Source: Bolinopsis microptera
Taxonomy: Eukaryota; Ctenophora; Tentaculata; Lobata; Bolinopsidae
Length of the DNA: 64,000 nt
NCBI RefSeq assembly: GCF_026151205.1
Contig: NC_087084.1
Span: 2,327,345-2,391,344 of the forward strand
Reading direction: 5' to 3'
In this document: piece after piece, positions 1 to 64,000 of the stretch
Position numbering within the stretch: the stretch's first letter is position 1
Layout: every line of letters begins with the position of its first letter
Translations under genes and position numbers: made by a program
The notes under the pieces: generated by a model
The model's input: the letters and a program-made list of their open reading frames with translations, nothing else
Databases searched by the model: none
What the model was told of the DNA's origin: nothing

Positions 1-41
<41 letters not shown>

Positions 42-56
42 CTCTCTCTATCTATC
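1..56. repeat. (TC)n / (TCTA) microsatellite
   Basis: The window opens inside a simple CT-dinucleotide run grading into TCTA/TCTC. No coding content. Confidence 0.95.
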
Positions 57-235
57 TCTCTCATACCACAAATGCGCCATAAATGGCAGATTATAGCAGG
101 ATTACTTCTTCTTTTAACGTAACACGCATAGCGAAGATTTAATGATTCTTCGCGCGAAAAACGCGCGCGCGCGTCTGTGACGGTTTCAGTGTAAAGTCGG
201 TTTTAAAGTAATGCAATATGTATGTACTACGGCTT

Positions 236-1869
236 TAAATCGGACCCCTTAAATTATAGACCAGTTTCATTAACTTGTATTTTGTGCAAAGTGTATGAAA
301 AGTTGGTGAGAGCACATGTATTAAATTTTCTAGAACATCGAATTTCGAAGCATTAGCATGGATTTGTTAAGGGTAAATCGTGTTTATCTAATCTTTTAGA
401 AACATTTGATTACATTCTTGACATTTTAGATGAAGGTGCCCCGGTTGATCTTCTATACTTTGATTTTAGTAAGGCATTCGACACAGTCCCCCACTTTAGA
501 CTTCTGTCTAAATTGGAAGGCTTTGGTGTCAAAGGAAAGGTTTTAGATGTTATTAAAGATTTTCTGACAGACAGGACTATGAGGGTTTCTGTAGAAGGAC
601 AATGGTCCGAGGTTAAACATGTTTTATCTGGTGTTCCTCAGGGGTCAGTTCTAGGCCCTCACCTATTCATTCTGTATATTAATGATTTGCCTGACCTTTT
701 AAAAAATAAGATAAAGTTATTTGCTGATGATCTTAAATTAATTGGTAATGCAGCTAACCACGGTAGTGTTGCTGAAGATATCGAAGAATTAGAAGTTTGG
801 GAAAGTATTTGGCTTTTACAATTTAATCCTGCCAAGTGCAAAGTAGTGCACATTAATTTTAACAACAATCCTAATTTAAATTATAAGGTAAATGGTATAG
901 AACTTGAAGTATCTGCACAGGAAAAAGATTTGGGGGTTATTACCCATAGCTCCCTGCTTTGGAACGAACAGATCAAAGCATGTATCGCTAAGGCAAATCG
1001 TATGATTTGTTGGATTGTAAGGAATTTAGTTATTAGAGAAAAGGTTGTTATGATTGCTATATATAAAGCTTTAATAAGACCTCATCTTGAGTATTGTGTC
1101 CAATTGTGGAATCCACCTGCGGCTCATGGAAGTTGGGGGACTGTTTTGGAGCTGGAGAGCGTCCAGAGGCGGTTTACCCGTCTGATTGATGAGGTGGGTA
1201 CTCTTCCGTACAGCCGTAGACTGGAAATCCTCAATTTGACAACGCTGGCAGAGCGGCGAATACGTGGGGACCTTATTGAAGCTTTTAAGGTAATTAATGG
1301 TATGACTGATTATGGTTCAGACTTGTTCAGACCAAGCAGATCAGGTCTTAATCTGGTTTCATCCAATAGATGTAGTAAAAGTATGACAAAGGTCAAAAAT
1401 ATCCAGAAGTCTTTTCTCCCGGAGCGAGTTATTCCATATTGGAACAAACTCCCTCCGGACGTCAAGAACTCTGTGACAGTTTTAGGTTTTAAAATTAAAT
1501 TAGAAGGATATAAGATAGATATGATTTCTAAAAGTATTACAAATGATTGCTTTTTTTGGAATGTTTCTAATGAAGTTTTAGTAAGAATTGAGGGAGCCAG
1601 TTATGTCAGTAATAAAGAGAAACATAACAATTATCTTTGGTTCCATCCTTATGTGGCAAAGAAGCATTTTATAAATCTTTATTCCACTGGGAAGTTTTTA
1701 AAATAGGATAATGTTTTTGATGAAATTGTTTTTAAATATTGTATTTGATAATTAATTAATGTTGGTGGGGAAATATTTATTATATATTTTTTCACACAGT
1801 GCGATGATAGTTTGTAGACATGTGTGATGATGTGATGTCATAAATTTTACTTTACTTTACTTTACTTTA
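236..1869 (+). mobile_element. 5'-truncated non-LTR retrotransposon (CR1/jockey-like RT), decayed
   Basis: A single frame from about position 236 to the stop at 1706 encodes a reverse transcriptase and C-terminal region. Visible RT blocks in order are NYRPVSL, HGF, DFSKAFDTV, SGVPQGSVLGP and the catalytic FADD (near 720), followed by the KDLGV-type block and the conserved region usual in CR1/jockey-type elements. The endonuclease domain is missing, so the copy is 5'-truncated. An in-frame TAG at about 352, just before the HGF block, interrupts the ORF, so the copy is dead. The 3' end is a short TTTAC-unit tail at about 1845-1869, as expected for target-primed insertion. The clade is inferred from motifs only. 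Confidence 0.85.
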
Positions 1870-3266
1870 TACCTAGGTTAGTCCTAATCACAACATTCAT
1901 TCGTCATTAAACATTTGTTAACACCAGTGGGAGATCAGGAGTTATCACACCCCTATTTTTTTTATTGAAATCTTTCAAATCAATCAATTACATACAAATT
2001 TACACAATGAATGAACAACATTAAATCTTCTCAAAAGTAGACTCCGATAAAATCAGATTTTCTAGGACAGAATGTATGTAATCAAAGGACCTGAGGGTCA
2101 CCAAAACACTGATTTTGAGAGCAAAATGCACCTCCTGCACAAGTATGGGCCCAAGGAAAATATACCTGTTAATCACAGCCTAAATGTAGGTCGAAGGACC
2201 CATGCGATAACATAGTTATCACATGGATAGTTATCGTATGGGTAGTTATCACATGGGTAAGTTACATTATATTAGCGTAAACAAGAGTGAGAGAAAAACT
2301 TTTACATAACAGACATTTATACAATGATCATGGGAGAATAAGTTATTGAATCCTGAAAATGTCATGATTAAGTTTGTCAGGGCATGCCTATCAAGTTGCA
2401 GGAGTTACACTAGTCCATTTCCGCAGAACCATGGGCCGAAACATACATACTGTTACGCTGTTTAAGATGTCATTTTCTAAGGATGTGCCAGAAATAATTT
2501 CCTTTGTATATTTAAGGGATTGTTTATTAAACAAGCGTGGCATACATTTGTCCAACCTCTCCTCCTAACATGTGACTGAACCTTTAGTTTAGGTGACATA
2601 GCTGCACCAGGGATATAAGTTTCAAGCAGGTATATACTCAGCTAATAGGTATTCTGCTATACTCATGGAAAAATAAAATCAAGATAAAGTTACAGCTAGT
2701 CATCATGCAGTTTAGCTGTACAATATTATAGCTATGGTTTTGCATTTGTATATTTATTATGACATGAACGCTGAACAGCTGCAGTGGTAAACAGGGCTCT
2801 GCAGGCAAATCATCAAGTGAAGACAATACCTATGATTGTATATAATATTTATTAGGAGTTACAGAGGTGCAAAAGCCCACTGCCCACAGCAATAAGTAAT
2901 TTAGATCTTAACCTGATCAACACTCCTGGATCATAAATTCTCACGGAGTGTTTGTTTGGTGGAGGCCTGGACTACTTATTGCAGTGATGTGAGTATTTCA
3001 AGTATGTTGTAACATAATGTGGAAAGTGTATTTTCAAAGTTGCGCCGCGTGCGGAATCTTTACATACTGCGAAGGGGGGTTTTTTAAATTCTACCCTTCT
3101 AAAATGTTTACAGTTTTATTCATTTATTGTATTGGTTTATATATTGTTAAGGATGTCTAACCTTACAGCTAAACAATGACCATCATTGCTGAAATTATCT
3201 GTGCATATTGTTTGAATATTATTCTTCATTAAAGACCATATTGTGATTTCCCAAGACTATTTCAGC
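1870..3266. other. Non-coding DNA upstream of gene A
   Basis: No convincing exon found. It contains a short direct repeat at about 2200-2262 (TAGTTATC + ATGGG units). The sequence just before 3266 ends in a pyrimidine tract plus TTTCAG, so a spliced 5' UTR leading into the first coding exon is likely. A promoter cannot be placed from the sequence. Confidence 0.4.
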
Positions 3267-6200
3267 ATGAGTGATGATATTGTGGTGATGGAAGATGGTG
3301 AAAAGCATGGTCTACCAGCATTTCAGCGATCACGTCAGATCACAGACATATTTACAAATGTGGAGAGCATTCTTCCGAGCATGGATTTTTCAGACAATGA
3401 GACTGAGGATGATGATGACTCAGAATCTGTTAGTATTGATCATGAATCCTGAATTCATAAAAAAAACATCGACTTGATTTTGCTTAAATTGCCAATTGGT
3501 ATTCAACTATTAAATTCATCTTATCCTGTTAGGTTGAAGTTGTGACTCGGGAGTATAAACCTGTCATCACTCATGTCTCCAACAAAATTGAGGAAATAGA
3601 CAAGTCTGGTGATATCAACATTGAAGATGTCACCATTTCGGAGGAGTTTGAAAGTGTCAAGAATATTCATGGTAAATTTAAACACCCCTCATTATGGAGG
3701 TTTTACATTGCAACTTATCTTATCTATAGCTTTTGATGTATTCAATGTTCAGAAAATCATATTAAGAATTTGGTGATGTGTAATTATAATAATGAATCCT
3801 ATCAGAGCAAAAGGCCGAAAAAGAAATTACGGAACTTAGTGTTCACAGCTTCATTGACTCTCTTGTTTGCCAAATCGCTGAACAACCACCCTCTAAAAAG
3901 GTTAGTACTGATTTAGTAAAACCCTGATTTAGTGCGTCCCAATACTGCAAACCGCTGTTTATCACGGCAATTATCTTCCCAAATTAAGAATTAACATAAT
4001 ATAAAATATATATAAAATTGCGATTTATTACACAGACCCTGATTAACCACAGCTTTTATCTTTCCCCAAAGTCCGCAGTAAATCGGGGTTTTATATCATA
4101 TTATTAAAGTGTCAAAGAGACATAAGTGGTGTTGTTCCAGATTGGGATACCTAAGAATCGAATTATATTCTGTTCAGTGTGAAAACTTTCTTTTAAATTG
4201 ATTGTCAATAAAAATTGAGTCAGATCACTAAAGTTAATTCTGCGGTTTCAAATTAATTTTATGCTTTGTTTAACAAAAGCTACCTTGTGTTCATAAGTAT
4301 TGTTCTGATTAAAAGTGTTGGTTCATCTGTTTATAAACACTGAGATTAATTAAATTATGATTAATTATGATTATAATTATAATTAATTCACAGGCTCCAG
4401 ATTACAAGTTGGAGAATAACACAGATCTAGATCTCGATCAACTTATTGGTCTGTTGGAAAGCAGTCACGACATAAAAATTGAAGGTTTGTTGTTAAATTA
4501 ATATATTATTATTATATGAGTACATCAAAACTGTGGTACTATTCTTAACAGATACCCACTAGCCTCAAAGTTATCAGTCGTATATTTTGATAAACATATA
4601 TCACAATAATCTGTGAACATTTCAATCGTTCAAAATCATTACTAATATGCATATATCAAGATTATTTAAAATCTGACAGTTTTACCAACTAATTTTCTTG
4701 TAAAATACTTTATAAAGAAAAAAAGCACACGTTCCCATCAGTAAATAGCTGGTGAAAGTTGAATGAGTTTCCGCAGGGGCTTTATATTTGTCCACCATGT
4801 CAATGAACCGTCCTTCACTTCCCACTTTGTTTAAATTTCCTTTCAGCATCCTTTTCTGGGTATCTGTCAAGTCACTCAGTGGTTTTGTAGGAGGACCCAT
4901 AGGAAGACCTGTAAGAAATAAAATATTAAGATATTAACCCTGTAGGCTTACAGTGTACCTAGCACATCGTTAGTCGTATCAAATGTATAATTTTATGGTA
5001 TTATGGACCATGCACATTTATCATGTATATATGATGTACATTTGCCATATTTTTGCCTAATATCGGTGAATTTTACTCACCTACAAAATCCATAACATGG
5101 GTCAAAGAAGACATGAGTTCTTGGTCTACTATGATCGATTCCATGAAACCTTCCAAATCGTTTTGTATTACCTGTATAATGTTTTCAGTCATCTGGAAAT
5201 CGATTTCTAAAAACTATTGAGCTATGTAAAAACATTAAACTGATAATATCTTACTGTGTATAAAACGAGACGATATATATCTGTTGCCACTTTACTGACA
5301 CCACGACTTTCCGTCGAATGCTTGGGTCGAATGCTTTTATATGGGTTTGAGACCAGTATGAAGCAAATCGGAAAATATATAAATATTGTCTCTTGACACC
5401 ACTTTAGTGTTAGACCTGCTATGTTTGACTAGGGTATCAATAATTCCGCTTATAATATTTAGTGTATTTACCCTACACAAACCTTTGCTTTTCTGATGTC
5501 ACCCCTAAGCACGAGATCAACAATCCGCACCATGACACCGTTCACAAAGTTAGTTGGTCCCGTAATGAGAGACACTTCAGCTCCCTGAGTCTGGGCACCT
5601 ACAAGTGTCATGTTCGGGAACCCGAGAAATATCTTTAGATCCAGTTTCACCTTAATTAATTAATCAGTTTCACCTTAATTAATTAATTGGTTGATTAAGT
5701 TTCATCTGAATCAGAGGAGAGTTTTACAAAATACTGTGACAGCATGTTAACAATTCATAAAACGGTTTTAAACTCTTTGTTATGCTTATTTTTGGTATAG
5801 TTCCCTTATTTAGTGGTATTCATGAAATGAGGGTATTCGAGGTTTGCTTAATCAATATCTTACTAATTTCTTGTAAACACTTTCGTCATTGGCAGTGTAC
5901 TTTAAGCCAATGAAATTGCTAAGTCTTCTTTTGAGATTCTTCATAAGTTCGACTACATCATACTGCAGCCTTGTCAGCGAAGGAAAATGGTAGTACAGAA
6001 CTGGCTTTCCATTGCAGGCCTCTCCTTAGAAAGTAAAACATTATTCGGCAATGAAGTCTTAAAAATGTCAACCAGTTCAAACTTCAACTTATCATAAATG
6101 TGGGTCTTAGAGCCTAGCGCACACTGAAATATTTCTAATCATAATTTGATCTGACCTGCATCACACAGGAACTGGAGTAGTCCAGTGTAAGTGAAGTAAG

Positions 6201-8971
6201 GGTAGAACATGGGAGTGGAGAGCATAATCCCATCAACTCCTTCCATACCAGATAGGATCTCACACAGAGATAAGGTGTCTTGGTAGTTTACCCCACCTGT
6301 TGAATCATTCAAACTATGGGATCTCCCTTTAACTATCGTGAAAAATACTACTGTTGACATCATAACGTGAGATTTTTTTAAATATTCGAAAATATATGAA
6401 AATTTTTGAAAATGTTTGAGGAATAGTCATTTGTCTCTACCTGCATGAATGATGACAGCGATACGTCGATCAGCAGCTACAATGAAAGCTCTTGCTACAG
6501 CTAGTCTCTCAGTATTGGATAGCAGTAAACCCTGCCCTGCTGATCCACCAACTAGAATACCTAGATATACAGGGTGGTAATTTAATCAGGGCCACCTTTT
6601 ATATTCTGATTTCGATCCTGAACCTATGCTGGCAAGTTTACTCCCTAAACAACGAAAACTTATCATAACAAAGTTTAAATTATTATTTTGACAAACCGGT
6701 CACTCCTGAGTTGATGAGGTGGGTAATGTAACTGGGGATGATAGAATAGTTCACATTCCCTTCCTCGTTACGTGGTGTGAAGACGGGGGCCACATACCGG
6801 GCTGATAAGATCTTATCTCTGGTGTCCAACATTCCCGGTTAAAACATTTCCTTGTGGTTTTGAAAGAGGAAAATACACAGCTCTGTAGGACAAGCAGTCA
6901 CAAGTAGTCACAAGTAGTCAAAAGTAGTCACAAGTAGTCACAAATACTCACAAGTAGTCACAAGTATTCACAACTGGTCATGGTCACTGCTAAATAAACA
7001 GCACGATTAATCCTCTTCAAGACTACTCTAAAGGGGTAACATTCTCATTAACTGATCTCTGTTCACAGATAACAACTGTATTTTCAGAAGCAGAACACGA
7101 TAGTGACGAAGAAAGTGACAGCAGCACCAGTACTATCGTAATGGACGAGCTAGCTAGGTACTAACTACTAGATACTGTTATGTGTTGTTCAGATAACCAT
7201 AAGTTGTGGTTAATTCTACTCAGCGCTGCAATATTTTAAACATTAACTGCAATGAATACCGTACTTGTAAATTGTAAAACTGATTTTATATTCAATTACT
7301 AAATAGTGTTAGTGTGTTACTTATGGATTTATCAAAAAGGGCACCAATTTGTGATGTAATATTGGGGGAGGTCAATTTTGGCTAATTTTGGATTTCTTAG
7401 TGGATTTTCTTAGTGGATTTTCTTAGTGGATTTTCAAAAGTGGCCATAATTAGGGTGTCCATAATTAGCCAAAATTAGCCAAAATATACAAAAAATATAC
7501 AAAAAATGTTTTCAGGATTGCTGAAACGTATGATGGACTGGACAACACGCCTGCCACCCCACGTGCAACCACTCCAAACAGCCGTTCCAGCACTCCTAAC
7601 AACAAAGTAACAACACCTAACAACAAAATAACAACACCTAACACCAACCCAACAACACCTAAAAACCAAGATAAGAGTGAGCACGAAGCAAGAAGCTCCG
7701 TATTGGCTGATTTCTCTGAGAGTGCAGGTCAGTGCGTGGATTGAACTTGTTAGATAAGGAATTGTAAAATTGAATAAGGGTGTTGAATTTCTTGGCTAGA
7801 ATTTCTGAATAATATTACAGTTGAACAGCATTTTTTGAAATTATAAACCACGAAACATGAATCACTTTGAAGATATTAGTTGTTTTAAATCATACGGTCT
7901 TCTCTTTTCTATCTCATCCCATATTTTTAAAAGTTCGAATATTTATACACAATATAGATCATAATATCATTCCTATCTAAAAATTACCTTAAAATCGACA
8001 AGAGTATTTTATTTTGCTTTTATTTTGATTTTACAGGATCTCCAGATAAGACTAAAAGAGATACAGTTCTAATAGATCTACTTTTACAGGATCTCCAGAT
8101 AAGACTAAAAGAGATACAGTACTAATAGATCTACTTTTACAGGATCTCCAGATAAGACTAAGAGAGATACAGTACTAATAGATCTACTTTTACAGGATCT
8201 CCAGATAAGACTAAAAGAGATACAGTACTAATAGATCTACTTTTACAGGATCTCCAGATAAGACTAAAAGAGATACAGTACTAATAGATCTACTTTTACA
8301 GGATCTCCAGATAAGACTAAAAGAGATACAGTACTAATAGATCTACTTGTAAAAGGATCTCCAGATAAGACTAAAAGAGATACAGTACTAATAGATCTAC
8401 TTTTACAGGATCTCCAGATAAGACTAAAAGAGATACAGTACTAATAGATCTACTTTTACAGGATCTCCAGATAAGACTAAAAGAGATACAGTACTAATAG
8501 ATCTACTTTTACAGGATCTCCAGATAAGACTAAAAGAGATACAGTACTAATAGACCTACTTTTACAGGATCTCCAGATAAGACTAAGAGAGATAAGGTAC
8601 TAATAGATCTACTTTTACAGGATCTCCAGATAAGACTAAAAGAGATACAGTACTAATAGATCTACTTTTACAGGATCTCCAGATAAGACTAAAAGAGATA
8701 CAGTACTAATAGATCTACTTTTACAGGATCTCCAGATAAGACTAAGAGAGATACAGTACTAATAGATCTACTTTTACAGGTTCTCCAGGTAAGACTAAAA
8801 GAGATACAGTACTAATAGATCTACTTTTACAGGATCTCCAGATAAGACTAAAAGAGATACAGTACTAATAGATCTACTTTTACAGGATCTCCAGATAAGA
8901 CTAAAAGAGATACAGTACTAATAGATCTACGCCCCACTACACCTGAACCTACACTAAGACGATCTTCCAGG
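3267..8971 (+). CDS. Gene A exons 1-7: acidic, low-complexity N-terminus
   Basis: Exon 1 starts MSDDIVVMEDGEK and ends in an Asp/Glu run (NETEDDDD). Exons 2-4 are hydrophilic and probably helical (VVTREYKP, ELSVHSFIDSLV, LDLDQLIGLLESS). Exon 5 is another acidic Ser patch (HDSDEESDSSTST). Exon 6 is a Thr-Pro-Asn repeat (TTPNNK units, six or so). Exon 7 (SPDKTKRDTVLIDL...TPEPTLRRSSR) is the unit amplified in the 53-bp array just upstream of it. Phases run 0,1,0,1,2,1,0 and all join. No catalytic motif. Intron 4 (4485-7087) contains the complete antisense lyase gene. Confidence 0.78.
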
Positions 8972-11900
8972 GTAAAGAAGTTTAACGAGTTATCTGTTTT
9001 TAGCCAGTTATTTTTATTAGCCAGTCTTGAGCTTGTCTTTCTAGACTGTTTACGCGAAAAAAGTTGTTACGTTTATCATATTTTTGTCTGAATCGCGTAA
9101 AAAGTTTACGCGATTATTGAGACGAAAAATATGATAAATGTTATGAAATAATGAAAAATTATGCACATCGGTCTTGCATGGTAAATCAGTCAGTACGGAA
9201 AGTTAATAAGTAAAGATCCTATGTTGACCAGTTCTTTCTGAAACACAAGTTCATGTGCATGCTATCTGAATACAATATATGTACACATTTCATCCACTAC
9301 ACAAGCATTACTTCTACAATATGATGGTGTGTTGAGAGCAGCTTGTCAAGTACACTACAGGCATTATTGTCAATCTCCGAGCTTGTACAAATGAAAGTCC
9401 AGGTTCTAAGACGTTGATTTATTTATAGTAACAATTATTGGTCGTGACGGATAATGTTATTTTCAGAGGATTGTTCCGCCGTATTTGACGAAAAAGTTAC
9501 AAAGAGCCCCTTCAAGTGACAGGTAAATTAGCTGTCAAGGGAGAAAGTTGTGATATGGAATTTAAAGGAGCCTACTTAGTACTTATTGGCTGAATTTTCG
9601 ATCGAAAGAAACGTTTAAAATGACAATTATAGAATTATATATTGTATATGTTTCACAACAGTTTTTGGATGGTGGTGACCTTTGGTTGTTTTACATATTT
9701 ATGTATAATCTATAATAATAATATTGCAATTTATTTCTTATTTTAATTTCAGTGATGACGAGACCGAAGACATTGCTTGGGAAAGTATGAGAAGAAACAT
9801 GAAGAGTACTTCATTTTTTCCTTCTTCTAAATCTTGTGGCACCGATGAAAAGATAGACTCTCCCTCGACTAAACCTACAAGTGTGTCAACTGGTGTTTCA
9901 ACTCAAAGTTCTGGTGTTTCAACCCAAAGTACCGGAGTTTCAACTCAAAACACCGGAGTTTCAACTCAAAACACCGGAGTATCAACTCAAAGTACCGGAG
10001 TTTCAACCCAAAGTTTTGGTACTTCAACTCAAAATAGGATTTCCCTAAACAGAAACTCCGGAAACATCTCCACAACTGTCAACTCCAATTTTATTATCCA
10101 GGAAATGAACGGCTCAACAAGGGTTCTTAAATCATCAACAGAACTTAACACTACAACAGTTCAAACGAACGGATCTGCAACTGGGCGAGCTACTTTCTCA
10201 GATGATCAAAGTAATAAAGAAGACCTCCCATCCAATCTGAAAAGAACTGCTAGAACGAGATCCAAAGAAGGAAAGAGACGTTTAAAAAGAACATCAGACG
10301 AAACAAATGATCCAGAGAAGGCTTCAAACAAGAACAACACCGCTCACATCATAAACAAGAAGTGTGTCGCTTGGGCAGATGTAGTTGACAATAATCAAGG
10401 TAACGAAAACGAAATCGTCAAACAAAAGGATAATGCTCAAAACAAAACTCAAAAACAGATCGAGGATGAAATAATCGTAAAGAAGAAAAAAGAAGAAGGA
10501 GCGATCTTGAAATCACAGCGGTTGGAACAAATGAGAGTAAGAGAAAAACGGGCTGAGTACCGTAAGTAACTTATATATGTATAATACGTTTTTGTTAAGT
10601 TTGTTACACTATTAGATCATTCATGGCAATCATCCTACTATTGATTATTGAGTTATAAAAATTACCTGAGCTCCGGGAATTATCAAGCGGAGCCCGAAGA
10701 GCCGAAGGCATTATTATATTATAATATTTTCCGGTTCTCCGATTGGAAGGGGTGTAATCCGATACGTGCGCATGATACAATATAGTGTCTAATATATAGA
10801 ACGCCAGTGTTATTTGTTTTACAACTTGCCGCCAGCCAGTCTGAGGTCTATGCTGATAATACCTTGGCTTCCCTTGCGGGATATATCGGCAAATTATCAG
10901 CTCTCAGTGTCCGAGACTTTTAGTGGATATATATACATATCACCGGAGACTCGCGGGCGGAACAAAATATTGCACGCGCACGCGCGTGCAATATTTCATA
11001 TGTCCCCGAGGGCGCTAGCCCGAGGAGGACATATTTTCGTATAGCACGGAGGGCCCATTGGGCCCGAGTGCTATACGATTTTTCCGCCCGCGGGTCGAGG
11101 TGATGTGGATTATATCCACCAGCGGGCGTATTACAGTTAATATATAATTTTATAAATAAACAATGGAGCTTGTATAAAAGTCAACTATAGAAAAGGTCGC
11201 CACTAATTGTTGTAACCATGGTAACACGTCACGTGTTCAATGTAAGCCAATCATAAAGGGCTGTGTCGTATATAGGGGCTGGAGATGCACTGCATTCCTG
11301 GGCCGTGGGAATAATGAATGTAATGTCAGTGACGATGAATATCAATAATATAGGGGGATTATAGTGCTGATGTGTATCATTATGTAGTGTGTTATAATAA
11401 CTTTGATATATATCAAAGTATCATGTCATCTGATCACGAGCTGCATGAGCAGCCCTACCGGACACAAAAATAAAATGTATATAATATAGTCAGTGTAATA
11501 AGGAATTTCGAATTCACATGGATACAATACAGAAACTGAAAATATTTTAGAGAACTCCGGGCGATATTGCTACTGGTCAAATTAAATGTCACTTGTTAGC
11601 GGGCTATATCATGAGCGGGCTGTAGAGATATCGGGCCCTTTGACAGCGGGCTGGTGAGAGCCCGCTATGCGAAAAAGCGCACGCTGGTGGATATAATTCC
11701 CGGAAGGTATTATACCTTTAATAATAGCTTACACGAATGATATTCACCAGGAATAGTTAAAGACATCATTATTATGCCTCCACAATTGTTGTGCTGTATA
11801 GTTTGAATCCACATTTGCATTGTTCTGATTGGTAAAATTTAGTTTTCTTTACATAAAGAAACGGTCCGATCATAACCTGAAAAAAAATATTTGAAAACCT

Positions 11901-14900
11901 GATTCCTTCAGGGACGAGACTGGAAGAACAGAACCGAGACCGGTCATCCACCCAGCTTATCCTTGACATAGAGGAGAGTTACAGTGAAAGATTACACGAT
12001 GTGTCAGAAGACATGTTGGATAGCTGCACTGACCAACTACTGGTACTACAACTTATGATAGATAACCAAGGTGCGCGGGGCTAAAGTTTTGTTAATAAGT
12101 TACCTATTTTAAGTTTCTTAGTTTCTGTCATGTATCATATTATTAAGATATTACATTTTTATGATGTTGCGTTATGTTCTGATGATATAAATCAAGAGGC
12201 TTGCATATAATGAACATATTGACACGGGTGCAGAGTTGAGTCTGTACGGAACCTAGTAGTTTCAGATCCTTGTTTAACTTGCCGTACAGCAAGGTCATCC
12301 ACTACTTTAGCCCGGCGAGGCACATAACTCCCTCTACAACTCCATGACAAATGTTTCATATATACTAGCCGAGTTCACAAGAATATATCCTTGTGTTTGA
12401 GAAGAGCTCGTTAGAACTGCTTCCTTTCCCTTCAGTATCCCACAGTCTCTCGAGTTTCGTAACTGCCAGAGAACTCTCTTAAACAATTACTAGACTCGGT
12501 GATTATAAATCAAGAGGCTTGCATATAATGAACATATTGACACGGGTGCAGAGTTGAGTCTGTACGGAACCTAGTAGTTTCAGATCCTTGTTTAACTTGC
12601 CGTACAGCAAGGTCATCCACTACTTTAGCCCGGCGAGGCACATAACTCCCTCTACAACTCCATGACAAATGTTTCATATATACTAGCCGAGTTCACAAGA
12701 ATATATCCTTGTGTTTGAGAAGAGCTCGTTAGAACTGCTTCCTTTCCCTTCAGTATCCCACAGTCTCTCGAGTTTCGTAACTGCCAGAGAACTCTCTTAA
12801 ACAATTACTAGACTCGGTGATTATAAATCAAGAGGCTTGCATATAATGAACATATTGACACGGGTGCAGAGTTGAGTCTGTACGGAACCTAGTAGTTTCA
12901 GATCCTTGTTTAACTTGCCGTACAGCAAGGTCATCCACTACTTTAGCCCGGCGAGGCACATAACTCCCTCTACAACTCCATGACAAATGTTTCATATATA
13001 CTAGCCGAGTTCACAAGAATATATCCTTGTGTTTGAGAAGAGCTCGTTAGAACTGCTTCCTTTCCCTTCAGTATGACAGAATATTGCGATAAAAGATCAT
13101 GCTCTATAATAAAATACTGTACTTAACTTTGGTACCACTCTTAATTCTTATAACACTATTTCTCTGCCCCCACTATTTCCATACCTCATTTCATACTTAT
13201 ATTTGTTATTAAATTATCATTTAAATTATCATTTAAATTATTATTTAAATTATTATTTAAATTATTATAATTAAATTATGTATAATTCAAATTATCATTT
13301 AAATTGTTATAAAATAATTATTTTATTATTCCAGGAGAGTTATCCTCGCTACCACCAGAATACTACTCATACTGTTACAATGACATACCAACAGTTAGCT
13401 ACTACGGTACCGAGGGAGTTCTAACTTGGATGCTTACCTCTCAGAATAAGCCATTCCAAGTGATCGCTGCTAGACTTACTTTTATCAAGTTAGAAGTTAT
13501 TTGTATTAAGTTATATTAAGTTATATTAAGTTTTTTATATTAGCACATTTTATAGTAATCTGTAGTTTGGAGAGTGCTGTTTTGTCAACTCTGATAGGTT
13601 ATTAAATATGGGTACTAGTTTTTAAGACAGGTGCCAACTTGAATATACTGTAACCTGGTTAGCAGCTTTACTGAAAAGAAAAAAGCGATCTCTTAAAATT
13701 CCCTCTTGAACAAAAAACACACTCTGTATAAAATGTCCATGTCTCAACGATCCACCAAATAGTTTATTTCAGCAATTGTTTGACGTACGTGTTCCTGGTG
13801 AAGAGTTGCTCGAACCCTATCTCCTCTACTTTCTATAAAGATGTCGGACTGTACCTCTCCTCTCACTCCATAGCTCAGTCAGATCCCCAACTCTTCAAGT
13901 GAGAATACCACCAACTTTTAATAAAAGAAATGTGTTCTCCATTCTGATTTCATATCTGTTTTCTGATTTCATATTTTGTAAACCTCTTAAATCGGTTGGC
14001 CGTTCGCGTCAGCCAGTTTCTTACCAGTAGTAACTTACCAGTAGTTACCAGTAGTTACTTACCAGTAGTTACCAGTAGTTACTTACCAAAGTAATCATTC
14101 CCAGATCCACTCTACTGAACCCACGTGACTACCCGCTCTGTGAACCACTAAACAAGTTGTTCCTGGTATCTAAATACAACAAGAACTTGTGCACGTGGTT
14201 TACTGCTCAGCCTGCTTGGTATACGTGTAACTTGGCTCACGATAAGGTCAGTTCTCATTTCTATACGTGTAACTTGGCTCACGATAAGGTCAGTTCTCAT
14301 TTATATACGTGTAACTTGGCTCACGATAAGGTCAGTTCTCATTTCTATACGTGTAACTTGGCTCACGATAAGGTCAGTTCTCATTTATATACGTGTAATT
14401 TGGCTCACGATAATGTCAGTTCTCATTTATATACGTGTAATTTGGCTCACGATAAGGTCAGTTCTCATTTCTATACCTGTAACTTGGCTCACGATAATGT
14501 CAGTTCTCATTTATATACGTGTAATTTGGCTCACGATAAGGTCAGTTCTCATTTATATACGTGTAATTTGGCTCACGATAATGTCAGTTCTCATTTATAT
14601 ACGTGTAATTTGGCTCACGATAAGGTCAGTTCTCATTTCTATACCTGTAACTTGGCTCACGATAATGTCAGTTCTCATTTATATACGTGTAATTTGGCTC
14701 ACGATAAGGTCAGTTCTCATTTATATACGTGTAATTTGGCTCACGATAAGGTCAGTTCTCATTTATATACGTGTAATTTCTATACGTGTAACTTGGCTCA
14801 CGATAAGGTCAGTTCTCATTTATATACCTGTAACTTGGCTCACGATAAGGTCAGTTCTCATTTATATACCTGTAACTTGGCTCACGATAAGGTCAGTTCT

Positions 14901-17900
14901 CATTTATATACCTGTAACTTGGCTCACGATAAGGTCAGTTCTCATTTATATACCTGTAACTTGGCTCACGATAAGGTCAGTTCTCATTTATATACCTGTA
15001 ACTTGGCTCACGATAAGGTCAGTTCTCATTTATATACCTGTAACTTGGCTCACGATAAGGTCAGTTCTCATTTATATACCTGTAACTTGGCTCACGATAA
15101 GGTCAGTTCTCATTTATATACGTGCAACTTGGCTCACGATAATGTCAGTTCTCATTTATATACGTGTAACTTGGCTCACGATAAGGTCAGTTCTCATTTA
15201 TATACGTGTAACTTGGCTCACGATAATGTCAGTTCTCATTTATATACCTGTAACTTGGCTCACGATAATGTCAGTTCTCATTTATATACGTGCAACTTGG
15301 CTCACGATAAGGTCAGTTCTCATTTATATACCTGTAACTTGGCTCACGATAAGGTCAGTTCTCATTTCTATACGTGTAACTTGGCTCACGATAAGGTCAG
15401 TTCTCATTTATATACGTGCAACTTGGCTCACGATAAGGTCAGTTCTCATTTCTATATGTGTAACTTGGCTCACGATAAGGTCAGTTCTCATTTATATACG
15501 AGTGCAATTTTTAAGTTAGAATAACAAAAGTAACGAGTCAGTTTTGAAAATGGGTTTTACTTATTGGTTTTAAAAATGTACCGATAAGAGAGGAGAGTGT
15601 ATGATGTTAAGTCTGAGTTCTACAGATTTGCAGAGCGCCCTGCTGTCACATGTCTGTCACATGTCTATACAATACATGTCACATGTCTATACAATACATG
15701 TCACGTGTTGTCACGTGTCTATACAATACATGTCACATGTGGTCACATGTCTATACAATACATGTCACATGTGGTCACGTGTCTATACAATACATGTCAC
15801 ATGTCTATACAATACATGTCACATGTGGTCACGTGTATATACAATACATGTCACATGTCTATACAATACATGTCACGTGTTGTCACGTGTCTATACAATA
15901 CATGTCACATGTGGTCACATGTCTATACAATACATGTCACATGTGGTCACATGTCTATACAATACATGTCACATGTGGTCACGTATCTATACAATACATG
16001 TCACATGTGGTCACGTATCTATACAATACATGTCACATGTCTATACAATACATGTCACATGTGGTCACGTGTATATACAATACATGTCACATGTCTATAC
16101 AATACATGTCACGTGTTGTCACGTGTCTATACAATACATGTCACATGTGGTCACATGTCTATACAATACATGTCACATGTGGTCACATGTCTATACAATA
16201 CATGTCACATGTGGTCACGTATCTATACAATACATGTCACATGTTGTCACATTTCTATGATACAATCACTCTTCCAGGTTAACGAAGTCCACGGTACAAA
16301 GACAAAACAGAGGATGACACTGTCAGAGATACAGAACAACGTGTCCCCTGTTTCCAGTACTGAGTTCTGTGTTTCCACATTGGCTGGGGGCATTCTTACT
16401 TCTCAGGTATATAATATCAACATTCAACATAGACTGACAAAATTTTCTTATCGTCATTACATTTTGTTCGAAGTGGAACCTACCAAAAATCTACATACGG
16501 TTTCCTGAAAAATCTGTACGATTTCCTGAACGTTTACAAACGTTAAAATCTTATTGTTAATTATGTATATAATAATTGTTTTATGTATAATTAATAATTA
16601 AAAATCACTTACTCTGAGTAAATTATAGAACGTTCCGAGTGCAACTGATTTTCAGGCGGGTTTATTCTACGTGTTGTCGAGTATACGTGATACCCAGCTG
16701 GAGATATCAGCACTTAGACTGGTACAAACTGTATATACTGGAGTATACTGGAGTATACTAGAGTATACTAGAGTATACTGTCCGAGTATACTGGAGTATA
16801 CTGTATATACTGTATATACTGAAGTGCAACTGATTTTCAGGCGGGTTTATTCTACGTGTTGTCGAGTATACGTGATACACAGCTGGAGATATCAGCACTT
16901 AGACTGGTACAAACTGTATATACTGGAGTATACTGGAGTATACTGGAGTATACTAGAGTATACTAGAGTATACTGGAGTATACTGGAGTATACTGTATAT
17001 ACTGTATATACTGAAGTGCAACTGATTTTCAGGCGGGTTTATTCTACGTGTTGTCGAGTATACGTGATACACAGCTGGAGATATCAGCACTTAGACTGGT
17101 ACAAACTGACACATCTCAACAAACTCTTTGTCTGGTACTGTCAGGGTACTCGGCTATTGGCAAATGGTCAGGTAGGAATACATTAGTTGCTAGTTACTAA
17201 TTAGTTATTAGTTGCTAATTAGTATAGACATGAGTTACCTCCATGCCAGGGCATTCAACCTGGGATGAAATGAATGAAATGAGGTATCTATATCCCGCTT
17301 ATATGATTAACCAACAGCTCAAGGAAGGTGGTTAACCATGTCAGAGCGGCTGACTGTGAGTGATGTGAGCAAATGTGCAAAAATGAACAAGAGTATAACT
17401 CAATATAAGGCTAAGATTCATCTTTAGATTAAGATATTGCTTTCATACATTCGGTGAAATATGCACGTTCGTGTTATAATTTTCTAGCATTGTATATCGT
17501 CACCTACAAATAGAAAGGGCTTATGTCGAAAAATGTCGTTTTGAGATAATCAATAAAAACCTATTTACGGAAATGGAAAAAATGACTGGCCTACACTCTG
17601 AAAATGTTCCTGAAGCTTTTCAATTAATTGGGGTAATTGATTTAATTTTGACATAGGCCCTCATAGGCCCTTTAAAAAAATATTCAATACATAGGCCACT
17701 CTTAATTAATTGAAACATCTTACATGTGAGAATCGGTACAGGGCGTATGTGTACATAGGTCCTTTTAACTTTTCAAATTATTTCTTTAAACATCACATTC
17801 CAACAATTTGTTAGGGCATATGTTGACTTAGGCCCTTTCTACTTTTCAAAAACATCACACCTCAACAATTTGTTAGGGCATATGTTGACTTGGGCCCTTT

Positions 17901-20900
17901 CTACTTTTCAAAAACATCATCAAAAACATCACATTCCAACAATTTGTTAGGGCATATGTCGACATGGGCCCTTTTTATTTTATCAATATCAGTAGCAGTT
18001 CAGTTTATTGAAAAAGGACTATGTTAATATAGGCCCTTTTAAAAAATTAGAGATATTCAATTTTCACCCAATTGACTTTATATTTGGGGATATGGTAGGT
18101 ATGGTTCCACAGATTATCGTGCTGGTATAGCTTTTTAAAAGGGCCTATGTCGACATAAGCCCTTTCTATATTTTGTAGGTGACGATATATCTATATTATA
18201 TTTTAAACTTGACGAAATTTCCCCGGCAACGGGGACATAGAAGAAAAAACACCGAAAATCGACCTCAAAATGACCCTCTGGTGATGCCAAACCCAGCTCG
18301 CAAATGGAGTTGAAACCTCGCCATTTTTAGCAGGGTTGTAGAAAAAGGATAGGAATAGGCTATAGCATTCTTAGAATTTTGATTTAGGCTTTAGATTTTT
18401 TATAATTAACGTCGGAAGTGAGGTTAAATAATCGTTAGAATAATGGCGTTATTTAAGCAAAGGTTTACTGCGCTGTTGCGTAGCAACGATAAAAATGCAC
18501 GTGTGCGAGCAACCACAGATTAACAACGCGCGTTGTTATGCTGTATGATACGTCATAATTTCAAAACTAGCTCACATTTACGCTTACGCTATGACTTCTT
18601 ATAACTTTGTTTGTGATTGCAATATTTTGATGCAGTAAAAAGTATCGATACTTTTTTTTCGATACTAAATTCGCTAGAGCTACACACAATGCTGACATGA
18701 CGCCGCGCACACACAATCAACAAAAATATTGTTGTTTTCTAATTACGCAAATAACTTTGCGCAGTTAAACATTTTAATTGCCTGGCAATAATTCAATTGA
18801 CTGTCATTCTCGATTGAAATATCAGAATTTCACAACTAGCTCACATTTACCCTCATGACGCTATATACCTATATATATTTATAACTTTGGTTGTGATTGA
18901 AATTTTTTGATGCGGTAAAAAGTATCGTTTTGGGGCTATATGATGAAGAGAAATTAAAAAATAACTGATGCTTAAAATTTCCTCGAACAAAGCTTTCGAC
19001 TAGCGGCGGGTTTCTAGTAGTATATATTATATAGATATAATCATAGTATATATATATATAATTTCGTTCTGTGTAATTATAAAATCAAAATAAAGAACAT
19101 TGGGTTGATTGCAGATGTTGATTCCCTCAATATTACGCCCCACTATTTCAGATAAACTAGGAGCTGTGGACAGGGAACTGGCTCTGCGAACCAACTCCAA
19201 CAGTGTGCGAGCTGTACTGACTCAGCTGGATATAGACCAGTTCTCACTCACTAACACCAGAACATCTGATAAAACCAGGTAATTGTGTGACGTCACGTGA
19301 TGAGCAGTGTGACGTAACGTGATGAGCAGTGTGACGTCACGTGATGAGCAGTGTGACGTCACGTGATGAGCAGTGTGACGTCACGTGATGAGCAGTGTGA
19401 CATCACGTGATGTGCAGTGTGACGTCACGTGATGAGCAGTGTGACGTCACGTGATGAGCAGTGTGATGTCACGTGATAAGGTGTGGCGTAACGTGAGAAA
19501 TTGTGTGACGTCACGTGATGAGCAGTGTGACGTCACGCGAGGAGTTATATACACATTATACAGGTGTTTTATTGTGCGGTGTACAATCTGTCCAGCTCAT
19601 TATTTAGATATTATAACAATTAATCTAACAGCAACCTCCCCAGACAGGAACTAGCCCGCTACTTTGGGTACAGATTCCAGGACGCAGCTCCCCCCAGAAC
19701 TTCTGAACCTACCTACCCTCTCGTCTTCGAACGGTCCTACGATTACTTCTTCCTTCTGGTATCACCCCTCATTTCACCATCTCTGTTGGGGGAGATATTA
19801 TCTGTTCTTCAGGATAGTGGTGTTTCTTTGCTCGGTTAGTTTTACTCGGGAATCGTTTCGTTTGTGTTCTTACACCCTAATACGGCCACAGTTATTTAGC
19901 CACAGTGTAGTTCTTCTTGTAAATAATGCATTATCCGTACAAATTTGATCAAGAACTTGGCTTCTGAAATAAGCAACATTTTTTTGCGTTTCATCATAGC
20001 CCATAAATTTAAAATGCAAACTGTTAAACTATTTTCTAGGCGTTAGAAGAAGTAGACTAAACTACAGGAAATGTGTTGGACTGGGACTATCTGAATGTCA
20101 GACGAAAGTGTTCTCTAAGTTTAACGGAACTCCCCTCACCTCACCCTCACTATCTAGTTCTAATGGTTCTACTCCTGGAGAAGAAAGACAGTTCTTCCCT
20201 CAGGTGGGACTTTTCAATCATGTCGTCACTTGTTTCATGATTTATGATATCACATGTTTTGTGATGTTTTATCTTAAATGCGAATAGTGCTTTGGAAATC
20301 ATGATTGATAATTCCATTCAGCATGATTTTGCTTTGATGTTTATGAATTTTCTCTGCAGTTTATATGCACAGTGCACGGTGCATTTCGCCACCTTTGAAA
20401 TGCTAAGCACCGTCACTAGGGTAACATATCTTAACCACGTGACATGACGTCACACTACGTGACTCGCCCACGTGACTCGCCCACGTGACGTGTATTCACA
20501 TAACCATTACTCTCAGAACTTTACAACGGACGCGTCCCCCTCACAACCCACCTTGGCTTCCACCGTCCTGTTCCTGTCCAAACGTAACGGTATCTACCAC
20601 TCCCGTCACCTGGTAAAGGAACTGAAAACACGGGTAGTTGATGTTAACATGAGTCATACCTTGCAGACTTCCGATACTTTTAATAGCAGGGAACAGCTGT
20701 CAGGTTTGTGATATTATCTGAGATATAGTTATTAGTCGCGTGATTCATGACGTCACCTGTTTCATGACGTTATGTGTTTCATGACGTCACCTATTTTCGT
20801 GACGCAAAATCGCTTCAAGACTCATTTTTTTCACATATTTGTACGATAATCATGAGATAATACCTTCAGATCCCTATCTGTATTTTGAGATAGTGCCGCA

Positions 20901-23900
20901 TTCTGAGAACAACCTGTGGAATGTTGGTGGTCAGTTTGGTCTTATGCCGGAGAGGAAAACATTCGACTTCTTCATGTCTCACAAACAGGTGATTGAGGGT
21001 ACAAAATCTGTATTTTACATGGTAAAATTATTTCTTATTATATCTGTAGTGACTAAATTTATGGTAGACTAAATTTACCGTAAATATTTTTTGCCGCGAA
21101 TATGCCGCGATTTTCGAAGTTTTTGTTGCTATTTTCTTTTGTCCTTGTGTGGCTCTGTCTGATTTCCCGAACAAATTCAAAATTTTCACGAAAATTGTTA
21201 CCAAAAAAAGTAGCTCATTATACGTATTACGTAATTGTGAAATCAATTATATTTTATTCATTACGTGCCTCAGAACTGTGTCGGTACTTTGGGGTGGTAT
21301 TTTTAGTTTAAATCACTCTCTTCGCTAGCCTCACCACTCTTAAATCAGGGTTTTTCTCAGTCTACTCAACAAAATATTGTTATCAGATCACATAGGATAG
21401 TCGTATATAATCTGACTTTTCTCTCGCTAATAATCCTTTCCCGACCCCGTGACTCTGCCAGCTACTATCACGTGACTATGATATAGTAACTGTTTTCTCC
21501 TCGTCATGAGGAGGTAAGGAGTTATTATGTATTTTGCGCACTACTTTTTTACATCAATTTTGTCTCTATAACTTTTTATGTCCTATGCATACACTCCTTG
21601 ATAGTTATCTTGATCTAGTATCTTTGTTTCACACAATAGAGCATAAGTTTTGTGGTTTATCCACTGGGCTTAGATTTTGTGTCTGAGCTACCAAATTTTC
21701 TTATTATTATTTATTATAATAAATATATTTGAAGTAAACAAATCTGGTCGCAAACAAACAAATTATGCTGGATGAATTATTACTAGCAGGAAGACTCAAG
21801 AGACTGAAATAATTAAATTTTGGGCTCTAAAATCCCTATTCCTTGGCCTATTTTTTATTTTTTCATGCTGATTTGAAAAGCATAAAAGCATTCGACCCAG
21901 TCAAAAAAGTTTCAGTTGTATTTCTTTTACGGTTTTTTTACGGAAAGTCACATTAAAGTTGATGCCGTGGTGTCAGTAAAATGGCACGGATCCATCCATA
22001 TAGAATATATATATATATATAGTCTCGCTTTATATATAGTAAGATGAACCAAATCTGCGATAGAGTAGCATACCCATAAAGTGGTTTGTACGGAGTAATC
22101 CTCTCCCGACCCCGTGACTCTGCCAGCTACTATCACGTGACTATGGAATAGGAACTTTTTTCTCCTCGTCATGATGATGGATTATCAACCAAATCTGCGA
22201 TAGAGTAGCACAGTGGCGTAAGGTTGCCTGTTGGCCCCCAATTTTAGTCACTTTTTTCGAATTTCCGAGACCATTTTCCATTCCATTTATTTGATTTTTC
22301 CATTATTTAGCTAGTTTTGTTGTTTCCCATTTCGCACATAAATTCATACTTTAAAAGTTTAAAGTCAGGCATGTTGATTAAATGATTTATTACATTTAAT
22401 GTCTCCCTGTTTGAATTCTAACGACGAGCCAAGATTACATCCATCAGTTACATTACATAACATCAAATTTCTTAGTTCATGCAGTAGGATCCTGTGTACA
22501 GTTAGCAATATTTAACGGTTTATTATAACATAATATAGCAGCAGTTTTAAAAGTTCAATTCTAGAATTAAACTAGATGCAGATAGTACTGCCTGATGGGA
22601 AAAGGAAGTAAGAGAATGTTAAAACATAAAAGCAGTGGATTACACGTTTAATAGTCAAAGTAGCTCAGCAGTAGGAACGCGAACGGTGATGTCACTATAT
22701 TAATTATAAACAATGTAAGCTCAATAATATTCATGTCAAAATTCTGACTAAATTTATGGTAGACTACATTTGTCGTTTTTAAGGTATATTATACCGTAAA
22801 TATGTTTTTTCCGCGAATATGCCGCGATTTTCGAAATTTTGGTTGCAATTTTAACAATTTTAGGTCATCGCAGCGCCGCGATTTTTGGCCTAAATAATCA
22901 CGATTTTCTTTTGTCCTTGTGTGGCTCTATCTGATTTCCCGAACAAATTCAAAATTTTCACGAAAATTGTTACCAAAAAAAGTAGCTCATTATACGTTTT
23001 ACGTAGTTGTGAAATCAATTATATTTTATTCATTACGTGCCTCAGAACTGTGTCGGTACTTTGGGGTGGTATTTTTAGTTTAAATCACTCTCTTCGCTAG
23101 CCTCACCACTCTTAAATCAGGGTTTTTCTCAGTCTACTCAACAAAATATTGTTATCAGATCACATAGGATAGTCGTATATAATCTGACTTTTCTCTCGCT
23201 AATAATCCTCTCCCGACCCCGTGACTCTGCCAGCTACTATCACGTGACTATGATATAGTAACTGTTTTCTCCTCGTCATGAGGAGGTTAGGAGTTATTAT
23301 GTATTTTGCGCACTACTTTTTTACATCAATTTTGTCTCTATAACTTTTTATGTCCTATGCATACACTCCTTGATAGTTATCTTGATCTAGTATCTTTGTT
23401 TCACACAATAGAGCATAAGTTTTGTGGTTTATCCACTGGGCTTAGATTTTGTGTCTAAGCTACCAAATTTTCTTATTATTATTTATTATAATAAATATAT
23501 TTGAAGTAAACAAATCTGGTCGCAAACAAAAAAATTATGCTGGATGAATTATTACTAGCAGGAAGCCGTATAACCCTAAATGGTGTCAAGACTCAAGAGA
23601 CTGAAATAATTATGACCTATTTAAATCGCGTTTTTGACACCACTTGGGGGTCCAAATTTTGGGCTCTAAAATCCCTATTCCTTGGCCAATTTTTTATTTT
23701 TTCATGCTGATTTGAAAAGCATAAAAGCATTCGACCCAATCAAAAAAGTTTCAGTTGTATATCTTTTACGGTTTTTTTGCGGAAAGTCACATTAAAGTTG
23801 ATGCCGTGGTGTCAGTAAAATGGCACGGATCCATCCATATAGAATATATATATATATATAGTCTCGCTTTATATATAGTAAGATGAACCAAATCTGCGAT

Positions 23901-26900
23901 AGAGTAGCATAGCCATAAAATGGTTTGTACGGAGTAATCCTCTCCCGACCCCGTGACTCTGCCAGCTACTATCACGTGACTATTGAATAGTAACTTTTTT
24001 CTCCTCGTCATGATGATGGATTATCAACCAAATCTGCGATAGAGTAGCACAGTGGCGTAAGGTTGCCTGTTGGCCCCCAATTTTAGTCACTTTTTTCGAA
24101 TTTCCGAGACCATTTTCCATTCCATTTATTTGATTTTTCCATTATTTAGCTAGTTTTGTTGTTTCCCATTTCGCACATAAATTCATACTTTAAAAGTTTA
24201 AAGTCAGGCATGTTGATTAAATGATTTATTACATTTAATGTCTCCCTGTTTGAATTCTAACGACGAGCCAACATTACATCCATCAGTTACATTACATAAC
24301 ATCAAATTTCTTAGTTCATGCAGTAGGATCCTGTGTACAGTTAGCAATATTTAACGGTTTATTATAACATAATATAGCAGCAGTTTTAAAAGTTCAATTC
24401 TAGAATTAAACTAGATGCAGATAGTACTGCCTGATGGGAAAAGGAAGTAAGAGAATGTTAAAACATAAAAGCAGTGGATTACACGTTTAATAGTCAAAGT
24501 AGCTCAGCAGTAGGAACGGTGATGTCACTATATTAATTATAAACAATGTAAGCTCAATAATATTCATGTCAAAATTCTGACTAAATTTATGGTAGACTAC
24601 ATTTGTCGTTTTTAAGGTATATTATACCGTAAATATGTTTTTTCCGCGAATATGCCGCGATTTTCGAAATTTTGGTTGCAATTTTAACAATTTTAGCTCA
24701 TCGCAGCGCCGCGATTTTTGGCCTAAATAATCACGATTTTCTTTTGTCCTTGTGTAGCTCTGTCTGATTTCCCGAACAAATTCAAAATTTTCACGAAAAT
24801 TGTTACCAAAAAAAGTAGCTCATTAATCATTATACGTTTTACGTAATTGTGAACATTTTGTATCAATATATTTTATTCATTACGTGCCTCAGAACTGTGT
24901 CCGTACTTGTGGTATAATTAGCCAGCATTTTGGGAATCGGTTGCGTGTTTATTTTTTCATAGCCAATTTGACAATTTTTAACGCCGTCTTAGGAATCCTT
25001 AGTTTTAATACACGCTAAATAGTACAATTTTACATTGTCTCCGTTAACAGAGTTGTCTTTGTTGATATTTATTTTAATGAAAGCGGGTAATTTACCCGCA
25101 TACATTGAAAATAAATTTCACCTGCTGGGTAAATAATATTCTGTTTTAACGAAACATTCTTGTAATGATCAGGTTACATTCTGTCGAACATGCAAACGAA
25201 CAACAAAACGCTATATGCTATCAGAGATAATGAGGAGCGGTCACTTCTTATATTGTGGAACTTTATAGTTATTCTGTCGTCACTTATAGGGGACAGTATC
25301 ATTTTGATAGCGACTATTAAGTACAAAGCCATCAAACTCCATAAAGTGATAATAACAGTAATGCAACACATGGCTGTTTGTGACTTATTACAAACAGTAT
25401 TCAGAGTGTTCCCTGGTACTCTGGCAATAATATCAGATCGTTCGGTTTTTGGAGTGTTACTCTGTCATGTGCAGGACAATGTTGGCTGGGTTTGCAATTT
25501 CGTGACAGTGCTTCTGACATGTGCTATGACCACTCTGAAACTGATAATAGTGAAGTATCCTCTGAGAACTAGTGCCTGGTCTACACGGTTAGGACATAAA
25601 ATCTGTTCTGCTGTGTGGCTCTTAGCACTTGGTGGGTGCACTCCAGCACTAGTATTGAACATGCTTTACATCAGAGACACAATCCACTTTGACTACATAG
25701 TCTATATTTGTCATTATGATCTCGGCTCACCCAGTGTACCAACCTGGTTCCCATGGTACTTTATTATCAGTGGTGCTGTGTTCGGTATCCTCCCCTCCAC
25801 CATACTCATCCTTACATCAGTTCTCCTCCTGATCGTGGCTAGTAGAGCTGCCTCCCGACACGGAATAAAAATGAGATGGGGAGGTGTGATGACAGTGCTG
25901 CTCACTGTCGGAGTGTTCTTTATATCTTACCTGCCATTCATTGCGACAAAACATTGGGGAGTTAAATACAGCACCACTTCCATTCGAGTAATGTTGTATC
26001 TCACTTACCTGAATATAATGTCTAACTTCTTTGTGTACTCCCTTACTGTGAGAAGTTTTAGACATTTCCTAAAAGTGAAGACATCCGAACTCTTTACCTT
26101 AATGAGGCTGTCCATGCAAGGAGGACGACAACTCCAACAAAGACATCAAAGACCAGTCGGGCAGAGACCATATCCAAGGCAAGATCCTCCAGAGGTGCAA
26201 GGTGATGATATCCTAACTCCTGCTGTAGAGCTACAAGGAATGCAGTTACAGGAAGATGAGATACAACAAAACTTCCCAGATATTGTGGATACGCCCGTTT
26301 AGTGTTCAATGAGACAGCTTCGTAATATTTTATGCATGAAAATGAAACTGCATTACTTATTACATAAATTATGTATCATAGTATTAGTGTTTCATTAATT
26401 GTACAATTTGTCATGTTCTTTCAATGTGACCTTCGATTTAAGAATCTTTACGGTGTCTTTTCTTATAATTTGCTATTCTTTTTTAACTTTTAAAAATTGA
26501 AAATGTTTCAATATTACCAATAATTACAGAACATTTCATTATTTTAACATCGTTCATAAGTTTTTGATAACTAATTGTTTTGTATCGATAAATGTAAATT
26601 ATGTGTTGCTTTTATCCTAGAATGGTGATTAGATCAAGTTAAATTAGTTAAAATGTAATTAAAATGTTTTGTGCGATAATGTTGAAGAAAAATTTGATTT
26701 ACTTTCATTGAAAATTATTTTGAAATCTTTCTAAGGTGACAAAATTTGCCTTTTATTTCGATTTCCGACATATTTTAACATATTTCAGCATATTCAACAC
26801 ATTTAACATAAACTTCAGGACACATTTTAACATATTTCAGCATATTCAACACATTTTACATAAACCTCAGGACGTGATAACAGAGAAATGTGACTTAGAA

Positions 26901-29900
26901 CAGATAGTGTTCGTAGCTCTTATCGGTAAAGATGTGGCCGCTACAGCTGGGCGCGAGATACACGCTTTCGTTCATTTCTGTGGTATGTTTCGTGAATTTT
27001 ATAGTCTTTTCGTGATGTTGTTCATGTCTACAAAAAACTCTTAGTATTTTCAATTAGTATATTTATTAATCAGAAATGTTCATCAGAAACATCACAACAA
27101 TGCGACCCATAAATAATGTTCCTATCCGTATATTACATATCTATATAATTATATTCAACTAACAGAGCAACTTAACTTTTCACAGACACGTTGGGAATAG
27201 AGGTACCAGAGAATGAGACAGGTCAGCTGGAACTGTTGGGAGTTAAACTCATCAGTAAACTTAACTCCTTCCAAGCTAGAGAAGTTACTCAGTACGAAGT
27301 GGGTGATCCACATTGGAAGAGTGACATTCAGTTCCTTCAGACAGGTACTTTGGGTGACGTCACCAAGTTTTTACCGCAGTATTTCTATTTCTTGCATATA
27401 ACTATTTAATACCTTTAACTCTTTGTGTCTTCGTTGATGATTAGGGACTGTCAATAAATAAATCATGTTTTCAAATATCAATTTATTACTGAACAATAAA
27501 AATCACATCAACCGAAACATTTTCCTTATCTTTTCAGTGCCCATAATCTCTCTGCTGTTCCGAGGAATCAACGCTTTCCAAATTATCAAACAGCTCCTCT
27601 CCCGCTCCACCACGTGCACTACTCCCAGCATCAGATCACGTGACGATACGCCTGCACGTGGGCGTGGATCACGTGACCATTGCAGCAGTATCATGTCAGA
27701 GACACCAGAACATGCGTACAAGCTAGCCAGTCTGCTGTTCTTTGAGAAGGAACTGTACAGTGACGAGATCATGAGGCCTAAACAATTACATCTACCCCCA
27801 CCCAGGACTCATGTTAATAGTATCATCAGCAAGGAGGGTGGGTACTTTCTGATCAACCACTAATTATATCAAAAATCATGCTATATTTTGTTGCCGGATA
27901 ATTGTTCATTATGTCAAATAAAGTTTAGCTATTTGCGCCCTAAAGCGAACCCTACCACCAATACTCTGAAACCAACTTTATTATTTCTCATTACCCAGCT
28001 CTTACCCCTCTAACCCCTCTAACCCCTCTAACCCTTCTAACCCCTCTAACCCCACAAACCCCTCTAACCCCACAAACCCCTCTAACCCCTCTAACCCCAC
28101 AAACCCCTCTAACCCCTCTAACCCCACAAACCCCTCTAACCCCACAAACCCCTCTAACCCCACAAACCCCTCTAACCCCACAAACCCCTCTAACCCCACA
28201 AACCTCTCTAACCCCACAAACCCCACAAACCCCTCTAACCCCACTAACCCCTTTAACCCTTCTAACCCCTCTAACCCCACAAACCCCTCTAACCCCACAA
28301 ACCCCTCTAACCCCACAAACCCCTCTAACCCCACAAACCCCTCTAACCCCACAAACCCCTCTAACCCCACAAACCCCTCTAACCCCACAAACCTCTCTAA
28401 CCCCACAAACCCCACAAACCCCTCTAACCCCACTAACCCCTTTAACCCCACAAACCCCTCTAACCCCACAAACCCCTCTAACCCCACAAACCTCTCTAAC
28501 CCCACAAACCCCACAAACCCCTCTAACCCCACTAACCCCTTTAACCCCACAAACCCCTCTAACCCCTCTGACCCCTCCACAGGAAGACACCACTTATCAG
28601 ACCTACCTGACAGACTAGTCTACCAATCAGAGGGGATACTGAAGAGCATGTTAGCTCCTCCCAGGCTACTCGCCTCTATCTTAGTGACGTCACAAGTTAA
28701 TCATTTTGGCAAGATACTCAAGAGGTTGGAACAAGAAGGTTAGAGGTGTAGACTGTCATTTGTGGTTCAACTCTTGAAGGATTAGATAATATATATTATT
28801 GTTAGCAAAGAAATTGTGTCTACTTTAGCTTTATTACTATGTTTTGATTTGTCGAAATTATTTCAAATGAGCACATTCTACTGTTGGTGTAGGTAAGTAA
28901 AGTTTTAATTAAAAAGTAACCAATCACACCCCTCCTCCAGAGTTTACAGTAGTAGGAGTACACCTAACACGTGACACGGACAGCATTGTGTTCTGTGTAC
29001 AAGCAGAGAACTGTATCTACAAGCTGCTGCAGCTGGTTGGACCTAAAGATCTTAAGGAGGCTAAATCTTCCCATCAGTTCTCGTTGAGGGCTTCTTTTGC
29101 TACACACTCCGACTCTTTTTATGGTATTATTACATAAAATAAAAGTTCTAAACAAGGGATAGTTAAAAACAACGCCCAAGTTTAATCTTTCCCTAAAACA
29201 CATAACTAAATATCAAAACTTCATTGTAGTTTCTGCCAATATCTCTTGTCATAAGCTCTTGTCAGATCAAAAATATTATTCATAGAAAGATTTCTTTTGC
29301 TACAAACTCCGACTCTTTTTATGGTATTTTAGTTTTTAATCAGCTTAACCCGAATACGATTAAATCTTTAAAAATTGATATTTCATGCTAACGACGTTAT
29401 AAACAATAAAGTTTTCATGAGATGTAATGGTCTAAAATTATTAATTTCAGCGTCCCCGACTTATAATGACAGTGTCACTGATGTAAAGAGATATTTCCCT
29501 GATGGACTGTGTTGTGCCAACACTCTTGATATGCAGGCTGAGGGGGTAGGTTCCTTACCATTAATACTAATTATCTATTCTTCATTATCATAAATCAGTG
29601 TTAAAGAAGATACCCTTACCCGGCCTGTATAGGCTATAATTCATTTTGCTATTCTATTTTATTTTATTGCGCTGTCTTCACAAATCCAAAGATAACACGG
29701 CGCCACCACGACGTCAAGTCAAATTCTCTATAAAACTTCCTCTTTTCACTCAAGAATAATAATTCCCAATGCTTCAGATTCCTCACTCCTACATAGACGA
29801 GTTGGTGAATACAGCGAGCGCTAGGAGATACGTATCCAGATCATATCCCTTGAAGCCTCTCCTCCAGACGGTGTGTGTTGTGTTTCCTCCTGATTTACTG

Positions 29901-32900
29901 AGACCCGCCAAACACATGCGCCTATCACCTGCTAGTCAACTCATCACGTAAGTTCTCCTGTCTTACCTTTCATTATTTTACCTTTCATTATTTATATACA
30001 GGGTGGCCCAAAAGTGACTACCCACACGCAACCTTTTAATAACTCACGTAATTCGTCTCCAAATTGCACCAAAATTTCAGAGATTATAGATATGGGTCAA
30101 ACCTAGATTTCCTGAAAGTTTCGTAAGCCACGCCCAATTACAGTGGGCGTGGCGTGACACTCCCTTTTTTCACTAATGTCTTCATAAAATGAGAAAGCTT
30201 TAAGATAAGTACTGAACATTTTTGCACACATTTGGCTTGATAATTTAAAACCTTTTCCAAAGTTTCAAGTTCATTGTTCAAAATTTGGCTGAGTTAAGAC
30301 TTAGTCTTAAGACCATTTCAAAATACATCGGATACGAGATCCGAGCACTCAGTCAGTGATCTCGTCACTTCATGGTTAAATATGGCCTGTTTGGATCACA
30401 TGCACCGCTTGATTGGTTGCAGCCTGCTTATGGGCCGGCCTATACAGCTGACAGGACCTAAAACGTTATAACACGAATTAATGGTGGTGTCACCGTTTCA
30501 GGGCTTGTTAGCCCTGCTAGTCACAGGTTCGTTCCTTACAATCAATAAAAAGGAATGAACCATCTATGCTGTAAAAAACACTCAGTTCATTTTGTTTATT
30601 CATTTCAAAATATTTTGTTACTTTAGCCGTGTAAAATGGTGAAAATTTTACAATTTGGATACTCAATTATTCACCTTAAAAATCATTCCTCACCATTATT
30701 CACCATTAAATTTCACCATTAAATTGATGTCTGTCTAGATAAAAAGTAAGTTGGAGTCAGCCCATGTAACAAATATTGTTAGTGCAGTCATTACTTTTCT
30801 TACATGGCAATGTTGCAATCTGGGAGGGGCTCTACTGCTCTTATCTCAAACTCAAAGTACGCTACTGTTTTAATTCTATGGCTGGAATGTTGGTATAATT
30901 TCCACTTGAGTAGCTCAATCCTTTACGCCCAGGGCTCCGATTTCTGAGTTCTGACACTGCAATTATTAATAGCTTCATACCAACTCACGGCACATATCTT
31001 CAGTGATTTTATAATGCAATGGCTTGAGTTACAAAATATTCTGAAGATATTGGGAAATGAAGTTACACGTACATCTGATAAAGATAACACTATACAATAT
31101 AATTTACAACCTTTTGTTACCGTGTGGGAGCGATTTATGCTGTTAAAAAACACTCAGTTCGATAAAAGAATTATCAGCTTGATAATTTAAAACTTTTCCC
31201 AAAGTTTCAAGTTCATTGTTTAAAATTTCGCTGAGTTATGACCATTTCAAAATCCATCGGATACGTGATCCGAGCACTCAGTCAGTGATCTCGTCACTTC
31301 ATGGTTAAGTATGGCCTGTTTGGCTCACATGCCCACTGTAATTGGGCGTGGCTTACGAAACTTTCAGGAAATCTAAGTTTGATCCATATCTATAATCTCT
31401 GAAATTTTGGTGCAATTTGGAGACGAATTACGTGAGTTATTAAAAGGTTGCGTGTGGGTAGTCACTTTTGGGCCACCCTGTATTATTCAATAATATTATA
31501 TTATTCAAATATACAATATTTCATTATTTTCATCAGCAATATCGTGCATTAAACTATTAAAATCTTGTTTTATTGATATTTCTGATTGGGACAACGTACT
31601 GTTAGATTAGATGATACTCAATAATGACACTAGTTAATTGTTTTGAGAGTGAGCTAATTAATTAATTAATTGTGTAATTACACAGGATGATACAGAGTTG
31701 TCAGTTTGAGATAGTGAATGTGCGGCTGTTGACAATACCCACACTCCAGATACAACCCTTCAGAACTCTCTTTAAAGTGCACTACGAGGTTATTAAGCTA
31801 TTGATCAAGTGATTGATTAAGTAATTAAGTTATTCATAAATAAATTAAGTAATTAATCAAATAAGTGATTCATCGTTAAAAGAAGATCAACGAAAATGTT
31901 CTGTTTGATTTCAAGTGATTGTTTGGAATTTTCTGATTTGTTGGTAAGGCTATCTTCTGATTTTTAGTACAGTTTAAAATAAACCTAGACCGAGTAAGTT
32001 ATATTACCCTCATGTCTCATCTTATAACCTTTCAGTTGAGTCAGACTTTCGTTAACAGACCCTGTCTTTTATTGGTGCTTCAAAGAGAAAACGCAGCCTC
32101 CTGCTTTTCACAAATCTTGCAAGGGTTAGTTTTACTTACTTGTACTTGATTAGGTCTCCTCAATCATTCGAGTGGCCTGCACCAATGAACTCCCGTTTGT
32201 GACGTATCATCTCCCTCCAAAGTTTTCGGTCACTAGCCATCTTGCTCGCTCCTTCTAGGTCTATGTCAGTGTTTCCTGTAAACGATGCAGCATCTTCCAG
32301 CAAACATTTCCTCCAGTTCTTTCTTGGACGGCCCCTAGATCTTCTCCCATGGGCAGGGGTCCAGTTAAGCAGGTACTTAGGAAGCCTAGTGTCTGGCATT
32401 CTGGTGACATGGCCAAACCAACGCAGGCGGTTTGCTCCTATGTACGTCTCTACTGGATTTATCTTTGCACGCTCCAGCACTTCAGTGTTTCTAACCCGAT
32501 CGAGCCATCTTATCCTAAGTATTCTCCTCAAGCAACGCTGATGGAACACCTCAAAGCGATGTAGCTGCTTTTTGGTTGTGTTCCAAACCTCACTACCATA
32601 TAACAATATTGTCAAAACCGCTGCCTTATAAATCCTGATCTTTGTATAAGACTGGATGTTGCGGTTTTTCCATATATTACTCAGTTGATTGAAGGCTCCG
32701 GAAGCTTTCTGAATCCTAGCTGACAGCTCACGGTCGATAGTACCGTCGCTGGAAATAATTGTACCTAAGTACGTAAAGTCACTAACTTGCTGCACTGGCG
32801 TGTCTTCAACAGTGATGTTCACTGTGGCTTCTTTCGTGTATGGCCGTTGAGAGGTTGCTTTACCAATGACCATAGCCTCAGTCTTTTTACCATTGATTCT

Positions 32901-35900
32901 AAGACCTCCCTGGGCACCATACATACACAAAAGGTCAGTTGTTTCTTGAAGACCTTCCTCGCTGTTATCCAGTACAGCCATGTCATCTGCATAATCTGTA
33001 TCTAACACAGTGATATCATCAACGAGCGGACTGATAGATCTTTGAAGAACCGCTCCGTGGGACACCACTTTGTTGCTTTCTGTTCTCTCAGCAGCCACAT
33101 TGAGGCAGACATTAAAAAGTGGGGGACCCTGAATGTCTCCTTGGCCACTGCCTGAACTTACTTCAAACCATTCTGATAGTTCACCATTGTGTCTAACAGC
33201 ACTAACAGTTCCATTAAAGAATGCCTGTATTATTCGAATATATTTACATGGCAGGCCATAATGACTGAAAGCTTTCCAAATATAATTCCTGTCGATGGAA
33301 TCAAAAGCTGCCTTGAAGTCCACAAAATTTACATACAGGGGGAGATTATATTCAATGCAGTTATGTATAATAGTGCGGAGTGAATAAATCTGATCAATGC
33401 ATGATCTGTTCTTTCTAAACCCACACTGATTGTCTCGTAGCAGACTTTCTAAACCGTCACTCATGCGTTGTAATATGATGATTTGATACAGTTTAGATGC
33501 TGTAGATCTTAGAGTGATCCCCCTATTATTGGAGCAATGAGAGGTATCACCCTTCTTTGGTACAATTATCACGATGCCTTTCAACCAGTCGTCAGGCACT
33601 GCTTCTGAATTCCAAACTTTAGAGAACAATTTCTCCATCCTATCCACAAGACCACTTGCCCCATACTTTAACTGCTCATTAGAGATTTCGTCAATCCCAG
33701 AACTTTTGTGATTCTTTAATTTTTTGAGACAGTTTAAAATCTCAAGTCTTGTGGGGGGACCATCACCATCACCAAGATAAGGAAAGCATGGAACCACTTC
33801 AAGATGGTCCAGGTCAGACATATCCGCATTCGTGGGAGGAGGGTTTAATAGCTCCGAAAAATGTTCTCCCCATCTCTCTCTCTGAGCAGAGGGATCAGCA
33901 ATCAACTTCCCGGATTTGTCTCTTACAGCAGTTGATTTTCGATTCTTCTTACCGGACAGTGTTTTTATCCGTTGCCAGACTTCCCTTTGACGGCCATGGA
34001 CAGCAGCTGTTTCCAGATCTGCTGCAACTCTAAGAGCCCAATTCTCGTCGTCTTTCCTGCAGCTCTTTTTGACAAGTTTGTTGGCCCGAGAATACTCGCT
34101 CCTATTGTTGTTGTCATTAGGCGCCATTTGTTTAATCTTACTGCGTTCTGCAATAAGGGTTTTTGTCTCCTGAGACAAATGCTGCTGCTTTCTGCGCCGG
34201 GGGCGCTCACCCAGTACCTCCATAGACACTTCTTTAATAGTATCCTTAACTAATGTCCATTCTCCATCAAGATTCTCCTCCATTGGTAGGCAGCTAAAAC
34301 GATTTTGAAGAGCAATGCAGTACTCTTCAACCTTGGACTGATCTCTAAGATTCTCAATCGCTGGAGATATCCTACGAGAGGCGTTCATTTTTTGAACTGC
34401 CATAAGTTTGACTCTAAATTGACCCCGAACCAAATAATGATCGGAGCCAATGTCTGCACCCCTGCATGATCTTACGTCAAGTAGAGAGTGACTCCACTTG
34501 GTAGAAATACAGACATGGTCAATCTGATTTACTGTGCGGCCATCTGGAGACTTCCAACTTCCTTTATGAATATCACGATGCTGGAAAAGCGTCCCACCGA
34601 TTGTCAACTGATGTAATGCACAGAAATCTAATAGTCGAAGGCCGTTGTCATTTGATGAAACGTGAAGGGAATGCTTACCAATCACACCGGACCAAGCTGA
34701 GTTATCTTGGCCAATGCGAGCATTTAGATCTCCAAGTAAAAACTTCACGTCATGAGCTGGTAGTTCATCAAATGCCCCAGATAGCTGCTGATAAAAGTCA
34801 TCCTTTACCCCGACTGCTGCATCCTCAGTTGGAGCATAAGCTATCACAATCGAAATGTTGATATGTCGACTGTGCAGCCTCGCTGCAAGAATACGTTCTG
34901 ATATCGGACTGTATGAAATCAATGAATTTTTAGTCTTCTTCGAGAGGACTAAACCTACCCCTTGTCGTCTGTACCCATCACTTCTTCCTGAGTTAATAAA
35001 GAGGGACCCATCATCCAAGGTAACCTCACCAGTGCCGGGTCTGTGCGTCTCTGTCAGCCCCAAGACATCCATTTTATATGCTGACATATTCTGTGACAAT
35101 TCATACAGCTTTGAGGAACTGCTCTCCAATGATAACACATTCCACGTTCCCACATTAATGCTGTGTTTGATAAAGTTGCACGGGAGTGCTCTCCCCTTCT
35201 CCGGGTCCACATGAGTGATATGCTGTGAACTAATAACACTGTTGAAATAAGGCGACTTCTTTGTTCTCATCTGCACACTGGGGTCCTTGCGGCTTTGCCC
35301 AGAGCACTTCATCCTGGCTACACCCCTCCTTGAACTCCGAGAGTCACTACACTTTTGGTTATTCATTGATGTTTCAGTAGCTATTTTAAGGTTGAAGGGT
35401 AGCTGGCCCCTCGAACCTGGTAGTTTTTTGTCGACCTTTACTGGTCTAGATCCATAGTTTTTTGTTGCACCTCATCTGTTTAAACTGGAATCACCCAGAA
35501 CAGATTACTGTACTTAATAGTGGCACCTCGTAAAGGGTGTACTATGGTCATTGAAATAGGAGAGGTTATAAGTTACACGATCACTATTTCCTGAGATTAT
35601 AAAAATCTCTTGCCACCAAGTTTTAGAAATTATTAATAATTTCCATTTCCCTCGTTAAAATTGGCTTATTCTGATTTCTCATTCTTTGTTGGATCAACAT
35701 TAAAACGGTTTCTTACTTGAAACCAGAATATGCTAACCAGGAATTCTATTCAGATATTCGAACACCAACAACAGGAAACTTTTAGACTCTTACGATCACA
35801 TGATGCTGACGTCAACCAATAAACAAACGGTAAGTTTCTTATGATGTTGGTTCTTGCCATCAGTCTGAGTTAATTATCACGGATCGGGACATTCAATTTA

Positions 35901-36471
35901 ATGTTTCTGGGGCAAAATTTGTAGCGTTTCCATTATCCTCGTAATCGAGCACTGTCGCAATAAATGGAAAAACTATAAATTTTGCCCCAAAATAATTGCG
36001 TGGAATTTCATGGTTTTTGGACATATTTGAAGAAGCAAGTTGAGCGAAGATCTGGATCAACAAAACTTTGGTCTTTACCGCTGTAAAGCCAAAGTTTCGG
36101 TCTCATCCGCAAAAAAAACTTGTTAAGTTTCGGTCTCATCCGCAAATATTTGTAAACGTAGCGCGCTTGATTTTGTTGAATAAGAAAGCACTTTGTTTTT
36201 GCATTCAGTGTAACATGGAAATTTTGGTTCATAACATTATATCGATCGGTTTGCGCGCGAAATCGAATTATTTATTCTGGAATCTCAGAATTAAGATCAA
36301 AAGTTGCTCTTGAAAATCTATTTCCTTTCCAATTCTAGTATATATATCTGATAATTTAGCTTACTAGCTTATAATCAATAATGCTCAATCTATTTTCAGT
36401 GCGAAAATCAAATCAAGTTCTTCTTCGACTTTTTACCTGACCGCTGTAAAGACCAAATGGAGATACAGTGA
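3267..36471 (+). CDS. Gene A: long multi-exon gene with repeated NDK/NME-like C-terminal units
   Basis: Spliced plus-strand gene. Coding exons with GT-AG borders and, apart from two spots, compatible phases: 3267-3428, 3533-3671, 3806-3900, 4394-4484, 7088-7157, 7516-7727, 8886-8971, 9467-9522, 9753-10561, 11912-12070, 13335-13459, 13773-13898, 14105-14246, 16278-16406, 17033-17171, 19152-19278, 19644-19834, 20040-20203, 20517-20703, 20870-20988, 26871-26982, 27186-27344, 27538-27837, 28583-28738, 28941-29123, 29451-29545, 29778-29947, 31686-31788, 32036-32124, 35741-about 35829, 36400-36471 (TGA). About 1,600 codons. The uncertain spots are exon 12 (frame clash) and the joins around exon 30. 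Start: ATG at 3267 after an acceptor-like TTTCAG; upstream exons are possible. I do not recognise an orthologue. A cytosolic or ciliary scaffold role, as for other NME-domain proteins, is only a guess. Confidence 0.8.
4682..6832 (-). CDS. N-acetylneuraminate lyase-like aldolase with C-terminal membrane anchor
   Basis: Seven exons on the minus strand: 6832-6697, 6560-6441, 6296-6156, 6024-5864, 5650-5483, 5171-5081, 4908-4682, all GT-AG and in phase, giving 347 residues from ATG at 6832. Family: DHDPS/NAL class I aldolases (TIM barrel), which split sialic acid to ManNAc and pyruvate. Seen: N-terminal APVFTP, pyruvate-site loop GGSAGQG, LYYHFPSLT with the catalytic Tyr, GLKYT with the Schiff-base Lys, and GLPMGPP near the end as in animal NPL. 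Odd: the loop is usually GSTGE or GTTGE, here the second Thr is Ala and the Glu is Gln. The protein also extends into a hydrophobic segment (SYLLMGTCAFFLYKVFY) plus a basic tail, predicting a tail-anchored enzyme. It lies wholly inside intron 4 of gene A, antisense. Animal NPL proteins are about 320 residues. Confidence 0.88.
5642..5690 (-). repeat. 23-bp tandem duplication containing the acceptor of lyase exon 5
   Basis: Two copies of CAGTTTCACCTTAATTAATTAAT, period 23 bp. On the minus strand each copy reads ...TTAATTAAG|GTGAAACTG, so two identical 3' splice sites lie in series. The downstream one (border at 5650) is the in-frame one. Confidence 0.75.
6892..6978. repeat. 10-bp minisatellite (CAAGTAGTCA)
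   Basis: About eight near-identical copies between the 5' end of the lyase gene (ATG at 6832) and gene A exon 5. The proximity to the lyase start makes a promoter effect possible but there is no direct evidence. Confidence 0.85.
8034..8930 (+). repeat. 53-bp minisatellite carrying the 3' splice site of gene A exon 7
   Basis: About 17 copies of a 53-bp unit. Each consists of TTTTACAG (acceptor), then the first 45 bases of exon 7 (GATCTCCAGATAAGAC...). The last copy runs on into the rest of the exon to the donor at 8971 and is the one in frame with exon 6 and exon 8. Because 53 is not a multiple of three and there is no donor inside the unit, use of an upstream acceptor would shift the frame. 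A few copies vary (one has CTTGTAAAAG in place of CTTTTACAG). Confidence 0.93.
9467..12070 (+). CDS. Gene A exons 8-10: STQ repeats, Lys/Arg-rich region and coiled coil
   Basis: Exon 8 is a 19-residue basic linker (RIVPPYLTKKLQR). Exon 9 (809 bp) carries seven 24-bp in-frame repeats encoding GVSTQS/N at about 9889-10035, then a Ser/Thr-rich stretch, a basic segment (about 10,240-10,310, RTARTRSKEGKRRLKR, NLS-like) and a Lys/Glu-rich helix (IEDEIIVKKKKEEGAI) continuing across the intron into exon 10 (RLEEQNRDRSSTQLILDIEE). The exon 9-10 junction therefore lies within a predicted coiled coil. Exon 9 and 10 join in phase 1. Confidence 0.78.
10700..11735. mobile_element. Probable non-autonomous foldback/MITE-like element in intron 9
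   Basis: About 1 kb of GC-richer, hairpin-dense DNA in an AT-rich intron. Ends are imperfect inverted repeats (about 25 bp, TTATTA...TTTTCCGG at about 10,703-10,732 against CCGGAAGG...TAATAATA at about 11,702-11,727). No ORF of transposase type. Includes the multi-hairpin core 10,923-11,119 and a perfect 8-bp stem (AGCGGGCT/AGCCCGCT) at about 11,644-11,665. Boundaries are approximate. Confidence 0.5.
10923..11119. repeat. Nested palindrome: outer stem enclosing three hairpins (cloverleaf-like)
   Basis: An outer stem of about 36 bp (10,923-10,960 with 11,084-11,119, several mismatches) encloses three separate hairpins. Arm 1 is a perfect 14-bp stem, 10,965-10,978 with 10,983-10,996, loop of 4. 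Arm 2 pairs 10,998-11,005 (ATATGTCC) with 11,027-11,034, plus an inner GGGC/GCCC. Arm 3 has 10 bp (11,038-11,047 with 11,068-11,077) plus an inner 6-bp GGGCCC stem with loop ATT. The fold is available to single-stranded DNA or RNA of either strand. Confidence 0.85.
12186..13074. repeat. 318-bp tandem repeat, 2.8 copies
   Basis: Copies begin at 12,186, 12,504 and 12,822 (TATAAATCAAGAGGC) and are almost identical, indicating a recent expansion. It lies in intron 10 of gene A. No coding potential noted. Confidence 0.95.
13335..20988 (+). CDS. Gene A exons 11-20: first NDK-like units
   Basis: After exon 11 (GELSSLPPEYYSYCYND) the protein alternates short alpha/beta segments that resemble the NDK fold pattern: a Leu/Val strand, a helix with GEILSVLQDSG, and a strand such as VSLLGVRRSRL (exons 17-18). 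Exon 15 (FYVLSSIRDTQLEISALRLV, then LCLVLSGYSAIGKW) matches the same strand-helix-strand rhythm and the 'LxLxGxNAV' position of NDKs. No NxxHGSDS active-site motif is visible, so phosphotransferase activity is unlikely. Exon 12 (13773-13898) enters in one frame (QLFDVRVPGEELLEPYLLYF) and leaves in another (KDVGLYLSSHSIAQSDP), see findings. Intron 13 and introns 14/16 hold large minisatellites. Confidence 0.7.
14218..15508 (+). repeat. 42-bp minisatellite carrying the 5' splice site of gene A exon 13
   Basis: About 30 copies of a 42-bp unit. Each contains the last codons of exon 13 (YTCNLAHDK) and the donor AAG|GTCAGT followed by TCTCATTT. The whole array is one open frame (14-residue unit YTCNLAHDKVSSHL/F), every donor is phase 0 and exon 14 enters in phase 0, so splicing from any copy, or none but the last, preserves frame. 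Eight or so copies read AAT|GTCAGT, which weakens the donor. One 15-bp partial unit occurs near 14,769. First donor at 14,246/14,247. Confidence 0.92.
15640..16256 (+). repeat. 24/30-bp palindromic minisatellite directly upstream of gene A exon 14
   Basis: Alternating units built on TCTATACAATACATGTCACA with or without TGTGGTCACATG. Rich in CACATG/CACGTG (E-box-like) and in ACATGT palindromes. It ends about 20 bp before the acceptor at 16,277. Open frames of 200 or more codons across it are a by-product of the repeat lacking stops. Confidence 0.9.
16641..17105 (+). repeat. 185-192-bp repeat, three copies, carrying the acceptor and start of gene A exon 15
   Basis: Each copy holds GCAACTGATTTTCAG|GCGGGTTTATTC and about 80 bp of exon 15, starting at 16,656, 16,841 and 17,033. 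Between them are GTATACTGGA-type decamer runs (TATACTG repeats). Only the third copy continues into the exon's donor at 17,171. The first two are pseudo-exon starts. Confidence 0.92.
17494..18188. mobile_element. MITE with about 35-bp terminal inverted repeats
   Basis: Starts ATATCGTCACCTACAAATAG and ends with its near-perfect reverse complement (GTAGGTGACGATAT at 18,175-18,188). The inner part contains direct repeats around GTTAGGGCATATGT...GGCCCTTT at about 17,810-17,970. No ORF. It lies in intron 15 of gene A. Confidence 0.78.
18189..19151. other. Intron 15 of gene A, distal part
   Basis: No gene seen. Contains a diverged direct repeat of about 100 bp (about 18,560-18,660 and 18,825-18,930, CTAGCTCACATTTAC...AAAAAGTATCG). 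Confidence 0.5.
19282..19545 (+). repeat. 22-bp array of CRE + E-box palindromes directly after the exon 16 donor
   Basis: About 11-12 copies of GTGACGTCACGTGATGAGCA, beginning within a few bases of the donor at 19,278/19,279. Each intact copy overlaps TGACGTCA (CRE palindrome) and CACGTG (E-box). Either a repeat of no function or a cluster of bZIP/bHLH sites inside the gene. Confidence 0.88.
21048..24905. repeat. 1.7-1.8-kb tandem duplication, about 2.2 copies, in intron 20 of gene A
   Basis: Copies start at about 21,048, 22,745 and 24,576 (GACTAAATTTATGGTAGACTA). The third is cut after about 330 bp. Copy 2 has an extra segment near 23,565-23,655. Each contains GCCGCGAATATGCCGCG and a (TA)n stretch. 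No coding content recognised. It directly precedes the GPCR gene. Confidence 0.9.
25190..26302 (+). CDS. Intronless rhodopsin-class (class A) GPCR, divergent orphan
   Basis: 370 residues, single exon, nested in intron 20 of gene A in the same orientation. Seven hydrophobic segments are visible: LLILWNFIVILSSLIGDSII (TM1), VIITVMQHMAVCDLLQTVF (TM2, with the conserved Asp), VCNFVTVLLTCAMTTLKLII (TM3), KICSAVWLLALGGCTPALVL (TM4, conserved Trp), YFIISGAVFGILPSTILIL (TM5, Pro), LLTVGVFFISYLPFIA (TM6, Pro) and LYLTYLNIMSNFFVYSLTV (TM7). A Cys pair (FGVLLCHV and YIVYICHY) can link TM3 to loop 2. Canonical switches are altered: DRY is LKL, CWxP is ISYLP, NPxxY is NFFVY, TM1 Asn is Asp. C-terminal tail Gln-rich. 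Ligand unknown. The start is the first ATG of the frame. Confidence 0.9.
   Translation: MQTNNKTLYAIRDNEERSLLILWNFIVILSSLIGDSIILIATIKYKAIKLHKVIITVMQHMAVCDLLQTVFRVFPGTLAIISDRSVFGVLLCHVQDNVGWVCNFVTVLLTCAMTTLKLIIVKYPLRTSAWSTRLGHKICSAVWLLALGGCTPALVLNMLYIRDTIHFDYIVYICHYDLGSPSVPTWFPWYFIISGAVFGILPSTILILTSVLLLIVASRAASRHGIKMRWGGVMTVLLTVGVFFISYLPFIATKHWGVKYSTTSIRVMLYLTYLNIMSNFFVYSLTVRSFRHFLKVKTSELFTLMRLSMQGGRQLQQRHQRPVGQRPYPRQDPPEVQGDDILTPAVELQGMQLQEDEIQQNFPDIVDTPV
26767..26870 (+). repeat. 52-bp direct duplication containing the acceptor of gene A exon 21
   Basis: Two tandem copies of ACATATTTTAACATATTTCAG...TAAACYTCAGGAC. Both end in a usable CAG|GAC. The second (26,870) joins the exon in frame. Conserved in the duplicated copy at 42.6 kb, so it predates the segmental duplication. 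Confidence 0.82.
26871..36471 (+). CDS. Gene A exons 21-31: C-terminal NDK-like units
   Basis: Exon 21 (VFVALIGKDVAATAGREI), exon 23 (IISLLFRGINAFQIIKQLL), exons 24-26 (RLLASILVTSQVNHFGKIL, VFCVQAENCIYKLLQLVGP, SLRASFATHSDSFYG, TDVKRYFPDGLCC) and exons 27-31 (VCVVFPPDLLRP, LLLVLQRENAASCFSQIL, QIKFFFDFLPD) repeat the order of NDK elements: opening strand, second strand, 'RGxNA' helix, 'GPxDxxEAK...LRAxF' block and 'xxDVKRYFP' closing helix. The catalytic His motif is replaced (SPTYNDS). Exons 21-31 are duplicated at 42.7-46.5 kb. The donor of exon 29 (32124|GTTAGT) is now 9 bp from the LINE insertion. The last two joins are not certain. Confidence 0.72.
27999..28575 (+). repeat. Pyrimidine-rich minisatellite (CCTCTAACCCCACAAAC) abutting the exon 24 acceptor
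   Basis: About 575 bp of CTAACCCC-type units ending six or so bases before CTCCACAG|GAAG. The minus strand is G-rich in runs of four (GGGGTTAG, GGGGTTTG), so quadruplex-prone. The equivalent spot in the second copy (about 43,826-43,905) is only about 80 bp and far less regular. Frames such as (GVRGVC)n on the minus strand are artefacts. Confidence 0.92.
29124..29325 (+). repeat. Partial duplication of the exon 25 donor region, about 200 bp apart
   Basis: The last 34 or so bases of exon 25 and its donor (TTTTGCTACACACTCCGACT ... TATG|GTATT) recur at about 29,290-29,325. The second gene copy (44,450) lacks this, so it arose, or was lost, after the segmental duplication. Confidence 0.8.
29999..31480. 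mobile_element. 1.48-kb mariner-type MITE with about 150-bp TIRs
   Basis: Ends CAGGGTGGCCCAAAAGTGAC / reverse complement, flanked by TA on both sides (29,997 and 31,481), as in the IS630-Tc1-mariner superfamily. TIR similarity extends about 150 bp. Inside, a segment of about 160 bp (30,238-30,400) recurs in direct orientation at 31,169-31,330. No transposase ORF, so non-autonomous. Lies in intron 27 of gene A. Absent from the matching intron of the second copy (about 45,105). Confidence 0.88.
32134..35624 (-). mobile_element. Full-length, recently inserted endonuclease/RT LINE
   Basis: Comparison with the empty site in the duplicate (45,740-45,760) fixes the insertion to the base: a 3,491-bp element including one copy of a 6-bp target-site duplication AGTTTT (32,128-32,133 and 35,619-35,624). 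The 5' end is to the right. The 3' UTR is only about 26 bp and ends in AAGT-type repeats, as in RTE-type elements. Inserted antisense in intron 29 of gene A, 9 bp after the donor. Confidence 0.93.
32160..35366 (-). CDS. LINE polyprotein: apurinic-type endonuclease + reverse transcriptase, intact
   Basis: 1,068 codons without interruption. An N-terminal basic region is followed by an exonuclease-endonuclease-phosphatase domain with VGTWNV, LTETH, YAPT, GDLNARIG and IGSDHY (all catalytic positions present). The RT domain follows: IIVPKKGD, NNRGITL, QCGFRKNRSC, VDFKAAFDSIDR, SGQGDIQGPPLFN and the catalytic YADD. A C-terminal region with RWFGHVTRM and GRRSRGRPRKNW follows. These are hallmarks of the LINE proteins often mis-named craniofacial development protein 2-like in invertebrate annotations. 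One ORF, intact motifs and a clean TSD suggest a young, possibly active copy. Cis-acting 5' UTR about 258 bp. Confidence 0.93.
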   Translation of the reverse strand: MNNQKCSDSRSSRRGVARMKCSGQSRKDPSVQMRTKKSPYFNSVISSQHITHVDPEKGRALPCNFIKHSINVGTWNVLSLESSSSKLYELSQNMSAYKMDVLGLTETHRPGTGEVTLDDGSLFINSGRSDGYRRQGVGLVLSKKTKNSLISYSPISERILAARLHSRHINISIVIAYAPTEDAAVGVKDDFYQQLSGAFDELPAHDVKFLLGDLNARIGQDNSAWSGVIGKHSLHVSSNDNGLRLLDFCALHQLTIGGTLFQHRDIHKGSWKSPDGRTVNQIDHVCISTKWSHSLLDVRSCRGADIGSDHYLVRGQFRVKLMAVQKMNASRRISPAIENLRDQSKVEEYCIALQNRFSCLPMEENLDGEWTLVKDTIKEVSMEVLGERPRRRKQQHLSQETKTLIAERSKIKQMAPNDNNNRSEYSRANKLVKKSCRKDDENWALRVAADLETAAVHGRQREVWQRIKTLSGKKNRKSTAVRDKSGKLIADPSAQRERWGEHFSELLNPPPTNADMSDLDHLEVVPCFPYLGDGDGPPTRLEILNCLKKLKNHKSSGIDEISNEQLKYGASGLVDRMEKLFSKVWNSEAVPDDWLKGIVIIVPKKGDTSHCSNNRGITLRSTASKLYQIIILQRMSDGLESLLRDNQCGFRKNRSCIDQIYSLRTIIHNCIEYNLPLYVNFVDFKAAFDSIDRNYIWKAFSHYGLPCKYIRIIQAFFNGTVSAVRHNGELSEWFEVSSGSGQGDIQGPPLFNVCLNVAAERTESNKVVSHGAVLQRSISPLVDDITVLDTDYADDMAVLDNSEEGLQETTDLLCMYGAQGGLRINGKKTEAMVIGKATSQRPYTKEATVNITVEDTPVQQVSDFTYLGTIISSDGTIDRELSARIQKASGAFNQLSNIWKNRNIQSYTKIRIYKAAVLTILLYGSEVWNTTKKQLHRFEVFHQRCLRRILRIRWLDRVRNTEVLERAKINPVETYIGANRLRWFGHVTRMPDTRLPKYLLNWTPAHGRRSRGRPRKNWRKCLLEDAASFTGNTDIDLEGASKMASDRKLWREMIRHKREFIGAGHSND

Positions 36472-38405
36472 TGAAGAACTTCAAGAATGTTGTTCGATGA
36501 ACAATATAGCGGCAACTTATTGATAGCTGACGAGCTTTGAATATTTGCCAATCAGTGCGTTTGAATACTGGTGGGGATTTGAATTATATTTTCTTGGACA
36601 CATTTCATGACCACGATTTAACTTTCACCCAAGACCACTGATTTGTGTCAAAACAATTAATATAGTTTGACTAGTTACCAATATTTAGATGTATGATCGA
36701 CTGAGCGCTCTTTCCTTGATATTATGGAGAATCATTCGCCTTAAATTTCTTAGTGTTTCAGGGGCCTCAGTTCCAAATGAACAAAAATGGTGTTAGTTGG
36801 CCCCGAAACCTGATCGTATATATTTAAATTTTTGGAGCATTGTTTAAGCTCATCGATCCTGAGACCTCGCAAGTGACCTACACTCGTAATTCGTATATTC
36901 CTAGTTTTCTACATTTTATAGCTGTCTACGTGTATAGATTGTAGTATTATATTTAGCTCAGTGCCAGTTTGTAACTTATATAAATTTGTACAGATGTTTG
37001 TAGAAACTTTTATATATGAAAATGTCGTTAACTATTTATTTTCAATTTATAAAGACAATAGATTTGCTTTTCAAGAAACTCACAGGAGACTTCTTTCCTA
37101 TATGGCTGATCATGATCAGAGAAATAATACTATCGATTGATGGTTCCTTTAAGTACAAATCTACAGAATATGTAATTTGAGCAGAAATATAGTATGGGGG
37201 TATTCTACCTAATATGGGGAAATAAATTGAAGACTCATCCAATATTTATTTAAATTAACAGTTTGGATTTTCTAAAACCACAGATGCTCACAAACACTCA
37301 TACATCAAATGCGAGCATTACCTATATTACAATATGGATGGAGGTTCGTTAATTAAAGAAACTATAACACTGACTTACAACTAACAGCATATGTTTAGAT
37401 AATTATCTAGTAAGAATCTAGCTAAGGCGACCAGTGAATACTGAATAACAGTCTGTTTTCAATAGAACATTGTAAAACCAGCTCACGTTGAACGGCTTGG
37501 AGAAAATAAGCACACTTTCACAAATAAAACGAGCAATTCTGTCTACTTTTAGATCACACCAACAAAAATTAAAAAGTTACTGAACCCGAATCTGGTTTTA
37601 AAAAAGGATTGAGACTCTGCCAAGAATTAAAATCTAAAACAGGGCACGGACATACATATGTTAGAATTATATGGGAAAAAATTTGAAAAGTTCGACTAGT
37701 CTCCACTATCTGATCCATCAGACGGTCTTTTAAAAACCGTATAGCCATTTATTTGTGTTTTTTTCAAAATCAGTGGTTTTTGTTAGACAACCATTGAGAA
37801 GGAGACACGCCGAAATTTTACAACTTTGCCTTTCATGTACATTGACTCGCAAAATATAATAAACACAAAAGTTTACATTTTCATAAAGTAACCCTTTGGC
37901 AACAGTCTCGCATATCAAAAATGTGGACAAAAGTGGAAATTATCGTCTTTACTGCTGCCGTTAGGGCGATTTTACTTCCTCTTGAACAATACATGCTGTA
38001 CAATCTCTTCCTACATACTAATACATAGTAACAAAAATAAAAATAACAACGAAATATTTTATAATTATCATTCAACACACTGAGCAGTCTGAAAAGCTAA
38101 AATCTGAACTCTGAACAAAAGACATGTTGTGTTCCTAACATGCTCTGATAATTTATTAATTTAATAACTAAAGCATCTAATTGTTCATCAACCAAAGAAA
38201 AACTATAACTTTGCACAAATTGGGAAAAGAAAACTTATTCTACCAGCTAATAATGATACATAACGAATTTGTTAATTATCATCCGGGTCGGGGAGTGTCA
38301 TCACGAATTTTCTTCATTCACGGTTGACAATAGGGCAGAGCGTGGATCGCTCCTGAATACGTCTTGAAGAATTGAACAACTGCAGAAGAAAAGCAGCGGT
38401 GAACG
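36472..38405. other. Convergent intergenic space between gene A and the gene B relic
   Basis: AT-rich, no credible coding exon on either strand. It is identical in layout to 46,546-48,482. Contains 3' UTRs presumably. Confidence 0.5.
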
Positions 38406-38408
38406 TCT

Positions 38409-38475
38409 GTCTAAATACCAGACTCGGTCGTGTCTTCCTTGTATTGTACGCTCTCGACTTCCAGAATCTTCGGTA
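38409..38475 (-). pseudogene. Orphan duplicate of gene B's last exon, frameshifted
   Basis: Same TTTCAG acceptor and opening (YRRFWKSRAY) as the true exon at 48,483-48,542, but a 5-bp insertion near 38,443-38,448 shifts the frame away from KEDTTESGI-stop. No other gene B exon is nearby, so it is a by-product of the duplication. Confidence 0.75.
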
Positions 38476-38580
38476 CTGAAATAAACAAAGATTAGTGTTT
38501 AGTGTAATTATGACTTGCATTTTGCAAGTGGTCTGTACTTAACGAATCGGATCATTGCATGACCATTGACGGTCATGCAC

Positions 38581-39552
38581 GTGTAAGGTAGCTCAATGTA
38601 CGAGTGTACTGATGTGCACGTGTGCGCGGCTCCGACTGGCACTTGTGGTAATAAATAACCATGAGCTGATATAATGATTTCCCGCCAAATATGAAACAGC
38701 TAGTACTGTGTCTTCTAGAATGTTCGCTGGGATGTTATGAAAGCTTAAGACAGATATTTACTAATCCACAGTTCAAATCTTTGACGATGAAATTGTATGT
38801 AAACGCATGTTATAGGTATTATAATAGTTGAAATTTATAGATGTTTAGCTACCGAGCTGGTTGCGTGATGTTGAGAAGTTTGTTGATTTCTGCATTTTCG
38901 AAACGTTCTTTTTTCGAAAAGGAACGCAAAGCCGTTTCCTGTCAGTCCGACTAACATTATCAAACTGAATAGTTTTCCCTGATGAAGATGATAGCAGTTA
39001 CATCGTCAAAACAATGTATTGAGTTACAGAAAATGAATAGCAGCCGGTTTACACTTTACAGAATTGCACATGATATATTATATATACATGACACAGGGGC
39101 TCCGTCACCAAGCTAGACGATCGAGCAGACGAAACAGCTGACAGAGAAAATACAAGAAGTGATTCCGAGCGGGTGTAAGAAGGGTGTAAAGTATAGGTAG
39201 CTCAATGTACGAGTGTGCACGTGTGCGCGGCTCCGACTGGCACTTGTGGTAATAAATAACCATGAGCTGATATAATGATTTCCCACCAAATATGAAACAG
39301 CTAGTACTGTGTCTTCTAGAATGTTCGCTTGGATGTTATGACAGCTTAAGACAGATATTTACTAATCCACAGTTCAAATCTTTGACGATGAAATTGTAAA
39401 TGTATAGGTATTATAATAGTTGAAATTTATAGATGTTTAGCTACCGAGCTGGTTGCGTGATGTTGAGAAATTTGTTGATTTCTGCATTTTCGAAACGTTC
39501 TTTTTTCGAAAAGGAACGCAAAGCCGTTTCCTGTCAGTCCGACTAACAAACT
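38581..39552. repeat. Direct repeat pair, about 360 bp (38,585-38,955 and 39,194-39,552)
   Basis: Both begin GTAGCTCAATGTACGAGTGT and contain CATTTTCGAAACGTTCTTTTTTCG. Copy 2 lacks short segments. It lies in the spacer between the two segmental copies. Confidence 0.85.
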
Positions 39553-39838
39553 GAAGGGTGTTCCCACAATCCGGTCCGAGGTCCGGTTAACTTAAGCAGC
39601 TGTGAGCTGTTTAAGTGAAAGCGAGTGGCAGATAGATGTAAAACTCTGCAGCTGCAGAACGAGAAGTGTCCTGCCTACTTATTCCTCAAACTAGCTCTTT
39701 CCTAGTTTACACCGGAGACGCCATATAGAGAATTTCCTTGGATAGCTGTCACGTGACAGTCACGAGATATCGATTGAGCGCGTTTACTGGTTGAATATAT
39801 AGCGCGTGATATTGAGCTATTATGCAGAGCCATTACGG

Positions 39839-39950
39839 ACCATATAAGGCGTAATTAAGAGCTGCAGCTAGCTCGGTCTCTATCACTTTCACTAGCTGCA
39901 TCTAGCACGTGATATTTGCACAGCTAATTACACGCCTTATACGGTATAAT
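39839..39950. repeat. Foldback sequence of about 110 bp
   Basis: ACCATATAAGGCGTAATTA pairs with the reverse complement at the right end (CGCCTTATACGGT). The middle has CAGCTAG/CTAGCTGC pairs. Possibly a tiny MITE. Confidence 0.6.
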
Positions 39951-40594
39951 CAACAGGTAGAGCTAGTTCTCGGTGTGTCGCTGGGTAGCCGTGCGTGCGT
40001 GCAAGGTAAATATTTTGTAAACAATGTTAGTATAAAGATAACTTTTGCTTGGATATAAACATGCAAGTGTGAGGTAGCATAGTTGGCAGTGCACTGGTTT
40101 GTTGCTCAGATGGGTGAGAGCAAGGGTTTGTCTGAACCATCCTCGAAATCGTTGTTACCTAGCTAGTAACTTGGTGATTGAACAGAGAGTGGAAAACCAG
40201 ACGAAAGTAAAGATGAAGTCTCGGGGACCGGGGAAGCGGCTGATGATGGGCAAGAATAATTAAAGCGCCCTAGGCCGCTCCCCAAACCAGACCAATAACA
40301 CATTTTCTGAAAATTTCTAATTTTCGAGGTAAAACTCAAAATAAAAACGACAAAATAGGCATATTTGTATGTTGTAGTAATATCATCAAATTTCTTAGAT
40401 CTAGATTTCTAATTTCCTTTACGCTTTAGAACTGGAAGAACTGGTGAACCTGGTGGAGAGTGAAAGAGGTAGTTTATATGGCAGGACATGACAGGTACGG
40501 GTGCATGTTTATTGATATTCTCCCTGTTGATTTTTTATATTCACGATGTCAATCTTTCGCAGCTCGGCGCGGCGTGGCCCAGTGGTGAATTTCG

Positions 40595-40701
40595 TTACTG
40601 GGCCGTGCTCAGCCTGTCATTTTACCTGGGGACCCCAGGCTATTATGTTCATAAACATAATAAAGATTTGGCGAAATGACAGGCTGAGCACCGCCCAGTA
40701 A
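40595..40701. repeat. 28-bp inverted repeat, 51-bp loop
   Basis: 40,595-40,622 pairs with 40,674-40,701 with one mismatch (TTACTGGGCCGTGCTCAG / complement). Hairpin or MITE remnant. Confidence 0.75.
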
Positions 40702-42042
40702 CCTGTCATTCCGCCTAATATCTATTCGTATGATTATGAACAGAAATAATATATAACAGCATGCTGCATGAGGACCCGGCAGGTTCTGGTTAGCATCTTG
40801 CCGATCTTACGCCGAAATTGTGGATTGCAAAAAACATTATTTGCGCGGCCGATTAGTTCTGACGTTAGCTATAGAGGTTCTTTCACAACTTAATACCTAT
40901 TTTTTGTGGTATTATTATTGATTATATGGACGTATTAAATATGAAAATAAATTTGTTGAAACCCTAAAATTTTTTTGAAATATCTAAATCGATTTTTCGA
41001 AAATACTTGTGTATGCGTGTCTGATAATTTCATTAAATAAAAAACAATCCATATTCCCCTTCCACGTGTTTAGATAAGTTAGAAACTACTTTTTAACATA
41101 AACAAGCTATTTTGACCTCTGACGTGCAGTCTTTTATTTATATTGTTTTGTTTTGAACAAGTAAAATAGATCCGATTAATCCGTTTGTCGTTTTAGAACT
41201 TGAACCGTAGAAATCAATTTACAATTTTAATTTGACCATTTATTGAACTTCATTAAACAGGATAGTAGATCGAAGCTGTTACGGGGATTGTCTGCTCGAT
41301 ACACCAGAGTCATCAGACATGTCTTAAAAGACGTATTTTTGGCCCCTGAATCGATTGGGGATAGTGGGAAGTGTTAAAAATGGGGTTAACCCGGTTTTAT
41401 TTTGAAAAAACCGATTTTTTGCCCCAAAAATGGCCATTTTTTGAGGTTTTTTAGAAATTTCGACAGGTTAATTCAATAGAAAAGCTTGCATATTTTGGTT
41501 TCTTGTACATTTTCATTTGCCGCACTAGCTAATATCAATATAATAAGCACGCACAAGAGTTAACCCGGTCAAAATAAAAAACCTCCAAAAAAATGTTTTT
41601 TTGCGCGCTAAATTTTTTCGGCTCTTTATACATCCACAATGAAATATTTTTGCCCACAAAGTGTTTTAATACTGTTCAATAATACTATTGATAGTTTTTC
41701 AGCGTCAAAACAAGTTTTGAAAGCGGAAGAAAAAATTATATTTTTCGTGGTGCTGAGCACTTTGAAAATTGTTGAATAAAATCGAGCGCTACCGTAAAAT
41801 TTTAGTAACCCTTCCCTGAAACTCATTTAAGTTTTTGTACCGTTAGTGTTTTGTCCTTTTCTGAAGTTCATGCCTTCTCTGGCTTAATTTCATTTAATAT
41901 TGTTTAATACAGTACAGTAAAGTGTTTTATAATAGTAGAGTGCCATTTCTAATACTTCAATGTTACATTGTTGAGATACCTTTACTTGGCTGATTACTTT
42001 TTGTTAATACAATTTCTCCAATTTAGTATTGCATTGCTTATA
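40702..42042. other. Unassigned spacer between segmental copies
   Basis: AT-rich with T- and A-runs. No exon, tRNA or TE motif seen. Confidence 0.4.
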
Positions 42043-45000
42043 TGTTCAATGAGACAGCTTCGTAATATTTTATACGTAAAAATGAAACTGCATTACTTAT
42101 TACATAAATTATGTATCATCGTATTAGTGTTCCATTAATTGTACAATTTGTCATGTTTTTTTTTTCAATGTGATCTTCGATTTTAGAATCTTTACGGTGT
42201 CTTTTCTTATAATTTGCTATCATTTTTTAGCTTTTGAAAATTGAAAATGTTTCAATATTACCAATAATTCAATATTACCAATAATTTTAACTTTTAAAAA
42301 TTGAAAATGTTTCAATATTACCAATAATTACAGAACATTTCATTATTTTAACATCGTTCATAAGTTTTTGATAACTAATTGTTTTGTATCGATAAATTAT
42401 GTAAATGTGTTGCTTTTATCCTAGAATGGTGTTTAGATCAAGTTAAATTAATTAAAATGTAATTAAAATGTTAATTAGATTAAAATTTTGTGTGATAATG
42501 TTGAAGAAAAATTTGATTTACTTTCATTGAAAATTATTTTGAAATCTTTCTAAGGTGACAAAATTTGCCTTTTATTTCGATTTCCGACATATTTTAACAT
42601 ATTTCAGCATATTCAACACATTTAACATAAACTTCAGGACACATTTTAACATATTTCAGCATATTCAACACATTTTACATAAACCTCAGGACGTGATAAC
42701 AGAGAAATGTGACTTAGAACAGATAGTGTTCGTAGCTCTTATCGGTAAAGATGTGGCCGCTACAGCTGGGCGCGAGATACACGCTTTCGTTCATTTCTGT
42801 GGTATGTTTCGTGAATTTTATAGTCTTTTCGTGATGTTGTTCATGTCTACAAAAAACTCTTAGTATTTTCAATTAGTATATTTATTAATCAGAAATGTTC
42901 ATCAGAAACATCACAACAATGCGACCCATAAATAATGTTCCTATCCTTATATTACACATATATATAATTATATTCAACTAACAGAGCAACTTAACTTTTC
43001 ACAGACACGTTGGGAATAGAGGTACCAGAGAATGAGACAGGTCAGCTGGAACTGTTGGGAGTTAAACTCATCAGTAAACTTAACTCCTTCCAAGCTAGAG
43101 AAGTTACTCAGTACGAAGTGGGTGATCCACATTGGAAGAGTGACATTCAGTTCCTTCAGACAGGTACTTTGGGTGACGTCACCAAGTTTTTACCGCAGTA
43201 TTTCTATTTCTTGCATATATAACTATTTAATACCTTTAACTCTTTGTGTCTTTGTTGATGATTAGGGACTGTCAATAAATAAATCATGTTTTCAAATATC
43301 AATTTATTACTGAACGATAAAAATCACATCAACCGAAACATTTTCCTTATCTTTTCAGTGCCCATAATCTCTCTGCTGTTCCGAGGAATCAACGCTTTCC
43401 AAATTATCAAACAGCTCCTCTCCCGCTCCACCACGTGCACTACTCCCAGCATCAGATCACGTGACGATACGCCTGCACGTGGGCGTGGATCACGTGACCA
43501 TTGCAGCAGTATCATGTCAGAGACACCAGAACATGCGTACAAGCTAGCCAGTCTGCTGTTCTTTGAGAAGGAACTGTACAGTGACGAGATCATGAGGCCT
43601 AAACAATTACATCTACCCCCACCCAGGACTCATGTTAATAGTATCATCAGCAAGGAGGGTGGGTACTTTCTGATCAACCACTAATTATATCAAAAATCAT
43701 GCTATATTTTGTTGCCGGATAATTGTTCATTATGTCAAATAAAGTTTAGCTATTTGCGCCCTAAAGCGAACCCTACCACCAATACTCTGAAACCAACTTT
43801 ATTATTTCTCATTACCCAGCTCTTACCCCTCTAACTCCTCTAACCCCCTTTAACCCATATAACCCCACAAACCCCTCTAACCCATCTAACCCCTCTGACC
43901 CCTCCACAGGAAGACACCACTTATCAGACCTACCTGACAGACTAGTCTACCAATCAGAGGGGATACTGAAGAGTATGTTAGCTCCTCCCAGGCTACTCGC
44001 CTCTATCTTAGTGACGTCACAAGTTAATCATTTTGGCAAGATACTCAAGAGGTTGGAACAAGAAGGTTAGAGGTGTAGACTGTCATTTGTGGTTCAACTC
44101 TTGAAGGATTAGATAATATATATTATTGTTAGCGAAGAAATTGTGTCTACTTTAGCTTTATTACTATGTTTTGATTTGTCGAAATTATTTCAAATGAGCA
44201 CATTCTAGTGTTGGTGTAGGTAAGTAAAGTTTTAATTAAAAAGTAACCAATCACAACCCTCCTCCAGAGTTTACAGTAGTAGGAGTACACCTAACACGTG
44301 ACACGGACAGCATTGTGTTCTGTGTACAAGCAGAGAACTGTATCTACAAGCTGCTACAGCTGGTTGGACCTAGAGATCTTAAGGAGGCTAAATCTTCCCA
44401 TCAGTTCTCGTTGAGGGCTTCTTTTGCTACACACTCCGACTCTTTTTATGGTATTTTAGTTTTTAATCAGCTTAACCCGAATACGATTAAATCTTTAAAA
44501 ATTGATATTTCATGCTAACGACGTTATAAACAATAAAGTTTTCATGAGATGTAATGGTCTAAAATTATCAATTTCAGCGTCCCCGACTTATAATGACAGT
44601 GTCACTGATGTAAAGAGATATTTCCCTGATGGACTGTGTTGTGCCAACACTCTTGATATGCAGGCTGAGGGGGTAGGTTCCTTACCATTAATACTAATTA
44701 TCTATTCTTCATTATCATAAATCTTTCATCAAGATACCCTTACCCTATCTAGGCTATAATTCATTTTGGTATTCTATTTTATTTTGTTGCGCTGTCTTCA
44801 CAAATCCAAAGATAACACGGCGCCACCACGACATCAAGTCAAATTCCCTATAAAACTCCCTCTTTTCACTCAAGAATAATAATTCCCAATACCTCAGATT
44901 CCTCACTCCTACATAGACGAGTTGGTGAATACAGCGAGCGCTAGGAGATACGTATCCAGATCATATCCCTTGAAGCCTCTCCTCCAGACGGTGTGTGTTG

Positions 45001-48000
45001 TGTTTCCTCCTGATTTACTGAGACCCGCCAAACACATGCGCCTATCACCTGCTAGTCAACTCATCACGTAAGTTCTCCTGTCTTACCTTTCATTATTTTA
45101 CCTTTCATTATTCAATAATATATATTATTCAAATATATACAATATTTCATTATTTTCATCAGCAATATCGTGCATTAAAATCTTGTTTCATTTCTGATTG
45201 GGACAACGCACTGTTAGATTAGATGATACTCAATAATGACAGTAGTTAATTATTTTGAGAGTGAGCTAATTAGTTAATTAATTATGTAATTACACAGGAT
45301 GATACAGAGTTGTCAGTTTGAGATAGTGAATGTGCGGCTGTTAACAATACCCACACTCCAGATACAACCCTTCAGAACTCTCTTTAAAGTACACTACGAG
45401 GTAATTAAGTAATTGATCAAGTGATTGATTAAGTAATTAAGTTATTCATAAATAAATTAAGTAATTAATCAAATAAGTGATTCATCGTTAAAAGAAGATC
45501 AACGAAAATGTTCTGTTTGATTTCAAGTGATTGTTTGGAATTTTCTGATTTGTTGGTAAGGCTATCTTGTGATTTTTAGTACAGTTTGAAATAAACCTAC
45601 ACCGAGTAAGTTATATTACCCTCATGTCTCATCTTATAACCTTTCAGTTGAGTCAGACTTTCGTTAACAGACCCTGTCTTTTATTGGTGCTTCAAAGAGA
45701 AAACGCAGCCTCCTGCTTTTCACAAATCTTGCAAGGGTTAGTTTTAGAAATTATTAATAATTTCAATTTCTCTCGTTAAAATTGGCTTATTCTGATTTCT
45801 CATTCTTTGTTGGATCAACGTTAAAACGGTTTCTTACTTGAAACCAGAATATGCTAACCAGGAATTCTATTCAGATATTCGAACACCAACAACAGGAAAC
45901 TTTTAGACTCGTACGATCACATGATGCTGACGTCAACCAATAAACAAACGGTAAGTTTCTTATGATGTTGGTTCTTGCCATCAGTCTGAGTTAATTATCA
46001 CGGATCGGGACATTCAATTTAATGTTTCTGGGGCAAAATTTGTAGCGTTTCCATTATCCTCGTATTAGAGCATTTTCGCAATAAATGGAAAAACTATAAA
46101 TTTTGCCCCAAAATAATTGCGTGGAATTTCATGGTTTTTGGACATATTTGAAGAAGCAAGTTGAGCGAAGATCTGGATCAACAAAATATAAACTTGTTAA
46201 GTTTCGGTCTCATCCGCAAATATTTGTAAACGTAGCGCGCTTAATTTTGTTGAATAAGAAAGCACTTTGTTTTTGCATTCAGTGTAACATGGAAATTTTG
46301 GTTCATAACATTATATCGATCGGTTTGCGCGCGAAATCGAATTATTTATTCTGGAATCTCAGAATTAAGATCAAAAGTTGCTCTTGAAAATCTATTTCCT
46401 TTCCAATTCTAGTATATATATCTGATAATTTAGCTTACTAGCTTATAATCAATAATGCTCAATCTATTTTCAGTGCGAAAATCAAATCAAGTTCTTCTTC
46501 GACTTTTTACCTGACCGCTGTAAAGACCAAATGGAGATACAGTGATGAAGAACTTCAAGAATGTTGTTCGATGAACAATATAGCGGCAACTTATTGATAG
46601 CTGACGAGCTTTGAATATTTGCCAATCAGTGCGTTTGAATACTGGTGGGGATTTGAATTATATTTTCTTGGACACATTTCATGACCACGATTTAACTTTC
46701 ACCCAAGACCACTGATTTGTGTCAAAACAATTAATATAGTTTGACTAGTTACCAATATTTAGATGTATGATCGACTGAGCGCTCTTTCCTTGATATTATG
46801 GAGAATCATTCGCCTTAAATTTCTTAGTGTTTCAGGGGCCTCAGTTCCAAATGAACAAAAATGGTGTTAGTTGGCCCCGAAACCTGATCGTATATATTTA
46901 AATTTTTGGAGCATTGTTTAAGCTCATCGATCCTGAGACCTCGCAAGTGACCTACACTCGTAATTCGTATATTCCTAGTTTTCTACATTTTATAGCTGTC
47001 TACGTGTATAGATTGTAGTATTATATTTAGCTCAGTGCCAGTTTGTAACTTATATAAATTTGTACAGATGTTTGTAGAAACTTTTATATATGAAAATGTC
47101 GTTAACTATTTATTTTCAATTTATAAAGACAATAGATTTGCTTTTCAAGAAACTCACAGGAGACTTCTTTCCTATATGGCTGATCATGATCAGAGAAATA
47201 ATACTATCGATTGATGGTTCCTTTAAGTACAAATCTACAGAATATGTAATTTGAGCAGAAATATAGTATGGGGGTATTCTACCTAATATGGGGAAATAAA
47301 TTGAAGACTCATCCAATATTTATTTAAATTAACAGTTTGGATTTTCTAAAACCACAGATGCTCACAAACACTCATACATCAAATGCGAGCATTACCTATA
47401 TTACAATATGGATGGAGGTTCGTTAATTAAAGAAACTATAACACTGACTTACAACTAACAGCATATGTTTAGATAATTATCTAGTAAGAATCTAGCTAAG
47501 GCGACCAGTGAATACTGAATAACAGTCTGTTTTCAATAGAACATTGTAAAACCAGCTCACGTTGAACGGCTTGGAGAAAATAAGCACACTTTCACAAATA
47601 AAACGAGCAATTCTGTCTACTTTTAGATCACACCAACAAAAATTAAAAAGTTACTGAACCCGAATCTGGTTTTAAAAAAGGATTGAGACTCTGCCAAGAA
47701 TTAAAATCTAAAACAGGGCACGGACATACATATGTTAGAATTATATGGGAAAAAATTTGAAAAGTTCGACTAGTCTCCACTATCTGATCCATCAGACGGT
47801 CTTTTAAAAACCGTATAGCCATTTATTTGTGTTTTTTTCAAGATCAGTGGTTTTTGTAAGACAACCATTGAGAAGGAGACACGCCGAAATTTTACAACTT
47901 TGCCTTTCATGTACATTGACTCGCAAAATATAATAAACACAAAAGTTTACATTTTCATAAAGTAACCCTTTGGCAACAGTCTCGCATATCAAAAATGTGG

Positions 48001-48647
48001 ACAAAAGTGGAAATTATCGTCTTTACTGCTGCCGTCAGGGCGATTTTACTTCCTCTTGAACAATACATGCTGTACAATCTCTTCCTACATACTAATACAT
48101 AGTAACAAAAATAAAAATAACAACGAAATATTTTATAATTATCATTCAACACACTGAGCAGTCTGAAAAGCTAAAATCTGAACTCTGAACAAAAGACATG
48201 TTGTGGTTCTAACATGCTCTGATAATTTATTAATTTAATAACTAAAGCATCTTATTGTTCATCAACCAAAGAAAAACTATAACTTTGCACAAATTGGGAA
48301 AAGTAAACTTATTCTACCAGCTAATAATGATACATAACGAATTTGTTAATTATCATCCGGGTCGGGGAGTCATCACGAATTTTCTTCATTCACGGTTGAC
48401 AATAGGGCAGAGCGTGGATCGCTCCTGAATACGTCTTGAAGAATTGAACAACTGCAGAAGAAAAGCAGCGGTGAACGTCTGTCTAAATACCAGACTCGGT
48501 CGTGTCTTCCTTGTACGCTCTCGACTTCCAGAATCTTCCGTACTGAAATAAACAAAGATTAGTGTTTAGTGTAATTATGACTTGCATTTTGCAAGTGGTC
48601 TGTACTTAACGAATCGGATCATTGCATGACCATTGACGGTCATGCAC
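42043..48647. repeat. Segmental duplication, copy 2
   Basis: Duplicate of 26,303-38,580 lacking MITE and LINE. It runs straight into the rest of gene B, so it carries gene B's genuine last exon. A short extra duplication (CAATATTACCAATAATT) occurs near 42,250-42,330. Confidence 0.95.
42690..46545 (+). pseudogene. Partial duplicate of gene A (exons 21-31 only)
   Basis: Exons 42690-42801, 43005-43163, 43359-43658, 43910-44065, 44268-44450, 44578-44672, 44898-45067, 45298-45400, 45648-45736, about 45862-45950, 46474-46545. All splice sites and frames of the parent are retained and differences are few (for example Lys to Arg in the LVGPKDL block). There is no 5' half and no visible promoter, so a functional product is doubtful. 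It could still be spliced onto gene A transcripts that read through. Confidence 0.85.
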
Positions 48648-51600
48648 TGCACGCTGAACAATCTGCATGCACTGATCTGAGAAGCGCGGCGCGCGCTTAT
48701 CTCGCACGCCGCGCGCGATATATTTGTACGCGCGCGCACGTTGTGCTGACAAAGCACTTAATAGAATATTAAGCGCGGATTCCTGACGTCCAGAAAGAAT
48801 GCATTCTTTTAAAGGAAAACCTGGATCATACAAACATCTAAACTGTTCAAATAACCAAACAATGTGGTATACATTACATACATTAGCATGTGTTTATATT
48901 CCCCACTACCCATAGGCCACAAAATATTCAACAGCCATTTGACACCAAGCGCCAGCACCTTCAACTGTCCCCAGCAGCTAATGTGGCTCAAATATTTCTT
49001 ATTACAGGGTTCAATAGATAATTAATTTAGATCAGTGCTTCTAGCTGCGTTTACCAATACAATGGACATGTAATGGACATGTAATGACCAAAGTCCAAAA
49101 CAGAATGTTCAACTTTTAAAGGGGGGGGGGGGGGGGGGGGGGGGCCAATGGGTATTTTTTTAGTTTTTTGTGAAACTTGATTTCGAGATAGTTGAGAGAT
49201 AGTTGACCAACAAACTAGGACCAGTGACCGAACTTTTGAGGGGGTCATATCCCGGACCCCAACCGCCAAACGGTACGCGCAGGGCAGCCACGCCCATATT
49301 CGGTCCAAATTAGGCCCAATTTACCTAGCCAAAAACCCTGAACATGCCCAAAACCCAGGTTTATGGTGCTCTACTTGTAGCTAGTGGTCTCCTGAACTTG
49401 TATATGAAATTTCATCAAGATTGGACAACAAAATGACTGAGTTATGAGCCAAAAACCATATGCCCATATTTGGTCATACGCACCAAATTTGGTAGATTTC
49501 GTCCCATAAATTGGTCAAATATCAATATTTTTGAATGAGACTTACTTTTTATGAAAAGTAAGCCTAAACTACATATTCTCTGTAAGTTATAGCTTTATAT
49601 CTGTTTAAATGTGGATACTAAGGCGAAAAAACCACAAAAAATGAACTAAATTGCCCGTATCTTGGTTCGCAAAGTTTCACAACCCCCAATACAAACTCGA
49701 TTAATCAAAGGATCACGTACCATCTTGTTCCTGTCCAGGTTTTACATTTTTTAAAGCATGGATACATTTTCAGGCTATTTCCCCCACTGTTAACTTAACA
49801 CTACAGGATGACTCAACGAGAATTTTGAGATTATAAAAATGATAAATCTTTTTATGAAGGAGCAAATTTTTAAAGATGAACAATTGCTAACATACCTTGA
49901 TATTGCTAAAAAACATACCTAAAATTGCTAACATACCTTGATATTGCTAAAAAACATACCTAAAATTGCTAACATACCTTGATAAGCCACAGTCCACTGG
50001 GGGTTGTTGGGTTCCTGTAAGCGTACACTGACCACCCCACAAATATCATAACAATAAGGAGGATCAGAGTTACAATGAATCCTATCAGGGCTCTAACTGC
50101 TGTGTTCGAACCTGCGGTCACGTGGTTTTCAGAAAATATAGAAAATTTGAGAAAAAACTTTAAAATGTAACTTACTACCTTACTCGGGAATATTATGACT
50201 GGGATAAAGTGGTGGATTTTGGAAAATTCCGCCATATTTTTCCCGGTCATTAATTTTCCCCGTCATAAATTAACCCGCTAAAATATTCCCGAGTAAGGTA
50301 AATACATATATTGTATATATTAACTTACCGCTACACTTGTAGTAGATATTGAGCGTCTTATCAGCTCCAGGGCACGGGTCCGAACCAAAGAATGTTTGAG
50401 TAGCTCTGTAAATATTTCCATTGTTACTCTTGCAACTCTTGTGTGTGGTAATGAACAAGTTTCACCTGCTCAGCAAAGATGTATTTATATATTATTTTGA
50501 GCTTTGACCTTGAATTCTTTACATTTTTCGCTCAGGGAGGTGAACAACATGACTTATTTGCCAATTTTTTAGCTGTATCACGAGTAGGAAGATTGCATGT
50601 TAACTTGTCGTCTTGGCAAGCTTATTTGATGCATATCTATTATGTAATTATTCACATGATAGTGATCATATGCTCCATTATCTATATATAGTGGTCATGT
50701 GATATGGTCACGTGGTGTCATGTGATATGGTCACGTGGTGTATCTACAGATTTGGCTCTGCTCTTAGTCTGACCACCACCACACAAATTATTATCATATC
50801 AATACATTGTAAGATAATATGATTAAGCCCAGTTGAAGATAGTGGATTAAGTAATTAAACAATTAAGCAATTAAGGTAATCAAGTTAATTAAGGGATTAC
50901 TCACTGGACAAAACACTTGGTTTTGTGGTTGCACATCTCTGAGACCTTTTCTTTAACCATGTTGTTATCATACGCACACTTCTTGTTTCCGTTTGGAGAT
51001 TTGGAGCTTTCACAGAAGGACCTGGTGGGTTTGAGAGACTGATCAGTTAATTAGTCATAATCACTTAATTTCAATCTTACATAATAATATTAAGTTCAGT
51101 CGGTTATAATCCAGTGATTGTTCTAGTAAAATTCGTTATTCGCCAGCTCTTGTTGGTTATTAGAGTTTCCCCAGAATTCAATCAAGCCACACACACATCC
51201 GCATTCCGCACCAAGATACATTATATATTATTTAGATAACAAACCACAGATTAACATTCAATGATTAGTTCAAACTAGTCCCACTGTGTAAAATCCGGAT
51301 TGGAGTATTATTTATGAGTCGCATTGTTGTAATGTATTCTGTGTAAAATTATCTTTATCCCGGTTACTGCGACAAGTAAAAATGCTCTTATTAGGGAAAG
51401 GAGTTTACTCGACGTTTCAATGTAACTACATCGTATTCATGATCTCAAATTATTTGTTATATAGTAGTGTTGAAAGTATTAAAACATTTATTATTAAAGA
51501 TAATTTTACACAGAATACAGTCCCACCGTGTTGGGTTGGGTTGGTATGAATGGCGATAACCAATACAGGGTCTTCCACTTCCAACAGACACTGGATGTTC

Positions 51601-54600
51601 ACTGTTCAGTTTCGTGAAAACAACCAATCACAGCTCAACATGACATCACTTCTAACACTTAACAGCTCAACTAAACTTATATCACCTAACTAATTACCTA
51701 GTACTAATTACCTACTAATTACTTACTAATTACCTACTAATTACCCAACTATCCGGTAGTTAAACCTGGACACAATGTTAGCTGTCTCTCTCTAAAGACA
51801 CACTAGTGCTCTAGTGCGTGATAACTCCCTTGGGGATTACAATTGATAATGCGGTTAAATATGTCCTCTTATAAAGCTTATATATAAAGCTGTAACACTA
51901 GATAATATACAGGTAACTGTAAATATAGAGACCTACTCAAGACTTCAATAATTGTGTCTCAATATTTGACTTGGTGGTATTATCCTTTGTAGGACAGTTG
52001 GATAATGGATATGCATAAAACTCGAATTAACGATAAGATCCTAAGATACTGTGTTTATATTCTGAGGTTTAATAAGTTAGAAGTATTCCACTTTCAACAC
52101 GTTGCTTATCGGCGAGTTGGTGGTTACGAACGAATAACGATCAGTATAAGTAAATCAAGAACTACACTAATAATAAGTAACAATTAATATAATTATTACT
52201 AATATAAAGATAAATGGTTAATTAGCATAAAAGATATTTAACCAATTAGTTTACAGCAACGACCAATAAGGCTCTGTGAAAAAAAGTGCACCCTTTAAAA
52301 GGTCCATGAAAATAGTTATTTATTCGTAACGCAGAACACTTGTATTTCTAGATAGTATTATAAAAATTAAACAGTTATGATTATTACTCCTTGTTAATTT
52401 TGTATTTACAATAATTCATCAATTTTGATTCATTAGAGTACTAATCATATTAGGTACTGATGCCTGATGGTTAAAGAATTTAAAGAAAATGATGGTTAAA
52501 GAAAATATTCTACCAGCGTTATAACCTTACTTAAAGATGTATTTGAAGTCTACCACTTATTCGTTGCCTGATAACGCGAAATAATGATTCTTGAATTATC
52601 GCTCCTTATCAGCTAATTATTTACTAATTATTTACCCGTGATAATTCATTCTGCTGAAGCTGGCCTCCTCTATCATAAGGGTGTCTGCTCCTGAGCACAC
52701 TATAGCTGTTTTAGATTCCTGGCATAACACCATCTCGTACGCTCCTGAACATAATTATGTTAATTAGTAGATACTTAGCATGATTGGTAGTTAATTAGTA
52801 TTATCAGTCAGCATTAGAACCAGAAGGTAAGTAAATAACAGCGTAAAAAGTATTTTCGAAATGGTAAAAATACTGTAAACATTTGAAGTTTGCGAAGCCG
52901 CTCTGATAAAGAAATCTGAGGACGCCGCTTTTTCCTTTCTCCGAACTCCGCGGTAAATCGGGGTATTACTGTCCGATTAAGCGTACAGTTTGGAGAAAGA
53001 TAAACATTACGGTTATTAGGGTTGTGAGGTAGATTGGGGTTGTGACTTTTGTGTCCAAGCCAGATGGTTTTCTACCGCACAGTAATGATTAAATGGTTCC
53101 CAGTCATGACTGACAAGCACTCAAGTAAGGGGTAAATAGGGGGATCCTCACAAGCTTGCTTGAGATCAGCCGACAAAGGATCGTGTAATGTAATACCATA
53201 ATACCTTTGCTACAGAGATTGCGAGAAGCACAAAATTAAGCCAATGTATTGTGTATTACAATGTATTATGTATATTATAATAATGCACGAAGGTTTCTTC
53301 ATGATAGAAGTGTAGTAATTTGATACACGTTGCTCATCATGGCCAATCAGTAGGCGTTTGAATTTTGATAATAATATGTCGCTAAGACACACGTAAAATT
53401 ATCAGTGTTCAGTGTTCATGACGTTTTTGATTTGATCTATTTATGTTAAATACATATTTTATAATTATTTGATAAAGTTATTACATTCGTAAACATTGAC
53501 TGGCTAATTAAATAAACCAGTCCCCAAAAAAAAGAAGTTTCGGGGACAACGTCTTGAGTACATTATAGAATTAAAAATTTAGACATTTTTAAATATTTTG
53601 GGGTACGGTAAATCGCCCGGTTTTACTGTAATTGGAAGGTGGATAGATAAAACCATGGGGCATGGTCATGATTGAGACCATGTTACAAGTAAGAAAGTAA
53701 AACAACATCAGGATTCAGGAAAGGGTACCCACTACCTATTGTATGGGAGGAAGAAAGAAGAAAGAAGAAAGAAGATAATTTTGTGAGTGTAATATTGTAG
53801 AGTGTAGAGGTACAAAGCTGCGGGTCGCGGGATTTGAGTATCACAAAGCTTTAAAAACTGTTTCTATAAACCCAATGTATAGTAATATAGTGTTTATAGA
53901 ACTACTAGTTACTGACCAGACTTTACTTCCTATTTAGAGCGTTTATGCGTTACTCAGTACACCCCACTAGTACATACATTACAATACAAATGTTTCATTG
54001 GCTATTTCAGTTTAGAGGAACGAACGTTACGAAGGCCATTTGTTTATATATTATACAGCCACTCCCAGCTTTCTTCATGACCTTGTGACATTAACGATCC
54101 AGAAATATACTGGACATTTTTGGAGTTTACAAGTTATCGTTTTCTGTATAATTAATTATAGGGTATCAAATCGAATTATGAAATTTCCGGAAATAGGGAA
54201 TGATTAATATCCGACTGTGATACTATGATGCAGTATGTAAGATGCAGTATGTAATATGCAGTATGTAATATGCAAGTTACATTCTATTCATTTTATCACA
54301 GTTTTGGATTTTCTTATTTCACCACAGATTATGATTGATGGGCTAGACAGTGAAACACGCAAATTATGTAGTGTATACTTCGTAAGATTACATTATTAGC
54401 TACAATGGAATTAAGTTGGTTAGTTTAATTAGTACTAAACAAATGAAGATCTAAAATGCCTCAAAAAATCGAGAATCAAATAACCTTATAAAAAAATACA
54501 CGTGGTAAATGGAAATGAACTACACAAAAATATAGCTTCAAAAAATGAATTAAAAACTAAGAACCTTATCTTTCAACTATGCATCTATTTAGACCCAAGC

Positions 54601-57600
54601 AATTAGTTCTATACTTCTCAATATACCTAAATTCCTCCCTATTTAATCCCCCAGGGTTACATTCTTTCAAAATGGCAAATTTATAGTTGTCAATAGTAAA
54701 AATGTCACTGTGATGTTCATAGGCATGAATCGAAAGGGCTGATTTATTACGATCCTCTACTTTAAAAGAAGCTCTGTGTCCAGAGCTTGTTATTTCACCA
54801 CGAAACAGTAGACACTAAAGCTAGAGCTATATAAAATATTTCTTTATGCGTATAAATACAAATGCGTGTGCTCCATTGTCTTGAATTTAATAATATCACG
54901 GCGTCTTCGCGTTTGACTTGGGATATACAATATCTAGAGTATGCTACAAATCGATTATAACCTTTAAGCAAATCCTATTTTGTACCAAATGGCCTTCAGT
55001 CAAAAAAGAAATTCTTTCAAATTCATTGTAAAGGTAATCCTTATTTAACCATCACCTTAATAATCTCAGAATGTGTGTGTGTCTGATCGTCTGTCTGTCT
55101 GTCTGTCTGTCTGTGCGTGTGTAATTTCCCGGTAAGAGTTACGGGACTGGTTTTTTCGGTATAGTGCCGACAAAACTCTGACGAAGCCGATAAGCAATTT
55201 TTTTTAAATCGGCCGGTGGTAAGTGGTTTAATTGATGGTTTTGTACCATAAATGTTACATAAAATGGCTTGAGCAGCTTAATCAAGTTACGGGGCTCGCT
55301 CTCTCCCATTACTGCATAATATTATGTAGCGTTGGTACGAATAGATCATAACTACGTGCTGTCATGGGTACTTTAAACTTATTAGGGGAAGGAGCGCTTA
55401 TAGCGGTCTGTTTGAACTGTAGAGAGAGTTCATACTTTCATACGGCAATGAAATGTATGTTTTCAAATATGCGGGTGTGGTGCGGAGTTAATAAGGGTTA
55501 ATTTCTATTGATTTTAAGATACTATTGTCTAAGATACTATTAGATACGTGACGGCACTCCGAATAGAATTGCTCACCTAATGCGGGTTTTGACTCAGTGG
55601 CTAAATACTCCTACCCTTTTTAACTGCGGCAGTGAAATCCCGGCCGAAGGCCGGGTTACACTAGTATTCATATAATAATGCCGTTGAAACCTAAATCAGG
55701 GTTATGAGTACCTTATCAATTGAAGTTTTTAAATATTGAAATACTTATATACATAAATAAATTCTTACATTTGTTACACGCTTCGACGTTTTAAATATAC
55801 CCAACAAAGATGTACATGGACATGTAAGTCATTCAAGCGAGACTTAGTGTGGAAATATTAAACTTATGCAGTTTTAAATCAGTTTAAATTCCTTATCAAT
55901 ACAGCGTATTGAAGCTTTAAAACTTTGAATACTTTTAATCCAGGGGGACTGTTAAAAAACACACGTTACACATAACGTACGCAATAGATAATAACTTAAT
56001 AATGTAATACGTGAGCGTATTGTGTTATTTTAAGAAAATGTATGTTTTTTGGACAAACGGAAAGAAAACTACTTGGGTGTAGAAAAAAACTACTCGAAAT
56101 TCTCGGACCATTTTAATCGAAAGATGTATTCCAAATCAAAGAGTATTCCAAATCAAATTATAACATGAGACGAGAAAGTAACCTCGCTACAACGTCCTTT
56201 TGAGTTCTGTATTTTATTTTCGACGGAGCAAAAAAATGCCGCGATTATAATACATTGTTGGTTTGACATTCAGAGTTTCACAGTGGTTAACATTTCATTT
56301 AGATAATATATGGTGCCTGGTAACATGTAATTATATAATATATGCTTTCCCTTAAACCAGCCAATGATTTGTAACAGCTTTATAGCTTTATTAGGACTTC
56401 ATAGCAAATGCTAAGATATCACACAATGCACTGTGAAATAATGATAGAATTATAATTTCACCAGTGCTTGAAGTGATATTTCGTAAATTTAAGTGCTTTG
56501 AAAGATGCTGAAGACAGTATTAATAATTATCCTGAAGAAGAATGCCCAAAATGTCAGCAGTTTAGCCAGTAATCACGAAGAGTGATTAAAAAGTGTGATC
56601 TCAAGTGTGATCACGAAGAGGAATATAAAATCAGGGTTGCTTGAACTCCACATACCCTTATGCGGCCTTGACTTAGCACCTGGGATTTGTATTGCATCTG
56701 CCGTACCGTCTGCTGCAAGATATTATCACATATCAACATAATATCACAATCACATAATATCATTTAAATCTTACTCAGCTTATCGTCTATCTGTTGGTTA
56801 GCAAAATGCGAATATACACTGATTAGGAGGACCACATTGATAGAATACTTGGTCCATTCTACAGAAAATTGTGCTTGGAAACTACTATAGCATAAGATAT
56901 ATTTAGCTCATCTGACTTAAAGATAAGGGCAAAATGTACAGCTAATATGTATGTAATGGTTATTGTATTGTCTATCATAATTGCTTAATAATATATGGTT
57001 GCCTTGAAATTGGCTCAAGTAAAGTCAATGCTTAGCCAAAACATGTAAGGAACCTGTAAGGAACATGACTTAGAATGAGTATTGATTTGACATTATTCAT
57101 GACATTCTGATAAACACTCATCATCTGAACACTACCCTCTGAAGCAACCCTTTCTATTTCTAACGATCTGTAACTCTGTAATGACCTTGATTGATGATTT
57201 GAACGATTTTTCTGTAGAAGCCTCTTATTGCCATAAGATGACAATGTAATCGATCTTATCGCCATAACTCCATAAGATGACAATGTAATCGAAAAGTCAA
57301 TAGTCTCGACAGGACGTGTGCCAAAGATAGATTTGCACTGCTTTTATACGTGTGATAGAAGCGAGTGATATAGAATTCGCTACTCCCCTAATAATAGTAT
57401 TGGGGGAGGAAATTGGAAAACTTATCAGATTTACATTTTTACCTTAGATATAATAGCAAAACTTGGCCAAAACGTAACTTTAGGTAATAATATGTTAACG
57501 ACCCCCAATGAGCCAGTCAGTTCAGAGAGATATCCCAGCAACATTGTTAACTATATAATTTGATGGAATCATGACGTTCTTCACATGTAGCTTCATTATA

Positions 57601-60600
57601 AGACACACCTACAAAAGGTTACACTAATTACAACACTACAACTCTATTACATTTATTGAGAATTATGTAATGTAGCGTGATGGAAATATTTCCCAGTGTA
57701 AACTCGGTCACAAGCCCTAGTTTGTTGGTCAATTGCTATCTCCAAATCAAATTTCACAACAAAAATCAGGGTGAACCCTACCCCCTTAATTAGTTACACT
57801 GGGAAATGGCATGGTTAATTGGTTAGGACGTGTTTAGTGTATACAGGAATGTAGAGAATTTTCATATCAGGAAAGTGCGGAAAGCTAAGCGTTTAGATTC
57901 AAAGCAGATATTTAGCAAAGCGCAATTTCTTTGTTTCTTTTTTTCTAAAGAACAAACTACTAGCAAGTTACCACTGTTAAGCAGGTAACTTTTATTGGCA
58001 CGATCAACGCTAAACTTTGTTTTTATTGGATTTGGAGCTTTCATTAAAAGTAAGCATGATAAAAACTTACAATAGTAAGTGGAGTCTAGTTTAGATTCCT
58101 CAGTAACGTTAATAAGATGCCAAGATTCCTCAGTACCAATCTCAGGCTCTGTAACGACTTTTTTAGGCTCTGTAACGACTTTTTTAGGCTTTGTAACGAC
58201 TTTTTTAGTGACATATTTAGGTTCCTCAGTGCCAATCTTAGGCTCAGTGGTGACTTTTTCAGGTTCATGAACAAATTTTTCAGGCTTAGTGACAAATCGA
58301 TGAGGCTCTGTGATGACGTTCTCAGGCTCTGTAACGACTTTTTTAGGGTCGGTGATGACTCTTTCAGGCTCTGTAACTATTTTATTATGCTCTGAAACGA
58401 AATGATGCATGTCAGTTACTGCATTTTTGTGCTTGGAATGCCGATGATTATCACCAGAAACTGTGTTTTGAGCTTCAGAATCTTGGTTAGTTGAAGGAAC
58501 ATGGTTAGTGGCGGTTTCTTTAGGTTCTGTTTTTGGTTTAGTCGTAGGATCCGCCACCCAATCTGGAAAAAGGAAACTAGCAAATAGTTATCAATCTTAC
58601 ACCATTATTTGAAGTTTGAACACATATTACCGCAAGAAAAAGGTTATGGGTCCTGTAAAATGGCAAAGAAAAGAGTAGTGCGGAGTGCCCTGGACTAGCG
58701 TCAAATAATCGGATTATCCTAAGCAGGAGCAAAGTTTTCAGCGCCTCTTGGCAGCTGCAGCTGAATGCAAAAATCATATTTTCGTATCTAGTTATTCTAG
58801 CTACGCTTTCTTATTTAGATAGTTAACTTAACTATTAAAAAAGTTAAGTTTGTACTGCATCTTTGCATCTTACTAGTTGAACCAAAACTCGCCACAAACT
58901 GATTTCTCCATAGAAGTATTAAAACTAACCGAAGTGGTTACCATATTTAATCTAATCGAAGAAATTGTCAGATTTAGGGTTTGCTAGGCTCCATGATAAT
59001 GTTCAAAATAATATGTTGATCACCCTTCGACAAGGACCCGGACGATAGGCTTGTCATTCTCGGTATTTCTGGAGCGAGCATCGCAAGCTTTGATCCCAAA
59101 AATAACATTTGACTTGTATTACTTGTGTAATGGTAACCTTTTACATATTTGCAAGATGCAAAACATTCGTGATCCGAATCATCGTCAAACAATTCAATCC
59201 AGTCACCGATATACTTATAGCATCTCACCTATTATAAAGTTATAAATAACTGCACCGAAATAGATACATTGCGTAATATTATAATAAATTTGACTATTAT
59301 AATAATATAATGAATAAAAATAGCGCGAATGAAGCTATATTACAGTTCAATGCAGTTAGATGAAAACGGCAAAATGTTTGCTTTTTGCCTACAAGTATCA
59401 TATTATTAATTCTTATTGTCATTATAATACATTTGTAACCTATTAAATACATTTCATGTGACCCTAAATTATCCACATGTCCCCACATTATGTGGTTTAG
59501 TTTCATCTGACTGAGCAGCTGGTAATAACGGTTTAGTCTGAGGACGCACAGTATAATAAATGTTACTGTAAGGCTAGAGTTTCCTTTTGTAAGAAGTGGT
59601 AGTGGTATTACCGGTGTGTTCAAGATAAAAATTCGACCTCACGGTGCAGTGGTATGACATAAACCATATTTGAATCGTCCGTTCATTGAATTAAATATCA
59701 AAATCAGTTAATAATGTAGGGTATTAAACTTCTTAATACAGTTCTAACTCCACCCCTTTAATATCAAGACGATTAGTGATTATTTATCAACCCTGCGTTT
59801 TGTGGAGAGGGTACTAAATTGAAGTCATTTTCACCGACACCATGGCAAAATCAAATTCAAATAAATAACGAATGGCACGCTGCGGAAATATGTTTTGTAT
59901 TACGAATCATAAACTGTGTCGGGCAACGAGAATTATTATATTATTTTGGGATTTTTAATTTTTGTCGCCCGCAAGATTGCTTGACAGTACCTTAATAGAT
60001 AGGGTACTTACTGGTACAGTGGGGTGCCATATGTTTTCGTTATTCCTAACGGCGCGAGTTTGCGTGCAGGTCACGTGATATTGTTAGCAGTGAGTGTAAT
60101 TACGAGTCTCTGGATAATGTACGTACGTTGTGGTGAGCTGGTGAGTTTTGGTGAGTTGGTGAGAGAGTTGAGCGTAACTTCGGATCCCCCTGTAATGTGC
60201 TCAAACAATACATTCGTGGATATAGGTTACTAGGCAGTAACTAGGTAGTAACTAGGTAATAACTAGGTAGTAACTAGGTAGTAACTAGGTAGTAACTAGG
60301 TAGTAACTAGGTAGTAACTAGGTAGTAACTAGGTAGTAACTAGGTAGTAACTAGGTATTTATAACTTATTGGTGAGAGCTTTGAGCCCAGTGAAGGATTT
60401 TCTAGGTTCAGTAACAACTTCCTTGGGTTTTGTGATGACTTTTTAGGCTCTGTAACGACTTTTTACTTTTTTAGGCTTTGTAACAAAGTTAGTGGTCACA
60501 AATTTACCAGGCTCTGGGATGACTTTTTTCAAAACCCAAAATAGTTCAAATAAATAACGAATAGCACGCTGCGGAAATATGTATTGTATAACGAACAATA

Positions 60601-63600
60601 AACTGTGTTTAGCAACGTAGCTTATAGTGAGAATTATTATATTATTTTATAATTTATACATTAAGTTTAAAAGTGTGTTTAATATAAATATTAGGCTCAT
60701 CTGTAATACAATATTATAATGTCCATTATAGGTGTCCTGTAAATTATGAAACATCGAAAACAAAATACAGCTAATCAACGAGAAATCACATAGATGTGCT
60801 CGCGAAACATACGCGGTCTTAATTATAGTCAACACTTGCGTGAAGTAATCAGAATGTTAGTAACCTTGCATTCATCGATAAACTAGCATAAACTTTATTT
60901 ATCATGCATCTTTTCAGCTGCTTGAAAATCTCAGAAATTAATGCATATTTTATACAGCTCATGTTAAATAGCTTAAAGGAAGCAAGCTAAAGAAAGCATT
61001 GTAAATTTAAAAATTGTATTAATTAATCAATTAAAACGCACCTTTATCAGTTTTAGGAGGTAAAGCAGCCTCGCTCTCATTGGGACACTCCGTAGCCTGT
61101 GTAACGGAGTTGTCAGGCTCGTTACACTTTCCTGTTATCCAGTTCTGTTTCCAGCGAGATGTTCCGTCACTGCACCTGCACACGTGTTGTTACAGAGACC
61201 AGAGATACACAAACAATGAACGGGCCGGGTTAAAACAGATAAGAGACCAGAGAAACACAAACAAATAGGGCTGGGTTAAAACAGATAAGAGACCAGAGAA
61301 ACACAAACAAATAGGGCCGGGTTAAAACAGATAAGATACCAGAGAAACACAAACAAATAGGGTCGGGTTAAAACAGATAAGAGACCAGAGATACACAAAC
61401 GATGAACAAATAGGGTCGGGTTAAAACAGATAAGAGACCAGAGAAACACAAACAAATAGGGCCGGGTTAAAACAGATAAGAGACCAGAGAAACACAAACA
61501 AATAGGGCCGGGTTAAAACAGATAAGAGACCAGAGAAACACAAACAAATAGGGCCGGGTTAAAACAGATAAGAGAGCAGAGAAACACAAACAATGAACAA
61601 ATAGGGCCGGGTTAAAACAGATAAGAGAGCAGAGATACACAAACAATGAACAAATAGGGTCGGGTTAAAACAGATAAGAGACTGCAGGCGAGTGTGTTTA
61701 CCGTATATAATATGTTATAGAGTCAATAGCTGTTATTGTAACATAAATAAATAAATAATAAATTCTAACACTTATTGAACGCTTTGGCATAAATAATAAA
61801 ATATAAGAAATATAATAAAATGTAATAAAATAATAACTCTGTATAAAATTGCAGTTATTAAACTAGCTAGACTAAATAACGGTGATGCCTTATCAAATTA
61901 TGGGTTTCTAGACACCCAGTATATTGATAACCAAATATTTATAACTTGACTTGAGGTGTTAGTGACATTTAAACATATTTAGGGGATGGCTGAGCAATTG
62001 TCCAAATAAAGCTATGATTGAACCACGAATTTGTCGCTAGTAGCAGTATACGAAGGAAGGTGGATTCCGGCTAGGATCGTTGGTGCTAACTGCTAAGTTA
62101 TATATCATAACTTCAGCTAAAACTTCTGATAAAAAGCCTGTGACTAATACAGGTAGTCTCTCGACACGAAACTTTTTTTAAAAGTATACTGTAAACATTA
62201 ATATTTGAACATCATCTGGGAATGTTAAAAAAACAACTACATAATTAAAATAAACATTAAATTAGTAATGTTTTAGTTTAGAGTGAGACTTACTGTTGCA
62301 AGTAATTAGTGACGTTTTGCAGTTAACAATTAAAGTTGGACTTACTGTTGCACGTAATAAGTAATGTTTTGCAGTAAACAATTAAAGTTGGACTTACTGT
62401 TGCAAGTAATAAGTAATGTTTTGCAGTTAACAATTAAAGTTGGACTTACTGTTGCACGTAATAAGTAATGTTTTGCAGTTAACAATTAAAGTTGGACTTA
62501 CTGTTGCAAGTAATAAGTAATGTTTTGCAGTAAACAATTAAAGTTGGACTTATTGTTGCAAGTAATTAGTAATGTTTTGAAGTTAACAATTAAAGTTAAA
62601 CTTATTGTTGCAAGTAATAAGTAATGTTTTGCAGTAAACAATTAAAGTTGGACTTATTGTTGCAAGTAATTAGTAATGTTTTGAAGTTAACAATTAAAGT
62701 TAAACTTATTGTTGCAAGTAATAAGTAATGTTTTGCAGTGAACAATTAAAGTTGGACTTACTGTTGCACGTAATAAGTAATGTTTTGCAGTTAACAATTA
62801 AAGTTGGACTTACTGTTGCACGTAATTAGTAATGTTTTGCAGTTAACAATTAAAGTTGGACTTACTGTTGCAAGTAATTAGTAATGTTTTGCAGTAAACA
62901 ATTAAAGTTGGACTTACTGTTGCACGTAATTAGTAATGTTTTGAAGTTAACAATTAAAGTTAAACTTATTGTTGCAAGTAATAAGTAATGTTTTGCAGTA
63001 AACAATTAAAGTTGGACTTACTGTTGCACGTAATAAGTAATGTTTTGCAGTTAACAATTAAAGTTGGACTTACTGTTGCACGTAATAAGTAATGTTTTGC
63101 AGTAAACAATTAAAGTTGGACTTACTGTTGCACGTAATAAGTAATGTTTTGCAGTTAACAATTAAAGTTGGACTTACTGTTGCACGTAATAAGTAATGTT
63201 TTGCAGTTAACAATTAAAGTTGGACTTATTGTTGCACGTAATAAGTAATGTTTTGCAGTAAACAATTAAAGTTGGACTTACTGTTGCACGTAATAAGTAA
63301 TGTTTTGCAGTTAACAATTAAAGTTGGACTTACTGTTGCACGTAATTAGTAATGTTTTGCAGTAAACAATTAAAGTTGGACTTACTGTTGCACGTTTGGG
63401 CACCAACTACAGTTAAATGTAGTCTCTAACGTTGCACAAGCTGCACAACTCTGTGCGGTGGCGCAAGCTGAAATTATTATAAATTAATAATTTAAATTTA
63501 ATACTTAATATATATAAAGCAAATCATTTTTTTTTTCAAGCCTCATATTTCTTCGTGTCCAAAGGCAACACATTATTATAAATTTTAAAAATTAGAATAT

Positions 63601-64000
63601 TCCGCTGTTGTCAAAGCTGTCTCGACATAGTTGTCATACATTTAGAAGTGCCAACACTAAATTTCGACAACTACCTATTTTCCATAATGTGTTGTGAAAA
63701 ATTTCAAAGATGCGTCGATTGTTTCTAAAAGTTGGATGTCGAAAATGCAGACGTACGACAGTCGACACCTCGTATTTTTTTGCCATGTACAATATTCTAT
63801 AATATATTCATTAAATTGCGTAATCTTAAAGTTAATATGCTGTCTGAATTCTGAAAAGATTTTCGATTTTGTGACCCTCAAGATTGCTTGACAGTACATT
63901 AATTGTAGATTTAACTTACTGGTGAGAGCGTTGAGCATAACTTCGGAGCCCACCGTTATGTGCTCAAACGGTACATCAACTTTGTGGTATTCGTGGATAT
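48483..64000 (-). CDS. Gene B: PLXDC-like receptor with PSI domain, repeat stalk, SUEL lectin domain and one TM helix (5' end outside window)
   Basis: Minus-strand exons, all phase-compatible: 64000-63920 (partial), 63467-63386, 61175-61042, 58562-58071, 56712-56656, 52744-52636, 51021-50905, 50405-50329, 50111-49978, 48542-48483 (TAG). Exons 2-3 make a PSI domain: SCAACATLETTFNCSWC then CSDGTSRWKQNWITGKC, the pattern of plexin-domain-containing (PLXDC/TEM7) proteins. Exon 4 is a stalk of (V)VTEPKK-type repeats. Exons 6-8 make a SUEL/rhamnose-binding lectin domain (LCQESKTAIVCS, SEMCNHKTKCFV, FFGSDPCPGADKTLNIYYKC). Exon 9 has the TM helix (ALIGFIVTLILLIVMIFVGW). The cytoplasmic tail ends KEDTTESGI. 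Predicted single-pass surface receptor binding a carbohydrate or matrix ligand. PLXDC plus lectin is not the vertebrate arrangement. Confidence 0.85.
48648..48760. other. CpG/GC-alternating block at the duplication breakpoint
   Basis: Immediately right of the copy 2 breakpoint: GCGCGGCGCGCGC, CGCCGCGCGCGATA, CGCGCGCGCACG. Alternating purine-pyrimidine runs (Z-DNA-prone) in an otherwise AT-rich intron of gene B. Confidence 0.7.
49121..49144 (+). repeat. Poly-G tract (24 G)
   Basis: Unbroken G run in the last intron of gene B, which is transcribed as poly-C. Length is likely unreliable in assembly. Confidence 0.95.
49886..49990 (-). repeat. 41-bp tandem repeat containing the donor of gene B's TM exon
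   Basis: ATTGCTAACATACCTTGATA recurs at a 41-bp step, about 2.5 copies. On the minus strand each reads TATCAAG|GTATGTTAGC, so two extra copies of the exon end and donor follow the real one at 49,978. Confidence 0.82.
51334..51518. mobile_element. 185-bp MITE with perfect 24-bp terminal inverted repeats
   Basis: 51,334-51,357 (GTATTCTGTGTAAAATT...) is the exact reverse complement of 51,495-51,518. No ORF. Lies in a gene B intron. Confidence 0.85.
52748..54566. other. Gene B intron, proximal part
   Basis: No exon recognised on either strand. Short AAGAAAG and GCAGTATGTAAT simple repeats near 53,750 and 54,230. Confidence 0.4.
54567..54815 (-). mobile_element. GIY-YIG endonuclease fragment, Penelope-like retroelement remnant
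   Basis: The minus-strand frame ends at the TAA at 54,567 and reads GHRASFKVEDRNKSALS, HAYEHH, ILKECNPGG and EKYRTNCLGLNR. The order GHR...S.L..H..EH..I..E...E..W/Y...T..LGLN is that of GIY-YIG nucleases in Penelope-like and related retroelements. The upstream part is missing (stop TAG near 54,815). Confidence 0.62.
55064..55664 (+). mobile_element. Short non-autonomous Helitron
   Basis: The 3' end has a perfect 7-bp hairpin (CCCGGCC GAA GGCCGGG, 55,639-55,655) five bases before CTAG (55,661-55,664) followed by T. The proposed 5' end is TCTCAGAATGTGTG after A. Both fit insertion between A and T. Contains a (GTCT)n microsatellite at 55,083-55,117. No RepHel ORF. Confidence 0.72.
55665..56655. 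other. Gene B intron, distal part
   Basis: Nothing recognised besides AT-rich sequence. Confidence 0.4.
58090..58560 (-). repeat. Coding repeats of the gene B stalk (VTEPKK units)
   Basis: About a dozen 24-bp-related units encoding (V)VTEPKK/E with variants (ITEPHRF, VHEPEKV, GTEEPK). Low complexity, Lys/Glu/Pro/Thr-rich, probably an extended, O-glycosylated spacer between PSI and lectin domains. Confidence 0.85.
59860..60625 (-). pseudogene. Relic duplicates of gene B exons inside its own intron 3
   Basis: About 59,960-60,235 repeats the 63,870-64,000 region (AAGATTGCTTGACAGTAC, then the exon with GTGAGAG.GTTGAGCATAACTTCGG in plus sense) with frame-breaking changes and no clean donor. About 60,370-60,540 repeats the stalk exon (GGCTCTGTAACGACTTTTT). 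About 60,551-60,605 repeats 59,862-59,930. They are decayed and not part of the open reading frame. Confidence 0.72.
60235..60357. repeat. 11-bp minisatellite (TAACTAGGTAG), about 11 copies
   Basis: Near-perfect tandem array between two relic exon duplicates. Confidence 0.93.
61187..61692. repeat. 46/52-bp minisatellite starting 11 bp from a gene B acceptor
   Basis: About ten units GGGCCGGGTTAAAACAGATA + AGAGACCAGAGAAACACAAA, some with an extra CAATGAA. On the minus strand it runs into the polypyrimidine tract of the exon at 61,042-61,175. Confidence 0.92.
61693..62282. other. Gene B intron 2, part without repeats
   Basis: AT-rich, no exon seen. Confidence 0.4.
62283..63400 (-). repeat. 52-bp minisatellite carrying the donor of the PSI exon
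   Basis: About 21 copies. On the minus strand each holds the exon end and donor ACGTGCAACA|GTAAGTCC, then TTTAATTGTTAACTGCAAAA. The exon proper ends at 63,386. Several copies read CTTATT instead of CTTACT on the plus strand, which converts the donor GT to AT. Because 52 is not a multiple of three and the unit has stops, later donors would break the frame. Confidence 0.92.

Follow-up and report, generated by a model that had tools for sequence, protein, structure and literature searches.

Minisatellites spanning exon-intron junctions in a ctenophore: straddling arrays and an excess of array ends just inside introns

In the 64-kb stretch of DNA from the ctenophore Bolinopsis microptera analyzed here (the window), tandem arrays repeatedly include the splice sites of their host genes. 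This raises the question of whether exon-intron junctions attract such arrays or tolerate them, and how genes with many copies of a splice site can keep their message intact.

Data and gene models

Tandem arrays were called with TRF. Gene models come from DNA sequence alone, through frame continuity in the window and through spliced alignments in an independent sample of 49 loci (237,005 bp) of kinesin, dynein, and myosin genes, picked without regard to repeats. The source comprised 249 listed rows (73 myosin, 109 kinesin, and 67 dynein), of which 207 (47, 101, and 59, respectively) were chosen by hand. The omitted rows include those with internal stops (which the profiles exclude as well), unfetched parts of genes, and paralogous copies. 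Single-exon genes are absent from the 49 regions, as are certain long-intron gene parts and certain paralogues; the paralogous loci L050 and L051 were used only in a blastn comparison and enter no count. Locus L040 yielded no reliable intron, so 48 loci were counted. The exon-score filter passed 227 introns, and the 216 of these with positive splice scores form the reliable set (432 splice sites).

In the tolerance null, array starts are uniform over the free (non-array) sequence of introns plus (unit minus one) positions at each border; under this null, a random duplication may fall anywhere inside an intron or extend over a single junction. The straddling and near-junction counts were run under several nulls and thresholds and in several subsets, and the array tests, except for the locus bootstrap, assume independent arrays. 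The window was singled out as striking, so its P values are biased and the sample provides the fair test.

Host genes and arrays in the window

Four gene regions were traced in the window:

4682..6832, minus strand: NPL-like (DHDPS-family) gene with 7 coding exons in one open frame (Pfam DHDPS, E = 2.7e-32)
7069..31788, plus strand: multi-exon gene B, with an NDK domain in its C-terminal part (exon chains, domain search)
42690..46545, plus strand: gene B again, as a second copy of its 3' part, traced to its stop codon (95 to 97% identity in the main aligned blocks)
48483..63467, minus strand: SUEL-lectin gene, 9 exons found, open frame (weak PSI match, below the cut-off)

The open frame of gene B includes 10 exons at 7069-16406 and further chains at 19115-20988 and 26871-31788. 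Its 3' part has weak NDK matches in PDB (best E = 0.053), and its 5' part has no PDB match. The second copy contains three more 3' exons than were traced in the first. An Rfam search of the window gave no match.

The arrays and duplications at or near splice sites are as follows:

5642..5687, minus strand: duplication of 2 x 23 bp with acceptor 5650 (TRF, exon chain; 9 exon bp in the unit)
8029..8930, plus strand: array of 17 x 53 bp with acceptor 8885 (TRF; each unit with 45 bp of exon and 8 bp of intron)
14220..15500, plus strand: array of about 30 x 42 bp with donor 14246 (TRF; 27 bp of each unit exonic in the model used)
15644..16258, plus strand: 22/32/54-bp array, ending 19 bp ahead of acceptor 16277 (TRF)
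16638..17108, plus strand: block with an acceptor and exon start in three copies, spaced by 185 and 192 bp (TRF unit, 185)
19285..19544, plus strand: array of 12 x 22 bp, beginning 6 bp into the intron past donor 19278 (TRF)
26767..26873, plus strand: duplication of 2 x 52 bp with acceptor 26870 (TRF; matching array at 42586-42692 in the duplicated segment)
27999..28577, plus strand: array of 18-bp units, 579 bp long, ending 5 bp ahead of acceptor 28582 (TRF)
29085..29330, plus strand: exon end and donor, recurring about 200 bp farther downstream, with filler of unrelated sequence (lacking in the paralogous copy at 44.4 kb)
49882..49984, minus strand: array of 2.5 x 41 bp with donor 49978 (TRF; 7 exon bp; both decoys lead to stops)
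61194..61682, minus strand: 46/53-bp array, 18 bp from acceptor 61175 (TRF)
62287..63395, minus strand: array of 21 x 52 bp with donor 63386 (TRF; 10 exon bp)

The initial annotation placed seven junctions inside tandem arrays, and TRF together with in-frame gene models confirms a splice site at all seven. Six are part of the frame-continuity models (acceptors 5650, 8885/8886, and 26870/26871 and donors 14246, 49978, and 63386); acceptor 17032/17033 lies outside these exon chains and is backed by sequence and frame. The three block copies there start exons at 16656, 16841, and 17033. For the exon starting at 17033, either 17134 or 17171 may be the donor, which leaves its acceptor unaffected. 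The four neighboring arrays that had been reported near 16277, 19278, 28582, and 61175 are indeed located 5 to 19 bp away (19, 6, 5, and 18 bp, respectively). The non-adjacent donor copy at 29.1 to 29.3 kb is likewise real: it is an insertion of about 200 bp with a repeat of about 38 bp on both flanks, found in one copy of the segmental duplication and not in the other. The 579-bp array, which stops 5 bp short of the junction at 28582, has a paralogous counterpart of just 85 bp at 43820-43904.

The arrays do not belong to one spreading repeat family, as had been noted from the dissimilarity of their units. The unit sequences are mutually unlike, and a search with two of them (very common words skipped) found, among the matches listed, none outside their own locus. 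An assembly artefact is extremely improbable. Array copy numbers are hard to assemble, but most arrays are imperfect and show differences between their units; moreover, straddling arrays are present in 9 of the 48 sampled loci, and each such structure requires only one real tandem duplication.

Repeated splice sites and the reading frame

Each of the 18 straddling arrays (7 in the window and 11 in the sample) has, in the models used, less than a full unit of exonic sequence, so that one splice copy stays at the exon. None of the 18 touches both borders of its own intron. Units include between 3 and 76 bp of exon, and a fixed phase was not seen. Donors and acceptors are both involved (3 and 4 in the window; 9 and 2 in the sample).

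Of the five window junctions with comparable copies, four have a reading frame that is compatible with the exon-proximal copy alone. At 5650, 8885, 49978, and 63386, only this copy keeps the message open, and all matched decoys (1, 15, 2, and 14, respectively) lead to stops; at 5650, the single decoy is the upstream copy. The exception is 14246, where the real donor gives an open frame, as do all 12 further donor copies tested. The frame therefore cannot tell which copy serves at this junction, and it is possible that 14-residue repeats are included in the predicted protein.

Splice dinucleotides (GT or AG) are kept in 169 of 177 comparable intronic copies, versus 165.9 expected from other dinucleotides; a further 26 of the 203 stepped units were left uncounted because they resembled the exon-proximal copy too little. 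Thus, the intronic decoys are neither purged nor specially kept. The longest runs comprise 52 consecutive donor copies that keep GT and 17 consecutive acceptors. In the array at 8029..8930, AG is kept in 16 of 16 intronic copies, and in that at 62287..63395, GT is kept in 14 of 20. Selection against decoys, considered as a separate candidate, was rejected, being absent overall in this tally.

Maintenance of the repeated splice sites by selection, with redundancy or variable in-frame repeats in the protein as the benefit, might be suggested by the 14 of 16 scorable arrays in which every comparable intronic copy keeps its splice dinucleotide, and by the 42-bp unit at 14246 with its uniformly open frame. 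However, the overall total is what other dinucleotides predict, the TRF unit is a multiple of 3 bp in only 5 of the 18 straddling arrays, the decoys at four window junctions lead to stops, and 6 of the 20 intronic units of the 63.4-kb array have lost the donor. This makes such selection very improbable.

Frequency of straddling

In the window, arrays cover 21.7% of intron bases, and 8 of 105 splice sites lie inside an array (7 of 84 without the duplicated segment). The tolerance null predicts 5.0 straddling arrays there, versus 7 observed (P = 0.21); an earlier null, which did not subtract array-filled sequence, predicted 3.1 to 3.2 (P = 0.024 to 0.030). Among the 100 sample arrays that touch introns, 89 are ordinary intronic minisatellites, which resemble the straddling arrays in unit sizes and purity and differ in having no splice site. 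The other 11 straddle a junction, versus 8.6 expected (P = 0.23; ratio, 1.28; bootstrap interval, 0.61 to 2.12) or 7.3 under a variant null. Nominal excesses appear in some of the many subsets tried: in the sample, for arrays of at least five copies (8 versus 3.9; P = 0.024), at least three copies (9 versus 4.9; P = 0.04), or at least 100 bp (8 versus 4.1; P = 0.03); in the window, for arrays whose units measure at least 20 bp (7 versus 3.4; P = 0.015). In the sample, array coverage is 12/432 at the splice site, 40/428 at 50 bp, and 29/140 (about 0.2) at 200 bp. Because straddles occur at about the rate expected from tolerance and array coverage drops towards exons, straddling is compatible with the absence of any process aimed at junctions. 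Junctions are places that tolerate duplications, and nothing shows that they are targeted.

The arrays are probably products of ordinary tandem duplication, tolerated since the exon-proximal splice copy leaves the message unchanged. Duplications, presumably arising through replication slippage or unequal exchange, would hit anywhere in a repeat-rich genome, and those inside a coding exon would usually be purged by selection. A duplication within an intron, or one that includes a single junction and a few exon bases, would not alter the message, provided that splicing uses the site closest to the exon body; it could survive and expand for that reason. The surplus copies would remain in the intron as ignored decoy splice sites. 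Exon definition and proximity would probably be the means by which the decoys are ignored.

Array ends just inside introns

In the sample, 24 array ends lie 0 to 25 bp inside introns, versus 10.5 expected (ratio, 2.29; bootstrap interval, 1.59 to 2.95). Straddles and ends within 25 bp taken together number 35 versus 19.1 expected, and stricter intron filters give similar ratios. The combined count in the window is 21 versus 10.1 under the tolerance null (P = 1.4e-5), and 21 versus 5.0 under a null that confines each array to its own intron; the uncertain donor of the 17033 exon could push one of these 21 near cases out of range. The overlap test on the 49-locus sample thus shows enrichment of near-junction ends and no significant enrichment of straddling. 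In the window, the verdict on chance placement depends on the choice of null. The near-junction excess is related to the pattern sensed in the initial annotation, and weaker than it. This near-junction excess falls outside the tolerance explanation and may reflect later intron growth or a local bias.

The local bias would be a junction-linked process (e.g., at exon borders, breaks, R-loops, or stalling at nucleosome edges) by which arrays are initiated in the outermost intron bases. The initial annotation had suggested that DNA at junctions is amplified by some local process, and the 2.3-fold excess of array ends in the sample, with which the window agrees, points in that direction; it is clearest for sample arrays of at least three copies (30 versus 15.0). 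However, straddling itself shows no significant overall excess, and arrays of two to three copies, as the best stand-in for new mutations, have little excess in the sample (16 versus 13.7, P = 0.26, at a minimum score of 36; 12 versus 8.2, P = 0.069, at 50), though they are in excess in the window (11 versus 4.6). Such a process appears quite improbable. A reading in which borders are hot spots, with arrays arising in the initial 25 bp of an intron at roughly double the rate elsewhere and dozens of splice sites tolerated through a strict proximity rule, is rather unlikely.

Intron history offers a possible, if tentative, source of the excess. Arrays born in short introns that were later grown by transposons or trimmed by deletion would come to lie near intron ends. 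Consistent with this, the sample ratio peaks where introns hold more than 500 bp of free sequence (13 versus 5.0) and is lower in those with less than 250 bp (18 versus 11.7); median intron length in the sample is 226 bp, and a large insert expands one intron between paralogues from 122 to 1,062 bp. Still, the excess persists in introns with less than 150 bp of free sequence (12 versus 8.1; P = 0.015). Such a history would complete the explanation by tolerated duplication, and the two are not mutually exclusive.

Eroded straddlers were also considered as the source of the excess and rejected. On the side facing the splice site, the flanks of the 18 near edges match the repeat at 0.261, versus 0.247 and 0.276 elsewhere, and the near arrays (8 near donors and 13 near acceptors) lack splice motifs. 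As a separate, suggestive observation, the near-acceptor arrays are poor in acceptor-like motifs, with a mean percentile of 0.14 (n = 13) versus 0.44 for 41 interior arrays.

Related structures in other organisms

Minisatellites at exon-intron boundaries have been named "mirages" in amphioxus, where, according to two reports (PMC3087553 and PMC3902484), they occur in the genes for Adh3, globin, troponin C, and PGBD5; both cite the original Adh3 paper, from 2002. The ctenophore arrays share with mirages a unit that spans the boundary, the involvement of both 5' and 3' exon borders, and copies that carry splice signals. Two further traits of mirages are an unstable copy number and an mRNA that the repeats leave undisturbed. 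On the first, the ctenophore sequence offers the paralogous arrays of 579 and 85 bp, of which the longer ends 5 bp before the junction; on the second, the frame admits the exon-proximal copy alone at four window junctions and does not decide at 14246. The ctenophore arrays differ from those of amphioxus in their host, which belongs to another phylum, in the length of the donor runs, and in that their frequency has been set against a null. Splicing of the amphioxus globin mirages was examined by RT-PCR (PMC3087553 and PMC3902484), whereas the ctenophore arrays are known from genomic sequence. The latter are best read as junction-spanning minisatellites of the mirage kind, which would make them a known kind of structure in a new host, with the near-junction excess as a modest anomaly. 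They extend the amphioxus curiosity to a ctenophore, with a rate of 11 straddling arrays per 432 splice sites. The runs of 52 donors or 17 acceptors are natural tests of how the spliceosome chooses among near-identical sites, and the near-junction excess makes junction-linked mutation a testable question through population long reads.

Intron gain through tandem duplication of AG|GT proto-splice sites, attributed to Rogers and to Gao and Lynch (2009) in the citing passage of PMC3087553, also involves tandem duplication with splice signals. In contrast to that process, each array described here spans one border of an existing intron, with no new intron; intron creation from tandem AG|GT is not the window pattern. 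In the sample, locus L040 contains a 40-bp array whose consecutive units carry AG|GT. All of its introns failed the filter, and the spliced alignment jumped from copy to copy.

Gene models

The genes of the window were reconstructed solely from reading-frame continuity and comprise the following.

6832-4682 (minus strand): DHDPS family (Pfam, E 2.7e-32) and therefore NPL-like
7069-31788 (plus strand): gene B, with many exons and an NDK domain close to the C terminus (Pfam)
42690-46545: second copy of the gene B chain 26871-31788
63467-48483 (minus strand): SUEL-lectin protein (Pfam); its PSI match does not reach the cut-off

The 10 exons of gene B at 7069-16406 form a single open frame with no stop, and the remaining two frames are stop-rich. 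In the same reconstruction, one-frame continuity is also seen in 19115-20988, in 26871-31788, in the second copy of the latter, and in both minus-strand genes; stops in these five chains are terminal only, where an end was reached. The 3' end of the exon at 17033 is uncertain, with both flanking frames kept by some donor choices only. On these frame-based models, every coordinate of the initial annotation is a splice site within or adjoining a TRF array.

The introns of gene B contain further features. A 318-bp unit is present in 2.8 copies at 12186-13074 (matches 100%). A single-exon 377-aa open reading frame at 25169-26299, nested on the same strand, resembles a seven-helix receptor by eye (Pfam match sub-threshold only), and the intron that holds it includes, also by eye, a tandem block of ~1.7 to 1.8 kb (21060-24600).

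Frequency of straddling arrays

Chance placement of repeats at exon borders had been judged improbable, on the ground that such borders occupy little of the window. By coverage, this does not hold: arrays occupy 21.7% of intron bases in the window, so that splice sites, 8 of 105 of which lie inside arrays (7 of 84 when the duplicated segment is left out), have a lower chance of being covered than intron bases. A per-array test is fairer than this comparison. In the tolerance null, each array is a duplication whose start may lie anywhere in unoccupied intron sequence or may cross a single border. With one such crossing allowed, the 7 straddling arrays of the window (those containing the splice site) compare with 5.0 expected, and the 21 straddling or near arrays with 10.1; with arrays confined to introns, 5.0 ends over or at most 25 bp from a site are expected against the 21. 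An earlier variant of the null, in which array-filled sequence was not subtracted, gave 3.1 to 3.2 expected straddles in the window (P = 0.024 to 0.030) and 7.3 in the sample described next.

Because the window had been picked for looking striking, an independent sample of kinesin, dynein, and myosin genes was drawn blind to repeats. Whole-genome Pfam searches (264.65 Mb, 232 contigs) listed 73 myosin head, 109 kinesin, and 67 dynein AAA_6 exon matches; the sample consists of 49 gene stretches (237,005 bp). Position-specific scores excluded every locus from its own profile, and a purpose-written spliced aligner used splice-site weights trained on the window. This yielded 227 introns with well-scoring flanking exons, 216 of them positive at both splice sites. 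Arrays make up 14.4% of sample intron bases, and 11 of the 100 arrays touching the 216 introns are straddling, at 9 donors and 2 acceptors. This asymmetry is not firm, since the window has 3 donors and 4 acceptors.

The 11 sample straddles compare with 8.6 expected (P = 0.23; ratio 1.28, bootstrap interval over loci 0.61 to 2.12); under tighter splice and exon filters, the counts are 10 versus 7.8 and 8 versus 6.1. Straddling is thus about as frequent as under random tolerance. Some subsets tend towards higher values, namely sample arrays that are 100 bp or longer (8 versus 4.1, P = 0.03) or have 3 or more copies (9 versus 4.9, P = 0.04) or 5 or more copies (8 versus 3.9, P = 0.024), and window arrays with units of 20 bp or longer (7 versus 3.4, P = 0.015). 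Introns of up to 400 bp show no straddle excess (2 versus 3.1). A process aimed at junctions should produce a coverage peak at the splice site; instead, sample coverage is minimal there and climbs inward (12/432 at the site, 40/428 at 50 bp, 29/140 at 200 bp). The proposed junction-amplifying process thus finds no backing in the overall straddling rate or in coverage; what may speak for it is an excess of array ends 0 to 25 bp inside introns.

Array ends just inside introns

This excess is real. Such ends number 24 in the sample versus 10.5 expected (ratio 2.29, interval 1.59 to 2.95) and 14 in the window versus 5.0. Among sample arrays of at least 3 copies, 30 are straddling or near versus 15.0 expected; for two- to three-copy arrays, the counts are 16 versus 13.7 at a minimum score of 36 and 12 versus 8.2 (P = 0.069) at 50. 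Later intron growth may account for part of the excess, which is greater in introns rich in non-array DNA, although short introns show it too. A local mutational bias is another possible cause. Nothing in the near-junction arrays suggests that they were once straddlers: the repeat is not continued past the array edge, and splice motifs are no higher than in shuffled units.

Splice-site choice

In all 18 straddling arrays, on the models used, the exonic part is shorter than one unit; therefore a single splice copy remains next to the exon body, with all others inside the intron. The exon-proximal copy would be the one used, leaving the others as intronic decoys. The frame test bears this out wherever the frame can decide. 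In the window, the exon-proximal copy is open at acceptors 5650 and 8885 and at donors 49978 and 63386, and the matched decoys (1, 15, 2, and 14, respectively) lead to stops. The test covered six of the seven window junctions (all but 17032), and acceptor 26870 has no matched decoy in it. At donor 14246, the message is open with the real donor and equally with each of 12 other copies, which means that the frame does not decide there; one frame runs open through the preceding exon and the 42-bp array for 481 codons (14079-15521), and a length-variable protein with 14-aa repeats is conceivable from the sequence.

Decoy splice sites are not being destroyed. Stepping through 16 arrays gave 203 units, 177 of them with a similarity of 60% or more to the exon-proximal copy; GT or AG is kept in 169 of these 177, versus 165.9 predicted by the remaining dinucleotides in these units. 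One sample straddler (33-bp unit) has 51 intronic copies past the real donor, with GT intact in 51/51; others have a 35-bp unit with 24 intronic copies and a 65-bp unit with 11. With intact decoys among near-identical sites, the cell would have to pick the exon-proximal copy. Exon definition and proximity rules would favor that choice.

In the sample locus L040, a 40-bp tandem array (~1969-2809, minus-strand orientation) has successive units in which a good donor comes straight after a good acceptor (AG|GT), as in the layout from which introns have been suggested to arise.

Change between paralogues

The segment at 26.4-32 kb is repeated at 42-46 kb, with main aligned blocks 95 to 97% identical. 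The two arrays next to the same acceptor differ in length, at 579 and 85 bp, and only one of the segment copies has an insertion of ~200 bp that duplicates the exon end at 29.12 kb together with its donor. Between the third introns of two kinesin paralogues, L003 (1093-2155, 1062 bp) and L004 (1100-1222, 122 bp), the extra length comes from an insert with inverted ends, each made up of 11-bp tandem repeats, and not from a junction array.

One duplicated-intron copy carries, by eye, a ~1.5-kb element bounded by long terminal inverted repeats (30000-31485), absent from the other. Between the two segment copies lies a LINE-type reverse-transcriptase open reading frame (32163-35471, minus strand; RVT_1 and endonuclease match; 1103 open codons), and a second one (RVT_1) is located at 357-1703 on the plus strand.

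Relation to known repeats

Junction-spanning arrays are called "mirages" in amphioxus (PMC3087553), and a further report adds PGBD5 and troponin C as genes with them (PMC3902484). Earthworm metallothionein has intronic minisatellites and exon duplications; unlike the present case, the available text describes no junction-spanning array (PMC12783039). Among the papers listed by the literature search, none reports such arrays outside lancelets, and the present data therefore provide a new host and frequency for an already known kind of repeat, with one residual anomaly.

Other observations in the genome

No nuclear-receptor zinc finger is among the genome matches listed, in a search that had no positive control; the nuclear receptors of Mnemiopsis are reported to lack it (PMC3038971). 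All three ctenophore genomes assembled to chromosome level comprise 13 chromosomes (PMC11797021). The genome-wide search gives 111 homeodomain matches. Five listed copies of one match, spaced mostly 2.8 to 2.9 kb apart on contig C9 of the whole assembly (G000:C9:1549413-1563968), look like a recent tandem gene amplification.

Follow-up and report, generated by a model that had tools for sequence, protein, structure and literature searches.

The window, a stretch of 64,000 nucleotides of Bolinopsis microptera DNA, holds a gene that we modelled with 14 exons of a median size of 139 nt (Table 1). At the end of its exon 12, which follows exon 11 (13773-13898), lies a minisatellite in which 30 copies of a 42-bp unit, TATACGTGTAACTTGGCTCACGATAAGGTCAGTTCTCATTTA, stand head to tail. 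The unit spans the exon-intron boundary of the predicted gene model: the last 27 nt of predicted exon 12 are the exonic part of copy 1, the following 15 nt are the start of the modelled intron, and each unit carries an in-frame donor-like site. The first-pass annotation had placed this array at 14105 to 16406, a span that also takes in the start of exon 12, a separate intronic array and exon 13; the array itself is considerably shorter. Two further arrays, with units of 53 and 185 bp, lie across acceptor boundaries of the same gene model.

Table 1. Features in and around the modelled gene (positions in the window; a slash within a motif marks the splice boundary).
Feature	Position	Strand	Description	Basis
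Gene model	3267..17171	+	14 exons, 840 open codons	Open frames, GT-AG at 13/13 introns
53-bp acceptor array	8029..8930	+	Intron end plus exon start; 17 units, 16 with TTTTACAG/GATC	TRF (17 units)
Exon 12	14105..14246	+	142 nt to first donor	Acceptor tcattcccag/ATCC, donor GATAAG/gtcagt, open frame joined to neighbours
42-bp donor array	14220..15494	+	30 copies; unit of 27 nt exon end and 15 nt intron start	TRF and sequence analysis
Partial copy	14766..14780	+	15 bp, frame kept; separates copies 13 and 14 of the 42-bp array	
Single-copy tail	15495..15524	+	3' of the 42-bp array; in-frame stop at its end	
Second array, intronic	15655..16258		3' of the 42-bp array	
Exon 13	16278..16406	+	Open in phase 0 only, matching all donors of the 42-bp array	
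185-bp acceptor array	16638..17108	+	Intron end plus exon start; three copies	TRF (2.5 copies)

The conceptual C-terminal part of the protein had no relative in Pfam, the PDB or the protein database; in the last of these, which may not cover such organisms, none of 1613 candidates reached an E value of 10 or better. Since this part is without known relatives, open frames and GT-AG sites are all that carries the exon structure, and the 3' end at 17171 is provisional. When the assembly was searched with an earlier version of the conceptual C-terminus, nine matches were obtained, all at the array's own locus. Earlier, imperfect gene models had given stray matches that were set aside, the best being to a coat protein (E 1.8) and a LAM6 fusion (E 0.11), with nothing above cut-off, and one to DASH_Dad1 (E 0.023) that was below its own cut-off. 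The missing relatives, the loose 3' end and the presence of donors that pair weakly with U1, such as that of exon 1 (-3.4 kcal/mol), would all suit a wrong gene model or a decaying locus, where splicing of the array in the modelled way would never occur. However, the 14 exons join into a single open frame of 840 codons with GT-AG at every intron, and we regard this explanation as very improbable.

About 30 in-frame donors of phase 0, reading AAG/GTCAGT or the weaker AAT/GTCAGT, had been proposed for the array by the first-pass annotation, and this description proved accurate. Relative to position 14105, where the exon starts, the 30 candidate ends all fall in one phase, and the reading frame is free of stops through every copy until a stop codon that ends at 15524. 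AAG/GTCAGT, which keeps AG/GT, is found in 23 of the 30 copies, and AAT/GTCAGT, with AT/GT, in the other seven (copies 5, 7, 9, 11, 22, 24, and 25). The whole assembly (264652675 bases in 232 contigs) contains the AAG version of the 27-base core 23 times, every time within this array. Since one of the two alternative frames is likewise without stops across the array and three frames are open in the intronic array next to it, the openness of the frame is weak evidence by itself.

The mixture of G and T before the splice site had been taken to mean that the copies were diverging in donor strength, an interpretation that an alignment of the 30 copies does not bear out. Only six of the 42 columns vary, and the difference between AAG and AAT is one of these polymorphic columns (column 27, G/T); since so few columns vary, it represents a single column shuffled among the copies rather than 30 independent histories. 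In six of the ten pairs that can be formed from the five non-singleton columns, all four combinations are present. Haplotypes run 3-4-5-6-3-4-5-6 across copies 5-12, and copies 15-21 are seven identical units; this run and these identical copies show block duplication and exchange within the array. The unit is flanked by two similar stretches, TATACGTGTAA at the start of the array and TATACGAGTGCAA past its last copy, between which the first duplication may have started, and unequal exchange would later have spread the units. Given the gene model, the array is probably a mirage, i.e., a minisatellite that arose when one exon-intron boundary was duplicated in tandem, and at which the donor of copy 1 would normally be used.

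Donors were scored by their duplex energy against the 5' end of U1. The values were -6.5 kcal/mol for AAG/GTCAGT vs. -1.3 kcal/mol for AAT/GTCAGT, and 11 other donors of the corrected gene model ranged from -3.4 to -10.7 kcal/mol, exons 7 and 10 being outside the scoring. The AAG donors are ordinary in strength for their gene. Since all 23 are identical, strength cannot separate them, and position must decide. The exon-proximal donor, that of copy 1, is the likely one in use, with the remaining copies removed as intron. As we picture it, the spliceosome would recognise as the exon the span between the acceptor, with the exon start at 14105, and the nearest good donor, that of copy 1 at 14246; copies 2-30 would normally be spliced out, and the protein would read ...CNLAHDK/VNEVHG... 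across the junction. The same rule of exon definition may also explain why the acceptor arrays are tolerated.

In the 53-bp array, the frame from 15 of the 16 acceptors is closed by a stop after 29 or 47 residues, and only the last and exon-proximal one (exon from 8886) gives an open exon; if the gene works as modelled, the exon-proximal site must therefore be chosen. The 185-bp array offers exon starts at 16656, 16841, and 17033. Its middle acceptor meets a stop, the first and third are open to the donor but in different phases (516 vs. 139 nt), and the whole of exon 14 follows the last one only, so that an exon-proximal choice is again implied, provided that the gene works as modelled and the donor at 17171 is used in one frame. 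The counts give no firm sign that boundaries are a special target within this one gene: boundary-spanning arrays make up three of eight vs. 1.14 expected at random placement (P 0.057), the eight having been picked by hand from the TRF list (units of at least 21 bp, with shorter units or arrays of about two copies left out, except for the 185- and 318-bp arrays).

Donor arrays are not confined to this gene. Tandem triplets of AGGTNAGT with gaps of 10-40 bases gave at least 3375 overlapping matches on the plus strand and at least 3441 on the minus strand (at least 6816 in total), vs. at least 195 and at least 185 (at least 380 in total) for a control of matched composition, the reversed pattern; since the triplet counts overlap, long arrays weigh more. 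Single occurrences of AGGTNAGT were barely enriched, at least 20637 and at least 21283 (at least 41920) standing against at least 18935 and at least 18700 (at least 37635) for the reversed motif. Among the matches listed, seven arrays lie within the first 2.51 Mb of contig C1, which by extrapolation would amount to about 700 donor arrays genome-wide if the listed part of C1 is typical. By eye, the units of these seven are mutually unrelated, and the arrays seen appear to have little but the donor motif in common. In a sample too small to carry a conclusion, made up of the window and 22 pieces of 10 kb each (among them L017, with a G+C fraction of 0.09 and probably mostly masked), 55 arrays were kept, and AGGTNAGT was present only in two rows that belong to the window's own array. 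The acceptor motif TTTTCAG gave at least 379 and at least 362 matches vs. at least 113 and at least 79 for the control. The resulting enrichment, 18-fold for donors vs. 3.9-fold for acceptors, is suggestive only, the acceptor pattern being built differently and covering short units only, with one 47-bp family dominating its listing. If donors are truly favored over acceptors, a duplication process linked to donors would be one possible reading.

We fetched the upstream side of eight other donor arrays, all on C1. A recognisable exon ended at the first donor in three of them: a C2H2 zinc finger (E 5.5e-7) at L041, which has a 31-bp unit, and Sushi-like exons at L040 (34-bp unit, E 0.024) and L046 (mostly 54-bp unit, E 0.0026), both below Pfam's cut-off. 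The two Sushi-like exons are related and lie about 28 kb apart. At L039, L042, L043, and L044 no clear exon was present on the fetched upstream side, and none was recognisable at L045, whose fetched sequence started within the array. Since five of the eight are without a recognisable exon, some donor arrays may not be mirages. Reading past the first donor meets a stop after seven residues in L041 and after three in L046. In L040 the 297 nt of fetched sequence contain no stop; copies 2 and 3, in which the motif is altered, shift the frame, the next AGGTNAGT, 102 nt on in copy 4, is in frame and open, and with idealised units a stop would follow after 12 residues. Read-through of the window's 42-bp unit meets no stop. 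Spacing was mostly 54 bp in one of the eight arrays, variable around 54 bp in another, and indivisible by three in the other six (32, 34, 31, 47, 28, and 46 bp).

Taken together, the 53-bp acceptor array and the two stop-bound donor arrays lean towards use of the exon-proximal donor. Against it stand the readability of the 42-bp array throughout, so that use of a downstream donor would be productive, and the fourth copy of L040, which is in frame with no stop. In competition tests, equal 5' splice sites can favor the intron-proximal one, which also counts against use of the first donor. The downstream repeat donors used in human IFI6 (PMC4526556) and the possible role of mirage copies as cryptic sites (PMC3087553) weigh against it as well. 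Should copy 2, copy 3 or a later one be used now and then, each further copy would lengthen the protein by 14 residues; since the unit is 42 bp long and free of stops, such leaky use would be tolerated and would not destroy the product, but it would amount to background noise and not to a designed ladder.

The first-pass annotation had gone further and suggested that individuals could produce a ladder of isoforms or that the splicing machinery must choose one among thirty equal sites. Its basis, 30 in-phase donor-like sites in a unit that is a multiple of three, is confirmed by our analysis, whereas the ladder or equal choice is not: in the 53-bp acceptor array the last copy alone yields a productive exon, and a stop follows closely behind the first donor in two of the three further donor arrays that have a recognisable exon. 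A ladder would mean that several donors are used at comparable rates, with protein length rising in steps of 14 residues (YTCNLAHDKVSSHL) and set by allele and chance. This would be in keeping with the single phase of all donors, the lack of stops, the nonamer shared by 23 of the 30 copies and the open fourth copy of L040, and it has a precedent in human IFI6, for which the accessible text of the source describes three mRNA species from repeat donors. On the other hand, divisibility of the unit by three is a one-in-three event, and six of the eight other donor arrays do not have it. Codon positions had also seemed to favor a ladder, five of the six variable columns falling at third positions (hypergeometric P 0.011), but a like bias recurs in a largely uncodable control, the 53-bp acceptor array (five of seven variable columns at codon position 3), and three synonymous columns out of six are not unusual (P 0.088). 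Since 15 of the 16 copies of that acceptor array are stop-bound, the bias is no evidence for translation, and an argument for translation of the 42-bp array built on it was dropped. Overall, a ladder seems unlikely. If the array were instead essentially exonic, with the last, intron-proximal donor in use, the protein would carry about 29 extra repeats; the frame is indeed open through copy 30 and the phase fits the next exon. However, this would need an exon of 1375 nt vs. the 139-nt median of the model's 14 exons, and published mirages, in the accessible text of the reports, retain the regular boundary (PMC3087553, PMC3902484). We consider it extremely improbable.

The locus is a natural experiment on 5' splice site choice, in which 23 identical donor nonamers compete on one pre-mRNA and differ in almost nothing but where they stand relative to the exon. 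With donor arrays in excess across the genome, site choice can be tested on many loci together. Their excess also raises the question of why a donor-like sequence seeds minisatellites far more often than a composition-matched motif. As a tentative proposal, 5' splice sites may seed minisatellites across the genome through donor-linked duplication, giving several hundred arrays, of which those that are free of stops and have units of a multiple of three would leak a 14-residue ladder; we think this possible but rather less than probable. Exclusive use of the first donor at all loci would be strong natural evidence for exon definition, and leakage from the readable arrays would be a source of variation in protein length tied to minisatellite alleles. 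We met no genome-wide count of donor arrays in the accessible literature, where one may exist.

Among known systems, tandem repeats at exon-intron boundaries have been described in human duplicated genes (PMC2812944), and in a potato gene a tandem duplication has given rise to an additional intron (PMC4974935). As far as the accessible portions of these reports go, they resemble the present case in that boundary duplication can alter gene structure; they differ in that the 42-bp array looks simply intronic, with no new intron evident. The human gene IFI6 has a repeat unit of 12 bp, and Turri is said to have described in 1995 a minisatellite with multiple splice donors in it. According to the accessible part of a later source, this minisatellite of IFI6 (6-16, G1P3) does have multiple splice donors, and two downstream repeat donors are used (PMC4526556). 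In both systems repeat units at an exon end can serve as 5' splice sites and an in-frame extension is possible, although the downstream donors are in use in IFI6, whereas those of Bolinopsis are predicted from sequence. Lancelet mirages are known from Adh3, the globins BflGb6 and BflGb9, TnC, and PGBD5 (PMC3087553, PMC3902484). In the accessible text, splicing is undisturbed by those in the Adh3, globin and TnC genes (PMC3087553, PMC3902484), which agrees with the proposed use of the first donor, although mirage copies could act as cryptic sites (PMC3087553). The likeness, as far as these descriptions reach, extends to the minisatellite-like tandem duplication of an exon-intron boundary, to the involvement of both donor and acceptor boundaries and to AG/GT signals retained in many units. 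Unit sizes are 10-160 bp in the lancelet and 42, 53, and 185 bp here, and copy numbers are 6 and 3 in the BflGb6 mirages vs. 30 and 16 here. The 42-bp array differs in having a stop-free unit that is a multiple of three, and in being known at the level of DNA sequence. With a unit that spans the modelled boundary and AG/GT retained, it is nevertheless to the mirage that the predicted structure comes closest, in anatomy, in the two boundary types affected and in its proposed neutrality.

The intron after exon 12, at whose start the 42-bp donor array lies, carries a second array, whose units are near-palindromic (CACATGTG/ATGTCACATGT) and across which three frames are stop-free. The open pieces in intron 4 may constitute a nested gene; the piece at 6139-6585, searched with an approximate query that was one letter off, weakly resembles the dihydrodipicolinate synthase family, at an E value of 0.006 that falls below cut-off.

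Features of the window (plain coordinates) and of the genome-wide searched assembly G000 (contigs C1 and C3)
Feature	Position	Strand	Remarks
Retrotransposon-like reverse transcriptase frame	357-1706	+	Pfam RVT_1, E 8.5e-22
Open pieces	4682-6838	-	Within the gene model's intron 4
Second array	15655-16258		Main array's intron, upstream of exon 13 acceptor
377-codon frame	25169-26302	+	
52-bp repeat and 133-codon frame, first occurrence	26767-27863		
Retrotransposon-like reverse transcriptase frame	32160-35471	-	Pfam RVT_1, E 1.3e-25
52-bp repeat and 133-codon frame, second occurrence	42586-43684		
Donor array L040	G000:C1:400782		Unit 34 bp; at Sushi-like exon
Donor array L046	G000:C1:428574		Unit mostly 54 bp; at Sushi-like exon
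47-bp-unit array with TTTTCAG	G000:C3:10522198-10525882		Among the matches listed
47-bp-unit array with TTTTCAG	G000, from C3:10725660		Among the matches listed

Elsewhere in the window, the 377-codon frame was seen by eye to resemble a seven-helix receptor, and its comparison with Pfam returned nothing above cut-off. The same 52-bp repeat is present at both places, ~15.8 kb apart, and the 133-codon frames are near-identical; the pair is likely a segmental duplication.

Genome-wide, 47-bp-unit arrays containing the acceptor motif TTTTCAG occur at at least two places on C3, ~200 kb apart, with near-identical units. On C1, two related Sushi-like exons ~28 kb apart each bear a separate donor array, and because the unit lengths differ (34 vs. 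mostly 54 bp), L040 and L046 suggest independent births at homologous splice sites.
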